From: Cellvibrio zantedeschiae
GTDB lineage: Bacteria; Pseudomonadota; Gammaproteobacteria; Pseudomonadales; Cellvibrionaceae
Reading direction: 5' to 3'
DNA length: 64,000 nucleotides
Assembly: GCF_014652535.1 (NCBI RefSeq)
Contig: NZ_BMYZ01000002.1
Location: 434,001-498,000, forward strand
This document shows, piece by piece, positions 1 to 64,000 of this stretch. Position 1 is the stretch's first letter, and each line of letters opens with the position of its first letter. The notes beneath the pieces are model-generated. The model had not been told where the DNA came from, did not search any database, and was given only the letters and a program-made list of their open reading frames with translations. The translations under genes and the position numbers were made by a program.

Positions 1-2
1 AC

Positions 3-2381
3 AATGTTTTTGGCCCTCATGTACGGGATATGTCGGCTCCCTATGGTCTATTCAAAGATCCACTGAATGGACGTCAGTGGGGAGGCTCAAAGCGTAAGGT
101 CTACCTGGTGTTTTATCGCAGACAATTAACCGGAATCCAGCGCAGGAAGGGGATGACCGCGATCCGTGAGCTTGAGAATCAATGCAAACGCGTATCACAA
201 ATGCTTAAGGCGGCTGGAATCGATTCTAAACGCCTCCAGGGTGAAGCCATACGCAACTGGCTATTCCGTTGGGGTAATCCCTCTCCTAAAGTTACGAATG
301 GTGACAAGGATGCGTGGCTAGCTATGAATCCGTATTGCACGGACGAAATGAAGACTGCTGAATTTGATTTATCTGCTGATGTGATGAGTCGCGATATCCG
401 TGGAGATAAGAAAACGAAGTGTTGGTATTTCGACGGTATGCCGCACACCGTGCTTTCCGTTGAGCGAATGACCCGTGTTCCAGAGGTTGGGCAGACATCT
501 GCTGAACGCTATGAAAGTAAGGAGGAGCGGTCGGGCCCGAACGCAAGAACGTCATGCTTCATTGACGAGCTACCGAAGGGTTCAATGTTAATCGTTACTT
601 ATGTGGCGCAACCGCAAAATGCTATTCGAAAGCACTTAGAAAAACTGGAAAAGAATTCGCGCGGTGATACTCCGGAAGCCGAAGCTACCCGAATTGAGGT
701 TAAAGCGGCTCGTGCGCAAATCGCTCGCGGGAATAAGCTTTATCCCTACAGTATGGCAATAGCGCTACGCGCTGACGATGATGACGATATGGAAGATGCC
801 ATCCTCGAAGCTGATACGCTTTTGATGAAAAAAAATTTTCAAATTATTGATCCAGAGTACGATCAATTTCGCCTTGATCGTTACATCCGATTCCTTCCTT
901 GTGCCTACGATACAACACTTGATCAGGTAAACATTCGACAGCGCATTATCTATACCAACCACTTAGCAAATATCCTCCCTTTCTATGGGAGAGGGATTGG
1001 CACCGGCAATCCTTGTATTGTTGCCTACAACCGTGGAGGTGAGGACTTCAGCTGCGATCCGTTACTACAGGGTGACCGCGCAAAGAACGCCCATCTATTT
1101 TTGTTCGGCCCAACAGGAGCAGGAAAATCTGCAAGTCTCGTTTATCTGCAAATGCTAATCACTGCCGTATACAACCCTCGGTGGGTTGTCGTCGAAGCGG
1201 GTAACTCGTTTGGCTTGTTATCCAATTACTTTAAGAAACATGGTAAATCGGTAGTCGATATCGTTTTACGCCCAGGGCAGGCGCCATCCATCGCGCCCTT
1301 CAAACCTGCAATGGATCTCATTGACCCCAGCGGCAACGTTATCCAGCTCACCAGTATCGTTGAAGATGTTCTTGTCGGTGATGCCGAACTTGACGAGGCT
1401 GACAAGGGTGACAGTGAGGATGAAGTTGTATCGCGAGACATTTTAGGTGAAATGCTGATCATTGCTCGTCTGATGGTTACCGGAGGCGAGCATAAAGAAG
1501 AGCAACGCATGAACCGCTCTGACCTCGGCCTGCTGAAAAAAGCACTACTCGATGCAGCTATACAATCCCGCCTTTCAGGAAGTAACGACTGCCTGCCATC
1601 GCAAGTTATTGCTTGTTTGCGTGAACAAATTAAAGAGCGTCCTCAGCTCGCTCAGCGTATTACTGAAATGGCTGATGCAATGGAATTGTTTTGTGATGGC
1701 TTTGCTGGGGAACTCTTCAATCGCCCCGGAGAAGAGATGCCCGATGCGGATTACATTCGCATTGAAATGGGCGCGCTCGCTTCGGGTAATGATACCAACG
1801 ATAAATTGTCGGTTGCATACATTTCCATCATCAACCAGGTAATTGCGCGTGCACAACGCACGCAGCGCGATGGCCGCCCCACGATTAATCTCACTGATGA
1901 AGCTCACGTGCTGACGACTAACCCGTTGTTAGCGAAATACCTAGTTGTTGTTTCCAAGCTCTTGGGGCGCCGTATGGGGCTTTGGTTGTGGCAAGCAACG
2001 CAGAACATGAAGGACTACCCGGATGAGTCCGAGAAGATGCTGGCCATGTTTGAGTGGTGGATGTGTTTGTTCATTGACCAGGGCGAGCTCGCCAATATTG
2101 AGCGTTTCAAGAAGCTTTCTCCGGATCAACGCTCAATGTTGCTGAGTACCCGTAAAGCATCGGGCAAGTATACGGAAGGGGTCATCATGAGTGACAACGT
2201 ACAAGGTTTATTCCGGATAGTTCCACCAGGCTTATGCTTAGCCCTGGGACAAACTGAGAAGGAAGAAAAACGCGAGCGAATGAAGTTGATGCGTTTGCAT
2301 AACATCGACGAAACAGCAGCAGCGGAAATGATCGGTGAGCAAATTGCCGAGCGTCGCCGAATGCAAGCGATGGCAGCATAG
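3..2381 (+). CDS. Conjugative transfer ATPase, VirB4/TraC-like (PFL_4706 family), 5' partial
   Basis: This is the cytoplasmic ATPase that powers the ICE type IV secretion system. The frame is open to the left edge of the window and the first Met at 30 is not preceded by a ribosome site, so the N-terminus probably lies outside; the family is usually longer than 900 residues. Walker A is FGPTGAGKS (about residues 358-367 counted from Met30) and Walker B is NLTDEAHVL (about 615-625), followed by a WLWQATQNM segment typical of VirB4 C-terminal RecA-like domains. It heads a tightly packed plus-strand transfer operon. Family assignment rests on motifs plus the order of the following PFL_47xx-type genes. 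Confidence 0.9.
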   Translation, partial: NVFGPHVRDMSAPYGLFKDPLNGRQWGGSKRKVYLVFYRRQLTGIQRRKGMTAIRELENQCKRVSQMLKAAGIDSKRLQGEAIRNWLFRWGNPSPKVTNGDKDAWLAMNPYCTDEMKTAEFDLSADVMSRDIRGDKKTKCWYFDGMPHTVLSVERMTRVPEVGQTSAERYESKEERSGPNARTSCFIDELPKGSMLIVTYVAQPQNAIRKHLEKLEKNSRGDTPEAEATRIEVKAARAQIARGNKLYPYSMAIALRADDDDDMEDAILEADTLLMKKNFQIIDPEYDQFRLDRYIRFLPCAYDTTLDQVNIRQRIIYTNHLANILPFYGRGIGTGNPCIVAYNRGGEDFSCDPLLQGDRAKNAHLFLFGPTGAGKSASLVYLQMLITAVYNPRWVVVEAGNSFGLLSNYFKKHGKSVVDIVLRPGQAPSIAPFKPAMDLIDPSGNVIQLTSIVEDVLVGDAELDEADKGDSEDEVVSRDILGEMLIIARLMVTGGEHKEEQRMNRSDLGLLKKALLDAAIQSRLSGSNDCLPSQVIACLREQIKERPQLAQRITEMADAMELFCDGFAGELFNRPGEEMPDADYIRIEMGALASGNDTNDKLSVAYISIINQVIARAQRTQRDGRPTINLTDEAHVLTTNPLLAKYLVVVSKLLGRRMGLWLWQATQNMKDYPDESEKMLAMFEWWMCLFIDQGELANIERFKKLSPDQRSMLLSTRKASGKYTEGVIMSDNVQGLFRIVPPGLCLALGQTEKEEKRERMKLMRLHNIDETAAAEMIGEQIAERRRMQAMAA

Positions 2382-2390
2382 GAGACATTT

Positions 2391-2585
2391 ATGGTCACGT
2401 TAGCTTTTGTTGAACATGAAACTGGCTGGATTCCTTGTCGCGTCGCAGAAGTAAAGCGCGGTGACACGTTCTACCTGGTATCCGAGGGTAAGCAAGGGCC
2501 GCTGATGGTGGCCACCTCTGATGCAAAGCGAGTTAACGCTCGCGACGAAGAATCGTGGACTGTTGATTCAAAACCGATGGAGTGA
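2391..2585 (+). CDS. Small uncharacterised ICE transfer-operon protein
   Basis: A 64-residue soluble protein with no recognised domain. It starts 9 nt after the ATPase stop behind a good AGGAGA ribosome site, and its stop overlaps the ribosome site of the next gene. The sequence reads like a small beta-barrel (WIPCRVAEVKRGDTFYLV), but I assign no function. Position inside the transfer operon suggests a role in conjugation or its control. Confidence 0.7.
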   Translation: MVTLAFVEHETGWIPCRVAEVKRGDTFYLVSEGKQGPLMVATSDAKRVNARDEESWTVDSKPME

Positions 2586-2590
2586 ACGAA

Positions 2591-3034
2591 ATGAAAAAGA
2601 TAATCGGACTTTTTTTCCTCATTTGCTTACAGGCAAATGCTCAAACAAAAATTGAAATTTTTGCGGATGGCCCTGTAGCGCTTGCGCGTGTAGCGGACAC
2701 CAACGTCACTGTATTTGATTTGTCACTTCCTGCTCGACTTGATGAGAGCGCACCTGATTTTCCAGCCGATCCTACTCTGGCAGAAATCCAGGCAAAGGCT
2801 TGGCTTGCTTCTCCTGCGGGTAAACAGCACATCGCAAATTTGAAGGACGCATATCGTGGCCAGCAACAATTAATGGCATACGATATTCGAAAGGTACCCG
2901 CAATAGTTTTTGAATCCGGCAGATACGTCATTTACGGCACTCTAGATTTAGCAGTAGCCGTACGAGACTATGACAACTATCGGCGCGCGCATCCTGAGTT
3001 AAAACAAGGAGGACGTGATGAAGCCGCTCACTAA
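2591..3034 (+). CDS. ICE transfer protein, PFL_4709 family (DUF1525), thioredoxin-like
   Basis: Exported mating-apparatus protein. An ATG at 2591 gives a clean signal peptide (KKIIGLFFLICLQANA) and sits 8 nt after GGAG; an upstream in-frame GTG at 2582 has no ribosome site. The C-terminal half holds RKVPAIVFE followed by VIYGTLDLAVAV, the cis-proline style segment of thioredoxin-fold proteins and comparable to TrbC/TraW-type transfer proteins. It overlaps the next gene by 17 nt. The family is one of the conserved PFL_47xx components of genomic-island T4SS; exact biochemical role is unknown. Confidence 0.8.
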   Translation: MKKIIGLFFLICLQANAQTKIEIFADGPVALARVADTNVTVFDLSLPARLDESAPDFPADPTLAEIQAKAWLASPAGKQHIANLKDAYRGQQQLMAYDIRKVPAIVFESGRYVIYGTLDLAVAVRDYDNYRRAHPELKQGGRDEAAH

Positions 3035-3971
3035 AAAAATGCTGATGGCAGTTTCTCTAGTCAGTGCTTTAAAAGTTTCTTCTTCATTTGCCACAGGGCA
3101 AATAGACGCGTTTGACGTAGTAGACAGGACTATGAATTGTGGAAACGGTGGCACCGATTGCATGGATTGGCAACTTAGGGGCGTCTGCTTTTGGCTTAAA
3201 TGCGCATTTATCAAGTGTTCCGTAAAGCAATCGCCCAAAGTCTCTCACTACATTCCCGATCTGTTGGTGGCGACATATACAACTGAGCCGCCCATCGATA
3301 TGAGTACTGGCGTCAACCCAACAAACAACGGAAACCTAACACTGGATGAAAAGGGTAATGGTGCGTTAGAGACTTATCTTGATTACAAGCATGCAGAGGT
3401 CATGGGAAATCCTACTGCGGCGATTTTTAATGGTATGGCGCAGTCGGATTATTTTTGCCAGTCGGTTGTTCAAGTTCCATACATGCCATACTTTTTAAGC
3501 GGTCTCGATATGTTTTGGAATAGCCCCAGTGTCGAACACTACTATCCGCAAGCAATCCTTGGATACCCAAAAATAAAGACGAATTTTCCACTTGGTTATT
3601 GGGCGCAAATCTACCCGCTCTGTGGGTGGGGATCTCATCCTTATGACGCGATCAACGCGGCCGTCGATGCTCATCGAGCAGCTGTCATCGTAACGAGTCC
3701 TGCAGCAGCGCATGTTTATATGCCGGTAGGCAAGAACTGTGGCAACAAGTGTTGGCCTCCTGGGCAAGTTCAGGAGGGGCAGTTGAGCACGCATAAGTTT
3801 CAAATGGTTTACCCGAAACCTGCGACAACCGGAAGGGTTATGGGAGGCTCTGCATCTTGGGCAAACGGTAAAAACGAAAAACTTAATGAACAGTACGCTT
3901 GGTCTCTGTGGCGCCCCTATACCTGCTGCCACAAAAAAGGCCAGGTGTTTCTATTTTCAATTGATTGGTGA
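3018..3971 (+). CDS. ICE transfer protein, PFL_4710 family (TraU-like)
   Basis: A 317-residue exported protein resembling TraU of F-type systems, needed for assembly of the mating pair apparatus. The ATG at 3018 is preceded by AAGGAGG and begins a signal peptide (KPLTKKMLMAVSLVSALKVSSSFA). The mature part is cysteine-rich (NCGNGGTDC, CVFW-like CFWLKCAFIKC, CGNKCWPPG, CCHKKGQ), consistent with periplasmic disulfides, possibly formed with the thioredoxin-like neighbour upstream. Repeated aromatic and proline-rich segments match the TraU pattern. Assignment combines motif pattern and gene order. Confidence 0.82.
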   Translation: MKPLTKKMLMAVSLVSALKVSSSFATGQIDAFDVVDRTMNCGNGGTDCMDWQLRGVCFWLKCAFIKCSVKQSPKVSHYIPDLLVATYTTEPPIDMSTGVNPTNNGNLTLDEKGNGALETYLDYKHAEVMGNPTAAIFNGMAQSDYFCQSVVQVPYMPYFLSGLDMFWNSPSVEHYYPQAILGYPKIKTNFPLGYWAQIYPLCGWGSHPYDAINAAVDAHRAAVIVTSPAAAHVYMPVGKNCGNKCWPPGQVQEGQLSTHKFQMVYPKPATTGRVMGGSASWANGKNEKLNEQYAWSLWRPYTCCHKKGQVFLFSIDW

Positions 3972-3976
3972 TCATC

Positions 3977-5314
3977 ATGCGTCGAATTTTAAAATTATCG
4001 ATATTTATTTTGGCGCTTTTGTCGCCAATCCTTAGCGCCCAAACGGTTCGTCCAAATGGCGATAAGGACACTTGGTATTTTTCTATGGGAGGATCTGATC
4101 CCTACGTCAATTATCACCAAAGTAACCGCACGAATTTGAATTTATCAGCGGGGGCTGAGTGGAATTTATTTCGTGGATGTACCTTTGATCCGCGTACCTC
4201 CATAGCACAAACATTTTCGGATGCACAACGAAGCATTTATGGTCTAGCAAATGATGTTGTCGCTGCTGCACCTGGATTACTAACTGCATGGGGGCTTAGC
4301 CAGGTGCAGGAAAATTATCCGGGTGTTTACGACTTCTTGATGAAAGGGTTGGTTGATGCAAAGGCCTCTTACCAAATTGCATTAAAGAATTGCCAAGATA
4401 TGCGTAATGACGTGAAGAATGGACGTGATCCCGTCGATGGGTGGATACGTGTTAGTAAGACATCCAATTGGGATACTGCGGTTGCTACTGGTGACAATCC
4501 GACTCATGTTGTGGACGCAAATGGCGATAGTGGCATTGTGATGGCTGGTGGAGTTAAAAAAGGGGGGCTTAATCAAGATCCAATTCGTGCCGTTGCAGAT
4601 ACGGTAGAGGCTGGCTATTACCACATGACTAACGCACTGGCTCCGGATCCAAATATTGATCCCGTACAGGGCGATAGAAATATAACTCGCGTCTTTCCAA
4701 ATGCCGCTGCCGCTTCGAAGTGGACGGCCTCGGTAGTGGGTGAGCGTGAAATTCGTACTTGCGAAACGTGCGTAAAATTACGTACCAAGGTAGGGCAGGG
4801 CTTGCGCATCATGCACAAGGAGGAAAAAGAAAATGTTGTTCAGGATTTGAATGCGGCTCTAGCGTCGCCACAAGTAACCAACAACATGCTCAACAAGCTA
4901 TCAGTTCCTGGGATGGGGATCGTTGCTACGGAAGATACTATCCGGGCTATCAAAGACGCACCTTCTGCAGAACAAAGAATACTAGCCAATCGCTATGCGT
5001 CTGAAGTTGCGTTGGCCCGTGTCATGGAAAAGGGTTTGATCGCGCGTGACTTAATTAATATGGGCGAACAAGAGCCAAACATTTCCGCAAATACTGAAGC
5101 GCAGCAAGAAATTGAGTTTTCGAAAAAGCGTTTAGAGCAAGAGCTCGATAACGTAATGTTCGAAAGCGACGTGCGTAAGAAAGTACTCAACAACGCCACT
5201 TCTGTTTTGGCAGAACGTGAATATGCGCGTTCGCACAGTCCTACAGGAAATCAGTTAAAGACCGCACCATCAAAGTCTAAGGGTATGACCGACGGAGGTG
5301 TGAATGCGCCTTAA
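3977..5314 (+). CDS. ICE transfer protein, PFL_4711 family
   Basis: A 445-residue exported protein. The ATG at 3977 begins a signal peptide (RRILKLSIFILALLSPILSAQ); upstream TTG/GTG codons would overlap the preceding stop and lack a ribosome site. The N-terminal part contains CTFDPRTSIAQTF and the middle contains an RTCETCVKL CxxC pair. The C-terminal third is helical and charged, with probable coiled coil (EIEFSKKRLEQELDNVMFESDVRKK). The family is conserved next to the TraU-like gene in genomic-island ICEs and is thought to belong to the outer part of the mating channel. Its stop overlaps the next start. Confidence 0.78.
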   Translation: MRRILKLSIFILALLSPILSAQTVRPNGDKDTWYFSMGGSDPYVNYHQSNRTNLNLSAGAEWNLFRGCTFDPRTSIAQTFSDAQRSIYGLANDVVAAAPGLLTAWGLSQVQENYPGVYDFLMKGLVDAKASYQIALKNCQDMRNDVKNGRDPVDGWIRVSKTSNWDTAVATGDNPTHVVDANGDSGIVMAGGVKKGGLNQDPIRAVADTVEAGYYHMTNALAPDPNIDPVQGDRNITRVFPNAAAASKWTASVVGEREIRTCETCVKLRTKVGQGLRIMHKEEKENVVQDLNAALASPQVTNNMLNKLSVPGMGIVATEDTIRAIKDAPSAEQRILANRYASEVALARVMEKGLIARDLINMGEQEPNISANTEAQQEIEFSKKRLEQELDNVMFESDVRKKVLNNATSVLAEREYARSHSPTGNQLKTAPSKSKGMTDGGVNAP

Positions 5315-5648
5315 TGTAGGAATGAAATGGGTAAAGCGCGTTTGCATATGCATCGCGCTTGTTTTGCTCATCTATTGGCTAGCGATAATTATTGCAACTG
5401 AGTTAATGCGGCACCACGAACAGACTCTCGATTTCTTAGGGGGTGTAGATTCAGTAAAGCATTGGTTTATTTTGATGCGTATTGCTATCTATGCGGGCTG
5501 CTATTTTCTATGCGGTTGGTTAATGAGGTTGATTCAACCGAAAACTACACCAGATTCCATCAAAACTGCGCGGGCTGTTTTAATTCGTTTATTTATTGTT
5601 TACGAATTATTTTTTGGTATCAACATTATTGCGTTTCTATCGCACTAA
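5304..5648 (+). CDS. Small membrane protein of the transfer operon
   Basis: A 114-residue protein with about three membrane segments (VCICIALVLLIYWLAIIIAT, ILMRIAIYAGCYFLCGWLM, LIRLFIVYELFFGINIIAFL). It begins at an ATG 5 nt after GGAGG and overlaps the end of the previous gene by 11 nt, so it is translationally coupled to the transfer operon. I do not recognise the family. Position between PFL_4711 and the TraG-N-like gene suggests an accessory inner-membrane transfer component. Confidence 0.7.
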   Translation: MRLNVGMKWVKRVCICIALVLLIYWLAIIIATELMRHHEQTLDFLGGVDSVKHWFILMRIAIYAGCYFLCGWLMRLIQPKTTPDSIKTARAVLIRLFIVYELFFGINIIAFLSH

Positions 5649-5658
5649 AGGAATTCAT

Positions 5659-7209
5659 ATGATCGTTAATTCCGCGATTGAGCTTTATACCGTACTACTT
5701 GCATGGCGTTTGTATGATGGCTTCTGGGCAATATTTTCCGGTACTGGTATTGGAGCAATCCCATTTGTCGTTGCAACCATAGGCACTGTTCTGGATGCGC
5801 AAGAGAAAGAAAATGTTTCCTCAAAGCAAATCATTCGCGCGTTGGAAGTTCGGTTATATTCCATGCTCGCTGTGTTCTTTCTTGCCGTAACACCGTTTAT
5901 AGATATTTATCCCGATAATACTAAGTATGTCCAGGCTAGTTGCCCTGCGGACGATTCCTCGGCAGCCGTCACGTCGGAAAAGTATTTTGGTGCATCGGGC
6001 ACCACGCTTGATAACGATAGCGGTCGATTTGCTGCGATGTTAGGAGGGCACATACCTCAGGCCCCTTTATGGTGGTACGTGTTCTCCAAGCTCAACATGG
6101 CGGTTGCTAACAGTCTTAAATTTGAATTGCCTTGTCGGGCGGATTTGGTAACTGTGTCTGCAAACCTTGCATCATCGTCTATCACTGATCCTTCATTGCG
6201 CAAAGAGGCTGCGCACTTTCATAACCAGTGCTGGTTGCCTGCTTCAAATAAATTCCTACGTGAACATCCTTCGATACCACCCAGCCAAGAGCCAATTGCC
6301 GATAACGTCAGTTGGTTGGGGTCGCGATTCTTTATGGATACGGCAGGCTATTACGACAGCTTCCGCACAGATGAAGGGCTGCAATCTTTCTCATACAGTG
6401 TTTTGCATGGTGATGACGCTGTTTCTGACGGTGCGGACGGTTTGGGGTGGCCAACCTGCGAGCGATGGTGGTCAGATGGTACTGATGGCTTGCGTGTGCG
6501 TTTGCTTAAGGACGTGAAGGACAATATGAATGCCGATGATTTGAGCAACTGGAATACTGCATCTCCTACCTGGTTCGGTTCACCAACAGACGCTAATGAC
6601 CAATTGCTCCGAACAGCGATCACATCACCTACGAAAACATCGCCGCAATCACAGCTTCCAATTGCAAACTCTCACATCGATGGCGGCTGGGGTTCGGTCG
6701 AAGGCTGGGTCAATGGTCTGGCGGGTGTTGGAGTCGCATATGAGGGTGCATTTGCTCTAATGGAGGCCCAAGCTTTGAAGGCTGGTGCGCCGGTTGTGCA
6801 GGCATGTATTTTAATGTTGTTTGTAATCGTACTCCCATTGCTGATGTTTTTAAGTCTGTACGATGTGGCAACACTTGTAACGCTTACGGTTGTGCAGTTT
6901 TCAATAATGTTTTGGTCGTTTCTGTTTGCGTTAGCGTTGTGGATGAACAACTTCCTTCTAAGTGCCTTATTCGACGGACGCTGGTTGGACATGCTTAATA
7001 CCGGCGATCAGCCAATGGAAATGATGTTAACGCTTTGGATTATTCGATTTATGTACGTTATTCTTCCAATTATCTTTTCTGCCCTGCTCGGTGTAGTGGG
7101 AAATAATTTGGGTACACGGTTGGAGAGTGGGATGGAGCGCATGATGAGCGGTGCAGGGAAAGGTGCCGGGGCTGGCTCTAGAAAATTAAGTCAAAAGTTT
7201 AAGCGTTAG
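5659..7209 (+). CDS. Conjugal transfer protein, TraG N-terminal-like membrane protein
   Basis: A 516-residue inner-membrane protein related to the N-terminal domain of F-type TraG, which works in mating-pair stabilisation. The ATG at 5659 follows AAAGGAATTC and is preferred over the longer frame that runs into the previous gene. Membrane segments cluster at the N-terminus (residues about 5-85) and near the C-terminus (about 380-490: ILMLFVIVLPLLMFLSLYDVATLVTLTVVQFSIMF in two helices, then further helices); the large middle part is probably periplasmic. It is the last gene of the plus-strand operon and is followed by a strong terminator. Confidence 0.82.
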   Translation: MIVNSAIELYTVLLAWRLYDGFWAIFSGTGIGAIPFVVATIGTVLDAQEKENVSSKQIIRALEVRLYSMLAVFFLAVTPFIDIYPDNTKYVQASCPADDSSAAVTSEKYFGASGTTLDNDSGRFAAMLGGHIPQAPLWWYVFSKLNMAVANSLKFELPCRADLVTVSANLASSSITDPSLRKEAAHFHNQCWLPASNKFLREHPSIPPSQEPIADNVSWLGSRFFMDTAGYYDSFRTDEGLQSFSYSVLHGDDAVSDGADGLGWPTCERWWSDGTDGLRVRLLKDVKDNMNADDLSNWNTASPTWFGSPTDANDQLLRTAITSPTKTSPQSQLPIANSHIDGGWGSVEGWVNGLAGVGVAYEGAFALMEAQALKAGAPVVQACILMLFVIVLPLLMFLSLYDVATLVTLTVVQFSIMFWSFLFALALWMNNFLLSALFDGRWLDMLNTGDQPMEMMLTLWIIRFMYVILPIIFSALLGVVGNNLGTRLESGMERMMSGAGKGAGAGSRKLSQKFKR

Positions 7210-7213
7210 AATT

Positions 7214-7242
7214 AAAAAAGCCTCTTTAAAAGAGGCTTTTTT
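7214..7242. terminator. Bidirectional Rho-independent terminator
   Basis: AAAAAAGCCTCTTT and its complement form a stem with a short AA loop and T-runs on both sides. It separates the convergent TraG-N-like gene (plus) and the small gene at 7241-7483 (minus). Confidence 0.92.
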
Positions 7243-7483
7243 ATTCGTAAGGAGCGTATTTATTTACGGCGGAGTCTCTATCGAACGCTTGATCAGAAAC
7301 TCTGTATTCTTCGCGCAGTTCGTCGTTGCTGCTGCGACCACGGAGCAAAGCGGCAGCCAACGCTGCAAAGAGTATTAGGGCGAGCTTCACCAGGAGAAGG
7401 GTAGTGGCCCAAATAAAGCGCGCAGTCCAACGAAGGGCTTTACCCCAGTCGATCCCAGCTTTAGATGCAGTTACGGCGGCCAT
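7241..7483 (-). CDS. Small hypothetical membrane protein
   Basis: An 80-residue protein with one strong membrane segment (FIWATTLLLVKLALILFAALAAALL) followed by a charged tail. Its ATG at 7483 follows an AAGG ribosome site. It lies convergent to the transfer operon, where related ICEs often carry a small minus-strand membrane gene (DUF3742), but the sequence is too short and too different for me to assign that family. Confidence 0.6.
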   Translation of the reverse strand: MAAVTASKAGIDWGKALRWTARFIWATTLLLVKLALILFAALAAALLRGRSSNDELREEYRVSDQAFDRDSAVNKYAPYE

Positions 7484-7678
7484 GATATCTACCTTGCTTG
7501 AAATTTAACCTCTAGTGTGAGGATAGCAGCTTTCCAGTGAATACGAAATGAACCGATAGTAGTTTTGGCGTATGAATCGTCGGATTGTGCGTCCAGTAAT
7601 CGTTGGTTTCTAAAAGGTAGACGAAATTGTTGCACGGTACTCTCTCCTGCGTTTAAACTTTTTCTGCAAAAAGTCAGT

Positions 7679-7849
7679 CAACGGTTGCCGTTGTTCGTAG
7701 TCGATTCCCAAAAGCGCGTTGCTGGAATCAAACCGAAAGGTTGCGCTTACCATCACTGAAGTATCAGCTTCTTTCATCTTAACCCATCGGGAAAATCTTC
7801 CCGCTGGGGTTGGTTTTTCTCAAGGGTAACTTTATCCAGGAGAACTACC
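7679..7849 (+). promoter_or_regulatory. Structured 5' leader L1 (P0-P1-P2-P3)
   Basis: Leader of the gene at 7850. P0 is CAACGG-TTG-CCGTTG at 7679-7693. P1 at 7703-7729 has stem GATTCC/GGAATC around the 15-nt loop CAAAAGCGCGTTGCT. P2 at 7781-7811 is AACCC...GGGTT enclosing CGGGAA-AATC-TTCCCG. P3 pairs TTCTC (7817-7821) with GAGAA (7840-7844), which overlaps the AGGAG ribosome site. It shares this order of elements with leaders elsewhere in the window. The rest of the 7484-7849 gap shows nothing else I can support beyond a CTTTTT-CTGC-AAAAAG hairpin. Confidence 0.75.
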
Positions 7850-8344
7850 ATGATCACCATCACTTTAACTCCACAAGGGCAAATTGCTAAGCGTGTAGTG
7901 TTAACAATTTTGCGTTTTTTTTGGGCTAGCTTTGTATTCATCGTCACAGTGCTTTTCGCGCTTGTGTGCTTCCTCTTCGGGACACCGGGTAAAAAGCAAT
8001 CGTCTTCTAAGGGTGGAAAATCTCAGGGTAGAAATCAAAAGCTACCTGAAAAGCCTATACCGCAAAAGCCTGCAAAGAGGCTTTCTCAAGAAGTGGTTTA
8101 TGAGCCTACCGCCTATGTCATCACACTTGCTTCAGACGAGCTTCATTTTCGTGAAAAGATTGCTGCATTGAGACGTAGCGGCTATAGATGGCATTCTGGT
8201 TTAAATGCTTGGGCTCTTCCGAAAGTTAGACTTGGGAATAATCATCAAAACTTTGAAAAAATTATCGGAGAATTAAAGCGAGTAGGGTACAAATGGAATG
8301 GATCTTGTTGGACGCTTTATTTTCCACCATCAATCAGAAAATAG
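7850..8344 (+). CDS. Membrane-anchored protein with GYRW-type repeats
   Basis: A 164-residue protein of unknown function. A membrane helix (about residues 18-44) is followed by a Lys/Ser/Pro-rich linker and then two related segments of about 30 residues: REKIAALRRSGYRWHSGLNA followed by WALPKVR, and FEKIIGELKRVGYKWNGSCW. The same repeat pair closes the STY4534-type replication protein at 62936-63751, so a module is shared between genes at opposite ends of the ICE. The ATG follows AGGAG and lies behind leader L1. The repeats look like a small alpha/beta fold; DNA or protein binding is possible but not shown. Confidence 0.75.
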   Translation: MITITLTPQGQIAKRVVLTILRFFWASFVFIVTVLFALVCFLFGTPGKKQSSSKGGKSQGRNQKLPEKPIPQKPAKRLSQEVVYEPTAYVITLASDELHFREKIAALRRSGYRWHSGLNAWALPKVRLGNNHQNFEKIIGELKRVGYKWNGSCWTLYFPPSIRK

Positions 8345-8373
8345 AGTATCTCGAAAGTTATATTTCCAATTAT

Positions 8374-8403
8374 AAAGCGAGGTCTGGTGGCCCCGCTTTT
8401 TTT
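8374..8403 (+). terminator. Terminator after the GYRW-repeat gene
   Basis: AAAGCG ... CGCTTT stem with an internal AGG/CCC pairing and a run of seven T, 30 nt after the stop codon at 8344. Confidence 0.75.
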
Positions 8404-8424
8404 CTGGCCAATGCCTCATTATTT

Positions 8425-8670
8425 TCATGACATGGACATTTTGGTCACTTTTTGGCTCTTCAGTTTTTCATCAAATTCCTCGATAAATTTGTCTAAATAT
8501 TTTTTGAGAGTTTCCTTCCGTAGTTCCAGTGCTTCTATGAACTCAATAAATTCTAAAGCTTCATCTTCCGATGAGCAGGAAATTATGAGCTCTCCATCCA
8601 AATAAACCAGCCATACTTCATCGCCATGGGTTTCGTCCATTCGAATTGAAAAGTTTTCGTTTGTTAGCAT
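8425..8670 (-). CDS. Small acidic hypothetical protein
   Basis: An 81-residue acidic protein with two strands (DEVWLVYLDGELIISC) followed by long charged helices (LEFIEFIEALELRKETLKKYLDKFIEEFDEKLKS). The ATG at 8670 sits 7 nt after CCGGAG, which supports a real gene. I do not recognise a family. Size and charge would suit an antitoxin, inhibitor or anti-restriction protein, but nothing shows this. Confidence 0.6.
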   Translation of the reverse strand: MLTNENFSIRMDETHGDEVWLVYLDGELIISCSSEDEALEFIEFIEALELRKETLKKYLDKFIEEFDEKLKSQKVTKMSMS

Positions 8671-8748
8671 TTAACGCTCCGGTCTTAAAATCCTGAGTTT
8701 TTTGTAAGTTAAGTAATATTCCTCCAGTTCTGGAGGCAATTTTTTCAT

Positions 8749-9447
8749 TTATTTTACTTGCAGAATCAATCTTCCAATTTCATATACGTACCCTAGCTCT
8801 TTGTAAATCGGTGTGCCAATCGCTTTACCGCTATGGGTGTCTATCCAACATTGACCATTAAAATAAACGTGTTCATAAAGCTTTGTGAGGTCGTAGCCTT
8901 CAGCGGATTTTATGACACCCTCTGATAAAATTATTCCAACTGTAATAGAGTGGTTGCCTCCGCCCACCCAAAAAATATTTAATGGGTACCAGTAATGAAG
9001 CTGATGGTTTGAGTCTTGTTCCCACGGGCCGCTCTTCCTACCTTCGCCGATCCTTCCTAATGAGTTCATGATGCTTGACGGGCTCCATCCGCTAGGTAAG
9101 ACAATATCACGGCCGAGCTTCGCCACCGGCAGATCTTCTTTTTCTATCTGATTTTCGATTAAGTGAGAAATGAAACTGTTGTCCAAGCCTGGTACGTAGT
9201 TGAGCCCAAAGTCATTCCAAATGTGATATACGCCGAGAGATTTATGGTCTGGCTTAAAATATACATCTACCATGCGAAGGCTTTGGATCGGCCGCATAAC
9301 AAGTTTTTGTAAATCTTCCAGTGCGGCTACATTCTTTTGATTGGCGAAAATCTTCGCTCGCATCATTAAGTTTTCAAATGCATTACTTTCGTTCTCAGTC
9401 TCACCATCAGGCGCTTTTTTTCGAAGCAGTGATTTTAAAAAAGTCAT
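8749..9447 (-). CDS. Hypothetical protein, possibly DUF6710-like
   Basis: A 232-residue soluble protein. The central and C-terminal part contains YWYPLNIFWVGGGNHSITVG followed by a strand-rich region (YEHVYFNGQCWIDTHSGKAIG). The GGGNHS segment resembles what I remember of the DUF6710 family; that assignment is tentative. No ribosome site is evident before the ATG at 9447. It lies downstream of the dnaE2 gene on the same strand but about 50 nt after its stop is not shared, so co-transcription is possible. Confidence 0.6.
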   Translation of the reverse strand: MTFLKSLLRKKAPDGETENESNAFENLMMRAKIFANQKNVAALEDLQKLVMRPIQSLRMVDVYFKPDHKSLGVYHIWNDFGLNYVPGLDNSFISHLIENQIEKEDLPVAKLGRDIVLPSGWSPSSIMNSLGRIGEGRKSGPWEQDSNHQLHYWYPLNIFWVGGGNHSITVGIILSEGVIKSAEGYDLTKLYEHVYFNGQCWIDTHSGKAIGTPIYKELGYVYEIGRLILQVK

Positions 9448-9500
9448 TTAATTAAAAGCCATTGTTGGTTATAGGTTTTTGAGTTTGGAGCTGAGAAAAC

Positions 9501-12500
9501 TTAATGAAAATTTCTCGCTTTAATCGTTAGCTGGGAGAGTTGATCAGAGTAATCCGCCAGGTGGCCTGCAATTATATGCACCACGGGCCGCTTCACATGG
9601 TCGGTCACTATTTCAATGGTGCCTTTGATCACCATGAGCTTGCTTGTCAAAATCACTTTCCTGAATACCTCTTGGGTACGAGCCCAGACAATTACATTTA
9701 CGTCTCCGGTTTCGTCCTCAAGAGTTAGAAACATGGTGCCGCTGGCTGTACCAGGGCGCTGGCGGCATGTGACAAGCCCTGCAATGCGTACGAAGCCTTT
9801 GTTTCGGAGTGTAAGCAGATCCGCGTTTTTGGTACAGCGATTAAACGGTCGTTCGTCACGCAATAAGGTCATTGGGTGTGCTCGCAGCGAATGTCCTAAG
9901 GCCCTAAAATCGTCGAATATATCTCTCGCCTCTGTTGGCGCACTGGTGAAGAGGTCGTCTTTGTATCGCTCTCCCGGATTAAGCAGCTCAGAATACTCCG
10001 CTATTGCTGCTGCTTCCCATCGAGCTTGGTAGCGATTGCCACTTAATGATTCGAACGCAGACGCAGAAGCTAGCTCCTGGAGCTCTGTTGAGGTCAGCGC
10101 GCAGCGTCTTGCAACTTCTTCAATGGAGGCGAATAGTGTTGCTCCCCGGTGATGCTCGATCTGGCTTGCTGCCTCGGTATTCAGCCCATTAATTTCCCGA
10201 AACCCTAAGCGTATTCCGATAGAAAGTTGACCAAGAGCAGCTGGTACCCGCTCAAGTGAATTTTCGTAACTACTCTTGTTGATATCGACGGGCAATACGG
10301 CCACGCCATGGCGGCGTGCATCCTGGATGAGTTGTGACGGCGAATAAAATCCCATTGGTTGGGAATTTAACAGCGCGCAGCAGAATGCCGCTGGGTGATG
10401 GCGCTTGAGCCAGGACGACGCGTAGCAAAGCAATGCGAAGCTCGCGCTGTGACTCTCCGGGAAGCCATAGCCACCAAATCCTTTTACTTGTTCAAACATA
10501 CGCTCTGCGAACTCTGTATCGTATCCGTTGCTTAGTAACCCGTTTATGAAATCGTCTCGGAAAAGTAGGAGTTTGGAGTTTTTGCCCCAATTGGTCATGG
10601 CTCTGCGCAGCTGGTCAGCTTTGCCACCCGTAAAGCCTGCGCATGACATGGCGAGTCTCATAACTTGCTCTTGAAAAATCGGCACGCCAAGGGTTGGACT
10701 CAATACATCCTTAACGGCGTCGGTAGGGTATGTGATCGGCTCAAGACCACTTCGTCTGCGAAGATAGGGATGTACCATATCGCCCTGTATAGGCCCCGGT
10801 CTGACGATGGCTATCTCGACCACGAGATCGTAAAAGCATTTCGGCTGCAGGCGAGGCAGCATCGCGATTTGTGCCCGTGATTCAATCTGGAATACGCCCA
10901 CGCTGTCGCCATGACAAAGCATTTCATAGGTATCCGGATCTTCGCGTGGAATACTGGCTAAAGATTTAATCTCGGGAGCATAACTATTGACGAGCTCCAA
11001 TGCTCGGCGCAGCGCGCTCAACATTCCGAGTGCCAGGACATCAATTTTCAATAGGCGCATTGCCTCTAGGTCATCTTTATCCCATTGAATGATTGTCCTG
11101 TCTGGCATGCTGGCGTTTTCAACGGGAACCAGGTAGCTCACCTGATCCTGGGCGATAACAAAACCGCCGACATGCTGGGACAAGTGGCGAGGAAATCCTA
11201 AAATCTGGTGCAGCAAATTAAAAAAATGCGAGAGCAATTTTTTATTGCCACGTAAGCCAAGTTCTTCAATGCGCTTGTTGATATCAGTCGTAGAGTCCCA
11301 CCAGGTAATATTCTTCGCGATAAAAGAAACCAAGGAGAGATCCATGCCTAACGCTTTGCCTACATCCCGCACGGCACTTTTAGGCCGGTAGGTGATAACG
11401 GTCGCTGCAATTGCCGCTCTTTCTCTACCGTATTTTTGGTAGATATATTGGATGACTTCTTCGCGCCGCTGATGTTCAAAATCAACGTCGATATCAGGCG
11501 GTTCATCTCGTTCGCGTGATATAAATCGTTCAAACAAAACATTGATTTGGCCCGGCGCAATCTCCGTGATAAACAGGCAATAGCAGATAACGGAATTGGC
11601 GGCTGATCCTCGCCCCTGGCAGAGAATATTATTTTCACGAGCGAACCGCACAATGTCGTGTACTGTTAAAAAATAATATTCGTATGAAAGTTCTTCGACT
11701 AATTCGAATTCCTTTTCGATTAGCTCTTCAATGTGGGAGGGTGCCCCTGCAGGCCAGCGATCGCGTTTGCCCAGTTCCACCAGGTTACGCAAATGCGCTA
11801 TGGGTGTAAGGCCTTCGGGTACGAGTTCCCTGGGATATTGGTAGCGCAACTCGGTCATCGAAAAATTGCACAAATCCGCTATGACTGTCGACTCTTCGAG
11901 AAGCGACTCCGGATAAAGCAAACTCAGTTGCTCTTCTGATTTTAGGTAAGCCTCACCGTTTAAAATAACGTTGCCACCTAGATCGGGAATAGATGTGTTT
12001 AACCGGATGGCCGTCAGTACATCCTGGAGCGGCTTTCGACTTTTGCAGTGCATGAGTGCTTCGCCGCACGCAACCATTGGTATCTGTCTAGAGCGACTCA
12101 GTTGTAGCCATCGAAGAAAGCGCTTTTGCTCACCACCGTGCAACTGATGATTGATACCAATCCATAGCCTACCCTTAAACGCATTGTTCAATTCGTCTGC
12201 GATTTCCTCAGGAGCGATATCAACGCCGTGGATTTGTCCGAGCCAAATGATTAAACAATGTTGCAGGCGAAAGCGAAGATCGTCGAAATGTGCTTCGTAT
12301 TCACCTTTGGAAGACCGGCGACGAGCGAGTGTGATAAATCCGGAGAGTTCACCATAAGCTTTTTTTGATGGAGCTATAGCGATCAACCGCATGCCATTGC
12401 TTAAGGTGAATCGACTTCCAACAATTAATTTAAAATTTAATTCTTCGGCGGCCACAAACGCTTTCACCACACCGGCGAGTGAACATTCGTCGGTGATGGC

Positions 12501-12608
12501 CAGTGCGTCATAGCCCAGCTCAGCAGCGCGCTCGATGTATTCAGGTGGATGAGATGCGCCGGTTAAAAACGTAAAATTGGTGATGGTGTGTAGGTGAGCG
12601 TAAGCCAT
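9501..12608 (-). CDS. dnaE2: Error-prone DNA polymerase DnaE2 (ImuC)
   Basis: Alpha-type (C-family) translesion polymerase, the catalytic subunit of the ImuA-ImuB-DnaE2 mutasome used in DNA-damage-induced mutagenesis. The 1035-residue product has an N-terminal PHP domain (HLHTITNFTFLTGASH), the polymerase acidic motif PDIDVDFEHQ at about residues 367-377 with the third acidic residue in KIDVLAL near 520, and a C-terminal OB-fold (GFVRIAGLVTCRQRPGTASG). I chose the ATG at 12608, 4 nt after the ImuB stop, because it begins directly at AYAHLHT; the longer frame overlaps imuB. Last gene of the SOS operon. Confidence 0.95.
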   Translation of the reverse strand: MAYAHLHTITNFTFLTGASHPPEYIERAAELGYDALAITDECSLAGVVKAFVAAEELNFKLIVGSRFTLSNGMRLIAIAPSKKAYGELSGFITLARRRSSKGEYEAHFDDLRFRLQHCLIIWLGQIHGVDIAPEEIADELNNAFKGRLWIGINHQLHGGEQKRFLRWLQLSRSRQIPMVACGEALMHCKSRKPLQDVLTAIRLNTSIPDLGGNVILNGEAYLKSEEQLSLLYPESLLEESTVIADLCNFSMTELRYQYPRELVPEGLTPIAHLRNLVELGKRDRWPAGAPSHIEELIEKEFELVEELSYEYYFLTVHDIVRFARENNILCQGRGSAANSVICYCLFITEIAPGQINVLFERFISRERDEPPDIDVDFEHQRREEVIQYIYQKYGRERAAIAATVITYRPKSAVRDVGKALGMDLSLVSFIAKNITWWDSTTDINKRIEELGLRGNKKLLSHFFNLLHQILGFPRHLSQHVGGFVIAQDQVSYLVPVENASMPDRTIIQWDKDDLEAMRLLKIDVLALGMLSALRRALELVNSYAPEIKSLASIPREDPDTYEMLCHGDSVGVFQIESRAQIAMLPRLQPKCFYDLVVEIAIVRPGPIQGDMVHPYLRRRSGLEPITYPTDAVKDVLSPTLGVPIFQEQVMRLAMSCAGFTGGKADQLRRAMTNWGKNSKLLLFRDDFINGLLSNGYDTEFAERMFEQVKGFGGYGFPESHSASFALLCYASSWLKRHHPAAFCCALLNSQPMGFYSPSQLIQDARRHGVAVLPVDINKSSYENSLERVPAALGQLSIGIRLGFREINGLNTEAASQIEHHRGATLFASIEEVARRCALTSTELQELASASAFESLSGNRYQARWEAAAIAEYSELLNPGERYKDDLFTSAPTEARDIFDDFRALGHSLRAHPMTLLRDERPFNRCTKNADLLTLRNKGFVRIAGLVTCRQRPGTASGTMFLTLEDETGDVNVIVWARTQEVFRKVILTSKLMVIKGTIEIVTDHVKRPVVHIIAGHLADYSDQLSQLTIKARNFH

Positions 12609-12612
12609 GGCA

Positions 12613-14109
12613 TCACCCGAATATGCCGTGTACAAACCAGGTTTTGGTTTTCAGATCTTTAAAAACCCAAAGCCGGACATGATCATGCCTAGTAGCAACA
12701 AAATAATCCCGCGCAATGGTAGTGCCCAGCCAATCGCCGTGTATTCGTTCGGGCCCAGTCCCCAGGTTGAGGTAGCCCCGCCAATACAGGCCTTTCTTTC
12801 TCTCTTCGATAGGTACCGGGTCTGGAATCAACCAGGTCGGGCGCGGTACATCTGTGAGCTCCTCCGGCACTTCCTGGTTGCAAGGAGTTGCAAGTGGAAT
12901 TTTTTCCTGACTTAACTCCGGAGCAATCGCTCGTTTGTAACTCAACTTATAGACAGCATCATCCCCCAATCTCGCTTTTAGCTTGGCAGCGGTAATCGAA
13001 AAATCCTGATTCAGATTTCGGCTTCTACGAGCTAAATCAAAATTGAGTACCTGGCCACGGCTCTGCAATCGTGCAGTGTGTTCGCAGGTGAGAGTAAGTA
13101 TGTCCACCTCAAAAGAAAATTGCCTATGTTCCAATTGGATCATTGTGAGATCGTAAAATAATTCCCAGTGACTTTGCGGAATGTCGGCAAACACTTTTAT
13201 GTATTCATGTGTTTTATAAATATCACTCAAGGTCCATTCGATGTGCTGTGTTTCCAGTTGGTTTTTGCGCAAATAATCCGAGAGCTTTTGCAATAAATTC
13301 TCAACCGGCCACTCCATCAATGCCGTCGAGCTTGTGGGGTATTCAAATTGCACGAACGTCGAAAAGTGCTCAGCCGGCTTATAGGTGGCAACAGGAACAG
13401 AAAATAAACTTCCTTGTTGGAAATCCAGATCAATGCCAAACATACGGCACAGGTAGTCAGTAAAAGCCTGTCCAAATCGTTTCCTGATTCCAGCGATACT
13501 TTGTCGCTCAATTTGATGAGCGATATCGCCCAAAATAAAGAATCCGGTCTTTTCCAATGCTTCAACTTGTTTTGGAAATTCATAAAGCAGCTCAACTGGC
13601 AGCTGGTTTAGCAGATGAATAAAATCATCTTTGCTTTCGTGAAACGAATACTCAGCATCTGCATAGGTTAGTAACCAGGCCGCTTCCGCTGTGTGTGCCA
13701 TGCCAAACTCGACCCGATGCTGTCCGTTCGCGAAAATCTGAAGTGCTTGCTCCTGGATTGCTTTCGCTCCACCGAAGAGCTGCAGGCATGTAGATACCTC
13801 TAGCGTCAATCCCAAATGTGTAACTGTGGTTGAGGTGATAAAAGTGATATGGGGTGTTATGACATACAAGGCCTCCGCCTGGCGCTGCAGGAATTCCTCT
13901 TCGAGCGCGCGGTCGCGCTCCACGAATTCACAGTCGCTTAAGGTTTGGGCCGTTGTAATATCCATGCCGATCTCAGCACCAGCTGCTTCGGCCTCAGGGC
14001 TTACCCAAATAACGCGGTGCCGCTCGATGATTACTGAAGAGGGAGAGGTATTAATTCCCAGGGCAGCGAAAGGTGCATCGATCAGGCGAAATGAAAACCA
14101 TAATTTCAC
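12613..14109 (-). CDS. imuB: ImuB, Y-family polymerase-like mutasome scaffold
   Basis: ImuB is a Y-family (DinB/UmuC-like) protein lacking polymerase activity that ties DnaE2 to the beta clamp and ImuA. The 498-residue product begins LWFSFRLIDAPFAALGI and contains LGLTLEVSTCLQLFGG, the region aligned with the polymerase active site but without the usual acidic pair, as expected for ImuB. Its start overlaps the imuA stop by 4 nt (ATGA), so it is translationally coupled. The C-terminal part includes RPTWLIPDP, typical of ImuB proteins. Confidence 0.92.
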   Translation of the reverse strand: MKLWFSFRLIDAPFAALGINTSPSSVIIERHRVIWVSPEAEAAGAEIGMDITTAQTLSDCEFVERDRALEEEFLQRQAEALYVITPHITFITSTTVTHLGLTLEVSTCLQLFGGAKAIQEQALQIFANGQHRVEFGMAHTAEAAWLLTYADAEYSFHESKDDFIHLLNQLPVELLYEFPKQVEALEKTGFFILGDIAHQIERQSIAGIRKRFGQAFTDYLCRMFGIDLDFQQGSLFSVPVATYKPAEHFSTFVQFEYPTSSTALMEWPVENLLQKLSDYLRKNQLETQHIEWTLSDIYKTHEYIKVFADIPQSHWELFYDLTMIQLEHRQFSFEVDILTLTCEHTARLQSRGQVLNFDLARRSRNLNQDFSITAAKLKARLGDDAVYKLSYKRAIAPELSQEKIPLATPCNQEVPEELTDVPRPTWLIPDPVPIEERKKGLYWRGYLNLGTGPERIHGDWLGTTIARDYFVATRHDHVRLWVFKDLKTKTWFVHGIFG

Positions 14110-14861
14110 TTTCGCCCCCGTATTGAAAATACCGGCGCTTTGGGTTTTGGTCGCAGGCCTGTGCCGTCCGACTCGTACAGATCAAGCAAATGGTAAGGTA
14201 ATACCGCTTCGGTGTTAGAGGGCAGGGGTAACTTAACTAGCTTGTCTCCCTGCAGCATTCCGCGCTGCTTAAAGATATTTGCGACTATGCCGTCGGCTTG
14301 AGCGCCGACCAAAACACGTAGACTCGCTGGTGATGATTCCTGCTGTGATGCGGAGGATCGGAATAGGGTATACAGGCCATCCCCTTCGTGGGCGGCAAGT
14401 AAACATTTGCGTAAATCCGTGTAGGTGAGACGCAGATCCTGTGGCCAGGCGAGTAATATCCCACATGCTGGTGTGCGACAAAGCTCAACGAAACTGGAAA
14501 TGAAATCCTCGGCTCTGGATGAGCGAACTATGCGAACACGCTCCATATCCACACCGGCGATGATTAGGCTGTGAGCAAAGGGCACGAGTGGAGGGTTTAG
14601 CAGTACTATCAAACCATCGGATTCGCGCAGGGCTGGCGTAAATAAATACCACTCATGCTGAGTGAAACCTTGCTGGCAAACTTCAATAAGTGCTTTTGCT
14701 GGCCAGCCACCAGTTACCAAGGCATCGTTAAGCGCTGGATATCCAGTATCAAATCCAGAAGATTCTACAGCTGCCGGGAATTCCCCGCGCCACGTGTCAC
14801 CCCGGAGCATGATCTGCTCCAGGCTAACGCGGCTGTCAATGTCGGGGGGTAGGGAATCCAT
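14106..14861 (-). CDS. imuA: ImuA, RecA/SulA-like mutasome protein
   Basis: First gene of the mutasome operon. ImuA proteins are RecA-like and modulate the mutasome through contacts with RecA and ImuB. The 251-residue product shows FDTGYPALNDALVTGGWPAK with ALIEVCQQG, the characteristic N-terminal core of the family. The canonical Walker A is degenerate, as usual for ImuA. The ATG at 14861 lies 17 nt downstream of a LexA box that overlaps the -10 element. Confidence 0.93.
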   Translation of the reverse strand: MDSLPPDIDSRVSLEQIMLRGDTWRGEFPAAVESSGFDTGYPALNDALVTGGWPAKALIEVCQQGFTQHEWYLFTPALRESDGLIVLLNPPLVPFAHSLIIAGVDMERVRIVRSSRAEDFISSFVELCRTPACGILLAWPQDLRLTYTDLRKCLLAAHEGDGLYTLFRSSASQQESSPASLRVLVGAQADGIVANIFKQRGMLQGDKLVKLPLPSNTEAVLPYHLLDLYESDGTGLRPKPKAPVFSIRGRK

Positions 14862-14878
14862 GGTGCTCGCAATGTTAA

Positions 14879-14923
14879 CTGTGTTTATATACAGTATAGG
14901 CCGACCTACCTAATGTAGGTCAA
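14879..14923 (-). promoter_or_regulatory. imuA promoter with LexA (SOS) box
   Basis: CTGTGTTTATATACAG at 14879-14894 fits the gammaproteobacterial LexA consensus CTGT-N8-ACAG. On the minus strand TTGACC (14923-14918) and TATACT (14898-14893) make a promoter with 19-bp spacing, and the box overlaps the -10, an arrangement that blocks polymerase when LexA is bound. A second dyad, GACCTAC-CTAAT-GTAGGTC at 14903-14921, lies in the spacer and is of unknown use. Confidence 0.85.
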
Positions 14924-15062
14924 GATTTGCTTTAGAACGTTTTGACCACTACGCCGTCTATGCTTGCATTAGAGCGTGATTAAAACCCAATGAACGAAGA
15001 CAAGCGAACCATCCGTAAAACCGCAGAGATAGCGGCTTATAACCGATTCGAGGGGGTAAACC

Positions 15063-15803
15063 ATGTGTGGAAGAATTTGGGTAAAGCCTACCCCAACTCT
15101 GGAGCAGCTTCTGGAGGCCTTTGAGGTTTTCGATTTGGTTTTGCCGATACTGAACAACGCGGCCCCTACTGAACAGCTTCCGTTTCTCTACCCCGGAGAG
15201 GACGGTCGCTTTCAGGCGAGCATGATGCGCTGGTCGTTACACCCTGGGGGACTTCCCACTCCGCCGCCGTGGTCGTATGCCACTCACAACTCCCGGATTG
15301 AAGACACTGCCACCAGTCGAGCTTTTGGCGCACCTCTGCGATATCGCCGGGGCATTGCGCTGATGGCTGGATTTGTCGAGTGGCAAACTGAAGTGAAAAT
15401 TATCGAAACGGGCATCACAAAAGCAGGCAAGATCAAGACAAAGACGATTAAAAACAAGCTTCCATATTACGCTGATTGTATAGACCAACCTATGATTGCA
15501 GCGGGTATTTGGGATGTGTGGCGCGACCAGGTATGTAGTTTTGCCATCATTACGCAGCCAGCGAATGAAGCGTTCGCCCCATACCACTCGCGAATGCCGT
15601 TGTCGTTAACGAGAGAGCAGGCCCGGGAATGGATGGCGTCAACCGATGACGCCCCAGGATTGCTAAAGGCACTTGAGGGCAGCAGCTTACCTTTACGTAT
15701 TAGGGCTGTTTCTCCAGAAATTAACGATGCTAAAAAGAAAATTGATGTGTCTTTTGTTGAGCGCGAACTAAATATTACCAGCACTCAGTCGTCTCTGTTT
15801 TAG
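15063..15803 (+). CDS. SRAP / YedK-HMCES family protein
   Basis: SOS-response-associated peptidase family protein. YedK/HMCES crosslinks through its N-terminal cysteine to abasic sites in single-stranded DNA and protects them. The product begins MCGRIW, so Cys2 is exposed after Met removal, and contains HNSRIE, RRGIALMAGFVEW and PYHSRMPLSL, the conserved Asn, Glu and His active-site regions of the family. It is 246 residues, normal length. The ATG follows GAGGGGG. It is divergent from the mutasome operon and about 170 nt from its LexA box; SOS control is likely but not shown. Confidence 0.93.
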   Translation: MCGRIWVKPTPTLEQLLEAFEVFDLVLPILNNAAPTEQLPFLYPGEDGRFQASMMRWSLHPGGLPTPPPWSYATHNSRIEDTATSRAFGAPLRYRRGIALMAGFVEWQTEVKIIETGITKAGKIKTKTIKNKLPYYADCIDQPMIAAGIWDVWRDQVCSFAIITQPANEAFAPYHSRMPLSLTREQAREWMASTDDAPGLLKALEGSSLPLRIRAVSPEINDAKKKIDVSFVERELNITSTQSSLF

Positions 15804-15925
15804 TGATAGCGTGGAATAAACATTTAACTCGTCATTTGTAGTGACTGCAATGCGCGAGCACTCTGTGAGATTTGTGCTGCCGCTTGCCAATGTAATTCGC
15901 AAAATGCCCAAATCTCAATCACAAT

Positions 15926-16114
15926 TCATTTAAGAGGTATTATCCTGGAATGTGAGTGCCTGTGATCTCCTAGGGTAGATGTTGCATTAAACACTTTATA
16001 TAGATCAATCAAAAATAAACCCAAGAGAAGCACTAGTATGAAAACAACCGGTGCTGAGGTAAACACCTTTTTGGTTGAAGGCTTCGTGACTGTTTTCCGC
16101 TTGGACGACCTCAT
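15926..16114 (-). CDS. Possible small membrane protein downstream of cadA
   Basis: A 62-codon frame starting 3 nt after the cadA stop, with a basic N-terminus, one membrane helix (VVFILVLLLGLFLIDLYKVF) and a His-containing tail (GDHRHSHSR). It could be a small accessory protein of the zinc/cadmium pump. No ribosome site is visible upstream of the ATG, so I keep the call weak. The remaining part of the 15804-16116 gap shows no other feature. Confidence 0.35.
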   Translation of the reverse strand: MRSSKRKTVTKPSTKKVFTSAPVVFILVLLLGLFLIDLYKVFNATSTLGDHRHSHSRIIPLK

Positions 16115-16116
16115 GT

Positions 16117-18159
16117 TTAAAATCGCATCCGCTGAATTCTCACTGCGTTAAGAATGGCCAGTAACGCAACACCTACATCCGCAAACACAGCTTCCCACAT
16201 GGTGGCTAAACCGCCTGCACCTAAAATCAAGACGATGGCTTTTACCACAAAGGCGAGCGTAATATTCTGCCACACGATTTTTTTGGTTTGCTTGCCTATG
16301 TTAATTGCCATGGCAATTTTACTGGGCTTGTCATCTTGAATAACGACGTCAGCGGTTTCTATTGTTGCATCGCTGCCCAGACCGCCCATCGCGATGCCCA
16401 CATCACTTAACGCAACGACAGGCGCATCATTCACACCATCACCCACAAAGGCCACGGTGTTGTTTTGCGATTTGGCTTCCTGAACTTTTTTGACTTTATC
16501 TTCCGGCAACAAATCACTGAAGGCATTGGTAATGCCGAGTTTATCGGCAACAAATTTTACGACGGAACTTTTATCACCACTGAGCATAGTAATCTTGATG
16601 CCCAACTTTTTAAGTGCATCAACAGTTGTTTGTGCATCCTCTTTAATGCTGTCAGCAATAGTGAGAAAGCCTGCAAATTTCTTGTCGTAGGCGATAGCGA
16701 TAACCGTGTAGACAATGGAGTTAGGATCGATATCGTAAGGAATGTTGAATTTATCGAGCAGCTTGAAATTACCGACTAATAATTCTTTGCCATCTATTGT
16801 GGCTTTGAGTCCATGACCAGATATTTCTTCAACATTCGTCAGAACTATTGAATTATCGATGTCACCCACAAACTCATGAATGGCGGTTGCAACAGGATGC
16901 GTGCTTTGACTCTCCAGTTTGTTCACTATTTTCAGGAGATAGCCTTCATCGATATCGGGTTTCAAATTAGTTTTTTGTACCTTAAACACGCCTTCGGTCA
17001 TGGTGCCGGTCTTGTCCATGATCACATGTTGAATGGTGGCAATACTGTCTAAAAAATTACTGCCTTTGAACAGAATGCCATTTCGACTGGCAGCACCGAT
17101 ACCACCGAAATAGCCTAACGGAATACTAATCACTAACGCACAGGGACACGAAATTACCAGAAAAATTAATGCCCGGTATAGCCACTGACTAAACACATAT
17201 TGCTCAACAAAAAAATACGGAAGAACACAAATGGCGAGCGCAAGTGCAACCACAATCGGCGTATAAATTTTTGCAAATTTTCGGATAAATAATTCGGTCG
17301 GTGCTTTTTGTGAGGAGGCATTTTGTACCAGCTCCAAAATTTTAGACAGTTTACTATCGGTGTATGCCGTGGTTACTTTTACTTGCGAGACTGCATTTAA
17401 GTTAATCATTCCGGCTAACACGGTTTCACCCTTTGCTTTGGTGTCCGGTTTGCTTTCGCCCGTTAATGCAGCGGTATTAAACGAGGCTGTGTCCGATAAT
17501 AATTCACCATCCAATCCTAATTTTTCACCCGCTTTTAATTGAATAATGTCACCAATATTGACAGCTTCTGCCTTGCGGGTAATTGCTTGATTATTTTCTA
17601 CAACGGTGACTTCATCGGGACGTTGGTCGAGCAGTGTTTTGATGTTGAGTTTTGCGCGCTTGACCGCCAGCATTTGAAACACTTCACCCACAGAATAAAA
17701 AAGCATGACCGCAACACCCTCGGGGTATTGGCCAATTGCGAATGCGCCCACGGTAGCAATACTCATCAATAAAAATTCTGAGAAAATTTCGCCGTTGCGA
17801 ATACTTTCCACTGCTTCTTTTAAAACGGGCAAACCCACAGGTAAATAGGCTGCTACATACCAGATTGCGCGAACCCAGCCTTGAAACCAGGTGGATAGAA
17901 AATAATGATCCAAAATCAGTGCAACGACTAATGCGATAAAACTTATCGCCGGACGCAAAAAGATATTCGTATCGCCTTGGCTGTGGTCGTGTTCATCATG
18001 GTCGTCATCAGCATGTTCATTGTGATCGTCATGACCGCAACAGCTTGATGCAGATGTTGATTTTTTTTGTATAGCATCGTCCGCACATTTATTGATTTTT
18101 TCTTCTTCAGTACAGCATAACTGTTTGCCATGCTCATCATAACGGTGTTGATGTTCCAT
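16117..18159 (-). CDS. cadA: Zn/Cd/Pb-exporting P1B-type ATPase
   Basis: Inner-membrane pump that exports Zn2+, Cd2+ or Pb2+ from the cytoplasm. The 680-residue product has a Cys/His-rich N-terminus (residues 1-65: QLCCTEEE, SSCCGHDDHNEHADDDHDEH) in place of a standard HMA domain, the membrane metal site SCPCALVISIP near residue 340, the phosphorylation motif DKTGTMTEG near 382 and the hinge GDGVNDAPV near 575. CPC with a following acidic helix near the C-terminus (FADVGVALLAILNAVR) fits the P1B-2 group. It lies at the end of the czc/pbr-like operon. Confidence 0.92.
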   Translation of the reverse strand: MEHQHRYDEHGKQLCCTEEEKINKCADDAIQKKSTSASSCCGHDDHNEHADDDHDEHDHSQGDTNIFLRPAISFIALVVALILDHYFLSTWFQGWVRAIWYVAAYLPVGLPVLKEAVESIRNGEIFSEFLLMSIATVGAFAIGQYPEGVAVMLFYSVGEVFQMLAVKRAKLNIKTLLDQRPDEVTVVENNQAITRKAEAVNIGDIIQLKAGEKLGLDGELLSDTASFNTAALTGESKPDTKAKGETVLAGMINLNAVSQVKVTTAYTDSKLSKILELVQNASSQKAPTELFIRKFAKIYTPIVVALALAICVLPYFFVEQYVFSQWLYRALIFLVISCPCALVISIPLGYFGGIGAASRNGILFKGSNFLDSIATIQHVIMDKTGTMTEGVFKVQKTNLKPDIDEGYLLKIVNKLESQSTHPVATAIHEFVGDIDNSIVLTNVEEISGHGLKATIDGKELLVGNFKLLDKFNIPYDIDPNSIVYTVIAIAYDKKFAGFLTIADSIKEDAQTTVDALKKLGIKITMLSGDKSSVVKFVADKLGITNAFSDLLPEDKVKKVQEAKSQNNTVAFVGDGVNDAPVVALSDVGIAMGGLGSDATIETADVVIQDDKPSKIAMAINIGKQTKKIVWQNITLAFVVKAIVLILGAGGLATMWEAVFADVGVALLAILNAVRIQRMRF

Positions 18160-18230
18160 TCTTTCATCCTCAATAATTCGTGTGTTGCAACGGTTGCATT
18201 GCTATGTAAATTCGCAAGGTGTTTTGGTCG

Positions 18231-18665
18231 CTAGAGCGCAATATTCGCACCGTGTGGCTCCCGTGTTTTTGGCCATTCTTTATCGACATGAAATGCCATT
18301 TTAATAGTGCTGCCAGCCGGTGGAACCAGCGATAGTGGTGCTAAAAATCGAACACCCGTTTTAGACCAAGCATAGGCAGGGTTAATGGGTGTTTGATAGT
18401 TCGCGGTGGTTTGCAATACCAATTCACCCGCAGGATTGTATACCGCAATATCCACATGACCTGATTCACGTACGTGCTTAAGAGGCTTGTGAAATAAACT
18501 ACCCTGAAGCACGGTTGTGCCATTTTTTTCCCGCGTTGTCGTGAAGTGAAATGTTACGTGTTTGGTGTCGGGATAATCAGCTTCAAAGATATATTTTGCA
18601 GGCGTCACACCGCAACCCGCGAGGCACAGCACCGGGATCAATAACCAGCTAACTGAATTTTTCAT
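18231..18665 (-). CDS. Predicted lipoprotein of the czc operon
   Basis: A 144-residue protein with a lipoprotein signal (SWLLIPVLCLAGCG; lipobox LAGC). The mature part is strand-rich and I do not recognise the family. It sits between the PII-like gene and cadA in the czc/cad operon, so it probably works in the cell envelope alongside metal efflux. Confidence 0.7.
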   Translation of the reverse strand: MKNSVSWLLIPVLCLAGCGVTPAKYIFEADYPDTKHVTFHFTTTREKNGTTVLQGSLFHKPLKHVRESGHVDIAVYNPAGELVLQTTANYQTPINPAYAWSKTGVRFLAPLSLVPPAGSTIKMAFHVDKEWPKTREPHGANIAL

Positions 18666-18697
18666 AGTGATGTCCTCGTGGTAAAAAAATGAATCGG

Positions 18698-19027
18698 TTA
18701 TTGAGTTTGGATGACATCACCGCCAATCGGCAGCGCTTGTTCAATCGCACTCACATACACCCAGCCCGAAATACCATCGCCAATTTTTCCGGCTAATCGA
18801 ATGATGTTTGCAATGGTGTCCACTTCATTGTCATCGCACGCAATGGATAATTTTGCTTCAGAAATAACGAGCCTTGCTTCCGCTGAATACACGCGCTCAA
18901 ATTCATCGAGCGGCGTCAGTGTCCCGCGCACGTCTTGTAAAATAAGATTGCGATAACCTGCATCGTTTAACGCATCCACTACCGCATTGACTTTCACATG
19001 ATGTAAAAACGCTGTGATTAATTTCAT
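18698..19027 (-). CDS. PII-like protein of a metal-efflux operon
   Basis: A 109-residue protein with the PII/ferredoxin-like fold pattern: an N-terminal strand (KLITAFLHHVKVNAVVDALN), a central T-loop-like region (RGTLTPLDEFERVYSAEARL) and C-terminal GKIGDGISGWVYVS. GKIGDG is typical of PII proteins. PII-like proteins without nitrogen-control function occur in czcCBA/cusCBA operons; the ligand is unknown here. It follows the czcA stop by 58 nt on the same strand. Confidence 0.8.
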   Translation of the reverse strand: MKLITAFLHHVKVNAVVDALNDAGYRNLILQDVRGTLTPLDEFERVYSAEARLVISEAKLSIACDDNEVDTIANIIRLAGKIGDGISGWVYVSAIEQALPIGGDVIQTQ

Positions 19028-19085
19028 GATCTTTACGCCTCGTAAGCCAACCGTTTGCCTTGACGCAAACGGTTGGAGGTGATGG

Positions 19086-22000
19086 TTAGTGTTTGGAGCG
19101 ATACGCCATGCGATAAAGCCCTGGTAATACCAGCAGTGTTAACAAGGTGGATGAAATAATGCCGCCAATGACGACGGTCGCGAGTGGCCGTTGCACTTCG
19201 GCACCGGTACCGGTGTTTAACGCCATGGGTAAGAATCCGAGTGCAGCTACCAGAGCAACCATCAGGATCGGACGCAACCGCATCATTGCACCTTCGCTAA
19301 TCGCTGTGTCGATGCTTTGGCCTTGCTGCAAGCCATCGCGAAACGCAGACACCATCATCACGCCAGTGAGCACCGCCACACCGGATAAAGTGATAAAACC
19401 AACACCTGCGGTAATCGATAATGGAATGCCGCAAATCCACAATGAAATCACGCCACCCGTGAGTGCCAGAGGCACGCCACTAAATACCAACGCAGCATCT
19501 TTTGCAGAACCAAAGGTCATCATCAGCAATGCAAAAATCGCCAGCAGTGTCATGGGCACGAGTAAGGTCAATCGTTTTGAAGCCGATTGCAGCTGCTCGA
19601 AGGTGCCTCCGTAATGCACCCAATAACCGGGCGGCAATTTGACTTGCTGTTCAATTTTTTGTTGAACCTCAGTAACAAAACCACCTAAATCGCGATCTTT
19701 CACATTGGCACTTACTACCAAACGGCGCTTGCCATTTTCACGGCTGATTTGGTTGGCTCCAGGAGCAATATTTAATTTCGCAACTTCACCCAGCGGAACA
19801 TAGCCACCTTCATCCAATGGGATTGGCAAACGAGCCAATGCCGTAAGATCGTTGCGCAATTTTTCCGGCAAACGCACCACAATATCAAAGCGTTTATCGC
19901 CATCAAAAATTTGCCCGGCATCTTCACCACCGGTGGCAATCGACAAAGTTTCCTGCACATCGGTCATGTTCAATCCATAACGCAGTAACGCTGGACGAAT
20001 GGCTTCCACCGATAAAATGGGCAAGCCATCCACTTGCTCAACCTTCACACCATCAGCACCTTTGATACCGTTCAGCACAGCGGCAATTTGATTACCGGAT
20101 GCGAGCAACTGCTCAAGGTCATCGCCATAAATTTTAATGCCGAGGTCAGAGCGCACACCGGAAATTAATTCATTAAAGCGCAGTTGAATGGGCTGGCTGA
20201 TTTCGTACGCATTGCCCGGTACTTGAGCCAGCTTTGCTTCGATATCTTCCAAAATTTCTGGTTTGGATCTATGCGGTTCAGGCCAATCCTTTTTATCTTT
20301 CAGCATCACATAGCCGTCCGAAATATTCGGCCCCATGGGATCGCTCGCGACTTCAGCAGTACCCACACGTGCAAAGAACGTTTTCACTTCCGGCACTTGC
20401 ATGACCGCGTGCTCAACTTGAAATTGCATCTCCAGAGATTGGGTTAAGCTGGTGCCAGGAATGCGCAACGCTTGCACAGCAACATCGCCTTCATCGAGAT
20501 TAGGAATAAATTCTGTGCCCATGCGTGTCGCAATAAAACCGGAGAGCAGAATAAAGACCACAGCACCACCGAGAATCGGTAAGCGCAAACGCAATGCAAT
20601 ATCGAGAACGCGGGTGTATCCCTGTTTGGCTTTGCGCACGACAATATTGTCTTTTTCTTCGATGTGACCTGTTAGCAACAGCGCTACCGCCGCAGGTACA
20701 AATGTCAGTGACAAGATCAATGCCGCGATCAATGCCATAATTACCGTTGTGGCCATAGGTGCGAACATTTTTCCTTCGACACCCGTGAGCGCAAGGATCG
20801 GTAAGTTCACCAGAATCACGACAAGCACGCTGATTAAACTCGGCGTAAAGACTTCGCGTGTTGCACTGAAGACGACTTGAAAACGCTCATCCAAATTTAA
20901 GTTTCGGTTTAAATGATGTTGTCGTCCCGCTAGCCGCATAATGCAGTTTTCAACAATGATGACCGCACCGTCCACAATCAGACCAAAATCCAATGCGCCT
21001 AAACTCATTAAATTTGCGCTGACTTTTGCGTGTACCATGCCGGTCATTAACATCAACATCGACAGTGGAATTACCATGGCCGTCAGTAACGCTGCGCGCA
21101 CATTACCGAGCATGGCCAACAACACGATCACAACCAGAATCGCACCTTCGAGTAAATTCTTTTGCACAGTTGCAATGGTTTTATTCACAAGAATCGTGCG
21201 GTCGTAAACCGGTTCAGCCGTTACACCTTGTGGAAGGGTTTTATTAATTTCCACGAGCTTGGCGGACACAGCTTCAGATACAGTTCGGCTATTGCCACCG
21301 AGCAGCATGACCGCCGTACCTAATACAGTTTCTTCACCATCGCGTGTAGCAGCGCCGGTGCGTAATTGTTTACCAAAACTGACTTCCGCTACATCGCGAA
21401 TCGTCACGGGTAACTTGCCGCGATGCGCCAGAATAATTTGCTCGATGGAAGGAATATCACTGACCTGACCCGGCGCGCGAATTAAATATTGCTCGCCGTT
21501 TTTTTCGATATAACCTGCGCCGACACTGACATTATTTTTCTTGAGCGCTTCAACCACATGCTCAAAAGTAACGCCGTAAGCCAATAATTTTGCAGGGTTC
21601 GGTGTGATATGAAATTGCTTTTCATAACCACCAATGGTGTTGATTTCTGTTACGCCTGGTACCAGTCGCAATTGCGGACGAATCACCCAATCTTGCAAGG
21701 TACGCAATGCGGTTGCATCGTAGGCTTGGCCATTGGATTGACGCGCTTTATTATCAGCGTGTACCGCGTAATGGAAAATCTCACCTAAGCCGGTAGCCAC
21801 CGGCCCCATGCCGGGTTCAATACCTTGCGGCATTTGGCTTTTTGCTTGCTGCAAGCGTTCGTTGATAAGATTACGCGCAAAATAAATGTCCGTACCGTCT
21901 TTAAACACAACGGTGACTTGCGATAACGCATAACGAGACAGTGAACGTGTTTCTTCCACATTCGGTAAACCGGCAATAGCCACTTCCACCAAATAGGTAA

Positions 22001-22193
22001 TACGTTGCTCAACTTCCAGCGGTGAATATCCGGGTGCTTCAGTATTGATTTGCACTTGTACGTTAGTGATATCGGGTACTGCATCAATCGGTAAACGCTG
22101 GTAATTCCAGAGTCCGATAGCGGCAACCACTAACACTAAAAATAATACTAACCATCGGCGTGCAATGGAAAATTTAAGGAGTGCATCAATCAT
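19086..22193 (-). CDS. czcA: CzcA, HME-RND heavy-metal efflux transporter
   Basis: Proton-driven inner-membrane RND pump for Co2+/Zn2+/Cd2+, working with the adjacent CzcB and CzcC to span the envelope. The 1035-residue protein carries DFGLIVDGAVIIVEN near residue 400, the TM4 signature of the divalent-cation (CzcA) group of HME-RND pumps, and two large periplasmic loops. The ATG follows GGAGAC. It is full length for the family. Confidence 0.95.
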   Translation of the reverse strand: MIDALLKFSIARRWLVLFLVLVVAAIGLWNYQRLPIDAVPDITNVQVQINTEAPGYSPLEVEQRITYLVEVAIAGLPNVEETRSLSRYALSQVTVVFKDGTDIYFARNLINERLQQAKSQMPQGIEPGMGPVATGLGEIFHYAVHADNKARQSNGQAYDATALRTLQDWVIRPQLRLVPGVTEINTIGGYEKQFHITPNPAKLLAYGVTFEHVVEALKKNNVSVGAGYIEKNGEQYLIRAPGQVSDIPSIEQIILAHRGKLPVTIRDVAEVSFGKQLRTGAATRDGEETVLGTAVMLLGGNSRTVSEAVSAKLVEINKTLPQGVTAEPVYDRTILVNKTIATVQKNLLEGAILVVIVLLAMLGNVRAALLTAMVIPLSMLMLMTGMVHAKVSANLMSLGALDFGLIVDGAVIIVENCIMRLAGRQHHLNRNLNLDERFQVVFSATREVFTPSLISVLVVILVNLPILALTGVEGKMFAPMATTVIMALIAALILSLTFVPAAVALLLTGHIEEKDNIVVRKAKQGYTRVLDIALRLRLPILGGAVVFILLSGFIATRMGTEFIPNLDEGDVAVQALRIPGTSLTQSLEMQFQVEHAVMQVPEVKTFFARVGTAEVASDPMGPNISDGYVMLKDKKDWPEPHRSKPEILEDIEAKLAQVPGNAYEISQPIQLRFNELISGVRSDLGIKIYGDDLEQLLASGNQIAAVLNGIKGADGVKVEQVDGLPILSVEAIRPALLRYGLNMTDVQETLSIATGGEDAGQIFDGDKRFDIVVRLPEKLRNDLTALARLPIPLDEGGYVPLGEVAKLNIAPGANQISRENGKRRLVVSANVKDRDLGGFVTEVQQKIEQQVKLPPGYWVHYGGTFEQLQSASKRLTLLVPMTLLAIFALLMMTFGSAKDAALVFSGVPLALTGGVISLWICGIPLSITAGVGFITLSGVAVLTGVMMVSAFRDGLQQGQSIDTAISEGAMMRLRPILMVALVAALGFLPMALNTGTGAEVQRPLATVVIGGIISSTLLTLLVLPGLYRMAYRSKH

Positions 22194-22250
22194 GATGATG
22201 TCTCCTTGGAAATTATTTCACTTGCGCTTGAATTAAAAACGATGCAGAAA

Positions 22251-23243
22251 TTATTCATGTTCAGCACCGTCCTTACCCAGTTCAGCTTTAATGATAAAAC
22301 TGTTTTTACTGGCATAGGTTTCACCGGCTTTAACACCGGCTAAGACTTCAGTGAATTCACCATCGGTGCGGCCAAGTTTTACAGGGCGTGGTTCAAAACC
22401 CTCTTTTTCTTTTACGAATACGACTTGTTTGCCTTCGTGGTCTTGTAGCGCTTCATTGCGAATTGCTAACGCCACTGATTTTTTTGCCATCATTACATCA
22501 GCGTTAACAAAGAGTCCGGGTGTCCATTGGCGCTCTGCATTGTTTAACAGCACGCGCGCACTCAAGGATTGATTGCCACTGGTACCCAGTGCCGCCACAG
22601 AAACAATTTCACCTTCACCCGTTACGTCATTCGCAGGATTACCAATACGGACAGCTTGACCAACATGGATCTTGCCTGCATCGCGCGGGAAAACAGCAAC
22701 GTCAATCCACACGGTGGAAAGATCCACAATCACAAATGCGGTTTTATCATTGGTTTGCTCACCGACATTGATATTTCTTTCAGCAACAACACCGTTTAAT
22801 GCAGACGTAATTGAATAGGTTTTAAGGCTTTCATTACTTTCAATGGTCGCCAAGGTTTCGCCTTCGCGAACGCTATCACCCACTTTTTTATTCACACTGC
22901 GAACAGTGCCAACAAAGCGTGCGCCAACACGTTGTACTTTTTCACCGTTAGCTTCAACAGTGCCGTAAAACGCCAAGGTTTCGTGGATGCTTGCTGGCCC
23001 GACTTTCGCCAGTTCAATCGCCGCCGTTTTTAATTGAGCATCAGACAGTGATGCGGATTTTTCTTCATGCTCTTCGTGTTCTTCATCACCATGCGCTTTT
23101 TGCTGCGTTGCAGGTGGTGTTTTAGATTCTTCTTTTGCAGCATTCGCTACTGCAATTCCAATCATCGCAATGATCACAAGGCTTAATTGCAACACGCTTT
23201 TTACAGACAGTTTTTTTGTAATGGTTTCTAAAAATAATTTCAT
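22251..23243 (-). CDS. czcB: CzcB, RND periplasmic adaptor
   Basis: Membrane-fusion subunit of the CzcCBA pump. The 330-residue product has an N-terminal membrane anchor (VLQLSLVIIAMIGIAVANAA), a His/Glu-rich segment (HGDEEHEEHEEKSA) likely to bind metal, then barrel-sandwich and beta-barrel domains (GTVRSVNKKVGDSVREGETL, LNGVVAERNINVGEQ). Its start overlaps the czcC stop by 4 nt. Confidence 0.92.
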   Translation of the reverse strand: MKLFLETITKKLSVKSVLQLSLVIIAMIGIAVANAAKEESKTPPATQQKAHGDEEHEEHEEKSASLSDAQLKTAAIELAKVGPASIHETLAFYGTVEANGEKVQRVGARFVGTVRSVNKKVGDSVREGETLATIESNESLKTYSITSALNGVVAERNINVGEQTNDKTAFVIVDLSTVWIDVAVFPRDAGKIHVGQAVRIGNPANDVTGEGEIVSVAALGTSGNQSLSARVLLNNAERQWTPGLFVNADVMMAKKSVALAIRNEALQDHEGKQVVFVKEKEGFEPRPVKLGRTDGEFTEVLAGVKAGETYASKNSFIIKAELGKDGAEHE

Positions 23244-24541
23244 GGGGCGACCTCGGAATGTTGTGCGGTAGTGGCTGTGCCACTGAGTCGTTCAATTTCA
23301 GCGCGCAGTAAATGCGCATTAGCAGCGGCATCAATCAATGCAGCTTCTGCTTCGAGTAATTCGTGCTGGGCGGTGCTGAGTTCGAGGTAGCCATAACGTC
23401 CCTTATCAAAAGCGGCGCGCGTACCACTCACCGCTTTTTTCAATTGGGGAATGACATCGTTGCGTAAACTTGTCACTTCAAAGATCGCTGCCTGGCGCTC
23501 TTGATAGAGTCCGACTACTTGCGCACGAAGTTGCAGCAAAGCTGTCTCACGTTCGTTATCAACGCCCAAGCGATTTGCTTTGGCTGTAGCGACTTCACCG
23601 GCAGCTCGGCTTCCACCAAACAGCGGCACACTAACGCCGACAACCAGAGCTGAATCTTTGCTGGCTTGTAAGCGGCGTATACCAGCATTCCATTCAAGGT
23701 CAGCTTTGCGTTGGCTTAACGCCAAGCGCAACTCGGCATCGCGCAAACGTGTTTCGCTGGCAAAGAGTTGAACATCGGGATTATTGGCAAGACCATTCAG
23801 CAAATCGTTAAGTGAAGGAGAATCACCGAGGTTTAGTAGATCGGCATTCACCGACGTAAACGAGGGTTCGGTGACCGCCCACAACGCAGACAGTTTGATT
23901 TTGGCAGTATCAAAACCCAGTTCGGCCTGACGCAATTCAATCGCCATGCGCGACTGGTTCGCTTGCGCGCGAGCGAGTTCTGCATCCGGTGTATTACCCG
24001 CATCAACGCGACGTTTAATGGACTGGGTGGTTTCAGTCGCCAAGGCCAAGGTGGACTGTTGCAGGGTAAGATGTTGTTGGGCCGTGGCAACTTCAATAAA
24101 CCGGCGAGTAACCTCGGCCAATAAATCCAGCTCAACAATACGTTGTTCAACGGCCAAGGCCTGTTGGCGTTCGGTAACAACACCCATGCGCGCATCGCGC
24201 TTATCCCCCAACTCAATCACGGAGGATAAGGCGAGCGTAAGCTCAGCACCTTTAGTGCCTTTGTAATCACCGCTGCCTGCGGCGTTTTCCAACGTGGTGC
24301 CTAGCCGCATGGCTGGTTTTAACCCGGCAGTTTGCAATTCACCTTCCAGTGCCTGGCGACGAAATTGAAAACTGCTGAGTTGTGGGTTGCGCGCAAGTGT
24401 TGCCGTAATGGCATCGCGCAATGACAATTTACTGGTGGGAATACTATTTGTATCTGCCGCGGTTTGGGCAGCTACGGGTAAAACAAACGAACAAGACAAT
24501 AAGGTCGCAATCAGTGCGAACCTGATTCGAAAAAAAGACAT
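23240..24541 (-). CDS. czcC: CzcC, TolC-family outer-membrane channel
   Basis: Outer-membrane efflux protein of the CzcCBA system. The product has a signal peptide (FFRIRFALIATLLSCSFVLPVAAQ) and the long helical TolC/OEP repeat organisation. I start it at the ATG at 24541, 7 nt after GGAG; an upstream TTG overlaps that ribosome site. It is the only outer-membrane factor in the window and might also serve the CusBA pair at 39076-43712, which lacks a CusC. Confidence 0.9.
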   Translation of the reverse strand: MSFFRIRFALIATLLSCSFVLPVAAQTAADTNSIPTSKLSLRDAITATLARNPQLSSFQFRRQALEGELQTAGLKPAMRLGTTLENAAGSGDYKGTKGAELTLALSSVIELGDKRDARMGVVTERQQALAVEQRIVELDLLAEVTRRFIEVATAQQHLTLQQSTLALATETTQSIKRRVDAGNTPDAELARAQANQSRMAIELRQAELGFDTAKIKLSALWAVTEPSFTSVNADLLNLGDSPSLNDLLNGLANNPDVQLFASETRLRDAELRLALSQRKADLEWNAGIRRLQASKDSALVVGVSVPLFGGSRAAGEVATAKANRLGVDNERETALLQLRAQVVGLYQERQAAIFEVTSLRNDVIPQLKKAVSGTRAAFDKGRYGYLELSTAQHELLEAEAALIDAAANAHLLRAEIERLSGTATTAQHSEVAP

Positions 24542-24624
24542 GATGAACTCCAACTAATGCGCAGGTGCGCAAACACATCATCGCCATATCGCAAAGCAAT
24601 AAGGACTGATGACAGCGGAAAGAT

Positions 24625-24999
24625 TTAGTGGGAGTGGGCTGGTGGAGCGCGAAGTGGTGGACGAAGACCGGTGATGGTTAACCAGGTTGAGGGGGTATTG
24701 AAATAGGTAAAGTTCTGGCCACCAACCAAAGGCCAGATGATTAGCAGCAATAGAGCCGCTGCGAGGAACGGTAAATCAAGGCTGAACAATTTCAGGAAGG
24801 TCATTTCCATGGGCTTGCTATCGAAGTCCTTGTGGCCGTCTTCACCGTCGCCGTGGTCATGGCTCCCGAGCAGGTCAAAATGCACGGAAACGGGAGGTTC
24901 CTGACCATCTAAACAATAGTGCCCGTGCATACCGGTCATGCTGGCAAATAGCCAGATGAGCAATATCAGCAAAGTCCTTTGTTTCCGGTTTAGACGCAT
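24625..24999 (-). CDS. CzcI-like small His-rich membrane protein
   Basis: A 124-residue protein with two membrane segments (TLLILLIWLFASMTGMHGHY, LFSLDLPFLAAALLLLIIWPLV) and an intervening Asp/His-rich segment (GSHDHGDGEDGHKD). Small proteins of this form precede czcCBA operons and are named CzcI; their role in control or metal handling is unclear. Position directly upstream of czcC supports the comparison. Confidence 0.65.
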   Translation of the reverse strand: MRLNRKQRTLLILLIWLFASMTGMHGHYCLDGQEPPVSVHFDLLGSHDHGDGEDGHKDFDSKPMEMTFLKLFSLDLPFLAAALLLLIIWPLVGGQNFTYFNTPSTWLTITGLRPPLRAPPAHSH

Positions 25000-25026
25000 A
25001 CGCCGCTATTTCCACATTCGACCTAA

Positions 25027-26949
25027 TCAGGTCACCGCTTTGGATGATGAGGGCTGGTTATTCAAATAATAACCCACCATGGCCAGAACTGCGACTATGA
25101 CTTGGGCCAGGACGGATTCTACAGTTGGGAATATCCCCAACAAGGATATTCGTGGAACAGGGATTGAATGAATATTGAGAATCCCGGCTTCCTGGAAACC
25201 AGCTATCCCTTTACCCGCCAATACGACTGCCAGCACGGCCACAAGGATGGAACTCACTGATAGGAAGCGACCGATGGGAAGACGCTTGCTGTAGCGCAAC
25301 ATCCAAACCGCCAGCACCAGGAGCAACAGCAATCCAACGATCAACCCCAAGGTTAACGCAAAATGATTGCCTTCCTGCCATAGCGCGGCGTAAAACAAGA
25401 TGGTCTCGAAGACTTCGCGGTAAACCGCGATAAAGGACAACCCGAACAGTACATAGGCTGAACGTTTTTTGAGGGAGCCCGTGAGCTTTGCATTGAAATA
25501 CTCCTGCCAACGTCCGGCAACACTCTTACGGTGCATCCACATACCGACACCAAGCAATACAAGCGCCGCAAATAACGAAGAGAAGCCTTCGGTTAATTCA
25601 CGGCTCGCGCCACTGACGCCGATCAAATAAGTAGCCACCGCCCACGTTACAGCGCCCGCTACGAGCGCGCCGATCCACCCAGCGTGCACGTAAGGTAATT
25701 GGTCTTCGCGTGCAGTCTTGCCCAGGAAGGCCAGCATCGTGACAACCATCAGTAAGGCCTCCAAGCCTTCGCGCAACAGGATCGTTAAGCTTCCTACGAA
25801 GGTAGTCGTTGGGCTTGCCTCCGATGCGGACAACAGCAGCTCAGCTTTATCAAGGACAGCGTTGACTGCTGCCAGCTGAGTCGTCAGTTTTTGCGTTTCG
25901 ACGTTTTCGGTAACCATGGTGCGATAAGTGCTCATAGCCGTTTCCAGCTCGGTACGTATGCCGGAATCCCGCGTCGCGATAGTGGGTTCAACCGGCTCAA
26001 CACCATCCAGGTAAGCAGATAAGGCAAGATCGCGTGCAGCAGTTTTGTTACCTGCCGTAAACGCGGCATAGCTTTCGTGTAAGCGGAGTTTGGCAAGTGT
26101 CAGGCCTTGGCCACGGGCAAGCGCTGCTTTATCGACATGATTGCGTAGGTAGGCCAGCACGGGTCGCGCATCATCGCCAATACGAGTGGCCAGCTCAACC
26201 TGCGTCATACCGGCGAGTGCATCAATATTGGGGATTTGTGCGCGGATGGCGTCTGAACCGTTCCACAGTGATTTACCAGCTTCTTGATCAGCAACGGAAA
26301 AAGCCAATTGGCTTACGTAAAAAGCTAATGCCCAGCGGTCTGCTTCGGGCAGCGCGGTAAAACCCACCATAGGTGTGCCTTCGATACCTTGGGTGATGAT
26401 CTGCTGGAGAGCAAATGGGCTGCGCTGCGCTGCGCGCACAGGGTCCGCAAAGGCAATTGGCGGCGTCGGTAAATTTGCGGCAAGCGGACCATCCCCATGC
26501 CCGTTCAAGCCGTGACAGGCAGCGCAATTTTCTTGATAAAGTTGTTTCGCTTTGGCTGTATCAATGTGCACTGGTGGTGTGGACGCCACGGGATAGGCTT
26601 GTAGTAAATGGTTAGCCAGTGCCCGCGCGGCGGTACCTACGGATTCCGGGGACTCCATTGCGTTAATCCGAGTGGCGAGGTCATCGGCGGCTGCAACCAA
26701 CTCTGCTTTGTGCTCATTGGCCTCAAGCTGGGTGATTTTCTGCTTAGCCGTTTGGGCGAACTCTTTCATTTCCTCAAATTCGGATTCCTTCAATACTTGG
26801 CCGTTCTGTACAGCACCGGCGTAATCCACGGAAAGATAGTCCAGGAGCTGCCAGGTTTGGCGAACAGCGTGTTCGTCTGCAAAGACCTGCTGAGCACAAC
26901 ATAGAAAAGAAATGAGCCAAAAGAGGCGAAATTTGAAGGAGATAGTCAC
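25027..26949 (-). CDS. pbrT: PbrT-like FTR1 permease fused to cytochrome c
   Basis: A 640-residue membrane protein. After a signal peptide (FRLFWLISFLCCAQQVFA) comes a periplasmic part with a c-type haem site CAACHG near residue 144, followed by an FTR1-type permease with two RExxE motifs, REGLEALL near 393 and REVFETILF near 516. FTR1-family proteins import Fe; PbrT members import Pb2+ in lead-resistance operons. The start codon is GTG at 26949. Location between CDF/CadR and czc genes favours the PbrT-type role, which remains an inference. Confidence 0.85.
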   Translation of the reverse strand: MTISFKFRLFWLISFLCCAQQVFADEHAVRQTWQLLDYLSVDYAGAVQNGQVLKESEFEEMKEFAQTAKQKITQLEANEHKAELVAAADDLATRINAMESPESVGTAARALANHLLQAYPVASTPPVHIDTAKAKQLYQENCAACHGLNGHGDGPLAANLPTPPIAFADPVRAAQRSPFALQQIITQGIEGTPMVGFTALPEADRWALAFYVSQLAFSVADQEAGKSLWNGSDAIRAQIPNIDALAGMTQVELATRIGDDARPVLAYLRNHVDKAALARGQGLTLAKLRLHESYAAFTAGNKTAARDLALSAYLDGVEPVEPTIATRDSGIRTELETAMSTYRTMVTENVETQKLTTQLAAVNAVLDKAELLLSASEASPTTTFVGSLTILLREGLEALLMVVTMLAFLGKTAREDQLPYVHAGWIGALVAGAVTWAVATYLIGVSGASRELTEGFSSLFAALVLLGVGMWMHRKSVAGRWQEYFNAKLTGSLKKRSAYVLFGLSFIAVYREVFETILFYAALWQEGNHFALTLGLIVGLLLLLVLAVWMLRYSKRLPIGRFLSVSSILVAVLAVVLAGKGIAGFQEAGILNIHSIPVPRISLLGIFPTVESVLAQVIVAVLAMVGYYLNNQPSSSKAVT

Positions 26950-26991
26950 TCGATAATCCAGATGTAAGTTATAAATATTTGTTGATGGGAA

Positions 26992-27627
26992 TCAGTGACA
27001 ACCACTGCCGCAGCAGGCTGGTTTTGCAATTTCACGTAGCTCAGCCTTGGCTTCGCGCAAAATTGAAATGGCACCGCGTAGCACCACAGCCACAATGACG
27101 CAACCGATAGCGACATCGGGCCAGCGAACATTGAGCCACCATACCAATACACCGCTGACAATAACGCCCAGGTTGGCAATCGCATCGTTTGCTGAAAAGA
27201 TCCAACTGGCTCGCATGTGAACTTCGCCATCACGATGCTTATGGATTAATGCCAAACAGGTCAAATTGGCAACCAGCGCGACTGAGCCCATACCCATCAT
27301 CAATACCGAAACGGGCTCACTGCCAAAGACGATGCGGCGGCCAATATCGACAGCCATCAAGATACAAATGGCGAGTTGAAAGTAACCACTTGCCAAAGCT
27401 GCATTGGCTTTGTCTTTTGCGGCGCGACCTACGGCATACAATCCTATGCCATATACAATCGCATCAGCCAACATATCGAGCGAGTCCGCAACCAAGGCCG
27501 TTGACTGGGCGATCCAGCCCACACCGAATTCGAGAAAAAACATAGTCGCATTGATCGCTAGCAACCAATAGAGCACTTTTTTTTGGGCGTCATTGGTCAC
27601 TTCAAATTCACATCCGCAATCGCTCAT
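26992..27627 (-). CDS. CDF-family cation transporter
   Basis: A 211-residue cation-diffusion-facilitator consisting only of the membrane domain, with about five or six helices and DSLDMLADAIVYGIGL as the conserved TM2 metal-site helix. Cys-rich ends (MSDCGCEFE and PACCGSGCH) may bind metal in place of the missing cytoplasmic domain. It is read divergently from cadR through the CadR-type operator, and heads the metal operon running down to cadA. Confidence 0.85.
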   Translation of the reverse strand: MSDCGCEFEVTNDAQKKVLYWLLAINATMFFLEFGVGWIAQSTALVADSLDMLADAIVYGIGLYAVGRAAKDKANAALASGYFQLAICILMAVDIGRRIVFGSEPVSVLMMGMGSVALVANLTCLALIHKHRDGEVHMRASWIFSANDAIANLGVIVSGVLVWWLNVRWPDVAIGCVIVAVVLRGAISILREAKAELREIAKPACCGSGCH

Positions 27628-27660
27628 ACTTAACCCTTGCGCAAAATCTGTAGGGAGGAG

Positions 27661-27691
27661 ACTATAAACCCTATAGTTGCTATAGGGTCAA
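27661..27691 (-). promoter_or_regulatory. CadR/PbrR-type operator and 19-bp-spaced promoter
   Basis: A perfect dyad ACCCTATAG-TTG-CTATAGGGT occupies 27668-27688. On the minus strand TTGACC (27691-27686) and TATAGT (27666-27661) are separated by exactly 19 bp, the over-long spacer that MerR-family activators untwist on metal binding. This drives the CDF-pbrT-czc-cad genes and lies 15 bp from the divergent regulator start. Confidence 0.93.
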
Positions 27692-27703
27692 TGAGGCTGA
27701 CAC

Positions 27704-28096
27704 ATGAAAATAGGCGCGCTCGCTACCAAAACGGGTTTATCCATCCAGACGATTCGTTACTACGAAAAGGAAAATATTTTGCACGAGCCCTCTCGCAACG
27801 ATGCTAATTACCGTTTGTATGACGATGAGGCTGTTCGCCAATTGGTGTTTGTAAAGCACTGCCGTAACCTGGGGCTTACCCTCGACGAGATCCGGGCGCT
27901 TATTCGCTACAAAGAGAGGCCGGACGAAGGATGTGCGCAGGTAAACCGTATTGTTGAAGCTCACCTGCTGGAAGTAGATAAACGATTAGCAGAGCTTACC
28001 GATTTACGCGCTCAACTAGCCCAACTGCGCACCTCCTGCGCCGACAACCTTACCGCGAAAGACTGCGGCATATTGCGCAAGCTTTCTGAATCTTGA
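27704..28096 (+). CDS. cadR: CadR/PbrR-type MerR-family regulator
   Basis: Metal-sensing activator for Cd2+/Pb2+/Zn2+. The 130-residue protein has the MerR helix-turn-helix (GALATKTGLSIQTIRYYEKE) and dimerisation helix, with Cys residues in RPDEGCAQVNRI and near the C-terminus (LRTSCADNLTAKDCG), matching the CadR/PbrR metal site. It is transcribed away from the operator at 27668-27688 and probably regulates itself. Confidence 0.92.
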   Translation: MKIGALATKTGLSIQTIRYYEKENILHEPSRNDANYRLYDDEAVRQLVFVKHCRNLGLTLDEIRALIRYKERPDEGCAQVNRIVEAHLLEVDKRLAELTDLRAQLAQLRTSCADNLTAKDCGILRKLSES

Positions 28097-28207
28097 GCAA
28101 CAAGGCCTATTATTTCCTACCTTCTTGTATCGCTAAAACCGTCGTGACGGAACTTTGTAAGGGCTGCCAATTGGGTAGCGCATTTTCCTCACTACGGAGT
28201 TTTTCCT

Positions 28208-28327
28208 ATGCAATTTATTTTATTCACCTGTGAAGGCTATCGTGTTGTTATCGAATGTATTGAACCCCACTGGTATTGGCGGGTGGAAGTCTTCGATCAA
28301 AACGACCAGCTTGTTGCTAAGGGCTAA
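28208..28327 (+). CDS. Possible 39-residue small protein
   Basis: An ATG behind CGGAG opens a 39-codon frame: MQFILFTCEGYRVVIECIEP then HWYWRVEVFDQNDQLVAKG. It has alternating hydrophobic residues like a small beta sheet. It lies in the gap between cadR and the converging ynfA-like gene and is too short for usual gene calling. Function unknown. Confidence 0.45.
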   Translation: MQFILFTCEGYRVVIECIEPHWYWRVEVFDQNDQLVAKG

Positions 28328-28371
28328 AATAGCTGCCCAGGGATGGGCCACGCTAGGGGTATTCGACCACG

Positions 28372-28698
28372 TTATTGGAGCTTCCAGCCAGCAACAATAA
28401 TCGACATTCCCAAGAGAGCAACACCGGCACCTATCCAATCGTAAAACGATAAGCTCACGCCATCCACCACCCGCAACCATACCAGCGCCGTTGCCACATA
28501 CACACCTCCGTAGGCAGCGTAAACACGCCCACTCGCTGCCGGGTGCAGTGTCAACAACCATACAAATAGAGCAAGACTGACGGCTGCTGGTAATAGGAGC
28601 CACATTGATCCGCCTTTGCGCAGCCACAGATAAGGCAAGAAGCAGCCGATAATTTCTGCCAATGCAGTAGCGATAAATAGCAGTGTTGTTTTAAGCAT
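28372..28698 (-). CDS. YnfA/UPF0060 family membrane protein
   Basis: A 108-residue four-helix membrane protein with the family hallmarks [40 protein letters not shown] and [15 protein letters not shown]. The family is related to small multidrug transporters and is often found beside metal-resistance genes. The Met at 28698 gives the usual N-terminus ([15 protein letters not shown]) and overlaps the end of the merR-like gene by 8 nt. Confidence 0.88.
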
Positions 28699-29125
28699 GG
28701 GAACCTTCAGGTTGTTCGCTGGATTTGTTATAGAGAGCATCAACGATGGTGCAGTCAGGAGCCTTAGTACCAGGGCAACAGCATTTGCAGCGTTGTGCCA
28801 TGACCAACAAGGAGTCTTTAATGCGTTGAAGCTCTTCCAGCTTTTGGTTCACCGTCGCCAGGTTGGTTTCCACGAGTTCAAGCGCTTCACCGCAAGAGCG
28901 CTCGGTATTTTCCGACAGGCTTAACAACTCCCGTGTGTTATCTAATGAAAAACCCAAACCACGGGCTTTCAAAATGAATCCCAGCCGTTTCTCATGCTTT
29001 TTCGTGTAAAGACGGTGGCCGCCGCTCGTGCGTTGTGGCTTTGGTAGTAAACCTAATTTTTCGTAATACCGGATGGTTTCAATATGGCATCCCGTTTCCC
29101 GCGATAGCGCCCCAATTCCTGTCAT
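28691..29125 (-). CDS. MerR-family regulator (Hg/Zn-type)
   Basis: A 144-residue MerR-family activator. The ATG at 29125 follows AGGAAA; longer frames have no support. HTH is [35 protein letters not shown] supplies the Cys of divalent-metal sensors, and a second cluster [13 protein letters not shown] lies in the metal loop. The extra cysteines differ from classic MerR, so the inducer could be Hg2+, Zn2+ or another soft metal. It is divergent from the MerF-like gene through the dyad at 29152-29170. Confidence 0.85.
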
Positions 29126-29147
29126 GTTCGTTTCCTGTATAAAAGGC

Positions 29148-29178
29148 TTGCATCTGTAGTGACTACAGATTTTATCCT
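29148..29178 (+). promoter_or_regulatory. MerR-type operator/promoter
   Basis: Perfect dyad ATCTGTAG-TGA-CTACAGAT at 29152-29170. On the plus strand TTGCAT (29148-29153) and TATCCT (29173-29178) are 19 bp apart, again the MerR-family geometry. It lies between the divergent regulator (start 29125) and the small transporter at 29214. Confidence 0.85.
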
Positions 29179-29213
29179 GAACGCCCTTGTAACACCTAAT
29201 CACAGGAGTTTTT

Positions 29214-29492
29214 ATGAAGCCCAAATCTTTCTGGTTGACCGTTATTGCGGTGGTTGCCTGCATTGGTTGCTGTAGTGTTCCCTTGTACGCGTTATTCATT
29301 GGGTCTGCCGGACTCGCTGTTCTTGTGAGCCAAACAACCCTGGAACTCTTGAAATGCGTTCTTCCACTTGCTGTCCTTGGTGTGGGTTATTGGATTTATC
29401 AAAAACGCCAGACGAAAAAAAGGTGTTGTACTTCCGAGCAAACGGAATGCGGTAATAATCATTGCGCAACCCATTCTGGCGATAAGCGCTAG
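29214..29492 (+). CDS. MerF/MerT-like small metal-uptake membrane protein
   Basis: A 92-residue protein with two membrane helices. A CC pair lies in the first helix (VVACIGCCSVPLYAL) and a second CC follows the second helix (KKRCCTSEQTECGNNHC), the layout of MerF/MerT mercury carriers. The tail is Cys/His-rich. It is driven by the MerR-type promoter at 29148-29178. No mercuric reductase is visible, so mercury specificity is not established. It overlaps the convergent methyltransferase by 4 nt. Confidence 0.75.
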   Translation: MKPKSFWLTVIAVVACIGCCSVPLYALFIGSAGLAVLVSQTTLELLKCVLPLAVLGVGYWIYQKRQTKKRCCTSEQTECGNNHCATHSGDKR

Positions 29493-30109
29493 CCTTCGCT
29501 TTTTACAAATCGGCAATAGACAAATTCTTGCTGCGTTTCGAAGGGTGTTACGTGGGTTTCAAAGGTATGTTCTTTTAATAGGAACGCTTCGCCAAACTCC
29601 CCTTGCAACGCTTCGGGCGAATAGCGAACGACAGGTAAATTGCTGCATTGTTGCGGACCTTTTTCAGCGAAGCTGGAGACAATGAATTGTCCGCCCGGCT
29701 TCAAGGCTTGGGTCAGTTGCGCTACATATTGTTGGCGATCATTTTCTTCAGTCAGGAAATGAAATACAGCGCGATCATGCCATACATCGTAGTGGTGTTT
29801 CGGCAGTGAAAGCCGAGTAATGTCTGCCTCGATCCATTTCACCGATGTGGCCTTATCGCCCATCCGATGTTGGGCAACAATCAGCGCAGTTCCCGAAATA
29901 TCCAACACCGAAAGCTTGGAATAACCAGTATTGATCAAATCATCTACCAAAGTAGAAGCGCCTCCGCCAACATCAATAATCTCTGCATCTGTGTGCGGTG
30001 CGGATGACATTATCAATTGCAACGACAGTGCGGCATGTTCCTGAAACCAGCTAACAGCCTTGGTGGATTTCGTGTTGTAGACATTTTCCCGGTGCTCTTT
30101 CGACAGCAT
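29489..30109 (-). CDS. Class I SAM-dependent methyltransferase
   Basis: A 206-residue Rossmann-fold methyltransferase: motif I AEIIDVGGGASTLVDDL, acidic motif SVLDISGTAL, then WHDRAVFHFL and LKPGGQFIVSSF. It resembles small-molecule methyltransferases linked to tellurite, thiol or metal(loid) metabolism; substrate unknown. It follows cueR by 29 nt on the same strand, so it is probably part of the copA-cueR operon. Confidence 0.85.
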   Translation of the reverse strand: MLSKEHRENVYNTKSTKAVSWFQEHAALSLQLIMSSAPHTDAEIIDVGGGASTLVDDLINTGYSKLSVLDISGTALIVAQHRMGDKATSVKWIEADITRLSLPKHHYDVWHDRAVFHFLTEENDRQQYVAQLTQALKPGGQFIVSSFAEKGPQQCSNLPVVRYSPEALQGEFGEAFLLKEHTFETHVTPFETQQEFVYCRFVKSEG

Positions 30110-30138
30110 ATTTCTTCTCTAGCTTATCGTGAAATCCA

Positions 30139-30543
30139 TTAAGGTCTTTCAGTAAGTTGATCACTAAGACCGACTAAAATGGGACAATCCGCTCGCTCAT
30201 CTCCAGGACAGGAGACTGTTAATGTTTCCAGCAAATTTCGCATCGCTGTCAGCTCTGTAATTTTCGCATTGAGTTCATTGATATGTTCTGTTGCTAACGC
30301 CTTCACATCACTACTTGCGCGTGAGCGATCTTGCCACAGCGATAACAGCACTTTGATTTGCTCCAGCGAAAATCCTAATGATCGTGCGCTTTTGATAAAG
30401 CGCAGAACATGTACATCTTTTTCGGTGTAGGTGCGGTAGCCGGATTCTGTGCGTAATGAATGACCGATTAAATCAATCGATTCGTAATGGCGAATCATTT
30501 TTGCAGTCACGCCGCTGGCTTTCGCGGCTTCTCCAATATTCAT
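30139..30543 (-). CDS. cueR: CueR-type copper-responsive regulator
   Basis: MerR-family sensor of Cu+/Ag+. The 134-residue protein has HTH MNIGEAAKASGVTAKMIRHY and the copper loop CPGDERADCP with the two ligand cysteines eight residues apart, diagnostic for CueR. The Met at 30543 gives the standard N-terminus and starts 7 nt after the copA stop. It is cotranscribed with copA and acts on the two dyads near 33005 and 33068. Confidence 0.93.
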   Translation of the reverse strand: MNIGEAAKASGVTAKMIRHYESIDLIGHSLRTESGYRTYTEKDVHVLRFIKSARSLGFSLEQIKVLLSLWQDRSRASSDVKALATEHINELNAKITELTAMRNLLETLTVSCPGDERADCPILVGLSDQLTERP

Positions 30544-30550
30544 ATCAACC

Positions 30551-32965
30551 TCACAGTGGACAAACATCATTGCGCTGCGCCGGTTTCCAGCGTTTTAATA
30601 AAAGCGCATTGCTCACGACACTCACACTGCTAAATGCCATAGCAGCACCCGCCAACATGGGATTTAGAAAACCAAACGCTGCCAGTGGAATACCCACCAG
30701 ATTATAGATAAAGGCCCAAAATAAATTTTGTTGGATTTTCGCGTAGGTGCGCCGTGAAATATCAATCGCATCGGCAACCAAGGCGGGATTACCGCGCATC
30801 AAGGTAATGCCCGCCGTGTGCATGGCGACGTCAGAACCCGTCGCCATCGCAATACCAACATCAGCGGCGGCCAATGCAGGCGCATCGTTAATGCCATCAC
30901 CCACCATCGCCACAGTCCGATGATCATCTTTTAGGCGCTCCACAGCGGCAGCTTTATCACCGGGCAACACATTGGCGAATACTTGTTGAATCCCTAACTG
31001 ACCTGCTACCCGATGAGCGCTGCCCGCGTTATCACCGGTGATCATCACGGTGTTGATACCCTGGCTATGCAAGCCAGACACAGCAGACAGTGCTTCCAGT
31101 TTTATCTCATCGCCGAACGCAAGAAGCCCCAAGAGCTGTTTTTTTTCACCGGATTCGGCGAGCCAGGAAATGGTGTTGCCTTGAGATTCCAGCGCATCCG
31201 CCTCCGCAGCCAAACTCCCCAAGGCAACATTCAGTTCCTGCATTAATCGTGTATTGCCTAACTGTAATGAGCGGCCATTTACCGACGCCGCCAATCCGCG
31301 CCCCGGTAGCGCTTTTATGCTGGATGCGGTGGGAATGTGAAGTTGGCGTTGATGAGCGGCATCCATCACTGCTTTCGCCAGCGGATGTTCGCTGCCGCGT
31401 TGGATAGCGGCGCTGAGACTTAGAAAATCCTCTTCATTACCCTGCGCCGGAACCTGGGCCGTCAAGACCGGTTTGCCGAGCGTCAGAGTTCCAGTTTTGT
31501 CGAACACGACCGTGTTAATACGGTGGGCAATTTCGAGGGCTTCAGCATCTTTGATCAAAATGCCATGCTGCGCTGCAACACCGGTACCGGCAATGATGGC
31601 GGTCGGTGTTGCAAGCCCTAAGGCACAGGGGCACGCAATCACCAGCACGGCCACCGCATTGATAATGGCGTGCTGAATATCCCCGTTGTACCACCACCAG
31701 CCAAGGAATGTCGCCAATGCCAGGGCAATGACCACCGGCACAAATACGGCGCTCACTTTATCCACTAAACGCTGGATCGGCGCCTTGGCGGCTTGTGCGT
31801 TTTCCACCAGTCGTATAATCCGCGCGAGCGTCGTTTCTGTACCGACTGCCCGGGTCTCAACCAGGATTAATCCCTCGCCATTGATCGCCCCACCGGTGAC
31901 GTTTTCGTGGAGGTTTTTGGAGACCGGCAGACTCTCACCGGTAATCATGGACTCGTCCATGTGAGTTTGGCCTTCCAGGATAATGCCGTCTACCGGTACG
32001 CGTTCACCGGGTTTAACCACAACCACATCACCCGGTTTTACCGAAGCGATGGGAACTTCTACATCCAGATCGCCTTGTTTTACCCGAGCAACAACAGGTT
32101 GCAACGCTTGCAGTGCTTTGATTGCCGAGGCGGTTTGTTGTTTGGCCCGGCTTTCTAACCACTTGCCCAGCAATACCAAGGTGATAACCACTGCCGAGGC
32201 TTCAAAATAATAATGCGGTGCAACGTGGCCCGCGTGCGGTGAGGCGAGCTGGAAAACACTCAGTCCGTAGCCAGCGCTTGTGCCCAATGCAACCAGTAGA
32301 TCCATGTTCCCGGTACCGGCTTTTAGCGCCTTCCATCCTGCTTTGTAGAAGCGTGCACCCAACCAGAATTGTACGGGTGTGGCGAGTGCCCATTGGACCC
32401 AGCCTGGCAGGTTAACCTGTACACCGATCAGTGACGCCAGCATCGGAATAATGAGCGGCAACGACAGCAAGGCGGCGATTTTCCAGGCGTAGTCATCTGT
32501 GATCCGAATACTGGATGCTGGCACGGATGCAACGGCGGCGGAAGATAATACCGCCTCATAACCGGCGACACTAACAGCGGTTATCAAGGCTTTGTTATCC
32601 ACCGTTGGCAAGGCCTCCACGCGCGCGGTTTCCGTCGCCAGATTAACGCTTGCTGTCAGTACACCGGGTACACGCAACAGCGCTTTTTCAACACGTCCCA
32701 CGCACGACGCGCAGGTCATGCCTTCAATTGTTAAAGTGGTCGTTTGGGTGGCCAATGCATAGCCCGCGTCTTCAATGGCCTTTTTTACCTCCGCCATGGC
32801 GAGTGTTGCATCGGCTTGGATGTGGGCTTTTTCGGTGGCCAGATTAACGGTGGCAGCTTGAATGCCTGGCAATTTTTTCAGCGCCTTTTCCACGCGACCG
32901 GCGCAGGAAGCGCAGGTCATACCCTGGATGGCGATGTCCTGAGATGAGAAATTTAACGTAGTCAT
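30551..32965 (-). CDS. copA: Copper-exporting P1B-type ATPase CopA
   Basis: Inner-membrane Cu+/Ag+ exporter. The 804-residue protein has two HMA domains, each with GMTCASC (about residues 15-21 and 84-90), the intramembrane CPC site ([11 protein letters not shown]) near 445, DKTGTLTLG near 490, SEHPLA and GDGINDAPA. Length and domain count match CopA. It is read from a CueR-type promoter at 32996-33026. Confidence 0.96.
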
Positions 32966-32995
32966 ACCGGCTCCTGGTTGATGAGGTATGAATCC

Positions 32996-33026
32996 AGTAT
33001 CAAGCTTCCCATCATGGGAAGGTCAA
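32996..33026 (-). promoter_or_regulatory. CueR operator/promoter of copA
   Basis: CTTCCCAT-C-ATGGGAAG (33005-33021) is a perfect dyad. On the minus strand TTGACC (33026-33021) and GATACT (33001-32996) are 19 bp apart. This is the CueR-type arrangement and lies 31 bp upstream of the copA start. Confidence 0.92.
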
Positions 33027-33063
33027 GTAATATTCACCCACAAAAATCTCATCGCTAAAACGC

Positions 33064-33094
33064 TTGACCTTCCCACGGTGGCAAGGTCAACACT
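33064..33094 (+). promoter_or_regulatory. Second CueR operator/promoter, for copZ
   Basis: TTGACC (33064-33069), an imperfect dyad ACCTTCCCAC/GTGGCAAGGT, and AACACT (33089-33094) with a 19-bp spacer. It points toward the small HMA gene at 33126, so copA and copZ are divergently controlled by two separate CueR sites. Confidence 0.85.
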
Positions 33095-33125
33095 CTCATC
33101 TCCACTTACTGACGGAGGACTTGCG

Positions 33126-33323
33126 ATGACAATATTTACAGTAAAAGGCATGAGCTGCGGCCACTGTGTTAAAACCATTACCCATGCAATTAAAACCCTT
33201 GATCCGGCAGCGTCCGTGGCTATCGATTTGGCGAGCGGACGGGTCGAGATTGACAGCAGCAAACCCGAGAGTGACTTGGTGGCGGCTATCAATGCGCTGG
33301 ATTACTTGGTCATACCTGCTTAA
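33126..33323 (+). CDS. copZ: Copper chaperone CopZ (HMA domain)
   Basis: A 65-residue cytosolic HMA protein with GMSCGHC at residues 8-14, a typical Atx1/CopZ copper-binding loop. It hands Cu+ to CopA. The ATG at 33126 follows GGAGG. The loop uses GHC, as in CopZ-type chaperones, rather than the CASC of the CopA domains. Confidence 0.92.
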   Translation: MTIFTVKGMSCGHCVKTITHAIKTLDPAASVAIDLASGRVEIDSSKPESDLVAAINALDYLVIPA

Positions 33324-33358
33324 CCACCCAACAATACCGGGCCTGCGGGCCCGACAGT

Positions 33359-34228
33359 TCAGGCTTCACTACCAATTACCAAAATCACTATCGCGGTAGT
33401 TATCAGGACGGCGCTTCCCAGCAGCATTTCAAACACAATGGTGTGAGCCAGACGCACGGTAAATCCTTTCTCCGCCAACCGTGGAACGGTTAGCCATTTG
33501 TTGCCAGCGGCCAACGCTAATAGGCCAGTCACTAACCCAAATTTCACCAACAGCCCCTTGCCATAGGCGGTAGTAAAGAGCTTGTGCCAGTCGCCTAGCA
33601 TTAGCGTCGCCATGGTGATACCGCAGATCAGCAACGCTGCCACAATAAACACCGCCCATTCACCGAACCGGGTCATCGCCAACGACGTTGCCTCTGTGTC
33701 TTTGGATCTGGCGGCGAGCCACAACGGGTACAATGAACCCAGCCACAACCCCATCGCTCCTACGTGCAAGGTCACAGCAATTTGCCCCACAAGGCCTTTT
33801 TCAGCCATGTGGCCGGTTTGTGCAAACGAGGCTGCCACCAACAGGCTTCCGCCTACCGCCAGGAGATTGCTCGGGATGGCATAACGATTTAAACCTAACC
33901 GACTTGTTCCGATGAGCAAAAAGCCTGCTAACTGCAACATCATGGCGGTGCCTACGGCCGACCTCATCAACACGGACAGAATGGAGGCGTTGAACAAACC
34001 CGCCATACCGGCTTCAGCCAGTGCGCCTGCCTGGATACTCACACTTGCCAGTGTAAGAACAACACCCAGAACACAGGCGCCTTGCGTGTACCGGATGATG
34101 GACAGGGATAACTCCCGGTGCTGCGTCAGCAGCACCGAAGAGAGGCATCCACCCATGGCACCGGCAACACAGGCATATAGCAATACCCTGACAACCAGCG
34201 TTGGAATGACCCAGAGTCCAGCATCCAT
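33359..34228 (-). CDS. copD: Copper resistance protein CopD
   Basis: Inner-membrane copper resistance protein with about eight helices over 289 residues. Conserved His appear in LHVGAMGLWLGSLYPLWL and in the C-terminal RLAHTIVFEMLLG. CopD works with CopC, probably in copper transport across the inner membrane. Its start overlaps the copC stop by one base. Last gene of the copABCD operon. Confidence 0.9.
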   Translation of the reverse strand: MDAGLWVIPTLVVRVLLYACVAGAMGGCLSSVLLTQHRELSLSIIRYTQGACVLGVVLTLASVSIQAGALAEAGMAGLFNASILSVLMRSAVGTAMMLQLAGFLLIGTSRLGLNRYAIPSNLLAVGGSLLVAASFAQTGHMAEKGLVGQIAVTLHVGAMGLWLGSLYPLWLAARSKDTEATSLAMTRFGEWAVFIVAALLICGITMATLMLGDWHKLFTTAYGKGLLVKFGLVTGLLALAAGNKWLTVPRLAEKGFTVRLAHTIVFEMLLGSAVLITTAIVILVIGSEA

Positions 34229-34686
34229 TATTTGGTGTGCCCGGAGTGATCCATGTCTTTACCCGCATGATCGTGCTCTTTCATGCCCTCATGGTTTTGC
34301 GCCGCCGGTTTGGCTTCTGCCCCCACCGAAAAGGTAAAGGCACCTTTCATGTTGTGCCCATCGGTGCCCATCGCTGTCCAATTAACGGTGTACAAACCAT
34401 TGCCAAAAGGCGGTAGTTTGTATTGGTGTGTCACCTTAGTGTCATTCGAGGCTTTGAAGTTGAAATCGATGGCCTTGCCTTTGTCATCAGTGAGGGTCAG
34501 GTTCATCACCATCGCCGGTTTCTCAAAGGTCAGTACCAGGTTGGGTGGTGACATTTTCACCTGGGAGTTGGCCTCCGGCACCGAGCTTGCCAAATGCGCG
34601 TGAGCAAATACCTGGCTTGAAAAAACACTGAGTAATGTCAGCATCAAAATCCAACGTGTAGCGCGAAAAAAAATAGATGTGTTCAT
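34228..34686 (-). CDS. copC: Periplasmic copper-binding protein CopC
   Basis: Small periplasmic cupredoxin-like protein. The signal peptide (RWILMLTLLSVFSSQVFA) is followed by HAHLASSVPEANSQV, the CopC N-terminus whose His binds Cu2+; further ligands are in TDGHNMKGAFTF. The tail HEGMKEHDHAGKDMDHSGH is an added Met/His-rich segment. The ATG at 34686 has AGAGGA 8 nt upstream and is preferred to the longer frame. Confidence 0.92.
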   Translation of the reverse strand: MNTSIFFRATRWILMLTLLSVFSSQVFAHAHLASSVPEANSQVKMSPPNLVLTFEKPAMVMNLTLTDDKGKAIDFNFKASNDTKVTHQYKLPPFGNGLYTVNWTAMGTDGHNMKGAFTFSVGAEAKPAAQNHEGMKEHDHAGKDMDHSGHTK

Positions 34687-34710
34687 AGCGGTTTTCCTCT
34701 TCATCATTGG

Positions 34711-35421
34711 TTAAAACCAGGCACGAAGGCCCAGTACGAATTGTGTGTCGTGAGTGGTTTCGTTCATTGCACGGGCGAAGTCTGCGGTATTGCCGAATGT
34801 GCGTTCCCAATTCACACCCACGTAAGGCGCAAATTCACGACGAATTTCATAACGTAAGCGCAGACCTGCCGTAACATCGGATAAGCCTGATCCGGTGCCG
34901 GTTTGTGTGTCGTTTTGCCCGTAGACGTTAACCTCAACTTCTGGCGTCAATATCAGTCGCTGGGTAAACAGCAGTTCATATTCCGCATGAATCCGGGCAG
35001 CGGTACGTCCCTCATCGCCGACAAATAGCGCGGTACTGACATCAAACTCATAGGGTGCAAGCCCTTGCAGACTGATCACTCCCCAGGTTCGGCCAGGGCC
35101 AGATTTACTGTCGTGGCGCACACCGGCCTGCACGTCCCAAAACGGGGCTATCGCCCGACTGAATAACACTTGGGTTTCCAGTTCCTCGGTCATTCCGCCA
35201 ACGCGCTCAGCATCAATTTTTACCCAAAGCTTATGTAGGTCATGCCCAATCCAGGCTTCACCTTCCAGCACCGCAGGATCGTTGCCATCAGTGTTTCGGG
35301 TTTCCAGCTGGTTTACCATGACGCGCGTAAGTAAGGGATCATCATCCTCATGAGCGACAACCGACGTGGCATACGCGCTCAAGCCCAGCGATAGCGGTAA
35401 CAGATATTTCAATGTTTTCAT
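34711..35421 (-). CDS. copB: Outer-membrane copper resistance protein CopB
   Basis: Beta-barrel outer-membrane protein of copABCD. Signal peptide KTLKYLLPLSLGLSAYATSVVA, then GEAWIGHDLHKLWVKIDAER, FSRAIAPFWDVQAGVRHD and terminal aromatic strand ending in LGLRAWF, as in CopB. It lacks the long Met/His-rich N-terminal stretch seen in some CopB proteins. The ATG at 35421 lies just after the copA-type oxidase stop, with GAGGAG inside the oxidase end. Confidence 0.9.
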   Translation of the reverse strand: MKTLKYLLPLSLGLSAYATSVVAHEDDDPLLTRVMVNQLETRNTDGNDPAVLEGEAWIGHDLHKLWVKIDAERVGGMTEELETQVLFSRAIAPFWDVQAGVRHDSKSGPGRTWGVISLQGLAPYEFDVSTALFVGDEGRTAARIHAEYELLFTQRLILTPEVEVNVYGQNDTQTGTGSGLSDVTAGLRLRYEIRREFAPYVGVNWERTFGNTADFARAMNETTHDTQFVLGLRAWF

Positions 35422-35422
35422 G

Positions 35423-37456
35423 TCAGTTCTCCTCAATGACCCTGACTTCACGCATCATGCCGGGCATGTGGAACATCAGATGACAGTGATAGGCCCAGCG
35501 TCCTTTGGCGTCGGCGGTGACTAAATAACTCACCTTCGAACCCGGTTGGACAAGGATGGTATGTTTGCGAGGGATGTATTCAGGATCACCGGTTTCGAGC
35601 TCACTCCACATGCCATGCAAATGGATGGGATGGGTCATCATGGTGTCGTTGACCAGTACGATACGAACCCGCTCACCGTAGGTAAGTTCTAGCGGTGCGG
35701 CATCCATAAAATTAATGCCGTTCATCGACCACATATACCGGTGCATGTTGCCGGTCAGGTGTAGCTCGATTTCGCGCGAGGGTTCACGCTTATCGTGGGT
35801 GGGATGCAAGCCGCGAATATCCGCGTAGGTGAGCACTTTACGGCCATATTGTTCAGCATGTTCACGCAAGCCGATGCCAGGATCAGCCAAACCGCTTTGC
35901 GGCATCTGCGCATGATTATCGACGTGGGGTCCGTATTCACTGGCTGGGTGAACAATCTTGCCATCGTCACCAAAGTTGCTACCAAAACCGGCTTTGGCGA
36001 GGTTGGTCGTTTTGCCCGGCCTATCTGCCTTAGCCGCCTTCGTCATGTTGTGACCACTATGGTCCATGCCTTCCATGTTGCCCATGTCGTGACTACTGTG
36101 ATCCATGCCTTCCATTTTGTTCATGTCATGGGCACTGTGATCCATACCTTCCATCTTGCCCATGTCATGGCCACTATGATCCATACCGGCCATTTGGCTC
36201 ATATCGTGACCGCTGTGGTTCATACCCGGCGTGGCGTTGTGATCCATAGCTCCCATATCGTGACCACTATGGTTCATCCCCATGCCCATTTCCTGATGTC
36301 CCAGGATGGGCGCTGGGTCCATTGCAGGTATCAGTGCCTTGAACGCGGTATCTGCCGTGATGGTGCCGCGCGCAAAACCGGTGCGGTCATTGGTTTGGGC
36401 AAACAAGGTATAAGCCTGGGTGGCATCCGGCTCGATGATCACATCGTAGACTTCGGCGGTACCTATTCGAAACTCATCGACCACCAGGGGCTGGATGTAT
36501 TGGCCATCCGCAGCAACCACGGTCATCTTGAGGCCGGGAATGCGCACATCAAAGATACTCATGGCCGAGCCATTGATGATGCGCAACCGCAATTTTTCGC
36601 CGGGTTTGAATAAACCCATCCAGCCTTGTGCTGGCGTAACCCCGTTCATCAAGTAGGTGTAGGTATACCCGGTTACGTCTGAAATATCCCGGTCACTCAT
36701 GCGCATTCGCGCCCACATAGAACGGTCTTGCCAGGTTTTTGCCAATCCCTTTTCTTTGATATCCCTCCAGGTATCACCCAGCGTTCGCTCGCGAAAGTTG
36801 TAGTATTCATTCATTTTCTTGAGCTTCGCGTAGATACGCTCCGGGGCTTCATCGCTCCAATCGGATAACATCACCACCATGTCGCGATCATAGGCGAAAG
36901 GTGCTGGCTCTTTAGGGTCAATGATGATACTGCCCGCAAGGCCAGTGCCTTCCTGATACCCCGAGTGGCTGTGGTACCAGTAAGTACCGTATTGCTGTAC
37001 TTTGAAGTTGTACTCAAAGGTTTCACCGGGCTTTATGCCTTCAAAACTTAAGCCCGGCACACCATCCATTGCACTGGGCAGGATGATGCCGTGCCAGTGA
37101 ATGGAAGATTCATGCTTCAGGTGATTGGTGACGCGAATGCGAATGTCATCGCCTTCTTTCCAGCGCAAGATCGGTGCGGGATAACTGTTGTTCACCGTGG
37201 TGGCGATACGCTCCCGACCAGTGAAGTTAACAGTTTGGTAGCCGATGTGAAGATCAAACTCGGTGCCCGTGAGTATCGGTGGCGTGGCCGAGCTTACGGC
37301 GGGCGCATCGGCCACCGAAAGCGCCGAGAGCGGCAATGCACTCAGTGCGACCAGCGATGAGGTGCCCAACACGAAGTGCCGCCGGGTCATTTGGGCGTTA
37401 GTGGTTACAGCGCGGGATTCTTCAGCCGCCGCCAGATCCTTCAGATGATTGGTCAT
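35423..37456 (-). CDS. copA2: Periplasmic multicopper oxidase CopA (PcoA type)
   Basis: Multicopper oxidase of copper resistance, oxidising Cu+ in the periplasm. Tat signal TRRHFVLGTSSLVALSALPL indicates export folded. Copper ligands: HWHG near 121, WYHSHSG near 160, HPIHLHGMW and AYHCHLMFHMPGMM near the C-terminus. Between domains lies a repeated Met/His segment, seven or more copies of the MDHSGHDM type, encoded about 36030-36290. Symbol given with a 2 only to separate it from the P-type ATPase; the family name is also CopA. Confidence 0.95.
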   Translation of the reverse strand: MTNHLKDLAAAEESRAVTTNAQMTRRHFVLGTSSLVALSALPLSALSVADAPAVSSATPPILTGTEFDLHIGYQTVNFTGRERIATTVNNSYPAPILRWKEGDDIRIRVTNHLKHESSIHWHGIILPSAMDGVPGLSFEGIKPGETFEYNFKVQQYGTYWYHSHSGYQEGTGLAGSIIIDPKEPAPFAYDRDMVVMLSDWSDEAPERIYAKLKKMNEYYNFRERTLGDTWRDIKEKGLAKTWQDRSMWARMRMSDRDISDVTGYTYTYLMNGVTPAQGWMGLFKPGEKLRLRIINGSAMSIFDVRIPGLKMTVVAADGQYIQPLVVDEFRIGTAEVYDVIIEPDATQAYTLFAQTNDRTGFARGTITADTAFKALIPAMDPAPILGHQEMGMGMNHSGHDMGAMDHNATPGMNHSGHDMSQMAGMDHSGHDMGKMEGMDHSAHDMNKMEGMDHSSHDMGNMEGMDHSGHNMTKAAKADRPGKTTNLAKAGFGSNFGDDGKIVHPASEYGPHVDNHAQMPQSGLADPGIGLREHAEQYGRKVLTYADIRGLHPTHDKREPSREIELHLTGNMHRYMWSMNGINFMDAAPLELTYGERVRIVLVNDTMMTHPIHLHGMWSELETGDPEYIPRKHTILVQPGSKVSYLVTADAKGRWAYHCHLMFHMPGMMREVRVIEEN
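36030..36290 (-). repeat. Met/His coding repeats inside the multicopper oxidase
   Basis: A run of imperfect repeats of about 30 nt encodes variants of MDHSGHDM-x-x-MEG. They give the multicopper oxidase a copper-binding Met/His-rich insert. The repeats also create a long open frame on the plus strand (35795-36613) which I regard as a shadow. Confidence 0.85.
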
Positions 37457-37465
37457 AGTGCGCTC

Positions 37466-37978
37466 CTACAATTGATCTTTTGGGCTGGCGATATGCGCAT
37501 ACACACGGCTCGCGCCATCAGCAGTTAAGGCGAGCACGTCGTAAGGTTCAAAGTGATCTCCCATTTCCATTCCAGGGCTACCCATGGGCATACCGGGTAC
37601 CGCGAGGCCAATTACGCCCTTAGGTTTTTCGGCGAGAAAACGCTTGATGACGGGACCAGGGACATGGCCTTCAAAAATATACCCTTCAACAGACACAGCG
37701 GTATGGCAGGATTGGTAGCGTGGCGCGATCTTGCGTTTTAGCTTTTCCTGGTTGAGGTCGGCGGGATGTTGAACATGCGTTTGAAATCCCTGGTTGTCCA
37801 ATTGGGTAACCCATTTTTCACAGCAAGAACAGGTAGGACTTTTGAAGACTTCCAGGGCGATAGGTTTTGTAGGTGTTGCTAAGGCCTGTGGCTTATCAGC
37901 TGCCAGCACGCCGGTGGTAAAACACAGGGCAGCCGCACTTAAAGCAGCGGCTGCAATACGAAAAAAGGCGATTTGCAT
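37466..37978 (-). CDS. DUF411 metal-binding protein
   Basis: A 170-residue exported protein with signal peptide (AAAALSAAALCFTTGVLA) and the thioredoxin-like DUF411 core: PTCSCCEKWVTQLDNQGF, then YQSCHTAVSVEGYIFEGHVP and GVIGLAVPGMPMGSPGMEMG. DUF411 proteins accompany copper-resistance operons and probably bind Cu+ in the periplasm through CxCC and Met residues. It starts behind GGAG and precedes the multicopper oxidase by 9 nt. Confidence 0.9.
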   Translation of the reverse strand: MQIAFFRIAAAALSAAALCFTTGVLAADKPQALATPTKPIALEVFKSPTCSCCEKWVTQLDNQGFQTHVQHPADLNQEKLKRKIAPRYQSCHTAVSVEGYIFEGHVPGPVIKRFLAEKPKGVIGLAVPGMPMGSPGMEMGDHFEPYDVLALTADGASRVYAHIASPKDQL

Positions 37979-38080
37979 AAAAACTCCAACGAATGAGTCA
38001 ATCTCAATACGGGGAGTTAAACACTCCCGTTAACAGCGATGATGACAAGAGCGCCAAATTCGGGGCGGACTTGTCCTGTG

Positions 38081-38494
38081 TTAACGGAAAATGGGGGGTC
38101 TAAACAGAGAGGAAACCAAGGCGGCGGGTATTACCGACAGGTAATTATCACCGACGGTGGCTGGGGAAAGGGTAAGAGCAAAATCAACGGAGTGAGCGAA
38201 GCCAGCCGTGGAGCAACTACCGGATGCACAGTGGCCTGGCAGCTTGCAACAGTCCTTCATGACAGAACCTTTGTCCGCATGTGACAACATGGCGTGCGTC
38301 ATGGGCATCTCATGATTGCTCATGTCGTGATCCATCGAGGGCATATCTTCATCCATGGCTGTCATATCGTGATTCATGGCAACCATCATGCTACTCATCG
38401 CTGGGCAAGGCATGGCTAGGGCCGATACAGTCTGACCAGTGAAGGCCAATAGCATCAGCGTGATAAACCATGTTTTGAAGCGGCGGTTGATCAT
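38081..38494 (-). CDS. CopL-like Met/His/Cys-rich exported protein
   Basis: A 137-residue protein with an N-terminal signal/anchor (FKTWFITLMLLAFTGQTVSALA) and a Met/Asp/His-rich region (MNHDMTAMDEDMPSMDHDMS) followed by CC, C and C. Such proteins (CopL type) head copABCD operons in several gammaproteobacteria and affect copper response. Start taken at the ATG at 38494; no clear ribosome site. Family call is tentative. Confidence 0.65.
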   Translation of the reverse strand: MINRRFKTWFITLMLLAFTGQTVSALAMPCPAMSSMMVAMNHDMTAMDEDMPSMDHDMSNHEMPMTHAMLSHADKGSVMKDCCKLPGHCASGSCSTAGFAHSVDFALTLSPATVGDNYLSVIPAALVSSLFRPPIFR

Positions 38495-38686
38495 AATCAA
38501 TGTCGAATTAAGGGGGCTTCGGGATCAGACTAAAGGCTAGCAGAATAGTTCATCTTGCCGTTCAACGTCCAGTGCTCGGCACTCAAGTGCACTTTGTGGG
38601 ATAACGTACTGTTGCAATCGCAGCAGAGGTGTATTTCTAAAAAGCCAGATCAATCCGATCCATCATAAACCACGAGGACTATCACT

Positions 38687-39016
38687 ATGTCACACGTCAC
38701 GATTGATTCCGAATGCATAAAAAATTGTTCAACCTGTAGTGAAACCTGTTTCAAAACGGCCATGAATCATTGCTTGCAAATGGGTGGAAAACACGTTGAG
38801 CCAGACCACTTCAAACTCATGCTGAACTGCGCCAAAGTGTGTGAAACCTCGGCCTGTTTGCAGTTAAGCGGCTCGCATTTTAGTCACCATCTCTGCAAAG
38901 TTTGTGCAGAAATTTGTGACGCTTGTGCGGACAGTTGTGAGCGCGTTGGCGACATGGATGAGTGCGTTGCAGTCTGCCGTAAGTGTGCAGAGAGCTGCCG
39001 CAAAATGGCGGCCTAG
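38687..39016 (+). CDS. Four-helix-bundle copper-storage protein (Csp3-like)
   Basis: A 109-residue protein with 19 or so cysteines arranged CxxC and CxxxC along four helices (NCSTCSETCFKTAMNHC, CKVCAEICDACADSC, CRKCAESCRKM). This is the DUF326/Csp pattern in which a four-helix bundle is filled with Cu+. No signal peptide is visible, so it is the cytosolic Csp3-like form. The ATG follows GAGGA. It stands alone on the plus strand between the copper operons. Confidence 0.9.
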   Translation: MSHVTIDSECIKNCSTCSETCFKTAMNHCLQMGGKHVEPDHFKLMLNCAKVCETSACLQLSGSHFSHHLCKVCAEICDACADSCERVGDMDECVAVCRKCAESCRKMAA

Positions 39017-39075
39017 TCCAATTCCATCTCATCAATATACATCTGCGGGACACCGAGCCGGGTGTCCAGCGCGGC

Positions 39076-42000
39076 TTACTGTTGTTCGCGTCTGCGTCGT
39101 AATAGAAACACGGCAGGAATCACAAACAATGACAACAAGGGTGCGGTGACCATGCCACCCACCATCGGAGCCGCGATGCGGCTCATTACCTCAGAGCCGG
39201 TACCGCTGCCCAGAAAAACAGGTAACAGCCCGGCAATAATGACGGTGACGGTCATCATTTTAGGCCGAATGCGCTGAGCTGCACCTTCTACAATCGCCTC
39301 GGTTAGCGCAATCGCATCCGTATTCCCCGCGTCCACTCGCCGTTGCCATGCCTGCTTGAGGTATAGCAACATAATCACTCCAAATTCAGCCGATACTCCT
39401 GCAAGCGCAATGAAACCAACCCCGGTGGCAACGGATAAGTTGTACCCCATGAAATACAGCAACCAAACCCCGCCCGTTAGCGCAAAGGGCAAAGTAACCA
39501 TAATCAGTAGAGCTTCATCGAAACGTTTGAAGGCGAGATACAAGAGCAAAAAAATAATGGCAAGTGTTGCCGGTACGACCCACTGCAAACGGGCATTGGC
39601 GCGTTCCATAAATTCAAATTGCCCCGAGTAATTCAGGCTCACACCCGCAGGTAGTTTTACTTGGCTGGAGACCGCTTCGCGAAGCGATGCCACTGTGGAT
39701 GCGAGGTCGCGACCGTGCACGTCGATGTACACCCAGCCCGTGGGCCGTGCGTTTTCGCTTTTGAGTATGGTCGGCCCATCGTTGATCGCAATGGCGGCAA
39801 CAGTGCCCAAGGTAATTTGACTGCCCAGGGGCGTGATGATGGGTAAATTGCGCAATTTTTCGAGGCTGTCGCGCCATTCACGCGGGTACCGCACATTGAT
39901 GGGAAAGCGCGCGCGGCCATCGACAACTTCACCGATATTGTCGCCACCAATCAAACTGCTCACCACCGATTGTGCTTGCGCAATACTTAATCCATAACGT
40001 GCTAAGGCCGCGCGATCCAATTGAATATCAACATAGCGCCCACCGTTTAATTGCTCGGCAATCGCGGAAGAAACACCATCAATTGTCTTGGCCGTTTGCG
40101 CAATCTGTTGCGCAACCTGATCTATCTCCATGAGATTGTTGCCAGCCACTTTTACACCGATGGGGCTTTTAATTCCGGTGGCCAACATGTCGATGCGATT
40201 ACGGATAGGAGGAATCCAAATATTCGCGAGCCCCGGTACTTTTACTTTTGCATCCAGCTCGGCCATCAATTTTTCAACCGTCATACCGGCACGCCACTGA
40301 TCGCGCGGTTTGAATTGCACGGTTGTTTCAAACATCTCTAACGGTGCGGGATCGGTTGCACTGTTACTGCGTCCAGCCTTACCAAATACACGTGCAACCT
40401 CCGGTACAGTTTTAATTAACCGATCTGTTTGCTGTAAAAGTTTGCTGGCATTTTGCGCGGTTAATCCTGGTAACGCGCTCGGCATATACAACACATCCCC
40501 TTCATCCAACTGGGGTAAAAATTCGCCGCCCAATTGACTGATCGGCCAAGCGGTAGTGAGTAATAAAAAACTTGCGAGAACGAGAGTACGTTTTGGGTTA
40601 CGAAGAACGTTTGCGAGTAATGGCTGATAAAAATTGATTAACCACCGGCTCACAGGATTATTTTTTTCGTGCGGAATTTTTCCACGAATCCAATAACCCA
40701 TTAACACAGGAATTAATGTGATGGACAATGCAGCGGCAGCAGCCATTGCATAGGTTTTGGTGAATGCTAATGGCCCAAATAAACGACCTTCCTGTGCTTC
40801 CAACGTGAACACCGGAATAAACGATAGCGTAATAATTAACAGCGAAAAAAACAGCGCGGGTCCAACTTCTACCGCAGCTTCTGTGATGACTTGCCAACGC
40901 ATTTCACCGTGAAGTGTTTCGTTAGGATGTTGGTGCTCCCAGGCTTCAATATGTTTGTGCGCATTTTCAATCATCACAATCGCAGCATCGACCATAGCGC
41001 CAATGGCAATCGCGATGCCGCCAAGCGACATGATGTTTGCATTAACTCCTTGGTAATGCATCACGATAAACGCCACCAGCATTCCCAGCGGCAGCGAAAT
41101 AATCGCGACCAATGATGAACGCAAATGCCACAGAAAAAGGCCGCACACCAAGCCCACCACCAAAAATTCTTCAATAAGTTTATGGCTTAAATTTTCCACA
41201 GCTCGGTCAATTAATTGGCTGCGATCATAGGTGGTAATTACCTCGACTCCAGGTGGCAAACTAGCTTTTAGTTGTTCGAGTTTCAACTTTACAGCAGCAA
41301 TGGTTTCGCGGGCATTGCCACTGGAACGCATGACGACGACACCACCGGCAACTTCACCTTCACCGTCAAGTTCGGTCACACCGCGCCGCATCTCCGGGCC
41401 GACTTGCACGAAAGCAACATCGCCCACGGTGATGGGTACGCCATCGACCAATTTGATGACCACGGCTTTAAAATCATTGAGGGTTTTAAGATAGCCAGTT
41501 GCGCGCACCATAAATTCGGCTTCGCCCAGCTCCATCACACCACCACCGGTTTCCTGATTCGCCTGGCCAAGTGCAGCGATGACCTCTTGATGAGTGAGCT
41601 TTAAGCTGGCCAGTTTTACCGGATCTACCACCACCTGGTATTGTTTGACCATGCCGCCAATGGCCGCTACTTCGGCCACATTGGGCAGCGGGGCAAGCTC
41701 AAAGCGCATAAACCAATCTTGTAACGCACGCAGTTGGGAAAGATCGTGCTTTCCGGTTCTATCGATCAACGCGTATTGGAAAATCCAGCCCACACCTGTG
41801 GCATCGGGTCCTAACGACGGTTTTGCATTGGCCGGTAACTGTGATTGGATTTGGCTTAAATATTCCAGCACACGCGAGCGCGCCCAGTACACATCAGTTC
41901 CATCATCAAACAAGATGTACACATAACTATCGCCAAACATGGAATAGCCACGAACGGTTTTAGCGCCAGGTACCGACAACATTTTACTGGCGAGCGGATA

Positions 42001-42198
42001 AGTCACCTGGTTTTCAACCAACTGAGGCGCTTGACCGGGAAAGGTTGTGCGCACGATTACCTGCACATCGGATAGGTCCGGCAAGGCATCAATGGGCGTG
42101 GTTTTGATGGTCCAAATACCCCAGCCAGCAATGAAAAGTGTTCCCAGCAAAATCAATAAACGGTTGCCGACCGACCAACAAATAAGGCGCGCAATCAT
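39076..42198 (-). CDS. cusA: CusA, Cu+/Ag+ HME-RND efflux transporter
   Basis: Inner-membrane RND pump for monovalent copper and silver. The 1040-residue protein has [20 protein letters not shown], the TM4 signature of the Cu/Ag group, distinct from the CzcA signature of the other pump in this window. Met-rich parts of the periplasmic channel are present. Its start overlaps the cusB stop by 4 nt. Confidence 0.95.
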
Positions 42199-43712
42199 GG
42201 CTTCTTCTCCGCAGGAGGGTTGCTTTCAGATTTCAGTGAGTCAATGACAAACGTACCCTCGGCTTCGTGCGCACTCACGCGCACTGAATCACCCACCTTA
42301 AAACCTTTAGCTACAGCGGCGTTCGCGAGCGGGAACGTCATGGTCATACCGGGCATAGACACTTGTTTACTGGCTTGCTCAATGAAGTCGCCATGTTGTA
42401 GACCAACATCCTTATTCGATAGGCTGACAATACGTCCGCTGGCTTGGTGTGTCTTGATGACGGTTGCTGACGTGTTCGACATGGCCGATGATGGTAATGG
42501 CTCAGGTGCTATCCCCATCAGGGACGCTTCCGAATCCAGCAGGAACTGGCCACTCACCACGACGTCTTGCCCCTCCTCAAGGCCACCGGTGACAAGCGTT
42601 TGATCACCGATTTCCGCCCCAAGCATCACGCTGACCGGACGAAAATGGTTATCAGCATCAGACACCATCACCAGGGTACGTTTGCCGGTGCGAATAACCG
42701 CCTCCGTGGGTATGAGCAATCCGGTATCGGTTTGGGCACCGTTAAGCACGACACGACCACTCATGCCAGGCTTAAGGAGTCCGTTGGGATTGGGAAGCAC
42801 GACACGAGCGGTCAATGTCCGAGTGGCATCATTTGCGGAGGGCAATACCGAATCGACTTTGCCAGTGACTGGCATGTTGCTTGTGGCTGCCGCATAAAAA
42901 GCCACTGAAGCTCCAGGCCGTAAACCTGAAGCGTCGGCTTCAGGAATAGCAACATCCAACCACAACGAATCAACACTGGTAATGCGAGCCAGGGTTTCTC
43001 CACTCGATAACGACATGCCGGTTTTTATCTCCAGCGACTCAATAACACCACTGATCGGCGCCGTTATGGTGATACGTGTTTCCGGTTTTCGGGTTCGCTC
43101 CACCTGGTCAATCAAGGCATCGGGCATACCCTGTAAACGTAGGCGTGTACGCAAGGTTTCTAATAAGCGAGGGCTGCTGAGCGCCTTGGAAGCCAGTAAT
43201 TCATTTTGATTGTTGAGCCATTCGGGTACGTAAAACGTCGCAATGGGTTGGCCCGCCGTGACCTTATCGCCCGGTGCCAATGGCCAGGCTTTCTCAACAA
43301 ACCCGCCAGCACGCAACTGGATAACGGCCTGGTTACGTTCGTTAAAACGTAAGGTTCCTGGTAACTCATGCTGCGGGTGCAGTGGCATACGCATTACCTT
43401 GGTTTTGCGCATACCGAGATTTTGCACCTGGGCTGGGTCAACTTGAAGTGAGTTCATGGCCGTCCCGGACTCAGCGTATTTAGGCACCAGCTCCATATCC
43501 ATAAACGGCGACTTACCCGGCTTATCAAAGTGTTGCGCAGGCGCCATGGGGTCATACCAATAAAGGACTTTGGGTGCCGTTGAGTCAGGCTGTTTTGCCG
43601 GTGCCGATGGGTGCAGTGGCGATTTAACGGCAACGAATGTCACGACTGCACCCAGGCCAATACCCAGGGACAATACCAGCAGCTGCCGCAGCGGCGTTGA
43701 AGAGGAAAACAT
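42195..43712 (-). CDS. cusB: CusB adaptor fused to a CusF domain
   Basis: Periplasmic adaptor of the Cus pump, 505 residues. After an N-terminal anchor comes the heavy-metal YHS-like segment [20 protein letters not shown] (typical CusB N-terminus), the lipoyl and barrel domains, and a C-terminal extension of about 75 residues ([37 protein letters not shown]) that is a CusF metallochaperone domain. The ATG at 43712 follows TGGAG; the longer frame has no support. No separate cusC or cusF gene is seen. Confidence 0.93.
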
Positions 43713-43786
43713 GGTGTTAACTCCAATCCTATAGACGAAAAATAACATCCATCCGCCGGTATAGCGGACAGCATTCATCGAGAAGA

Positions 43787-44128
43787 TCAGACGTTAGTGG
43801 GAGGTCGCCATACCGAAGCGGGATCAAACGAAGCCACAAAAGGCGTCGCTATCCCAAGGTAGAAGCGTTTTTCAGACGCGGGACTAAAGGTAGGTGTCGA
43901 GAAGGAAAATACCTGGCAGCTGATGTTACAGCCATGACAGGTTTGCATCTGCTGGCAATCCATTTTGCCATCGCCGTCGCAACAATCTGGAGCAACTTCA
44001 TCCGTCGAAGACGCGGCCATGGTGGATTTTGCAGGACAGCTAGGCACCGACAGCAGTGTACTGGCCGCCACGTGAAGGGGCAGCAACAAGCTCAGTAGCA
44101 ATGTGATGAACAATGAATATCGGCGCAT
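43787..44128 (-). CDS. Cys-rich exported protein of the cus operon
   Basis: A 113-residue protein with a signal peptide (SLFITLLLSLLLPLHVAA) and a cysteine-rich middle (PDCCDGDGKMDCQQMQTCHG followed by CNISC). The family is unknown to me. Position upstream of cusB on the same strand and the Cys/Met content suggest periplasmic copper binding. Confidence 0.7.
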   Translation of the reverse strand: MRRYSLFITLLLSLLLPLHVAASTLLSVPSCPAKSTMAASSTDEVAPDCCDGDGKMDCQQMQTCHGCNISCQVFSFSTPTFSPASEKRFYLGIATPFVASFDPASVWRPPTNV

Positions 44129-44252
44129 ATCTGGACTATAGTAGATAAACCCTGCCTGTTGAACCCCTCGCAGGTAAAAACAAGTCTGGCAGTATGATAA
44201 ACATTCATGTTCATTGCATATAATTCAGTACGACGAATAAAGGAACGGCATC

Positions 44253-44576
44253 GTGGAAAATGACAGACGGCAGTTTCTTAGGGCGCCCATCAGTGGGGTA
44301 GCGCTCATTTATGACAGTAAAATAGAGCCAACTGAACTGATTGATGTCGGGATTGGAGGCATGCGTGTATCAGGCAAATGCACGTTTTCCATCCATGAGC
44401 CAGTATGGATTGAATTTACGTTTGTGCGAGACGCTGAAATGGTTTGGGGTAAACGTGCCAGAGCTACGCTTAGACGTTCAGAGTACGATCAGAGTAAGAA
44501 GCGTTTTATTATGGGGTTCGAGTTTTTGAGCCTCACCGAGTTTCAGCAATACGTTATTGCAAATGCAATAGGTTGA
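44253..44576 (+). CDS. PilZ-domain protein
   Basis: A 107-residue single PilZ domain. The N-terminal RRQFLRAP supplies the RxxxR c-di-GMP motif; the second motif reads DVGIGGMRV, in which Gly replaces the Ser of DxSxxG, so binding may be altered. The start is GTG at 44253 behind AAGGA. It could link c-di-GMP to some surface or ICE function; there is no operon partner. Confidence 0.85.
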   Translation: MENDRRQFLRAPISGVALIYDSKIEPTELIDVGIGGMRVSGKCTFSIHEPVWIEFTFVRDAEMVWGKRARATLRRSEYDQSKKRFIMGFEFLSLTEFQQYVIANAIG

Positions 44577-44674
44577 ATTCCTAGCGTGAAAGGCGTGGCA
44601 TATTCATCATTCTGACCTCGCTCCAGAACCTTGCAAATAGTGTAAGAAACCTCTATCTTAAATGTGCAAATGCC

Positions 44675-44845
44675 CAACGACATTCTTCGTTGAATCTTAT
44701 CTCAGCTGCACACTAGGTATGCAATTGCAGCAAGGCGAAAGCCTGACCTAATACTTTGCCACCCATCGGGGAGTCTAATTCTCCCCAGCTAGGGTCGGTC
44801 TTAGCTCCTTCGATTTATTCACTTAAATAAATCCTGGAGCAACCC
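44675..44845 (+). promoter_or_regulatory. Structured 5' leader L2 (P0-P1-P2-P3)
   Basis: Leader of the 70-residue gene at 44846. P0 CAACGA-CATTCT-TCGTTG at 44675-44692. P1 at 44705-44731: GCTGCA/TGCAGC around the 15-nt loop CACTAGGTATGCAAT. P2 at 44761-44795: ACCC...GGGT enclosing GGGGAG-TCTAATT-CTCCCC. P3 at 44804-44840: GCTCC pairs with the ribosome-site GGAGC, closed by an inner 8-bp stem GATTTATT/AATAAATC. This is one of the clearest copies of the leader family. Confidence 0.8.
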
Positions 44846-45058
44846 ATGAAAACTTCATTCAATCTTTCTGAATTCCGCACTGTTAGCGCAGATATGGATC
44901 TAACAATCTCTATTGAGGTTGCTGATTCTCGTGTGCCTGACAACAAGTTTATTGCTCAAGATTTAACTCTTGAGCAGTACAACGAGTGTGTTGAATTCTT
45001 TAGGGCGCATGACCACATCTTTGCCATGAATATGGCCAAAGAAAAGTTTTGCAAGTAA
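44846..45058 (+). CDS. Small hypothetical protein (paralogue of the next gene)
   Basis: A 70-residue soluble protein of unknown function. Its C-terminal half (LEQYNECVEFFRAHDHIFAM) matches the next gene (LAQYNQLVDWLRENDHGFAM), so the two are paralogues. The ribosome site GGAGC is part of leader hairpin P3. A small beta-strand N-terminus and helical C-terminus are likely. Confidence 0.75.
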   Translation: MKTSFNLSEFRTVSADMDLTISIEVADSRVPDNKFIAQDLTLEQYNECVEFFRAHDHIFAMNMAKEKFCK

Positions 45059-45064
45059 GTCGTT

Positions 45065-45140
45065 TTCCCTGATTCGCTTCAAGCGATTAGGGAATCCTCC
45101 CAAAAGCCTTCCAGGAGGGTTTTTAGGTGGGTTCCCTAAT
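45065..45140 (+). promoter_or_regulatory. Attenuator-like leader with alternative pairings
   Basis: Segment B (45086-45094, ATTAGGGAA) can pair with segment A (TTCCCTGAT, 45065-45073, one G-U) or perfectly with segment C (TTCCCTAAT, 45132-45140). Between them lies a CCTCC/GGAGG hairpin (45096-45118) followed by TTTTT, which looks like a terminator. The exclusive pairings and the intervening terminator are the layout of a transcription attenuator before the gene at 45165. Confidence 0.6.
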
Positions 45141-45164
45141 CAAAAAAAACTTGGAGTAACAATC

Positions 45165-45380
45165 ATGGCTAATGAACAAACTTTCGATGTAAACAGTCGT
45201 CATGTGATGAGTGTAGATTTTAATGGTACCAGCGGTTTGTGCGATGTAGTTGTGAGCGAAAAGCAAAGCGATCGAACATTCACAAAGTCAATGGTGTTAG
45301 CGCAATACAATCAGTTGGTAGATTGGCTTCGTGAAAATGATCATGGATTTGCAATGATGTCTATTCGTTCTTATTTTTGA
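45165..45380 (+). CDS. Small hypothetical protein (paralogue of the previous gene)
   Basis: A 71-residue protein with the shared motif LxQYNxxVxxxRxxDHxFAM near the C-terminus. N-terminal half is strand-rich (SVDFNGTSGLCDVVVSEKQS). Ribosome site TTGGAG. Function unknown. It follows the attenuator-like region and ends before a strong terminator. Confidence 0.75.
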   Translation: MANEQTFDVNSRHVMSVDFNGTSGLCDVVVSEKQSDRTFTKSMVLAQYNQLVDWLRENDHGFAMMSIRSYF

Positions 45381-45409
45381 TTAATTGAGGTCAGTATGCC
45401 AGTGAACAT

Positions 45410-45444
45410 AAAAGCCCCTCCTATCTTGGCGGGGGCTTTTTTTT
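45410..45444 (+). terminator. Rho-independent terminator
   Basis: AAAAGCCCC and GGGGCTTTT form a stem followed by eight T, 30 nt after the stop at 45380. Confidence 0.92.
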
Positions 45445-45471
45445 AATTAATCGAGGTGTGAGTCTAAAAAA

Positions 45472-45843
45472 ATGAACGGAATTCAAAGTGTTCCAGAAAT
45501 GTTGCTGAACTATGTCCCACTGATTTTTGCTATTTCAATTTTATTATTGTATTTCGTTCAACGCAGATTGAAAGCATTAAAAAGTGCTCAATGGATTGTC
45601 GAAAACCAACATAAGCCAGTGCCTCCGGAGGCATTTGATAATCTCATTGACTATGCAGAGAAGCTTGGTAAAAAAGACCGAGTGTTGAAGATACTTCAGA
45701 AAGCACGGATTGAACTTGGGCATGAAAATCTAAAGGTAGGACACATTGCTTGGCTAAGCATAGTGGGGTTGGAGGAAAGTACGCCCGTGAACGATATTAA
45801 CATTCCATCTTTTGTTAAAAATCAAGACAAAAAAATGGAGTAA
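45472..45843 (+). CDS. Hypothetical membrane-anchored protein
   Basis: A 123-residue protein with one N-terminal membrane helix (YVPLIFAISILLLYFVQRRL) and a helical cytoplasmic part (FDNLIDYAEKLGKKDRVLKI) resembling a short TPR-like helical pair. Family not recognised. It begins behind GAGG and is followed by convergent genes. Confidence 0.65.
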   Translation: MNGIQSVPEMLLNYVPLIFAISILLLYFVQRRLKALKSAQWIVENQHKPVPPEAFDNLIDYAEKLGKKDRVLKILQKARIELGHENLKVGHIAWLSIVGLEESTPVNDINIPSFVKNQDKKME

Positions 45844-45882
45844 TTTTTGGTTTAAAACGGTGGTGATAAATATGATTAAGCG

Positions 45883-46620
45883 TTATTTTTCCCACGCCTC
45901 AATTTGCTCGATGCTAAGTGCTCCCGACCGTATTGCGTCTAATTTTAAGTGCATCTTTATGTCACTGACCTGCCAATCTATTGGAAGGTTGCGTTGACTA
46001 AGATATTCATGGCGAAAAGAATCATCCTCGTGAAATTTCTTTCGCTGCAAAGCCGTTTCATACGAAAAGCCTGATGAGTCCCCGAAAAACATTTCATAGT
46101 GGCATATAACCCCTTGTCGTGTTCCAGGGTACATTCGATGGAATTCACCAATAAGATTGCCGATGGCAGCTAGGTCATTGATGTGTCGCTCTTGTAGCAC
46201 ACCATCCTCAAAATAGCGCTGCAAAATCTGTTTTCGGTAGCGCTCAGAATTGTAAAATTTAACGCGCAATCTCTTCTGGCGAATATCTAATAAGCTCTCA
46301 TCTCCATAAAACCATTCGTATTTATTTTTTGGCTGCCCGTGAGATGTATTGCTTTCAACGAGGGATTCCAATTTTTGGAGGAACTCCATCGGTTTAAGAT
46401 CATGATCACTTTCAAACTGATCTTTGGGAAGTTTTTCTTTGTGTGCTTTCCTTTCAATCTCCGATTCTTTAAAAACTTCGAACTCCGCTTCATCAAGTGC
46501 CATGGCTTTTGCTTTATAAGCCATAAACATACTTTCGGCTAAACCACCTGAAAGACCTCGTTCTTCGTAAATTGTCTTGCTCACAATTACATATTCATTG
46601 TTGCTGAGGGGGCGATACAT
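45883..46620 (-). CDS. Hypothetical protein next to the recombinase
   Basis: A 245-residue charged, mostly helical protein with no recognised domain. It starts 2 nt after the serine recombinase stop on the same strand, so the two are probably cotranscribed. Base composition is AT-rich like the rest of the island. It may be an accessory factor of the recombinase or unrelated cargo. Confidence 0.65.
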   Translation of the reverse strand: MYRPLSNNEYVIVSKTIYEERGLSGGLAESMFMAYKAKAMALDEAEFEVFKESEIERKAHKEKLPKDQFESDHDLKPMEFLQKLESLVESNTSHGQPKNKYEWFYGDESLLDIRQKRLRVKFYNSERYRKQILQRYFEDGVLQERHINDLAAIGNLIGEFHRMYPGTRQGVICHYEMFFGDSSGFSYETALQRKKFHEDDSFRHEYLSQRNLPIDWQVSDIKMHLKLDAIRSGALSIEQIEAWEK

Positions 46621-46622
46621 TT

Positions 46623-47225
46623 TTAAACCTCCAGCTCATTAATATTTTGGTTTGGCATTTTATCATCGCTGCTGAGTCTGGATATGATGCGGTAAGCAGT
46701 AGCTTTGCCAATTTTGTATTTTTTCAATAGTTGCGACATGGGCATTCCAGCCTGTTTATCGTTGAGTAGCTCGATTTCCTCACTATCTGATAGCGAGGAG
46801 GGGCGGCCAAACTTGATGTTAAGTTCTTTGGCTTTTGCTATCCCTTCGGTCTGGCGTTCCCGTCTTAAATCATTTTCAAATTCGGCGATCACAGCCAGCA
46901 TGTTGAACAAGAGTTTTCCACTTGGGGTAGAAGTGTCAATATGCTGGTCCAGAACAATCAAATCGATCCCCTCTTGGGTGAATCGATCCGAAATTTTAGC
47001 TAAATCCAATACGGACCTTGCGAGCCGGTCAAGCCGAGTCACAACCAAGCGATCACCCTCACGAATGTAATCCATACATGCCTTGAATTGTGGTCGCAAG
47101 TGCCCAGCCTTGCCGCTGGCTTTCTCCTGGTATATCCGAGCACACCCGGCACTCTTAAGCCGCTCCAGCTGAATATCCAGACTTTGGCCGTGGCTACTAA
47201 CCCTCGCATATCCGACTACGGTCAT
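46623..47225 (-). CDS. Serine recombinase (resolvase/invertase family)
   Basis: Small serine recombinase of 200 residues. N-terminal catalytic domain TVVGYARVSSHGQSLDIQ (Ser in ARVS), LVVTRLDRLARSVLDL with the DRLARS motif, and a C-terminal helix-turn-helix (MSQLLKKYKIGKATAYRII). Normal length for Tn3-type resolvases or invertases. No transposase accompanies it. It borders the defence-like island and may have brought it in, or may resolve multimers. Putative sites lie just upstream. Confidence 0.92.
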   Translation of the reverse strand: MTVVGYARVSSHGQSLDIQLERLKSAGCARIYQEKASGKAGHLRPQFKACMDYIREGDRLVVTRLDRLARSVLDLAKISDRFTQEGIDLIVLDQHIDTSTPSGKLLFNMLAVIAEFENDLRRERQTEGIAKAKELNIKFGRPSSLSDSEEIELLNDKQAGMPMSQLLKKYKIGKATAYRIISRLSSDDKMPNQNINELEV

Positions 47226-47228
47226 AAT

Positions 47229-47316
47229 TCCCATAAACTCTAAGACTATTTGAGAATCTAATTATGGGAGTAGTTTTGAGAATGTCAATTGGTTGGTCTC
47301 AAAATGTCTACATTTT
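47229..47316. repeat. Possible recombinase sites
   Basis: Upstream of the recombinase: an inverted pair TCCCATAA (47229-47236) and TTATGGGA (47262-47269); TTTGAGAAT twice in direct orientation (47249 and 47275) and once inverted as TCTCAAAA (47297); and the palindrome AAAATGT-CT-ACATTTT (47301-47316). Such a cluster resembles the subsites of a res site, and also covers both promoters. Confidence 0.4.
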
Positions 47317-47383
47317 GGGATGAAGGGAACTTTTGACCTACGCCCAATCCTTCATAGATAATATAAATTTGCAGGAGGCAAAC

Positions 47384-48367
47384 ATGGCAAAAATAACGAT
47401 GTCGGTAAACCTAATCACCCAGGCCGACCATAAATTTTATTCTGGCACGCTTGAGACTGATGTCATTGCATCCACGTGCACCACTAATCCCCGAGAAAGT
47501 GATCCCGTAAAAGGGTTTCAGAGAAAGCTCGATCCTAAACGAGCGCAAGACATAGCAAATTATATTCATGCTGGGGGTACCATTCCATCAAGTATTATCC
47601 TATCTGCGCAAGCCCAAGCTAATTTCGTTTATAATTCTAGAAATAGAAGCGTAACATTCGATGTTGAACCAAATGCTTTTCTCATATTGGATGGACAGCA
47701 TAGAGTTTACGGATTTAGCATAATTGCAAAAAAATACCCTTCTATAAAATATCGTATTCCTGTAATTATTTTTACTGATCTAACTGTGATGCAGGAAGCG
47801 CGACTCTTCATAGATATAAATACATTACAAAAGCCCGTGCCGAAAGAATTGCTATTGGATATCAGAGCGCTTGCAAAACAAGAAGGTAAGGAAGAGGAAT
47901 TGTTGAACGAGTTATTCGGATTGTTTGAGTCGCAAAATGATAGTTTTTTAAAGAACAAACTCTCCAGATATGAAAAGAAAAAAGGAAAGATATCAAAGGT
48001 TACATTTTACGATTCATTAAAGCAGATTATTCGTGAATTCCAAATTACTGACACCGAGCGACTTTATAAGGTAATTAACACGTATCTCAATGCAGCAAAC
48101 GATATTGCTACTAATAAAAACATATCGCTGATTGATGAGATCACTAAGGCGACTGTATTTAAAATTTTGATTGCGCATTCAAAAACAATTATATCTGTTA
48201 TCACAGACAATCGTCCGGAAGATGTTACAAAAATAAGCGCCTTTAAAAAACAGCTAGAGAAATCCTTGGCTAACTCGTTAGATGACGTTCTGACATCAAC
48301 CTCATACACAAAGACGGTGGATAGTCTTGATAAAAAGCTATTTAAAGTGAAGAACGTTGTAATCTGA
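47384..48367 (+). CDS. DGQHR-domain protein (DndB-like)
   Basis: A 327-residue protein with the motif LILDGQHRVYGF near residues 103-114, the hallmark of the DGQHR/DndB family, which has a ParB-like core and acts in phosphorothioate and other defence loci, DndB itself as a regulator. The ATG at 47384 follows GCAGGAGG; an upstream TTG frame is rejected. C-terminal half is helical and lysine-rich. Its stop overlaps the next start (TGATG). First gene of a coupled three-gene operon ending with a NotI-like nuclease. Confidence 0.85.
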   Translation: MAKITMSVNLITQADHKFYSGTLETDVIASTCTTNPRESDPVKGFQRKLDPKRAQDIANYIHAGGTIPSSIILSAQAQANFVYNSRNRSVTFDVEPNAFLILDGQHRVYGFSIIAKKYPSIKYRIPVIIFTDLTVMQEARLFIDINTLQKPVPKELLLDIRALAKQEGKEEELLNELFGLFESQNDSFLKNKLSRYEKKKGKISKVTFYDSLKQIIREFQITDTERLYKVINTYLNAANDIATNKNISLIDEITKATVFKILIAHSKTIISVITDNRPEDVTKISAFKKQLEKSLANSLDDVLTSTSYTKTVDSLDKKLFKVKNVVI

Positions 48368-49290
48368 TGGACGCCAAAAAGCTTGCCCGCTTGTTTCTTC
48401 CAAGAACCTTCCCAGGAGTTGCAGAAGTAAAAAGCGCCTCTCAGGGGAGGGTTTTAGATAATCTTCATAGCATTGAATTCTATACCGACCGCATAGATGG
48501 TCCTATGGAAACACCTGTGATTACCTTGGGAGTAATTGATAAAGCTGCGCTTTGCCGTTCGCTGATGGGCGAGGCGCATAATTTCTTTCTAGCAGCGATT
48601 GTGTCTCAAGGGCGAGCTTGTCAGGTTCAGGAGCAAAATGCCTCTTGGCAAGCTGTTGAACATTACTACGCCGCTTACTATGCAATTAATTATCTAGTGA
48701 GATTGACTGGTAAAAGTTTGACAAACATGGACGAAAGGGCAAAAAGAGAAATTTTGAGGCTGCAAATCGGCACCGATAAGCGCGACTACATTCCCACTGG
48801 GCTTTATGTTTTAGTAGCCGTGGACGAAGATGCAAAAATAAAACTTACGTTGGAAAAGAAAAGCGATAAGGGCGGCTCTCACAAAGACGCTTGGAGATTG
48901 TGGGATAAATTAATATCTGATATTGAGGTTGAGACCGCGGACGATATTGAAGAATATGCTGACCTATCACTAACTCTTAATGAGCATATGAAATTTATCC
49001 GAAGCAATTCAAACCCAATCGAAACTCGTTCGGGTATCAACTATAAATTCATAGGCGGGACATGGATTTTTGAGGAAAAGCAGGACGACGTAAGGAAAAT
49101 GCAGTTGATGATAGAGGATTCAGCGCTTCACGCGAATATGAGTTCAAAAGGGCCGAGGCAAATGATTATAAATAACGATTTAGTTATCGGCTTAGCAAAA
49201 GAATATTTTAAAGATAATGCAACCCGAAATCCAAAAAGCATCGGAAGCAAGTTGTGTAACAAATATAAGCGATTTATGGAGCCACAATGA
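48367..49290 (+). CDS. Uncharacterised helical protein of the nuclease operon
   Basis: A 307-residue protein. I do not recognise the family. Residues about 85-125 form a helical hairpin (SWQAVEHYYAAYYAINYLVR) that looks like a HEPN-type bundle, but the catalytic RxxxxH is not apparent. The C-terminal part contains MIINNDLVIGLAKEYFKDNA and SKLCNKYKRFM. It overlaps both neighbours (1 nt and 4 nt), so all three proteins are made together. It may be a specificity, chaperone or effector partner. Confidence 0.75.
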   Translation: MDAKKLARLFLPRTFPGVAEVKSASQGRVLDNLHSIEFYTDRIDGPMETPVITLGVIDKAALCRSLMGEAHNFFLAAIVSQGRACQVQEQNASWQAVEHYYAAYYAINYLVRLTGKSLTNMDERAKREILRLQIGTDKRDYIPTGLYVLVAVDEDAKIKLTLEKKSDKGGSHKDAWRLWDKLISDIEVETADDIEEYADLSLTLNEHMKFIRSNSNPIETRSGINYKFIGGTWIFEEKQDDVRKMQLMIEDSALHANMSSKGPRQMIINNDLVIGLAKEYFKDNATRNPKSIGSKLCNKYKRFMEPQ

Positions 49291-50306
49291 AATCAGTTAG
49301 TCCACGGTACGGTATTGCTGAATGGTACGGTAAAGATATTACAAGCCTAACAAATCACGAAAGACAATCTCTTGGTTTGATAGCGATCAAGCAAGAGGGT
49401 GGTGAAACTCAACAGGCGATCCCGATATGCCCCTTTCTATCAAATTTAATTCCAGGAGCTCTTTGTAATAAAGCTGGGGGCGTTTGCTCGATCCGCAAAA
49501 TAGGAACGCCTGACGGTACCATCGGTACAATAGTGCCGGGAGACGCGGTGGTTACGGTGTGCCCTTCAAGATTTCTTCAAACACTTGAGGACGGGGCAAC
49601 TTTATTTTCCTGGATTTCCGAAAAGATGTTGGATCTTGCGAACCCGACTGTTGTGAAAGAGACACCATTTCTTCGAAAGATCTCTGAGTCGCAGAGGGAC
49701 GTCGAAACGGAGCTGGACATGCAACAGGAAGCCGTAGAAGAAGGAAAAAAGGCCGGTAGAATCGATTGGATATTGGTAGATCCTAAGACAATATCGTCGC
49801 CAGAGTTATCGTGGTGTGCGGTAGAAACTCAGGCGCTCTATTTCTCAGGGGGCAACATGAGAGTTGAGTTTTCTGCTTATGCTAGTGCGCCAACCGAAGT
49901 ATTATTCCCTATTGGCAAACGAAGACCAGATTATCGTAGTAGCGGCCCCAAAAGATTGGCACCCCAGTTGGATGTAAAGGTTCCTGTTCTTAGGAATTGG
50001 GGTAAGAAAGTCGTAGTGGTGATAGATAGGTATTTCTTTGCCAATATGAATAATTTAATTGACGCATATCCAAGAGCCAAGAACGAACAGGAAAAAAGAG
50101 ACAATGCTGACGTTGTATGGTTCGTTGTTGACTACGCCGAAGACTTGAAAATGAAGCGCTACAAGGTTGTCTACACTTCCTTGGAGAGCTCAAGGCACGC
50201 GCTGAATGCAACGGAGCCTTTGAGTAAAACAGACTTCACAAACGCTCTACGCCAAGTGATTAACAGCAATAATAGGCAAAATAAAGTATTTAAGGCTTCA
50301 GAATAA
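49287..50306 (+). CDS. NotI-like restriction endonuclease
   Basis: A 339-residue protein with the features of the NotI family: four cysteines in the N-terminal third (Cys48, Cys60, Cys67, Cys92) that can form the Cys4 iron site, and a PD-(D/E)xK-variant active site with Asp160 (GRIDW), Glu180 and Gln182 (AVETQALYFSG). NotI uses Asp160, Glu182 and Gln184 with the same ExQ signature. RRPDYRSSGPKRLAPQLDVK and RNWGKKVVVVIDRYF follow. The gene overlaps the convergent methyltransferase by 17 nt. Recognition site is unknown. Assignment from memory of NotI residues, so a structural check is desirable. Confidence 0.75.
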   Translation: MKSVSPRYGIAEWYGKDITSLTNHERQSLGLIAIKQEGGETQQAIPICPFLSNLIPGALCNKAGGVCSIRKIGTPDGTIGTIVPGDAVVTVCPSRFLQTLEDGATLFSWISEKMLDLANPTVVKETPFLRKISESQRDVETELDMQQEAVEEGKKAGRIDWILVDPKTISSPELSWCAVETQALYFSGGNMRVEFSAYASAPTEVLFPIGKRRPDYRSSGPKRLAPQLDVKVPVLRNWGKKVVVVIDRYFFANMNNLIDAYPRAKNEQEKRDNADVVWFVVDYAEDLKMKRYKVVYTSLESSRHALNATEPLSKTDFTNALRQVINSNNRQNKVFKASE

Positions 50307-51312
50307 GTAGCTCACGAATGACCTCGTGATGAGTATTTTTCATCGGCACAGCTTCCACCCTGAATCCGTACTTTTCTGCCAGCGTGCGTACTTCAGGTGC
50401 GTCATCATAAGTTAGCATCACAGATCCCAATACTTTCGACATCGTCGAAAACAAATGTTCGTGATCAATAGCGTTATGAGTGTAGAGCCTACTGCCAGCC
50501 TTTTTCCCGCCGGCAGTGTAGGGTGGATCCACAAAAAAGAATGCTGAAGGATCGTTTGCAAATAATTTTATGGTTTCAAATGCATCGCCTTGGTTAAACG
50601 AAATTCTATCTCTCACAGAGCGAATGATGTTAATTCGTTTGACCAAAGTTTCTGGGTACCAGCGGGATAGTAAACCTTTGCCATCCTCTCCGGCTTTTAC
50701 CAGCCCGGCACCTGGAGCCATGATACCGCCTCTTTGCATTCTATTTTTAATGATGGTTCGGAATGCTTGGGTTTTAAAAGATTTAGGATTGCCATCCAAA
50801 ATTTTTCGCACTGAATCCAAGCATACTTCAAAATTTAATATCTTATTGTTAAGCCAATTTACATCAGCGTCACTACCAGAAATCAGCGTCTCCCAAACAG
50901 CTGCAACATCATCATCCAACTCTGTCATCACAACTTTATGGGCTAAACTTTCAGCGGCCGCCGTGAGACTAGCCATAGCGCCGCCAGCGAAGGGTTCAAC
51001 AAAAGCGGATGGCTTAGACTTTGAGTTTAGTAACCAACGGCGAATTTCAGGAACGAGCCAGGTTTTGCCCCCAGGGTAGCGAAAAGGACTTAACTGTTTT
51101 ACTTGAGATACATTGGTTGGAGATTGAATTGATTGTATTTGCTGAACAAGCATAGTCAACGCTTCAGCTTTGGATGGATCAATAAGATGGCCACGTAGAC
51201 CTTCAAACGCTGGTTTACACTCATTGTGCACTAACACAGTGGAACGAGTGACTCCCTGTTCTTTAAGCCTGCTCAATCTACGGTTTTGTCGTTGTAATGC
51301 TGTAGAGTCCAT
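50290..51312 (-). CDS. D12-class DNA adenine-N6 methyltransferase with N-terminal DNA-binding-like extension
   Basis: A 340-residue Dam-like enzyme. Catalytic domain starts near residue 74: PFRYPGGK (76-83), SAM site VEPFAGGAM (105-113), DPPY (262-265). The first about 65 residues are an extra segment (RLSRLKEQGVTRSTVLVHNE, then CKPAFEGLRGHLIDPSKAEA) with the strand-helix-helix look of a ribbon-helix-helix protein. A matching dyad operator surrounds its ribosome site, so autoregulation is likely. It lies tail to tail with the NotI-like nuclease and is the obvious partner methylase. Confidence 0.9.
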   Translation of the reverse strand: MDSTALQRQNRRLSRLKEQGVTRSTVLVHNECKPAFEGLRGHLIDPSKAEALTMLVQQIQSIQSPTNVSQVKQLSPFRYPGGKTWLVPEIRRWLLNSKSKPSAFVEPFAGGAMASLTAAAESLAHKVVMTELDDDVAAVWETLISGSDADVNWLNNKILNFEVCLDSVRKILDGNPKSFKTQAFRTIIKNRMQRGGIMAPGAGLVKAGEDGKGLLSRWYPETLVKRINIIRSVRDRISFNQGDAFETIKLFANDPSAFFFVDPPYTAGGKKAGSRLYTHNAIDHEHLFSTMSKVLGSVMLTYDDAPEVRTLAEKYGFRVEAVPMKNTHHEVIRELLILKP

Positions 51313-51313
51313 G

Positions 51314-51388
51314 GCGCCTCCGTGAATGTTTACGGAATTTAACTATGGATTGCTAGCAAAGTCAATCCGTAAATGTTCACGGAGGCGC
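51314..51388 (-). promoter_or_regulatory. Paired dyad operators at the methyltransferase start
   Basis: Two 16-bp near-palindromes, CCGTGAATGTTTACGG (51320-51335) and CCGTAAATGTTCACGG (51367-51382), are flanked by GGCGC-type arms so that 51314-51336 and 51366-51388 also form a 23-nt long inverted repeat. The first overlaps the GGAGG ribosome site of the methyltransferase, one base from its ATG. They can act as operators, or as an mRNA hairpin that hides the ribosome site. Confidence 0.8.
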
Positions 51389-51407
51389 TAGCGACTGGGA
51401 AATGATA

Positions 51408-51423
51408 CTGTATATAATTACAG
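51408..51423 (+). promoter_or_regulatory. LexA (SOS) box upstream of trlF-like gene
   Basis: CTGTATATAATTACAG matches CTGT-N8-ACAG and contains a TATAAT -10 element. It lies 46 bp upstream of the 14-codon leader ORF and 72 bp upstream of the PHP-ATPase gene, placing them under SOS control. Confidence 0.85.
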
Positions 51424-51453
51424 TTTGAAAGGGCTTATTTAATACGGAGAATA

Positions 51454-51498
51454 ATGGCGCCACGCAATGGTAAAAATTTGAACAAGGAATATATATGA
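51454..51498 (+). CDS. 14-codon leader ORF overlapping the PHP-ATPase start
   Basis: ATG at 51454 follows CGGAGA and encodes MAPRNGKNLNKEYI; its stop overlaps the next start as ATGA. This is a typical arrangement for translational coupling. The peptide is basic and without rare codon runs, so its main role may be to set the expression level of the toxic-looking downstream ATPase. Confidence 0.5.
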   Translation: MAPRNGKNLNKEYI

Positions 51499-54236
51499 AT
51501 TGGGTTGGTGCTCGCTGGTGGAAGTTCGACTTTCACACTCACACTCCTGCGTCCTTCGATTACGGGCGTGGTGATCAAAACGCCATGAGAATCACGCATA
51601 GAGATTGGCTGCTTTCATTTATCAATAAGGGCATTCAGTGTGTCGCGGTAACTGATCACAATTCGGGCGCGTGGTTGCCTGAACTACAGCGCAGCGCGGA
51701 GGTCCTTCGAGCCGAGGGGCATACCATATTTGTATTTCCGGGTGTGGAAATTACCGCGAATTCAAATATACATATCCTAGCCATATTTGATCCAACGGCG
51801 ACCGGGGCAAATGTAGAGGCGATTATTGGCGCAGCAAAATTTCGCGGCACCAGAGGCGATAGCGATGCCGTGTCTGAAGAAAGTCCGGAGCAAATTGTTG
51901 AAGAAATTCGGAAGAGTGGCGGAGTAGCGATACCAGCGCACATCGATATGAAGGCAGGGTTATGCCAGCTAAGTTCGCATACCGTTAATCAAACGGCGAA
52001 AAAGTCGTCAGCTGTTGAGATTGTCAATCCGACTCTTGAAAATCAATATGCGCCGCTATCCCGATATCGGAATTTAAATGTAGGGCTCCCGGAAATAATT
52101 GGTTCAGATTCTCACCATCCAAACGAAGTGGGGCGCGCATTTACCTGGGTAAAAATGGGCGAGCCTTCTATCGAAGGGCTTAAATTAGCGCTTATCGATG
52201 GTTCATCATCCATACGTAGGTCTGATCAAACATCTACTGATCCGAATAAAACTTCAAACATGATTTTGCAATCGCTAAGCATTGCAAATGCAAAATATGC
52301 TGGAAGACCTGCCGCATTGACCGTGCGTTTCAATCCATGGCTCAATTCAATTATTGGGGGGCGAGGTAGCGGTAAGTCCTCGTTGCTAGAATTTATTCGT
52401 ATAGGAATGGATCGAAGCAAAGATTTAACAGAGCTTCAACCGAACAACGAAATTAGGCGCGTATTCGAGCATTTTATCCAGAAATCCGGCGGTCGGGATT
52501 CTGAAGGTGTCATGTTGGATACTACGGAAATAAACTGCATATACACAAAATATAACGTCAACTATTTGTTGCAATGGAAATATTCGACGCAAAAAGTCTC
52601 TGCATTTAAATCGGATGGGCAGCAATGGATTCCAGAGCCCGGTGATGTGCATTCGAGATTTCCAATAAAAATATTTAGTCAAAAGCAAATATTTGATTTG
52701 GCAAAAAATCCAAACACCTTGCTTAAGCTAATAGATGATTCCGATTTTGTGGATTATGCATCGTGGTCCATGCTTTGGGAGGAAAAAAGAAATCTCTTTT
52801 TGAGACTTTGTGGGCAAAAAAGAGAGCTGGAAGGAAAAGTTAAAAGCAAGTCAGTACTAACTGGAGCTCTGGCAGATGTTCAGAGAAAGATAGAGATAAT
52901 CGAGCAGTCTGGACACGCCGACATTCTACAAAAATATCAATCCGCCGTGTCACAAATGGATGCATATCTGGCAACGATGAGATATCTAAATGACGTTAAG
53001 CGTAAGCTTGGCGAGACAGTGGGTTCTATAGCTCCCCTTGCGCCATTTCCTCTGGAGTCTCTAACGAGCTCGGACCCAAAATTTACAGAAAACTACAATC
53101 AATTAACTGTGGCACTCCAAAACCTTACGAATGAAGTTAAATACTCTATCGTTCGCTATGAGGATGCCATTACAGGTTTCAAAGTTTGGTTTGAACAAAG
53201 CGCAACCTCATTAAATATTAACACTAGCAAGGACAGCTACAATCAGCTAGTTACTAACCTAGAAGCTGCCGGAATCGGAAATGTTGCTGACTACGGAAAG
53301 CTACTCACACAGAGGGCTGAGTTGCAGGGCCAGATTAATGCGTTAACTGCAATCGAGGTTGAGTTGAATTCGGTGGCCGGCCAAACAGACGTGGTATATC
53401 GAGAATTGGTGTCGTTGCGCAGTCAATTAACTGTCAGACGCGCGAGCTTTTTAGACACATTTATAAAACAGAATTCGTCCATTTCTGTAGCTATCGAGCC
53501 GTTCATGAATGATGAGGAAATTGACTCTTCTTTCAGAAAGTTAATTGGACGATTGGATTCTACTTTTTCGTCAGATATTTATGACGCAGAGCGTAGCACT
53601 GGAATATTACAAGCACTTCTTTCAAAAACACACAGTACAGCATTTGACCTTTCAAGTTTAGAAGGGCTGAATGCCCGTCTCGACTTAATATACAAGTTCA
53701 AAATTGATTTGTTAAATTATAAAAACGGAGCCGTCCTCGATGTCGGACTGGGCAAGCGTTTTGCGGATTTTCTTTCTCAGTTACCGATTCAAACCTTCGA
53801 TCAGCTCGCATTTTGGTTCCCAGAGGATCGATTAACTTTGAAATTCCTTGACGGAAATAGACTCAAGGACATATCTCAAGGATCGGCTGGCCAAAAGGCA
53901 GCGGCAATATTGACATTCCTATTGTCTTACGGTGAGGAGCCGCTGTTGTTAGATCAGCCAGAGGATGATTTGGATAATGGATTAATAACTTCCATGATCG
54001 TTTCAAAGTTACAGGAAAACAAAGGACGCCGACAGATTTTCGTGGTGACTCACAATCCAAATATTGTTGTGAATGCTGACTCGGATTATGTAATTGCATT
54101 GCAATCAAAAGGAAAAATTGAACTGCTGGCCGCAGGTCCTTTACAGGATGGTGCGGTTCGAAGAAATGTCTGTGAAATAATGGAGGGCGGTGAAATTGCC
54201 CTCCAGAAGAGATATAAGCGAATGTTCAATATATAA
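51495..54236 (+). CDS. TrlF-type PHP-domain SMC-like ATPase
   Basis: A 913-residue protein: N-terminal PHP phosphoesterase/nuclease domain (DFHTHTPASF at 12-21, VTDHNSG, FPGVEI, IGSDSHHPNEVGRAF) followed by an SMC/RecF-like ATPase. Walker A GGRGSGKSS near residues 288-296, a long coiled-coil middle, signature SQGSAGQKAAA, Walker B PLLLDQPEDDLDN near 815, and the H-loop VVTHNPN near 850. Such PHP-ATPases, annotated TrlF, occur in defence islands. Controlled by the LexA box at 51408, so it is expected to be made after DNA damage. Confidence 0.9.
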   Translation: MNWVGARWWKFDFHTHTPASFDYGRGDQNAMRITHRDWLLSFINKGIQCVAVTDHNSGAWLPELQRSAEVLRAEGHTIFVFPGVEITANSNIHILAIFDPTATGANVEAIIGAAKFRGTRGDSDAVSEESPEQIVEEIRKSGGVAIPAHIDMKAGLCQLSSHTVNQTAKKSSAVEIVNPTLENQYAPLSRYRNLNVGLPEIIGSDSHHPNEVGRAFTWVKMGEPSIEGLKLALIDGSSSIRRSDQTSTDPNKTSNMILQSLSIANAKYAGRPAALTVRFNPWLNSIIGGRGSGKSSLLEFIRIGMDRSKDLTELQPNNEIRRVFEHFIQKSGGRDSEGVMLDTTEINCIYTKYNVNYLLQWKYSTQKVSAFKSDGQQWIPEPGDVHSRFPIKIFSQKQIFDLAKNPNTLLKLIDDSDFVDYASWSMLWEEKRNLFLRLCGQKRELEGKVKSKSVLTGALADVQRKIEIIEQSGHADILQKYQSAVSQMDAYLATMRYLNDVKRKLGETVGSIAPLAPFPLESLTSSDPKFTENYNQLTVALQNLTNEVKYSIVRYEDAITGFKVWFEQSATSLNINTSKDSYNQLVTNLEAAGIGNVADYGKLLTQRAELQGQINALTAIEVELNSVAGQTDVVYRELVSLRSQLTVRRASFLDTFIKQNSSISVAIEPFMNDEEIDSSFRKLIGRLDSTFSSDIYDAERSTGILQALLSKTHSTAFDLSSLEGLNARLDLIYKFKIDLLNYKNGAVLDVGLGKRFADFLSQLPIQTFDQLAFWFPEDRLTLKFLDGNRLKDISQGSAGQKAAAILTFLLSYGEEPLLLDQPEDDLDNGLITSMIVSKLQENKGRRQIFVVTHNPNIVVNADSDYVIALQSKGKIELLAAGPLQDGAVRRNVCEIMEGGEIALQKRYKRMFNI

Positions 54237-54237
54237 A

Positions 54238-54942
54238 ATGTACACCGATGTTGATCAACGATTTCCTAATGTGGTTTATCTAATGATGGCAAAAAAGTTA
54301 CTTACGTTCGTTGGGCTTTCGCTTGTATTTTTTATAGTTGCGGTCGTTACTGCTGTTCTATTAATGCCGCAGTTAAAAAATTTGCTAAATAACGACACTG
54401 CAATTTCTCCGGTCGTTTCTCATATTTCAACCTTTGTCGCGCTAGTGCTTACCCTGCTGATATCGTGGAGGCGTTTAAATGTGAAGTCACAATTAAAATC
54501 ATACATAAGTTGTGATTTTCGTTACTATGGAATTTCCCTGGTAGGTGTTTTGATTCTTTTTATACTTGTGACCTTGGTAAATAAGTTGTTGGGTATAGGT
54601 AACCCTTGGGTCGCAGATTTAATGAGAGGAAATCAAATCACGCTCGCATTTATTTATTTTACGATATTAGTACTAGCTCCATTAAACGAAGAAATTATAT
54701 TTAGAGGTTTTGCTTTAAACATTGGGAATGCGATCTCAGGGGGTTGGATATCCGTCTGGCTCACGATTGTAATTAGTTGCGGAGGTTTTGCGCTTTTGCA
54801 CACCCAATATGGGTATACCACTGTTATTTATCTTTTTGTCTTGGCAGTCTGGTTTGCCATCGTTCGTATTAAATCGCAGAGTCTAAGCGTTCCCATCGTT
54901 GCACATTCGTTTGCAAGCCTGCTTGGCTCTCTGAATATTTAA
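54238..54942 (+). CDS. CPBP-family intramembrane protease
   Basis: A multi-helix membrane protein with the CPBP (Abi/CaaX-like) motifs: NEEIIFRGF (EExxxR), FALLHTQYG (FxxxH) and VAHSFASLLGS. The stop of the PHP-ATPase is 2 nt upstream, so it is cotranscribed; the ATG at 54238 or the one at 54283 may be used. In bacteria such proteases serve bacteriocin immunity, maturation or defence. Here it may process or anchor the ATPase system, which is an inference. Confidence 0.85.
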   Translation: MYTDVDQRFPNVVYLMMAKKLLTFVGLSLVFFIVAVVTAVLLMPQLKNLLNNDTAISPVVSHISTFVALVLTLLISWRRLNVKSQLKSYISCDFRYYGISLVGVLILFILVTLVNKLLGIGNPWVADLMRGNQITLAFIYFTILVLAPLNEEIIFRGFALNIGNAISGGWISVWLTIVISCGGFALLHTQYGYTTVIYLFVLAVWFAIVRIKSQSLSVPIVAHSFASLLGSLNI

Positions 54943-54950
54943 TAAGTAGT

Positions 54951-54983
54951 AAAAAACCGCCCTCTACACGAGGGCAGTTTTTT
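54951..54983. terminator. Bidirectional Rho-independent terminator
   Basis: AAAAAAC-c-GCCCTC-TACAC-GAGGGC-a-GTTTTTT separates the convergent CPBP gene and the helicase gene. Confidence 0.92.
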
Positions 54984-57300
54984 ATGCCGCCAAAAGATTT
55001 CTAGCAAGAGCTACCTCAACGCTATCTCCGCGTTGATTTAGCGAGTCTAATCCTGATTCAGGTATATCTCCGGACGTAGACTGACTGACTGCAATCTTCT
55101 CCGCCATCAATGCCAGGCATCGACTTTGAGAGGACATTGCGTAACCCGCAAATACAACCTCCACTTCTTCTGTTTGACCAATACGCCATGACCGGCGAGC
55201 GGCTTGCATCAGAGTGTAAACGTTGTACCCGGTCTGCATGAAAACGATGGACGGAAATTCTAGTAAATCCAATCCAGTTTTCACGAGCTCCGGATTGCAA
55301 ATCAAAACATCTATTCCTTTATCGACTTGCTCCGCCACCCAATCCTCACGCTTTTCAGTGGGTACGGTCGCGCGCAGTACTGCAACTCTTAGTCCTGCAG
55401 CAACAAGCAGCTCCTTCAAGCGTGAGCATGTATCACGTTTGCCGGTGTAACTGGTGTACACCAGGCATTTTCGTCCACGTGATTTTTGCTCAATACAGTA
55501 GTCCTTTAACCAGGTTTCCTTGGGTGCTTCCCGTTCTTCATCAAACACCGATGGCGCGAACGCCAACAATGCTTTCGTTCGCGGATGCTTTACGGTTTCC
55601 TCGCGAAAACATGTATCTGGCCACGCAAGCAAAACATTAAGCACAACGCCAAGCAAACTGTTGTCGCCCAACCGTAACGATCTTTTCAGTTCCTGGGATA
55701 GTGAATATTCCAGGTTCTGATAGAGCTCGCGTTGGTCGTCGTCCATGTCTACCTCAACATAACGTTCGGAGTAGGGTGGCAATACTTTTTGCCCAATATC
55801 CTTCAGTTTCAAAAACACCGTAAATGGCAGAATGCATTGCGCAATACCTAGTGGCCCAAAGCCTGGGCCTTTCACCGTGCTAACTACCATTCGCTTACCG
55901 CGTGAAGTTCTGTGGTTGTCACCCTCCCGGATCCGCACGATATCTTTAAGTACGCCATGCTCACGCATGAAACCCATCGATGCCGATGCCATCGATCCTC
56001 GCTCGTTGCAGCGGTACCCGAGCTCCATCATCCGGTGAGGCATAATTCGCCACAAAAGGAAAAACAGATCAGAAGCATAGCCACCCATAAGGGTGCCAGT
56101 CAGCAACAACACCTTTTTAGCGAGGCAGGCGAGTACGCCCATTGCTTGGCCTTGTGCACTCCCTTCGTTTTTGTATTCATGCCCTTCATCGACGATGAGC
56201 AAATCAACAAACCCTTTTGGAATGTACCGCTTAAAGAACTCAGTGGGCTGGTAACCGCCCTGGCCAAAACCAAACTCAGCGGTCGCTAGCGCGCGTTCAA
56301 GCCGCGAGGCCTGCCGGTCGGTAAAAACCAATTCGCCATCACCATCCATGAGGTTAACGAACTCATAGATGTTGTCGGCAAGCATGGATTCCAGCAACTT
56401 AGCACCAAAGGCGCCAATAAGCCTGTCAGCGGTTTTAGGGCCGATGGTAGGCAACTGGCAAAGCGCCTTTCGTACGAGCTCCTCCAGGCTCACTGGAGCG
56501 CTTTTGGGGCGCATTAGGGTCCACAGGGGAGAGCCGCAGGCTTTGCAGCCCGTCTGACGCGCCTGGGACTGAATAGCGATAGCGGAAGTTAGCTCGCCAT
56601 CGTCGTTCAATATCCATTCGCCACAAGCAGGGCAGGCAGGGTGTTCGGTTGCCAGTGCGAAGCGCCTTGACCGATCATCCACCAAGTCCTCATTCACTAA
56701 TCGCCGAAACTTACGAAGAGTGAAAGCATGTCGCCAGTGATACCCCATCCGCATCCGAACCCGGCCGATAATAAAAAACTCCGGAGTCTTATCGGGCTCA
56801 ATCCTGAGTACCTGGCGCAGCTTGATCAATTTGGCCAAAGTGTCTGGCCCGTTGAGCACCCAAACACGAGCTCCGGGTATGGTCTCTTGGATTTCTCGTC
56901 GCCACTTGTACACCAGGTGAGGGGGGCTAATAACCACGGTGTGTTTGTACCCCTCATGGCGAGCCACTGCAGCCAAGCAGATGGCCATCATGGTTTTGCC
57001 CGTCCCCATTTCAGCATTCAATACTGCGGCTTTCTCATGCTGATCAAAGAGCAGCGCTGATAGTGCCTGTACTGCATTTGCCTGTGCTTCAAAGGGTTTG
57101 CGGATAAGGGTCTGCAAAACCTCCATCCGCTTAGGGTCCGGCATACCGGAATACACTGGTGGGTTATCCCTTTCCACAGCAGCCATCAAATCGCGCCCAA
57201 AATCCTGGATGAAATCGGCGAGCGGAATTACGTTCGCAGTTTCAGTTGGATTAAGCTCGTGATTGAGTTCGTCATCAACCTCAATATTTTCGATTTGCAT
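54982..57300 (-). CDS. SNF2-like superfamily 2 helicase with zinc ribbon
   Basis: A 772-residue ATPase. Walker A NAEMGTGKTMMA near residue 99, DEGH box LIVDEGHEY near 372, LLTGTLMGG (motif III) and RRSWRIGQTEEVEVVF (motif VI) near 705. A zinc ribbon CPACGEW...CKACGSPLW lies between motif I and II, about residues 222-262. It is the last gene of the ICE minus-strand block and is preceded by leader L9. Likely acts on DNA during ICE replication, transfer or protection; partner of the DUF6094-like methyltransferase upstream. Confidence 0.88.
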   Translation of the reverse strand: MQIENIEVDDELNHELNPTETANVIPLADFIQDFGRDLMAAVERDNPPVYSGMPDPKRMEVLQTLIRKPFEAQANAVQALSALLFDQHEKAAVLNAEMGTGKTMMAICLAAVARHEGYKHTVVISPPHLVYKWRREIQETIPGARVWVLNGPDTLAKLIKLRQVLRIEPDKTPEFFIIGRVRMRMGYHWRHAFTLRKFRRLVNEDLVDDRSRRFALATEHPACPACGEWILNDDGELTSAIAIQSQARQTGCKACGSPLWTLMRPKSAPVSLEELVRKALCQLPTIGPKTADRLIGAFGAKLLESMLADNIYEFVNLMDGDGELVFTDRQASRLERALATAEFGFGQGGYQPTEFFKRYIPKGFVDLLIVDEGHEYKNEGSAQGQAMGVLACLAKKVLLLTGTLMGGYASDLFFLLWRIMPHRMMELGYRCNERGSMASASMGFMREHGVLKDIVRIREGDNHRTSRGKRMVVSTVKGPGFGPLGIAQCILPFTVFLKLKDIGQKVLPPYSERYVEVDMDDDQRELYQNLEYSLSQELKRSLRLGDNSLLGVVLNVLLAWPDTCFREETVKHPRTKALLAFAPSVFDEEREAPKETWLKDYCIEQKSRGRKCLVYTSYTGKRDTCSRLKELLVAAGLRVAVLRATVPTEKREDWVAEQVDKGIDVLICNPELVKTGLDLLEFPSIVFMQTGYNVYTLMQAARRSWRIGQTEEVEVVFAGYAMSSQSRCLALMAEKIAVSQSTSGDIPESGLDSLNQRGDSVEVALARNLLAA

Positions 57301-57302
57301 AA

Positions 57303-57365
57303 GATTTTCTCACAAAAAAATCCCCGCAAAAGATTCGACCCCTGCGGGCAAAATCCCGCAGGGGT
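57303..57365 (-). promoter_or_regulatory. Structured 5' leader L9 (P2-P3)
   Basis: Leader of the helicase gene. P2 at 57338-57365 is a perfect 11-bp stem ACCCCTGCGGG/CCCGCAGGGGT with a 6-nt loop. P3 at 57303-57322 pairs GATTTT with AAAATC and puts the weak ribosome site GTGAG in the loop. Upstream, more hairpins occur (GTGTG/CACAC, GGCC-GTTA-GGCC, TGAACAC/GTGTTCA up to about 57450), but I see no P1. Confidence 0.65.
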
Positions 57366-57463
57366 AGGTGGTGGCCTAACGGCCGATGAGTGTGCAAATA
57401 CACACGATAATGAACACAGGCTCACGCCTCGCCCCTTCCACCGTGTTCACGAGGGGCTTTTAA

Positions 57464-58090
57464 TCACCAAAGGTTACGTTGGTGAGGTACATCCGAAGCA
57501 CTCATAAGCAAGACCTGTGACTTGATCGCATCCGTGACTAATGACTCGAACTCATCACCAGGCAGTTTCACTCGATATCCCGCTACGCCTTCGCCATCCA
57601 GGGAGTGAATCCAGCCCCGGTCGAAAAACTCCGGTACCAGATAGTCCTGCCAGTGATCGAGCAATGGAAGCTGACTCAAATCTTGGATGGCATGCCATAG
57701 GCGAGCGCGGACTTCCGTAGGGTCATCCTTGAGGCCACTGAGCACATAACATTCACCACTACCACGATCTGCTCGCTGCAGCGCTGGGTCAAAAACCCAA
57801 ACATTGCAAAGCGAACCGAGAACAGTAGTAACGGGTGTGCGGCCGGTAAGCTTGGTTAGGCGATCCACCTGGCCTGCAGTGATTTTTTTATGGAGAGCAC
57901 CAGCTGGTGTTTCCAAGGTAAAACCACGCAAACCAAGTTCATCGCTTCCTGGGAGAGAAAGGCGCGCAATGAACTCTTGCAAAACCGTCTCACCCCCCCA
58001 AAAGCTACCAAACACCCACCGCTCACCTTCCAGTGCATACGCATCAACAAACAATGGCGCCGACGCTTCAGCAACGTTGTAGAAGTTCAT
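57464..58090 (-). CDS. Hypothetical ICE protein
   Basis: A 208-residue soluble protein with no recognised domain. It contains many aromatic and strand-like segments (ERWVFGSFWGGETVL, LCNVWVFDPALQRA). The ATG at 58090 follows GGAGATATTT, 9 nt after the stop of the methyltransferase upstream. Conserved position in the operon DUF3275 - methyltransferase - this gene - helicase suggests a shared role. Confidence 0.7.
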   Translation of the reverse strand: MNFYNVAEASAPLFVDAYALEGERWVFGSFWGGETVLQEFIARLSLPGSDELGLRGFTLETPAGALHKKITAGQVDRLTKLTGRTPVTTVLGSLCNVWVFDPALQRADRGSGECYVLSGLKDDPTEVRARLWHAIQDLSQLPLLDHWQDYLVPEFFDRGWIHSLDGEGVAGYRVKLPGDEFESLVTDAIKSQVLLMSASDVPHQRNLW

Positions 58091-58099
58091 AAATATCTC

Positions 58100-59212
58100 C
58101 TAACGAATCGTGAATACCTGGCCAAACTCTGCCGAGGTGGGTTCAACATCAATTGCTTTGATAATGGGCACAAACCTATCGGTCAATACCCTCGTCTCCT
58201 CTACCGTACCATCCTCATTTTCTGTGATCTCCAAGGAGGATTCCTTCTCCTTGTGAGTACCACCTTTCACGAGAAGCTTTCTGCCACCTGCCGACGTTAC
58301 TACGCCAGACACCTGACCAGCTGCCAACATCAATGCCAGGTGCCAATCGGAAAGCGCCCGGGCAGGCCTTCGCTTAACAACGGATCGTTGCTTGAAGTGC
58401 TGCGCAAAGTCAGTCCATAGGCAGGGGTGTTGCCGGGAAACCTCTTCGACTTGCTCCAGGGTCGGACGAGAGCTCCGAATTTCCAGTGTCTTGTTTTCCA
58501 TCGCGGTCGTAACAACCGGTATGGCATAAAGACGATCAGGAATCTCCGGAAGCAACGGAGCCAGGTCTCTGTCATTTGCAATAGCGATCAAGTGATTCAC
58601 TAACGCAGCAGAGGCCTGACCATCCGTTCGCCGACGATGGCCAATAACCACAACTTGCTTGAAGCGCTCTTCCGGGAGACGGTAGCAACTCAGTTCATCG
58701 AGGCTACGAACTAACTGCCTAGCCAGGTGCTTATCGAGAACATAGTGCGGAATGATGTAAATCAGCAATCCGCCAAAATGCAGCATAGGAAGTGTCCGAG
58801 ACAGAAAATACTTCTCCAGTCGATCTCGCCCCGCCGACGACCTATCGCGATATACCTGGTCGGTGATGCGATCACCGTAGGGAGGATTAAGCCAAAGCAA
58901 ATTGAACTGCCCTGAGCTCACGACGCAATCCTGGATATCGGAATGCACAACATGATCAAGTAAAGTCTTCGCATTGAGCGCGCGTTCGGCCTCATACTCA
59001 ATACCCGCAGAAAAAGTATCTACATTGAGGGTGTGCAAATAATTTGCACATTCAGCCAACGCGATACCTTCTCCACAGCATGGGTCGATAAGACGAACCT
59101 TGCCAGGCTTTACATCGAACATTGCGAGCAGTCGCTCAATCGTGGTTTCATCCGTAGGGAAGTAACCGTTTTTTATAAAATTGCGGGCGAGGCGCTGAAA
59201 AATTAAGGCCAT
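58100..59212 (-). CDS. DUF6094-like DNA methyltransferase
   Basis: A 370-residue class I methyltransferase with motif I LIDPCCGEGIALAE near residue 39 and catalytic LLWLNPPYGDR near 108-115, the NPPY of amino-group DNA methylases. The C-terminal domain is unlike known target-recognition domains. I recall this arrangement as DUF6094, common in ICEs. It starts 3 nt after the DUF3275 stop and is followed by the unknown gene and helicase. May protect the ICE from host restriction. Confidence 0.8.
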   Translation of the reverse strand: MALIFQRLARNFIKNGYFPTDETTIERLLAMFDVKPGKVRLIDPCCGEGIALAECANYLHTLNVDTFSAGIEYEAERALNAKTLLDHVVHSDIQDCVVSSGQFNLLWLNPPYGDRITDQVYRDRSSAGRDRLEKYFLSRTLPMLHFGGLLIYIIPHYVLDKHLARQLVRSLDELSCYRLPEERFKQVVVIGHRRRTDGQASAALVNHLIAIANDRDLAPLLPEIPDRLYAIPVVTTAMENKTLEIRSSRPTLEQVEEVSRQHPCLWTDFAQHFKQRSVVKRRPARALSDWHLALMLAAGQVSGVVTSAGGRKLLVKGGTHKEKESSLEITENEDGTVEETRVLTDRFVPIIKAIDVEPTSAEFGQVFTIR

Positions 59213-59215
59213 AAA

Positions 59216-59764
59216 TTACTCCTTAACCCAGTGTTGCTCGCTAGCAACGAAGCGATAGCCGTTAGCTTTAAGATGGTCTTTTTGCTGACGAAATAACGCG
59301 CGATTGATGGTGGGATCAAGCTTGACGCAATTTCCCAAGGGATAAAGAAAACCAAACAAACTTTGGAGTGTGCTGTCCTCATCCAGGGTAGGAGCATCCT
59401 CAATGAAATGTGTTGGGTGGCCGCTGCCGGCCAGTTGCCCCAACGGGAGATCAGCCATGTCCTCTTCAAGTGGATCTTGCTCGAAACTTTCTGCGAGCAC
59501 CGGTTGCGGTGACGCGTCGCGCTTTAACATGATCGCACTCAAGAACGCACGAACTTCAACAACCATTCGTCCTGAGTGAAAGTAGCTGTTCGGCTTGATT
59601 TTCTCGATGACAAAGTCACCGGTGTAACTGCCCTCATCGAATTCTTCTATGGAAGAATCTTTGACGGTAAATGAGCCAATTGAACATTCGAGTGTGCCAA
59701 CATTGAAAGAGCCAAAGCGACCCTCAATCGAGCGAATGTTGATTGTTCCTGGAACTGAAATCAT
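59216..59764 (-). CDS. DUF3275 family ICE protein
   Basis: A 182-residue protein of the DUF3275 family, seen in genomic-island ICEs. The N-terminus ISVPGTINIRSIEGRFGSFN with VGTLECSIGSFTVKD and GSYTGDFVIEKIKPNSYF is the conserved beta-rich domain with GR...VEVRAFLSAI. Function unknown; its position next to methyltransferase and radC suggests replication or maintenance. Translation starts inside leader L8. Confidence 0.82.
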   Translation of the reverse strand: MISVPGTINIRSIEGRFGSFNVGTLECSIGSFTVKDSSIEEFDEGSYTGDFVIEKIKPNSYFHSGRMVVEVRAFLSAIMLKRDASPQPVLAESFEQDPLEEDMADLPLGQLAGSGHPTHFIEDAPTLDEDSTLQSLFGFLYPLGNCVKLDPTINRALFRQQKDHLKANGYRFVASEQHWVKE

Positions 59765-59771
59765 AAAACCT

Positions 59772-59912
59772 CTCCTACATAAAAAATGCCCTGCAGGAGT
59801 TCATACCCTTAGGGAATGAAATCCCCAAGGGCGATGATCGAATCAAGCTGTTGCTCCGCTACTATTTCAGATTCTCCGAGTAGCTTTTAAGATTGGCTGA
59901 CGCCAACTTAAA
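59772..59912 (-). promoter_or_regulatory. Structured 5' leader L8 (P0-P1-P2-P3)
   Basis: Leader of the DUF3275 gene. P0 at 59886-59912: TTGGC-TGAC-GCCAA within TTTAAG/CTTAAA. P1 at 59858-59884: GCTACT/AGTAGC around a 15-nt loop (sense loop CGGAGAATCTGAAAT). P2 at 59806-59831: CCCTTAGGGA/TCCCCAAGGG (one G-U) with 6-nt loop. P3 at 59772-59799: sense CTCCTGCA pairs with TGTAGGAG, which contains the ribosome site. Two further hairpins (59920-59960 and GTCACTC-GAAA-GAGTGAC at 59955-59972) lie upstream. Confidence 0.8.
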
Positions 59913-59982
59913 TTCATTTCGAAACGCACCGCGCGATGCGCTTTGAGATGAATTCGGTCACTCTTTCGAGTGACTGAAATCA

Positions 59983-60432
59983 TTAGATAAGACCTTTCTC
60001 CGCAAAAGACGTTGAGCCACTTGGCCCAACAATAATGTGATCGATGACACTCACAGCGATGAGTTGCAGAGCGTCCTGCAAGCGCCGCGTAATGTTTCGG
60101 TCTGCATCGCTAGGCGTTGTGTTACCGCTTGGATGATTGTGGCTTAGAATACAGCTTGAAGCATTTAGTTGAAGCGCACGTTTCACAACCTCACGAGGAT
60201 ATACGCTTGCTTGGTCAATGGTTCCTAAAAATAAATCTTCTGCTGAAATTAATTGATGATTGCTATTTAGGAATAGAACACAAAATATTTCTCGTTCCGA
60301 TTGGCCTAATCGCAAGCGAAGATAATTTGAAGCTATTTCTGGTGAAGTAAAATTTTCCGCATCCGCCATTTTCGCTTCCATTATGCAAAAAGCTGCATGC
60401 ACTACTTCATCTGCACTGTTGTAGGTGAACAT
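59983..60432 (-). CDS. radC: RadC-family JAB-domain protein
   Basis: A 149-residue RadC/JAB-domain protein with the metal-site motif SHNHPSGNTTPSDAD and the preceding Glu in SEREIFCVLFLN. RadC-like proteins are frequent on ICEs and phages; they are predicted metalloproteases or nucleases of unsettled function, not proven in repair. The Met at 60432 (MFTYNSADEV) is preferred because GGGAG precedes it. Confidence 0.92.
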   Translation of the reverse strand: MFTYNSADEVVHAAFCIMEAKMADAENFTSPEIASNYLRLRLGQSEREIFCVLFLNSNHQLISAEDLFLGTIDQASVYPREVVKRALQLNASSCILSHNHPSGNTTPSDADRNITRRLQDALQLIAVSVIDHIIVGPSGSTSFAEKGLI

Positions 60433-60435
60433 AAA

Positions 60436-60572
60436 TATCTCCCGAAGATAAGACTTGCCTCCAGGAACAGCCACCCGTCCGGATGTCCCGGAGGGGTGAG
60501 TGTAGAATCAGGATTTCTCCTCGCTGCTATTTCAGATTCTGTGAGCAGCTAAATAAAATTGGCGACGCCAAT
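60436..60572 (-). promoter_or_regulatory. Structured 5' leader L5 (P0-P1-P2-P3)
   Basis: Leader of radC. P0 at 60558-60572: ATTGGC-GAC-GCCAAT. P1 at 60523-60549: GCTGCT/AGCAGC with the 15-nt sense loop CACAGAATCTGAAAT; compared with L8 one pair changed from A-U to G-C. P2 at 60472-60498: CACCC...GGGTG enclosing TCCGG/CCGGA. P3 at 60436-60450: TATCT/AGATA spans the GGGAG ribosome site. Upstream: 9-bp ATTTCAAAT/ATTTGAAAT and GCCCAATC/GATTGGGC hairpins to about 60630. Confidence 0.8.
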
Positions 60573-60637
60573 CTATTTCAAATAACTCTCTTAAAAGCGA
60601 TTTGAAATAAAGCCCAATCATTGATTGGGCGCGGCAC

Positions 60638-60982
60638 TCACTTTGGAAAAATTTCCTCCGCAATTCGTTCAATAACGTCGTAATTCATTTTCGCTATGCC
60701 TGCTTTCTTCGCGCGGATGCGCAGGAAAACGGTCATCGCTTGATCTTCACTTAAATCGCGACGAACTCTTGCGACGTCGTCTACATGCCATCCGTAGTAG
60801 GAAAGCTTTTCCTCCGGATTGGGGTTGAGGTAATGTTGAACTCGCAATGCGAGATCATAAGTGCTGCGAAAATTTCCGAGCTGGGTATTTGGAACCTGGT
60901 TTAGCGCTTCGAGGCAGTCCGCCAAAAATTGACGATCTACCAAAACCTGTTGCAAATTTTTCGCTTTGTCGTTTTGAGACAT
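60638..60982 (-). CDS. Hypothetical ICE protein
   Basis: A 114-residue helical protein: SQNDKAKNLQQVLVDRQFLA, then YYGWHVDDVARVRRDLSEDQ and AKMNYDVIERIAEEIFPK. Not recognised. The ATG at 60982 is chosen because GGAG precedes it inside the P3 hairpin. Similar in its C-terminal pattern (LSEDQAMTVFLRI) to the next gene upstream (LNAEQCMIVLQVA), hinting at a shared domain. Confidence 0.7.
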   Translation of the reverse strand: MSQNDKAKNLQQVLVDRQFLADCLEALNQVPNTQLGNFRSTYDLALRVQHYLNPNPEEKLSYYGWHVDDVARVRRDLSEDQAMTVFLRIRAKKAGIAKMNYDVIERIAEEIFPK

Positions 60983-60988
60983 GAAAAG

Positions 60989-61039
60989 CTCCTTGTGAAT
61001 GCAAGGAGAAACCCCGTAGGGGTTTCCCCCAGGTGGGTT
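60989..61039 (-). promoter_or_regulatory. Structured 5' leader L10 (P2-P3)
   Basis: Short leader between two ORFs. P2 at 61010-61039: AACCC...GGGTT enclosing GGGG-GAAA-CCCC (a GNRA tetraloop in the sense strand). P3 at 60989-61008: CTCCTTG pairs with CAAGGAG over a 6-nt loop, completely hiding the ribosome site. Confidence 0.78.
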
Positions 61040-61052
61040 AAGGTAAGACGGA

Positions 61053-61589
61053 TTAAACCGCTTGTGGATAAAGAACATCTGCATGTTCTTTGATGGTGTT
61101 CAGGCAGAGTGGATTGTCCATTTGGCTAGAAGCAACCTGTAACACAATCATGCACTGCTCGGCATTGAGCTCTGGCCGTAACAGTTGAACATCGACAGGC
61201 TTCCATTCAACCATAACGCTTTTAGGGCTCGTATCAGTCCCATCAAACATTCTGGCCAATGCCAATAGACTGTGTTCATCGGATTCAGAAAGCGCATCAC
61301 GCACCTCATAAATATCTTCAGCATCACAGAATCTATTTATTCGCGCGAATACATCTTCCCAGTCGTAATCAATGCTCGGATCGACAATGCAATTTTCTCG
61401 ATAGTGCAGCCACCGCGATACCAGGTATGCAAAAACTACCTGGTTATATTCGCTCTCCACCGGCAAAGAAATCGCCATATGTTCAAGCCAGGCAAGCATC
61501 GCTTCGAAATCCGATTTGATGCCACTGGTTGGCAAAATTGCTTTGTACGTAGTGTAGAAAGCGTCGTTGGTAGCTTGTGAAATGGACAT
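61053..61589 (-). CDS. Hypothetical ICE protein
   Basis: A 178-residue soluble helical protein with the segment WKPVDVQLLRPELNAEQCMI near the end, related in pattern to the end of the next gene downstream (VARVRRDLSEDQAMTVFLRI). Function unknown. The ATG at 61589 follows GAGGAGAAA, which is paired in P3 of leader L7. Confidence 0.7.
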   Translation of the reverse strand: MSISQATNDAFYTTYKAILPTSGIKSDFEAMLAWLEHMAISLPVESEYNQVVFAYLVSRWLHYRENCIVDPSIDYDWEDVFARINRFCDAEDIYEVRDALSESDEHSLLALARMFDGTDTSPKSVMVEWKPVDVQLLRPELNAEQCMIVLQVASSQMDNPLCLNTIKEHADVLYPQAV

Positions 61590-61591
61590 AA

Positions 61592-61730
61592 TTTCTCCTC
61601 ATAAGTAAGTTTGTGGGGAGAAATCCCAACAGGGATTTTATCCCCATTGGGTTTGTCGAAATGAAAGCGATTTGGCGCGAACTTACAAACTGAAGCAGCG
61701 TAAAACTTAAAGCTTGACGCTAGGCTTCAG
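61592..61730 (-). promoter_or_regulatory. Structured 5' leader L7 (P2-P3, P1-like)
   Basis: P2 at 61625-61651 is a 12-bp stem (CCCAACAGGGAT/ATCCCCATTGGG, two G-U) with a 3-nt loop. P3 at 61592-61623 pairs sense TTTCTCC with GGAGAAA, the ribosome site. Further upstream 61690-61730 forms CTGAAGC/GCTTCAG plus AGCGT/ACGCT around 15 nt; this resembles P1 but overlaps the end of the preceding gene. Confidence 0.72.
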
Positions 61731-61953
61731 TGTGCCTTGAAACGGCTGGCTGGCACCACGTCTCAAGGTCGGCTATCTCGATCTTGTTGTTTGGAAATTC
61801 CTTAAGATAGACGTCAGGGCCTGCACAGATGATCTCAACAAGAGAGCCTTCCCGTTTAGCCCAATATCTTAAATTTACCTTTTCCAAGCACGTATGAATC
61901 TCGGTGATCATTCCTTCATAATATTCGGGAAACGGGTTCATAAATATCTTCAA
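61720..61953 (-). CDS. Small hypothetical ICE protein
   Basis: A 77-residue protein (MKIFMNPFPEYYEGMITEIH then TCLEKVNLRYWAKREGSLVE) with mixed strands and helices. Its ATG overlaps the stop of the gene upstream by 4 nt, so it depends on that gene for translation. Function unknown. Confidence 0.65.
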   Translation of the reverse strand: MKIFMNPFPEYYEGMITEIHTCLEKVNLRYWAKREGSLVEIICAGPDVYLKEFPNNKIEIADLETWCQPAVSRHTEA

Positions 61954-62150
61954 GGATTATCACGTTGAGTCCACAGATCTTCGCGTAAAGCCAATTCCGC
62001 GAGCTCTTTCTTTCGCCAGTATTCAACTGATTCCCGGCTTACCGGTCCTTCTTCGTTGGCTGTTCCGATGTAAAAGCCGGCCGCCGACTCCAAAACCTGT
62101 AGTGGCAATCTGATCTGACAATGCGTTTTGGCAAGAAAACCTACCTTCAT
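61950..62150 (-). CDS. Small hypothetical ICE protein
   Basis: A 66-residue protein (KVGFLAKTHCQIRLPLQVLE, then SRESVEYWRKKELAELALRE). Ribosome site AAGGAGG. It begins after leader L6 and is coupled to the next gene. Not recognised. Confidence 0.68.
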   Translation of the reverse strand: MKVGFLAKTHCQIRLPLQVLESAAGFYIGTANEEGPVSRESVEYWRKKELAELALREDLWTQRDNP

Positions 62151-62156
62151 AATGAA

Positions 62157-62310
62157 CCTCCTTAATTAAAGAAATCCATTAGGTGCCGTCATCCCATTGG
62201 ATGAATGACCCAATGGGAGTGACAAAAATAAGCGCAATAAAATTCGACCCTATTGCAGCGCTTGTGAGGATCTTTTTAAAGTCACAACGGAAGCCGTTGC
62301 CGCTTTAAAA
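62157..62310 (-). promoter_or_regulatory. Structured 5' leader L6 (P0-P1-P2)
   Basis: P0 at 62274-62310: CAACGG-AAG-CCGTTG inside TTTTAAAG/CTTTAAAA. P1 at 62246-62272: sense stem GATCCT/AGGGTC around the 15-nt loop CACAAGCGCTGCAAT. P2 at 62193-62217: a 10-bp stem CCCATTGG.../...CCAATGGG. The AAGGAGG ribosome site (62163-62157) has only a weak 4-bp partner (ACCT), so P3 is not convincing here. Confidence 0.75.
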
Positions 62311-62319
62311 TCTTCAATA

Positions 62320-62935
62320 AAGATGAATGCTTTGTAAAAAACACCCATGTTTATTAGAGATTTATTCGCGTCCATGCGAATAGAAACTTATCTGAATTCG
62401 TCGCCGTGAATTACCAACAAGTTAACCATCGAGCACGGTCAAGTCCGCACAACGATTCACGTCAATTTTGCTCGCGGACGGACGCGGTTTAGGTGGGATT
62501 TTGCGGCACTACGAACAGTCAGTGCGCTGAGAGTGAATCACGATAATGTACATGATCCATTGTCAACACACTGAAAATCCCGAAGATAAGATGGCCCGGA
62601 CGTTTACACATCCAGGGCCATGTTTTGATGGGAAGGTATCGCATCTCACTGCGATTGATACGCTGGGGGCAGTTAGAGCCAGTGGGGAGGACGCCAGCCA
62701 AGGCAACCACCAGCTCACCCAACGAAAAGATACAAGGATCGTAAAACGATGCGGCAATTAAACCTCGTTCGAGCCGCCAAACCCCTAAGGGCTAAAGGTC
62801 GCGGAAACAGCCGCGTCTGGAGAATCGTCATGGTGAAAATGTCGTTTTAACAACATTTTGGCCATGACGCCTCTGGGATGGAGTAATCCATCCCCGAAGC
62901 ATACATGGCGCGCCAAACCAACACAATCCTACATC
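62320..62935. other. Structured non-coding region, candidate oriT or ncRNA
   Basis: About 600 bp without a supportable gene, rich in inverted repeats: ATGGCCC...GGGCCAT with inner GGA/TCC (62591-62621), ATCGT-AAA-ACGAT (62738-62750), GCGGC/GCCGC around CTCG/CGAG (62751-62777), CGCGG/CCGCG (62800-62815), GTCATGG-AAAATGT / ACATTTT-CCATGAC (62827-62868), GGGATGGA-GTAA-TCCATCCC (62875-62894). Short frames here lack ribosome sites. It lies just downstream of an ICE replication gene. Confidence 0.5.
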
Positions 62936-63751
62936 CTAATGGGGTTGTTGATAGGTGCGCTGTTGAGCAAATTGCTGGTTCGTTGAGCGAAATGCACCTT
63001 GCGGTTTATTGAACTCAAACTCCCAAGCTGTAGCCGCCTTGTTCCAGCGATATCCGAGTGATTTAAGCTCGGCCACCTTGGCCTGGAAATCCGGGTGGCT
63101 TTTATCCAGTCTCACAGAGGGTAATACCCAGGCTGTGAGATCTCTCGCCCAGCGATAACCCTCTCCCTTCAGGCGTTCCTTCGTAATTTCGAAGTTTGGC
63201 TCCGTCTGGGACAGTTGAACCACGAAAGGGCGATTGTTTGGAGCTTGCGAGGTAGGCTCTTGCGCTAGCTGAGCATTCCGAGCAGATCCTTGAGCATGTA
63301 CACCAAAATCGGTTGTAGTGGCTTTTTCATTCCGCTTCAGCTTCATCGTCTGATCACCCACTTTGAGATGGAGGATATTGATAAGCTTTGCCGAATAGTT
63401 AACCCCTAACTTACCTGGTGTCTGGCTTTCGGGACCGTACACAAATGGTTTTGCACGGTAGTCCGCCAGTCGTAAGCCAACGAATACTTTTGTGTCCGGA
63501 TCGTTAATGTGCTCCACAAACGGCAGCAGTTCATTAAGGGCCTTTTCACAAGGTATTTTCAACGAGATGAAAGTCTTATCAGGGTTGAGTGGATTTCCTT
63601 CCAGCATGCAAAAATTTGCAGACCAGAAAGGAGCAAAATCCTGACCGGACTTCGGGTTAACCAATTCAAGTGAATCAAGGTAACCCAAACCTTCAGTATG
63701 GGCGTTGAAATAATTTATTGGGGCTGATTGAGCTTTGGAATTCGAAATCAT
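62936..63751 (-). CDS. STY4534/DUF3577-type ICE replication protein with GYRW repeats
   Basis: A 271-residue protein. The N-terminal about 150 residues (NYFNAHTEGLGYLDSLELVN, ANFCMLEGNPLNPDKTFISL, VFVGLRLADYRAKPFVYG) match the STY4534/DUF3577 ICE replication family, thought to be single-strand-binding-like. The C-terminus adds two GYRW-type repeats (FEITKERLKGEGYRWARDLT, VAELKSLGYRWNKAATAWEF) as in the gene at 7850. The Met at 63751 follows GGAG, which is sequestered in leader L4. Confidence 0.82.
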   Translation of the reverse strand: MISNSKAQSAPINYFNAHTEGLGYLDSLELVNPKSGQDFAPFWSANFCMLEGNPLNPDKTFISLKIPCEKALNELLPFVEHINDPDTKVFVGLRLADYRAKPFVYGPESQTPGKLGVNYSAKLINILHLKVGDQTMKLKRNEKATTTDFGVHAQGSARNAQLAQEPTSQAPNNRPFVVQLSQTEPNFEITKERLKGEGYRWARDLTAWVLPSVRLDKSHPDFQAKVAELKSLGYRWNKAATAWEFEFNKPQGAFRSTNQQFAQQRTYQQPH

Positions 63752-63758
63752 GTTAATT

Positions 63759-63932
63759 CTCCGGGGGTAGAAAAAGAAAAACCCGGAGGCAACAGACTCC
63801 CGACGGGAGTAGTTCCCATCGGGCAAGATGAAGAAGCCAAAGCTTCAGAAATGAATATAAACGCCGTCTTTCGACACGATCCCATTACAGCGCTTGTGGG
63901 GATCTCTTAAAAGGCTCAACGAATAGCCGTTG
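63759..63932 (-). promoter_or_regulatory. Structured 5' leader L4 (P0-P1-P2-P3)
   Basis: P0 at 63917-63932: CAACG/CGTTG. P1 at 63878-63904: GATCCC/GGGATC around the sense 15-nt loop CACAAGCGCTGTAAT. P2 at 63799-63823: CCCGACGGGA/TCCCATCGGG with a 5-nt loop. P3 at 63759-63788: sense CTCCGGG pairs with CCCGGAG, hiding the ribosome site. A further TTGCG-CAT-CGCAA hairpin lies at about 63966-63978. Confidence 0.8.
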
Positions 63933-64000
63933 AAGCTCTTACAAATGAAATGGTAGTCAACCTCGTTGCGCATCGCAAGCATAGAAGGTGATCTAGTCGA

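Follow-up and report, generated by a model that had tools for sequence, protein, structure and literature searches.

In translational riboswitches and ribosomal-protein leader switches, an anti-SD strand hides the ribosome site (SD) and has an alternative partner. The radC RNA, which precedes ICE genes, was listed in 2010 as Rfam family RF01754 (Weinberg et al., 2010; PMC2864571), and a table of that report rates it as certainly an RNA, probably cis-regulatory and ambiguous as a switch. A later paper (PMC7657543) counts radC among the RNAs gaining covarying pairs, the pairs not being specified in the part that mentions it. The STAXI motif, as described in the 2010 report, consists of two or three tandem pseudoknots. 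The radC RNA has been named since that year, and no mechanism for it was found in the literature searched (which took in few subscription papers and not the 2017 collection); the leaders described here appear to add a diverged pseudoknot type. They resemble STAXI in that pseudoknots occur close to genes for DNA-handling mobile proteins, but there is one core per leader and no Rfam match. Unlike translational riboswitches and ribosomal-protein leaders, they have no conserved ligand core and serve many unrelated genes of one mobile element.

The window, a 64,000-nt stretch of Cellvibrio zantedeschiae DNA, had been predicted to carry at least nine genes with leaders of one architecture: a hairpin P0, a stem P1, a CCC..GGG hairpin P2 and a stem P3 that hides the SD. 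All nine leaders were confirmed. P1, originally assigned to six of them, was found in seven (7850, 44846, 57300, 59764, 60432, 62150, and 63751), each with a 15-nt loop, and turned out to be part of a compact pseudoknot in which the P1 loop pairs with a strand 3' of the second hairpin. On the plus strand, the leader of gene 7850 (7679-7849) contains P0 (7679-7693), the pseudoknot core (7698-7751; P1 = GATTCC/GGAATC, loop AAGCGC pairing with GCGCTT), P2 (7783-7808) and the SD hairpin at about 7812-7849; that of gene 44846 (44675-44845) contains P0 (44675-44692), the core (44700-44753; TAGGT with ACCTA), P2 at about 44758-44799 and a GCTCC/GGAGC SD hairpin (44804-44840). The other seven are on the minus strand. 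The leader of the SNF2-type helicase gene 57300 (57301-57484) has a core at 57409-57462 (GAACAC with GTGTTC), P2 at 57338-57365 and a weak SD. The leader of gene 59764 (59765-59906), encoding DUF3275 (PF11679), has P0 (59893-59906), a core (59836-59889; GAATC with GATTC), P2 at about 59802-59832 and a CTCCTGC/GTAGGAG SD hairpin (59772-59799). For the RadC gene 60432 (leader 60433-60571) the parts are P0 (60559-60571), core (60501-60554; AGAATC with GATTCT), P2 at about 60471-60498 and SD hairpin (60440-60466), and for the 66-aa gene 62150 (62151-62299) they are P0 (62285-62299), core (62227-62277; AAGCGC with GCGCTT), P2 (62194-62218) and SD hairpin at about 62150-62181. Gene 63751 (leader 63752-63932), whose product is DUF3577 (PF12101), has P0 (63917-63932), core (63856-63909; AAGCGC with GCGTTT), P2 (63799-63823) and a CTCCGGG/CCCGGAG SD hairpin (63759-63788). 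The remaining two leaders consist of P2 and the SD hairpin only: 60982 (60989-61039; P2 61010-61039, SD hairpin 60989-61008) and 61589 (61590-61651; P2 61625-61651, SD hairpin 61590-61624). For these two, no pseudoknot emerged when 60900-61800 was scanned with the model unfiltered, the best minus-strand match (3.9 bits) lying inside a gene. The top match of that scan (10.2 bits) was on the strand opposite to 61589 and 60982. By eye, the predicted P0 hairpins were seen in six leaders, of CAACG/CGTTG type at 7850, 44846, 62150, and 63751 and of TTGGC/GCCAA type at 59764 and 60432; the candidate upstream of 57300, a CACCAA/TTGGTG hairpin, falls within the preceding ORF. No sigma-70-like promoter was seen upstream of the minus-strand leaders in 57000-64000 (one site, on the other strand, vs. 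7.9 expected).

The original prediction also held that the leaders keep their structure while changing in sequence, and this was borne out. In a structure-free alignment of the seven window cores, 98.2% of cells were paired and 13 of 16 pairs showed compensatory change; slid registers paired 29.5-39.1%, and none of 500 shuffles was as good, a count which, like the other shuffle counts given here, is not a true probability because leaders within one element or before orthologous genes are related. With 47 distinct cores, the seven included, 94.7% of cells were paired (88.5% in the pseudoknot helix alone) and compensatory change was present in all 16 pairs. Among the 40 non-seed cores, a pseudoknot helix of at least 5 bp occurred in 30, compared to 19.6% of 1560 cross pairs, and in 21 non-seed cores with 15-nt loops 84% of cells paired in a fixed register (0/5000 shuffles). 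An early pattern search that took in P1 and the pseudoknot but left out the hairpin lacked specificity (37 matches in the window vs. 14-33 in ten shuffles). Comparison of the aligned cores strongly supports the pseudoknot. The non-seed cells contain 29 G.U and 3 A.C, an excess that points to sense-strand RNA. It speaks against single-stranded DNA structures for conjugative transfer, e.g., promoters that would work on the entering strand, an idea with which the mobile-element type of the genes (RadC, DUF3577, helicase) would agree. Such structures are also hard to reconcile with leaders that occur on both strands of the window (two plus, seven minus) but invariably on the coding strand, directly upstream of the start codon, or with the SD, a translation signal, belonging to the fold; we consider this explanation highly improbable.

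A model search of ICEs and Rfam had been proposed with the original prediction. In related elements, model matches precede the same genes as in the window; in the window leaders, no Rfam family, RF01754 included, matched at gathering score (40 bits for RF01754) or at E up to 10, and seven matches lay elsewhere. The RNA name DUF3577, mentioned in the prediction, is the name of the gene product at 63751, and no Rfam family so named matched the loci searched. RF01754 gave no match in the C. zantedeschiae genome, none in 143 class genomes and none in the 14 control genomes of that search; over 144 family genomes it matched three, only one of which (G284) was above the cut-off. The other two matches (G242 and G254) had no leader anatomy by eye. 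Window models in turn missed the radC copies tried (L031 with one model; L031, L092, L182-L184, and five named loci with another). The two types nevertheless share P1, hairpin, and pseudoknot topology, followed, by eye, by a CCC..GGG P2 and a CUCC/GGAG hairpin. Like radC RNA, the window leaders stand before radC and other such genes of mobile elements. The radC RNA itself is found upstream of relatives of window genes 60432 (47% identity), 62150 (54%), and 63751 (24-28%). In 31 parsed radC copies (21 distinct), the pseudoknot reached at least 4 bp in 19, compared to 38% of cross pairs (0/5000 permutations). This pseudoknot is a feature found in our analysis and not taken from Rfam, and the 2010 supplement may already draw one; the cmscan structure line for radC has no pseudoknot, but covariance models cannot carry pseudoknots and the line is therefore silent on the structure drawn in the Rfam or ZWD seed. 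The window type differs from radC RNA in its 15-nt P1 loop with a CA...TGNAAT-like pattern (9-12 nt in radC) and its shorter intermediate hairpin. The leaders look like a diverged relative of radC RNA, although by score they are not RF01754. Of the predicted common translational switch, one conserved architecture with a hidden SD before unrelated genes is supported, but not a wholly new family.

A model search of the 4.27-Mb C. zantedeschiae genome gave nine matches at E < 1e-6, all in the ICE, and the next best match had E 0.85; among the 150 of 813 first-look candidates that were scored, none outside the ICE was a strong match. Two of the nine are further leaders just beyond the window end (genome positions 498930-498983 and 499608-499661). 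The 144 family genomes contained 34 matches in 12 genomes, our own included, and the 43 leaders found precede seven recurring gene families and ten singletons. Model R1, which loses members (several distant leaders score only 10-20 bits), matched two of 369 class genomes besides our own, both without leader anatomy by eye. Model R2, whose E-values are too optimistic, gave one weak match of about 20-29 bits in each of 17 of 398 phylum genomes and 22 of 390 order genomes besides our own; in these wide R1 and R2 searches filters were strict and few candidates were scored per genome, and absence is not proven. When 36 R2 loci were inspected as leaders, none had the P2 pattern and the loose pseudoknot parse in eight looks like chance. 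That unrelated mobile genes share the leaders, with no strong match found elsewhere in the host genome, speaks against a further explanation, that the leaders are metabolite riboswitches with the pseudoknot as aptamer. The layout is alike, a compact pseudoknot with an SD-sequestering output and a possible alternative fold, but riboswitch aptamers are marked by highly conserved nucleotides and the seven window copies are identical at just 7 of the 54 core columns, their pairing strands varying freely. A metabolite riboswitch appears very unlikely.

Downstream of the core, P2 was present in the minimum-energy fold of all nine window leaders, as predicted, and the SD was paired (three or four of its four bases) in the best fold of all nine, usually with a CUCC-like strand, the weak P3 case being 57300. 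Folding z-scores against shuffles were -3.8 (63751), -5.6 (62150), -4.3 (61589), -2.6 (60982), -2.6 (60432), -5.2 (59764), -5.1 (57300), -4.8 (7850), and -4.0 (44846) for the stretch from the pseudoknot end (or upstream of P2 if there is none) to the start codon, the pseudoknot being left out of folding; 3 of 200 shuffles folded as well for 60982 and for 60432, and none for the other seven. The median unpaired probability of the SD was 0.0075 in 42 leaders, whereas 149 control genes from these loci had 0.24, and over 51 leaders the predicted best fold contained P2 in 49 and a paired SD in 50. The pair flanking CUCC/GGAG on the outside was TA in 10, GC in 5, CG in 1, AT in 1, and unpaired in 5 of 22 readable rows. 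SD helix length is only modestly special (at least 7 bp in 16/41 vs. 10% of shuffles; at least 6 bp in 29/41 vs. 33%). Of 72 window starts, a P2+P3 pattern scan picked out five, all belonging to the nine leaders, of which it left four undetected; the controls were limited in size (one match in 11 starts each).

The anti-SD strand has a second partner, overlooked in the original prediction: it is complementary also to the P2 5' half (this pairing is called P4), which suggests a two-state translational switch. In 53 leaders the P4 duplex averaged -12.4 kcal/mol with the own partner vs. -8.9 kcal/mol with permuted ones (0/5000 permutations), and the own partner was in the best 10% in 20/53 and 28/53 leaders, in a parse that misplaced P2 in radC leader L095 and cut the partner strand short in several leaders. 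Comparison supports P2, the SD pairing and the complementarity behind P4. When the SD was forced free, P4 formed in the predicted folds of 30/51 leaders; it was absent from those of 44846, 57300, 59764, and 7850, which leaves no more than three with P4 among the seven pseudoknot leaders of the window. In leader L045:1930, P4 was within the best fold, with the SD paired elsewhere. That 21/51 leaders are without P4, that the best, SD-paired fold is favored over the SD-free fold by a median of 7.4 kcal/mol, and that P2/P3-only leaders exist would all fit passive insulation, i.e., hairpins which merely hold down translation of ICE genes or shield the RNA, without a regulated switch. Insulation would not require so elaborate a pseudoknot with covarying pairs, however, the anti-SD strand is complementary to the P2 5' half beyond permutation, and we regard this alternative as quite unlikely. 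The leaders could also be transcription attenuators, with a long alternative hairpin as intrinsic terminator and P2 as antiterminator, so that readthrough and not ribosome access would be controlled. A pattern of this kind is clear at 57300, where a 10-pair hairpin (57323-57348) overlaps the P2 3' arm and is followed by a T-run, and by a loose criterion 30 of 43 leaders have a T-rich stretch between P2 and SD. By the same criterion 13 of the 43 have no T-run, another 3 yielded no closing hairpin, and several leaders have one that differs from P4. Inspected by eye, the radC leaders that precede DUF3577 show no T-run 3' of the anti-SD strand; the U-run also serves simply as the SD hairpin loop. 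The pattern is not general, and attenuation is unlikely.

We consider it probable that these leaders act in cis as translational switches, of the same kind as radC RNA, and place genes scattered over one ICE under shared control. The upstream part, P0 followed by P1, pseudoknot, and hairpin, would be the receiving domain, and the downstream part the output, with two mutually exclusive folds. In the OFF state P2 would be closed and the CUCC-like anti-SD strand paired with the SD (P3); in the ON state the P2 5' half would leave its own 3' arm and pair with the anti-SD strand (P4), freeing the SD. A factor recognizing the shape of the pseudoknot, most likely a protein available while the element is active, may tip the balance between P2 and P4 jointly in all leaders. 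The assignments of P4 as the ON state, the pseudoknot as sensor, and a protein as signal are what we infer from this arrangement. A more tentative possibility, which we would not presume, is an RNA-level regulon: one factor, probably specified by this class of ICE, might recognize all pseudoknot leaders by shape and switch them jointly from P2/P3 to P4. Replication-type, RadC, and other scattered genes would then be co-translated when the element becomes active, and the radC RNA of Pseudomonas, Burkholderia, and Xanthomonas elements might represent this regulon in a different sequence dialect.

The divergent copies in the window expose a covarying pseudoknot, present in radC RNA too, and a candidate two-state SD output. 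They suggest that the Rfam radC model captures only a portion of a broader class. The function of radC RNA thereby becomes directly testable, and the findings suggest that RNA may be a means by which ICEs coordinate distant genes.

The original prediction held that nine genes of one ICE (gene starts at window positions 7850, 44846, 57300, 59764, 60432, 60982, 61589, 62150, and 63751) share a leader of four elements: an upstream hairpin (P0), a stem-loop (P1), a CCC...GGG hairpin (P2), and a stem that hides the ribosome site (P3). The leader is present at all nine; P2 is part of the best predicted fold in every one and the Shine-Dalgarno (SD) site is paired in each of these folds. Compared with dinucleotide shuffles, the region between pseudoknot end and start codon folds more stably; seven of the nine show this clearly, whereas the signal is weaker for 60982 and 60432 (z -2.6, 3/200 shuffles as good). 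The predicted P1, a 6-bp stem with a 15-nt loop, is real in seven leaders; it is not free-standing, and forms half of a pseudoknot that had been overlooked. In these seven the stem and loop are followed by a short hairpin and then by 5-6 bases that pair with loop bases 4-9: AAGCGC with GCGCTT or GCGTTT (7850, 62150, 63751), GAATC with GATTC (59764, 60432), TAGGT with ACCTA (44846), and GAACAC with GTGTTC (57300). The model search found no pseudoknot core for 61589 and 60982.

That model, R1, is a covariance model of P1 and the short hairpin only. In the 4.27-Mb genome of Cellvibrio zantedeschiae it gave nine strong matches, all inside the ICE: seven in the window and two past its end, at genome positions 498930-498983 and 499608-499661 (both minus strand). 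The next-best match had an E value of 0.85 (150 of 813 first-look candidates scored). A search of 144 genomes of the family with R1 yielded 34 matches spread over 12 of them, counting the nine in this genome. The element is a PFGI-1-kind ICE, as judged by a conj_TIGR03755 match within the window and ICE_PFGI_1_parB, ICE_PFL4669, and STY4528 proteins just past it, where topoisomerase- and SSB-type genes also lie. A TraT-like protein (139.8 bits, under the curated cut-off) is encoded in the ICE stretch past the window (locus L045, 4692-5441, minus strand).

When the seven window cores were aligned by MAFFT, blind to structure, 98.2% of cells pair and two-sided changes occurred at 13 of 16 pairs; no shuffle among 500 equaled this pairing, which was lost when the partners were slid. 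The wider set of 47 distinct cores came from 49 R1 matches in 30 sequence sources, a handful of doubtful ones (e.g., loci L056 and L057) being retained; here 94.7% of cells pair, with compensatory changes at 16/16 pairs, the six pseudoknot pairs included. Since the pseudoknot is absent from R1, the rows outside the seven-core seed test it independently: at least 5 bp of pseudoknot formed in 30/40 non-seed cores, as opposed to 19.6% of 1560 cross pairs. Of these cores, 21 have 15-nt loops; read in fixed register, 84% of their cells pair (0/5000 shuffles equal). G.U exceeds A.C by 29 to 3 in non-seed cells, and the structure therefore belongs to the coding-strand RNA.

A start codon with SD was located downstream of 43 of the 47 cores; by the rule used, none was found for four (L079:8376, L055, L056, and L057). 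The 43 proteins comprise ten singletons and seven recurring families (33 proteins): DUF3577 (counting the C-terminal relative encoded at 7850), the 44846 product (70 aa), RadC, an SNF2-type helicase, DUF3275, an uncharacterized 240-aa protein encoded shortly beyond the window, and the 62150 product (66 aa). A 71-aa ORF (45165-45380, plus strand) adjoins the 44846 gene on its 3' side; by eye it resembles a diverged paralogue, and it has an inverted repeat of another type upstream.

The predicted probability of an unpaired SD had a median of 0.0075 in 42 leaders vs. 0.24 in 149 control genes of these loci (p 4e-8 by Mann-Whitney, uncorrected for relatedness). Judged by the median over the four SD bases, the predicted partner lies on the 5' side in 43/43 leaders (split partners in three rows), at a median distance of 22 nt. 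A CUCC/GGAG core was readable in 22 rows; moving outward, 17 of them continue with a TA, GC, CG, or AT pair and five with unpaired bases, and the next inward pair is standard in 16 and non-standard in six. By length alone, the SD helix reaches at least 7 bp in 16/41 leaders vs. 10% of shuffles.

The anti-SD strand, which follows P2, has a second complementary partner in many leaders, namely the 5' half of P2, and this possible alternative pairing is termed P4; examples are GGGATAAA with TTTATCTCC (leader at genome 499608) and AACCCACTGG with CCAGTGGGTT (L077). P4 duplex energy was computed for 53 leaders, i.e., the 43 with cores plus seven from pKLC102 and pZDHY95, the radC leader L095, and window 61589 and 60982; the own mean was -12.4 kcal/mol vs. 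-8.9 for permuted partners, and 0/5000 permutations reached it. Folding covered 51 of these, leaving out L095 (P2 misplaced) and L182:1797 (no readable SD). Best folds contained P2 in 49 and a paired SD in 50. With the SD forced free, 30/51 adopted the P4 hairpin, among them 63751, 60432, 62150, 61589, and 60982; the other 21, including 44846, 57300, 59764, and 7850, did not, so that only three of the seven pseudoknot leaders in the window formed P4. On the folding models, the two-state switch is likely for the class as a whole and a candidate mechanism for each single member. That the hairpins merely keep ICE gene translation low or protect the RNA, with no regulated switch, appears improbable to us. 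P2 and the SD hairpin occur with no detected pseudoknot at window 61589 and 60982, L182 (1495, 1797), and L183 (1492, 1790, 2230), including in pKLC102 and pZDHY95; this output module seems able to occur by itself.

The closest known relative is radC RNA (RF01754; Weinberg et al., 2010). One searched genome, G284, carries four above-cut-off copies clustered on a 41-kb stretch of a single contig (best 128.6 bits). Downstream of them lie a gene related to the DUF3577 gene (24-25% identity, E about 1e-10), one for RadC (47% identity to the window RadC), one for a 70-aa protein (54% identity to the 62150 product), and one with no recognized kin. An ALIL pseudoknot (RF01497, 101.9 bits) lies near these copies (L031, 3315-3431). 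In pKLC102 and pZDHY95, RF01754 leaders precede STY4534 (DUF3577-type) genes, the pKLC102 product being 28% identical to that of 63751. With a G284 DUF3577 protein as query, the best 80 of 166 loci were taken and 20 were Rfam-scanned: radC RNA preceded that gene in 20/20, with eight more copies. Parsed in the same way as the window leaders, 31 radC copies gave 21 distinct loop/strand pairs, of which 19 reach at least 4 bp vs. 38% of cross pairs (0/5000 permutations), and the types interchange (e.g., GGTC/GACC, GACC/GGTC, GATC/GATC). Both groups thus share the pseudoknot, a CCC..GGG hairpin and CUCC/GGAG pair (by eye, after the RF01754 match in radC RNA), and related downstream genes, whereas the RF01754 and window-type models each miss the other group's members and the window leaders do not qualify for RF01754 by its own score. 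We therefore regard the leaders in the window as forming a divergent subfamily within a radC-type class rather than as RF01754 members, a kinship of topology and gene context, not score. At 57300 a hairpin overlapping P2 runs into a T-run in terminator-like fashion; no comparable T-run was seen by eye in radC leaders before DUF3577, and transcription termination is therefore at most an extra function. At 7211-7245, after an ORF ending at 7209, a symmetrical hairpin has T-runs on either strand and is likely a bidirectional terminator.

Elsewhere in the window, a TrlF/Ppl-type anti-phage ATPase gene (51495-54236, plus strand; 627 bits to TrlF) lies near a serine-recombinase-like gene, one for a DGQHR-domain protein, and a Dam-like match too weak for the cut-off (46623-51312); together they probably constitute a defense cargo island. 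The stretch 9501-15803 encodes a DnaE-type polymerase subunit, an ImuB-like match too weak for the cut-off, and SRAP; these may form an error-prone polymerase cassette, which adjoins copper, cadmium-type, and iron transport genes.

In the 2010 table (PMC2864571) radC is rated certain as an RNA, probable as a cis-regulator, and ambiguous as a switch, and our literature search found no paper on its mechanism. As far as that search reaches, three findings are new: a pseudoknot common to the window leaders and radC RNA, a divergent set of leaders spread across the ICE, and an alternative partner for the anti-SD strand; the radC pseudoknot may already have been drawn in the 2010 supplement or ZWD. 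The best explanation, which we consider reasonably probable, is that the leaders are radC-type two-state translational switches. The pseudoknot domain would take in a signal and tilt the balance between P2 and the alternative hairpin; a closed P2 would release the anti-SD and so hide the SD. The freely changing paired strands, the strong matches confined to the ICE in this genome, and the unrelated genes served argue for a shape-reading protein rather than a metabolite as the signal. More tentatively, and with some doubt, one such factor might flip all pseudoknot leaders together, which would make them an RNA-level regulon of the ICE; the P4 count among window pseudoknot leaders and the possible earlier drawing keep our confidence in both readings down.
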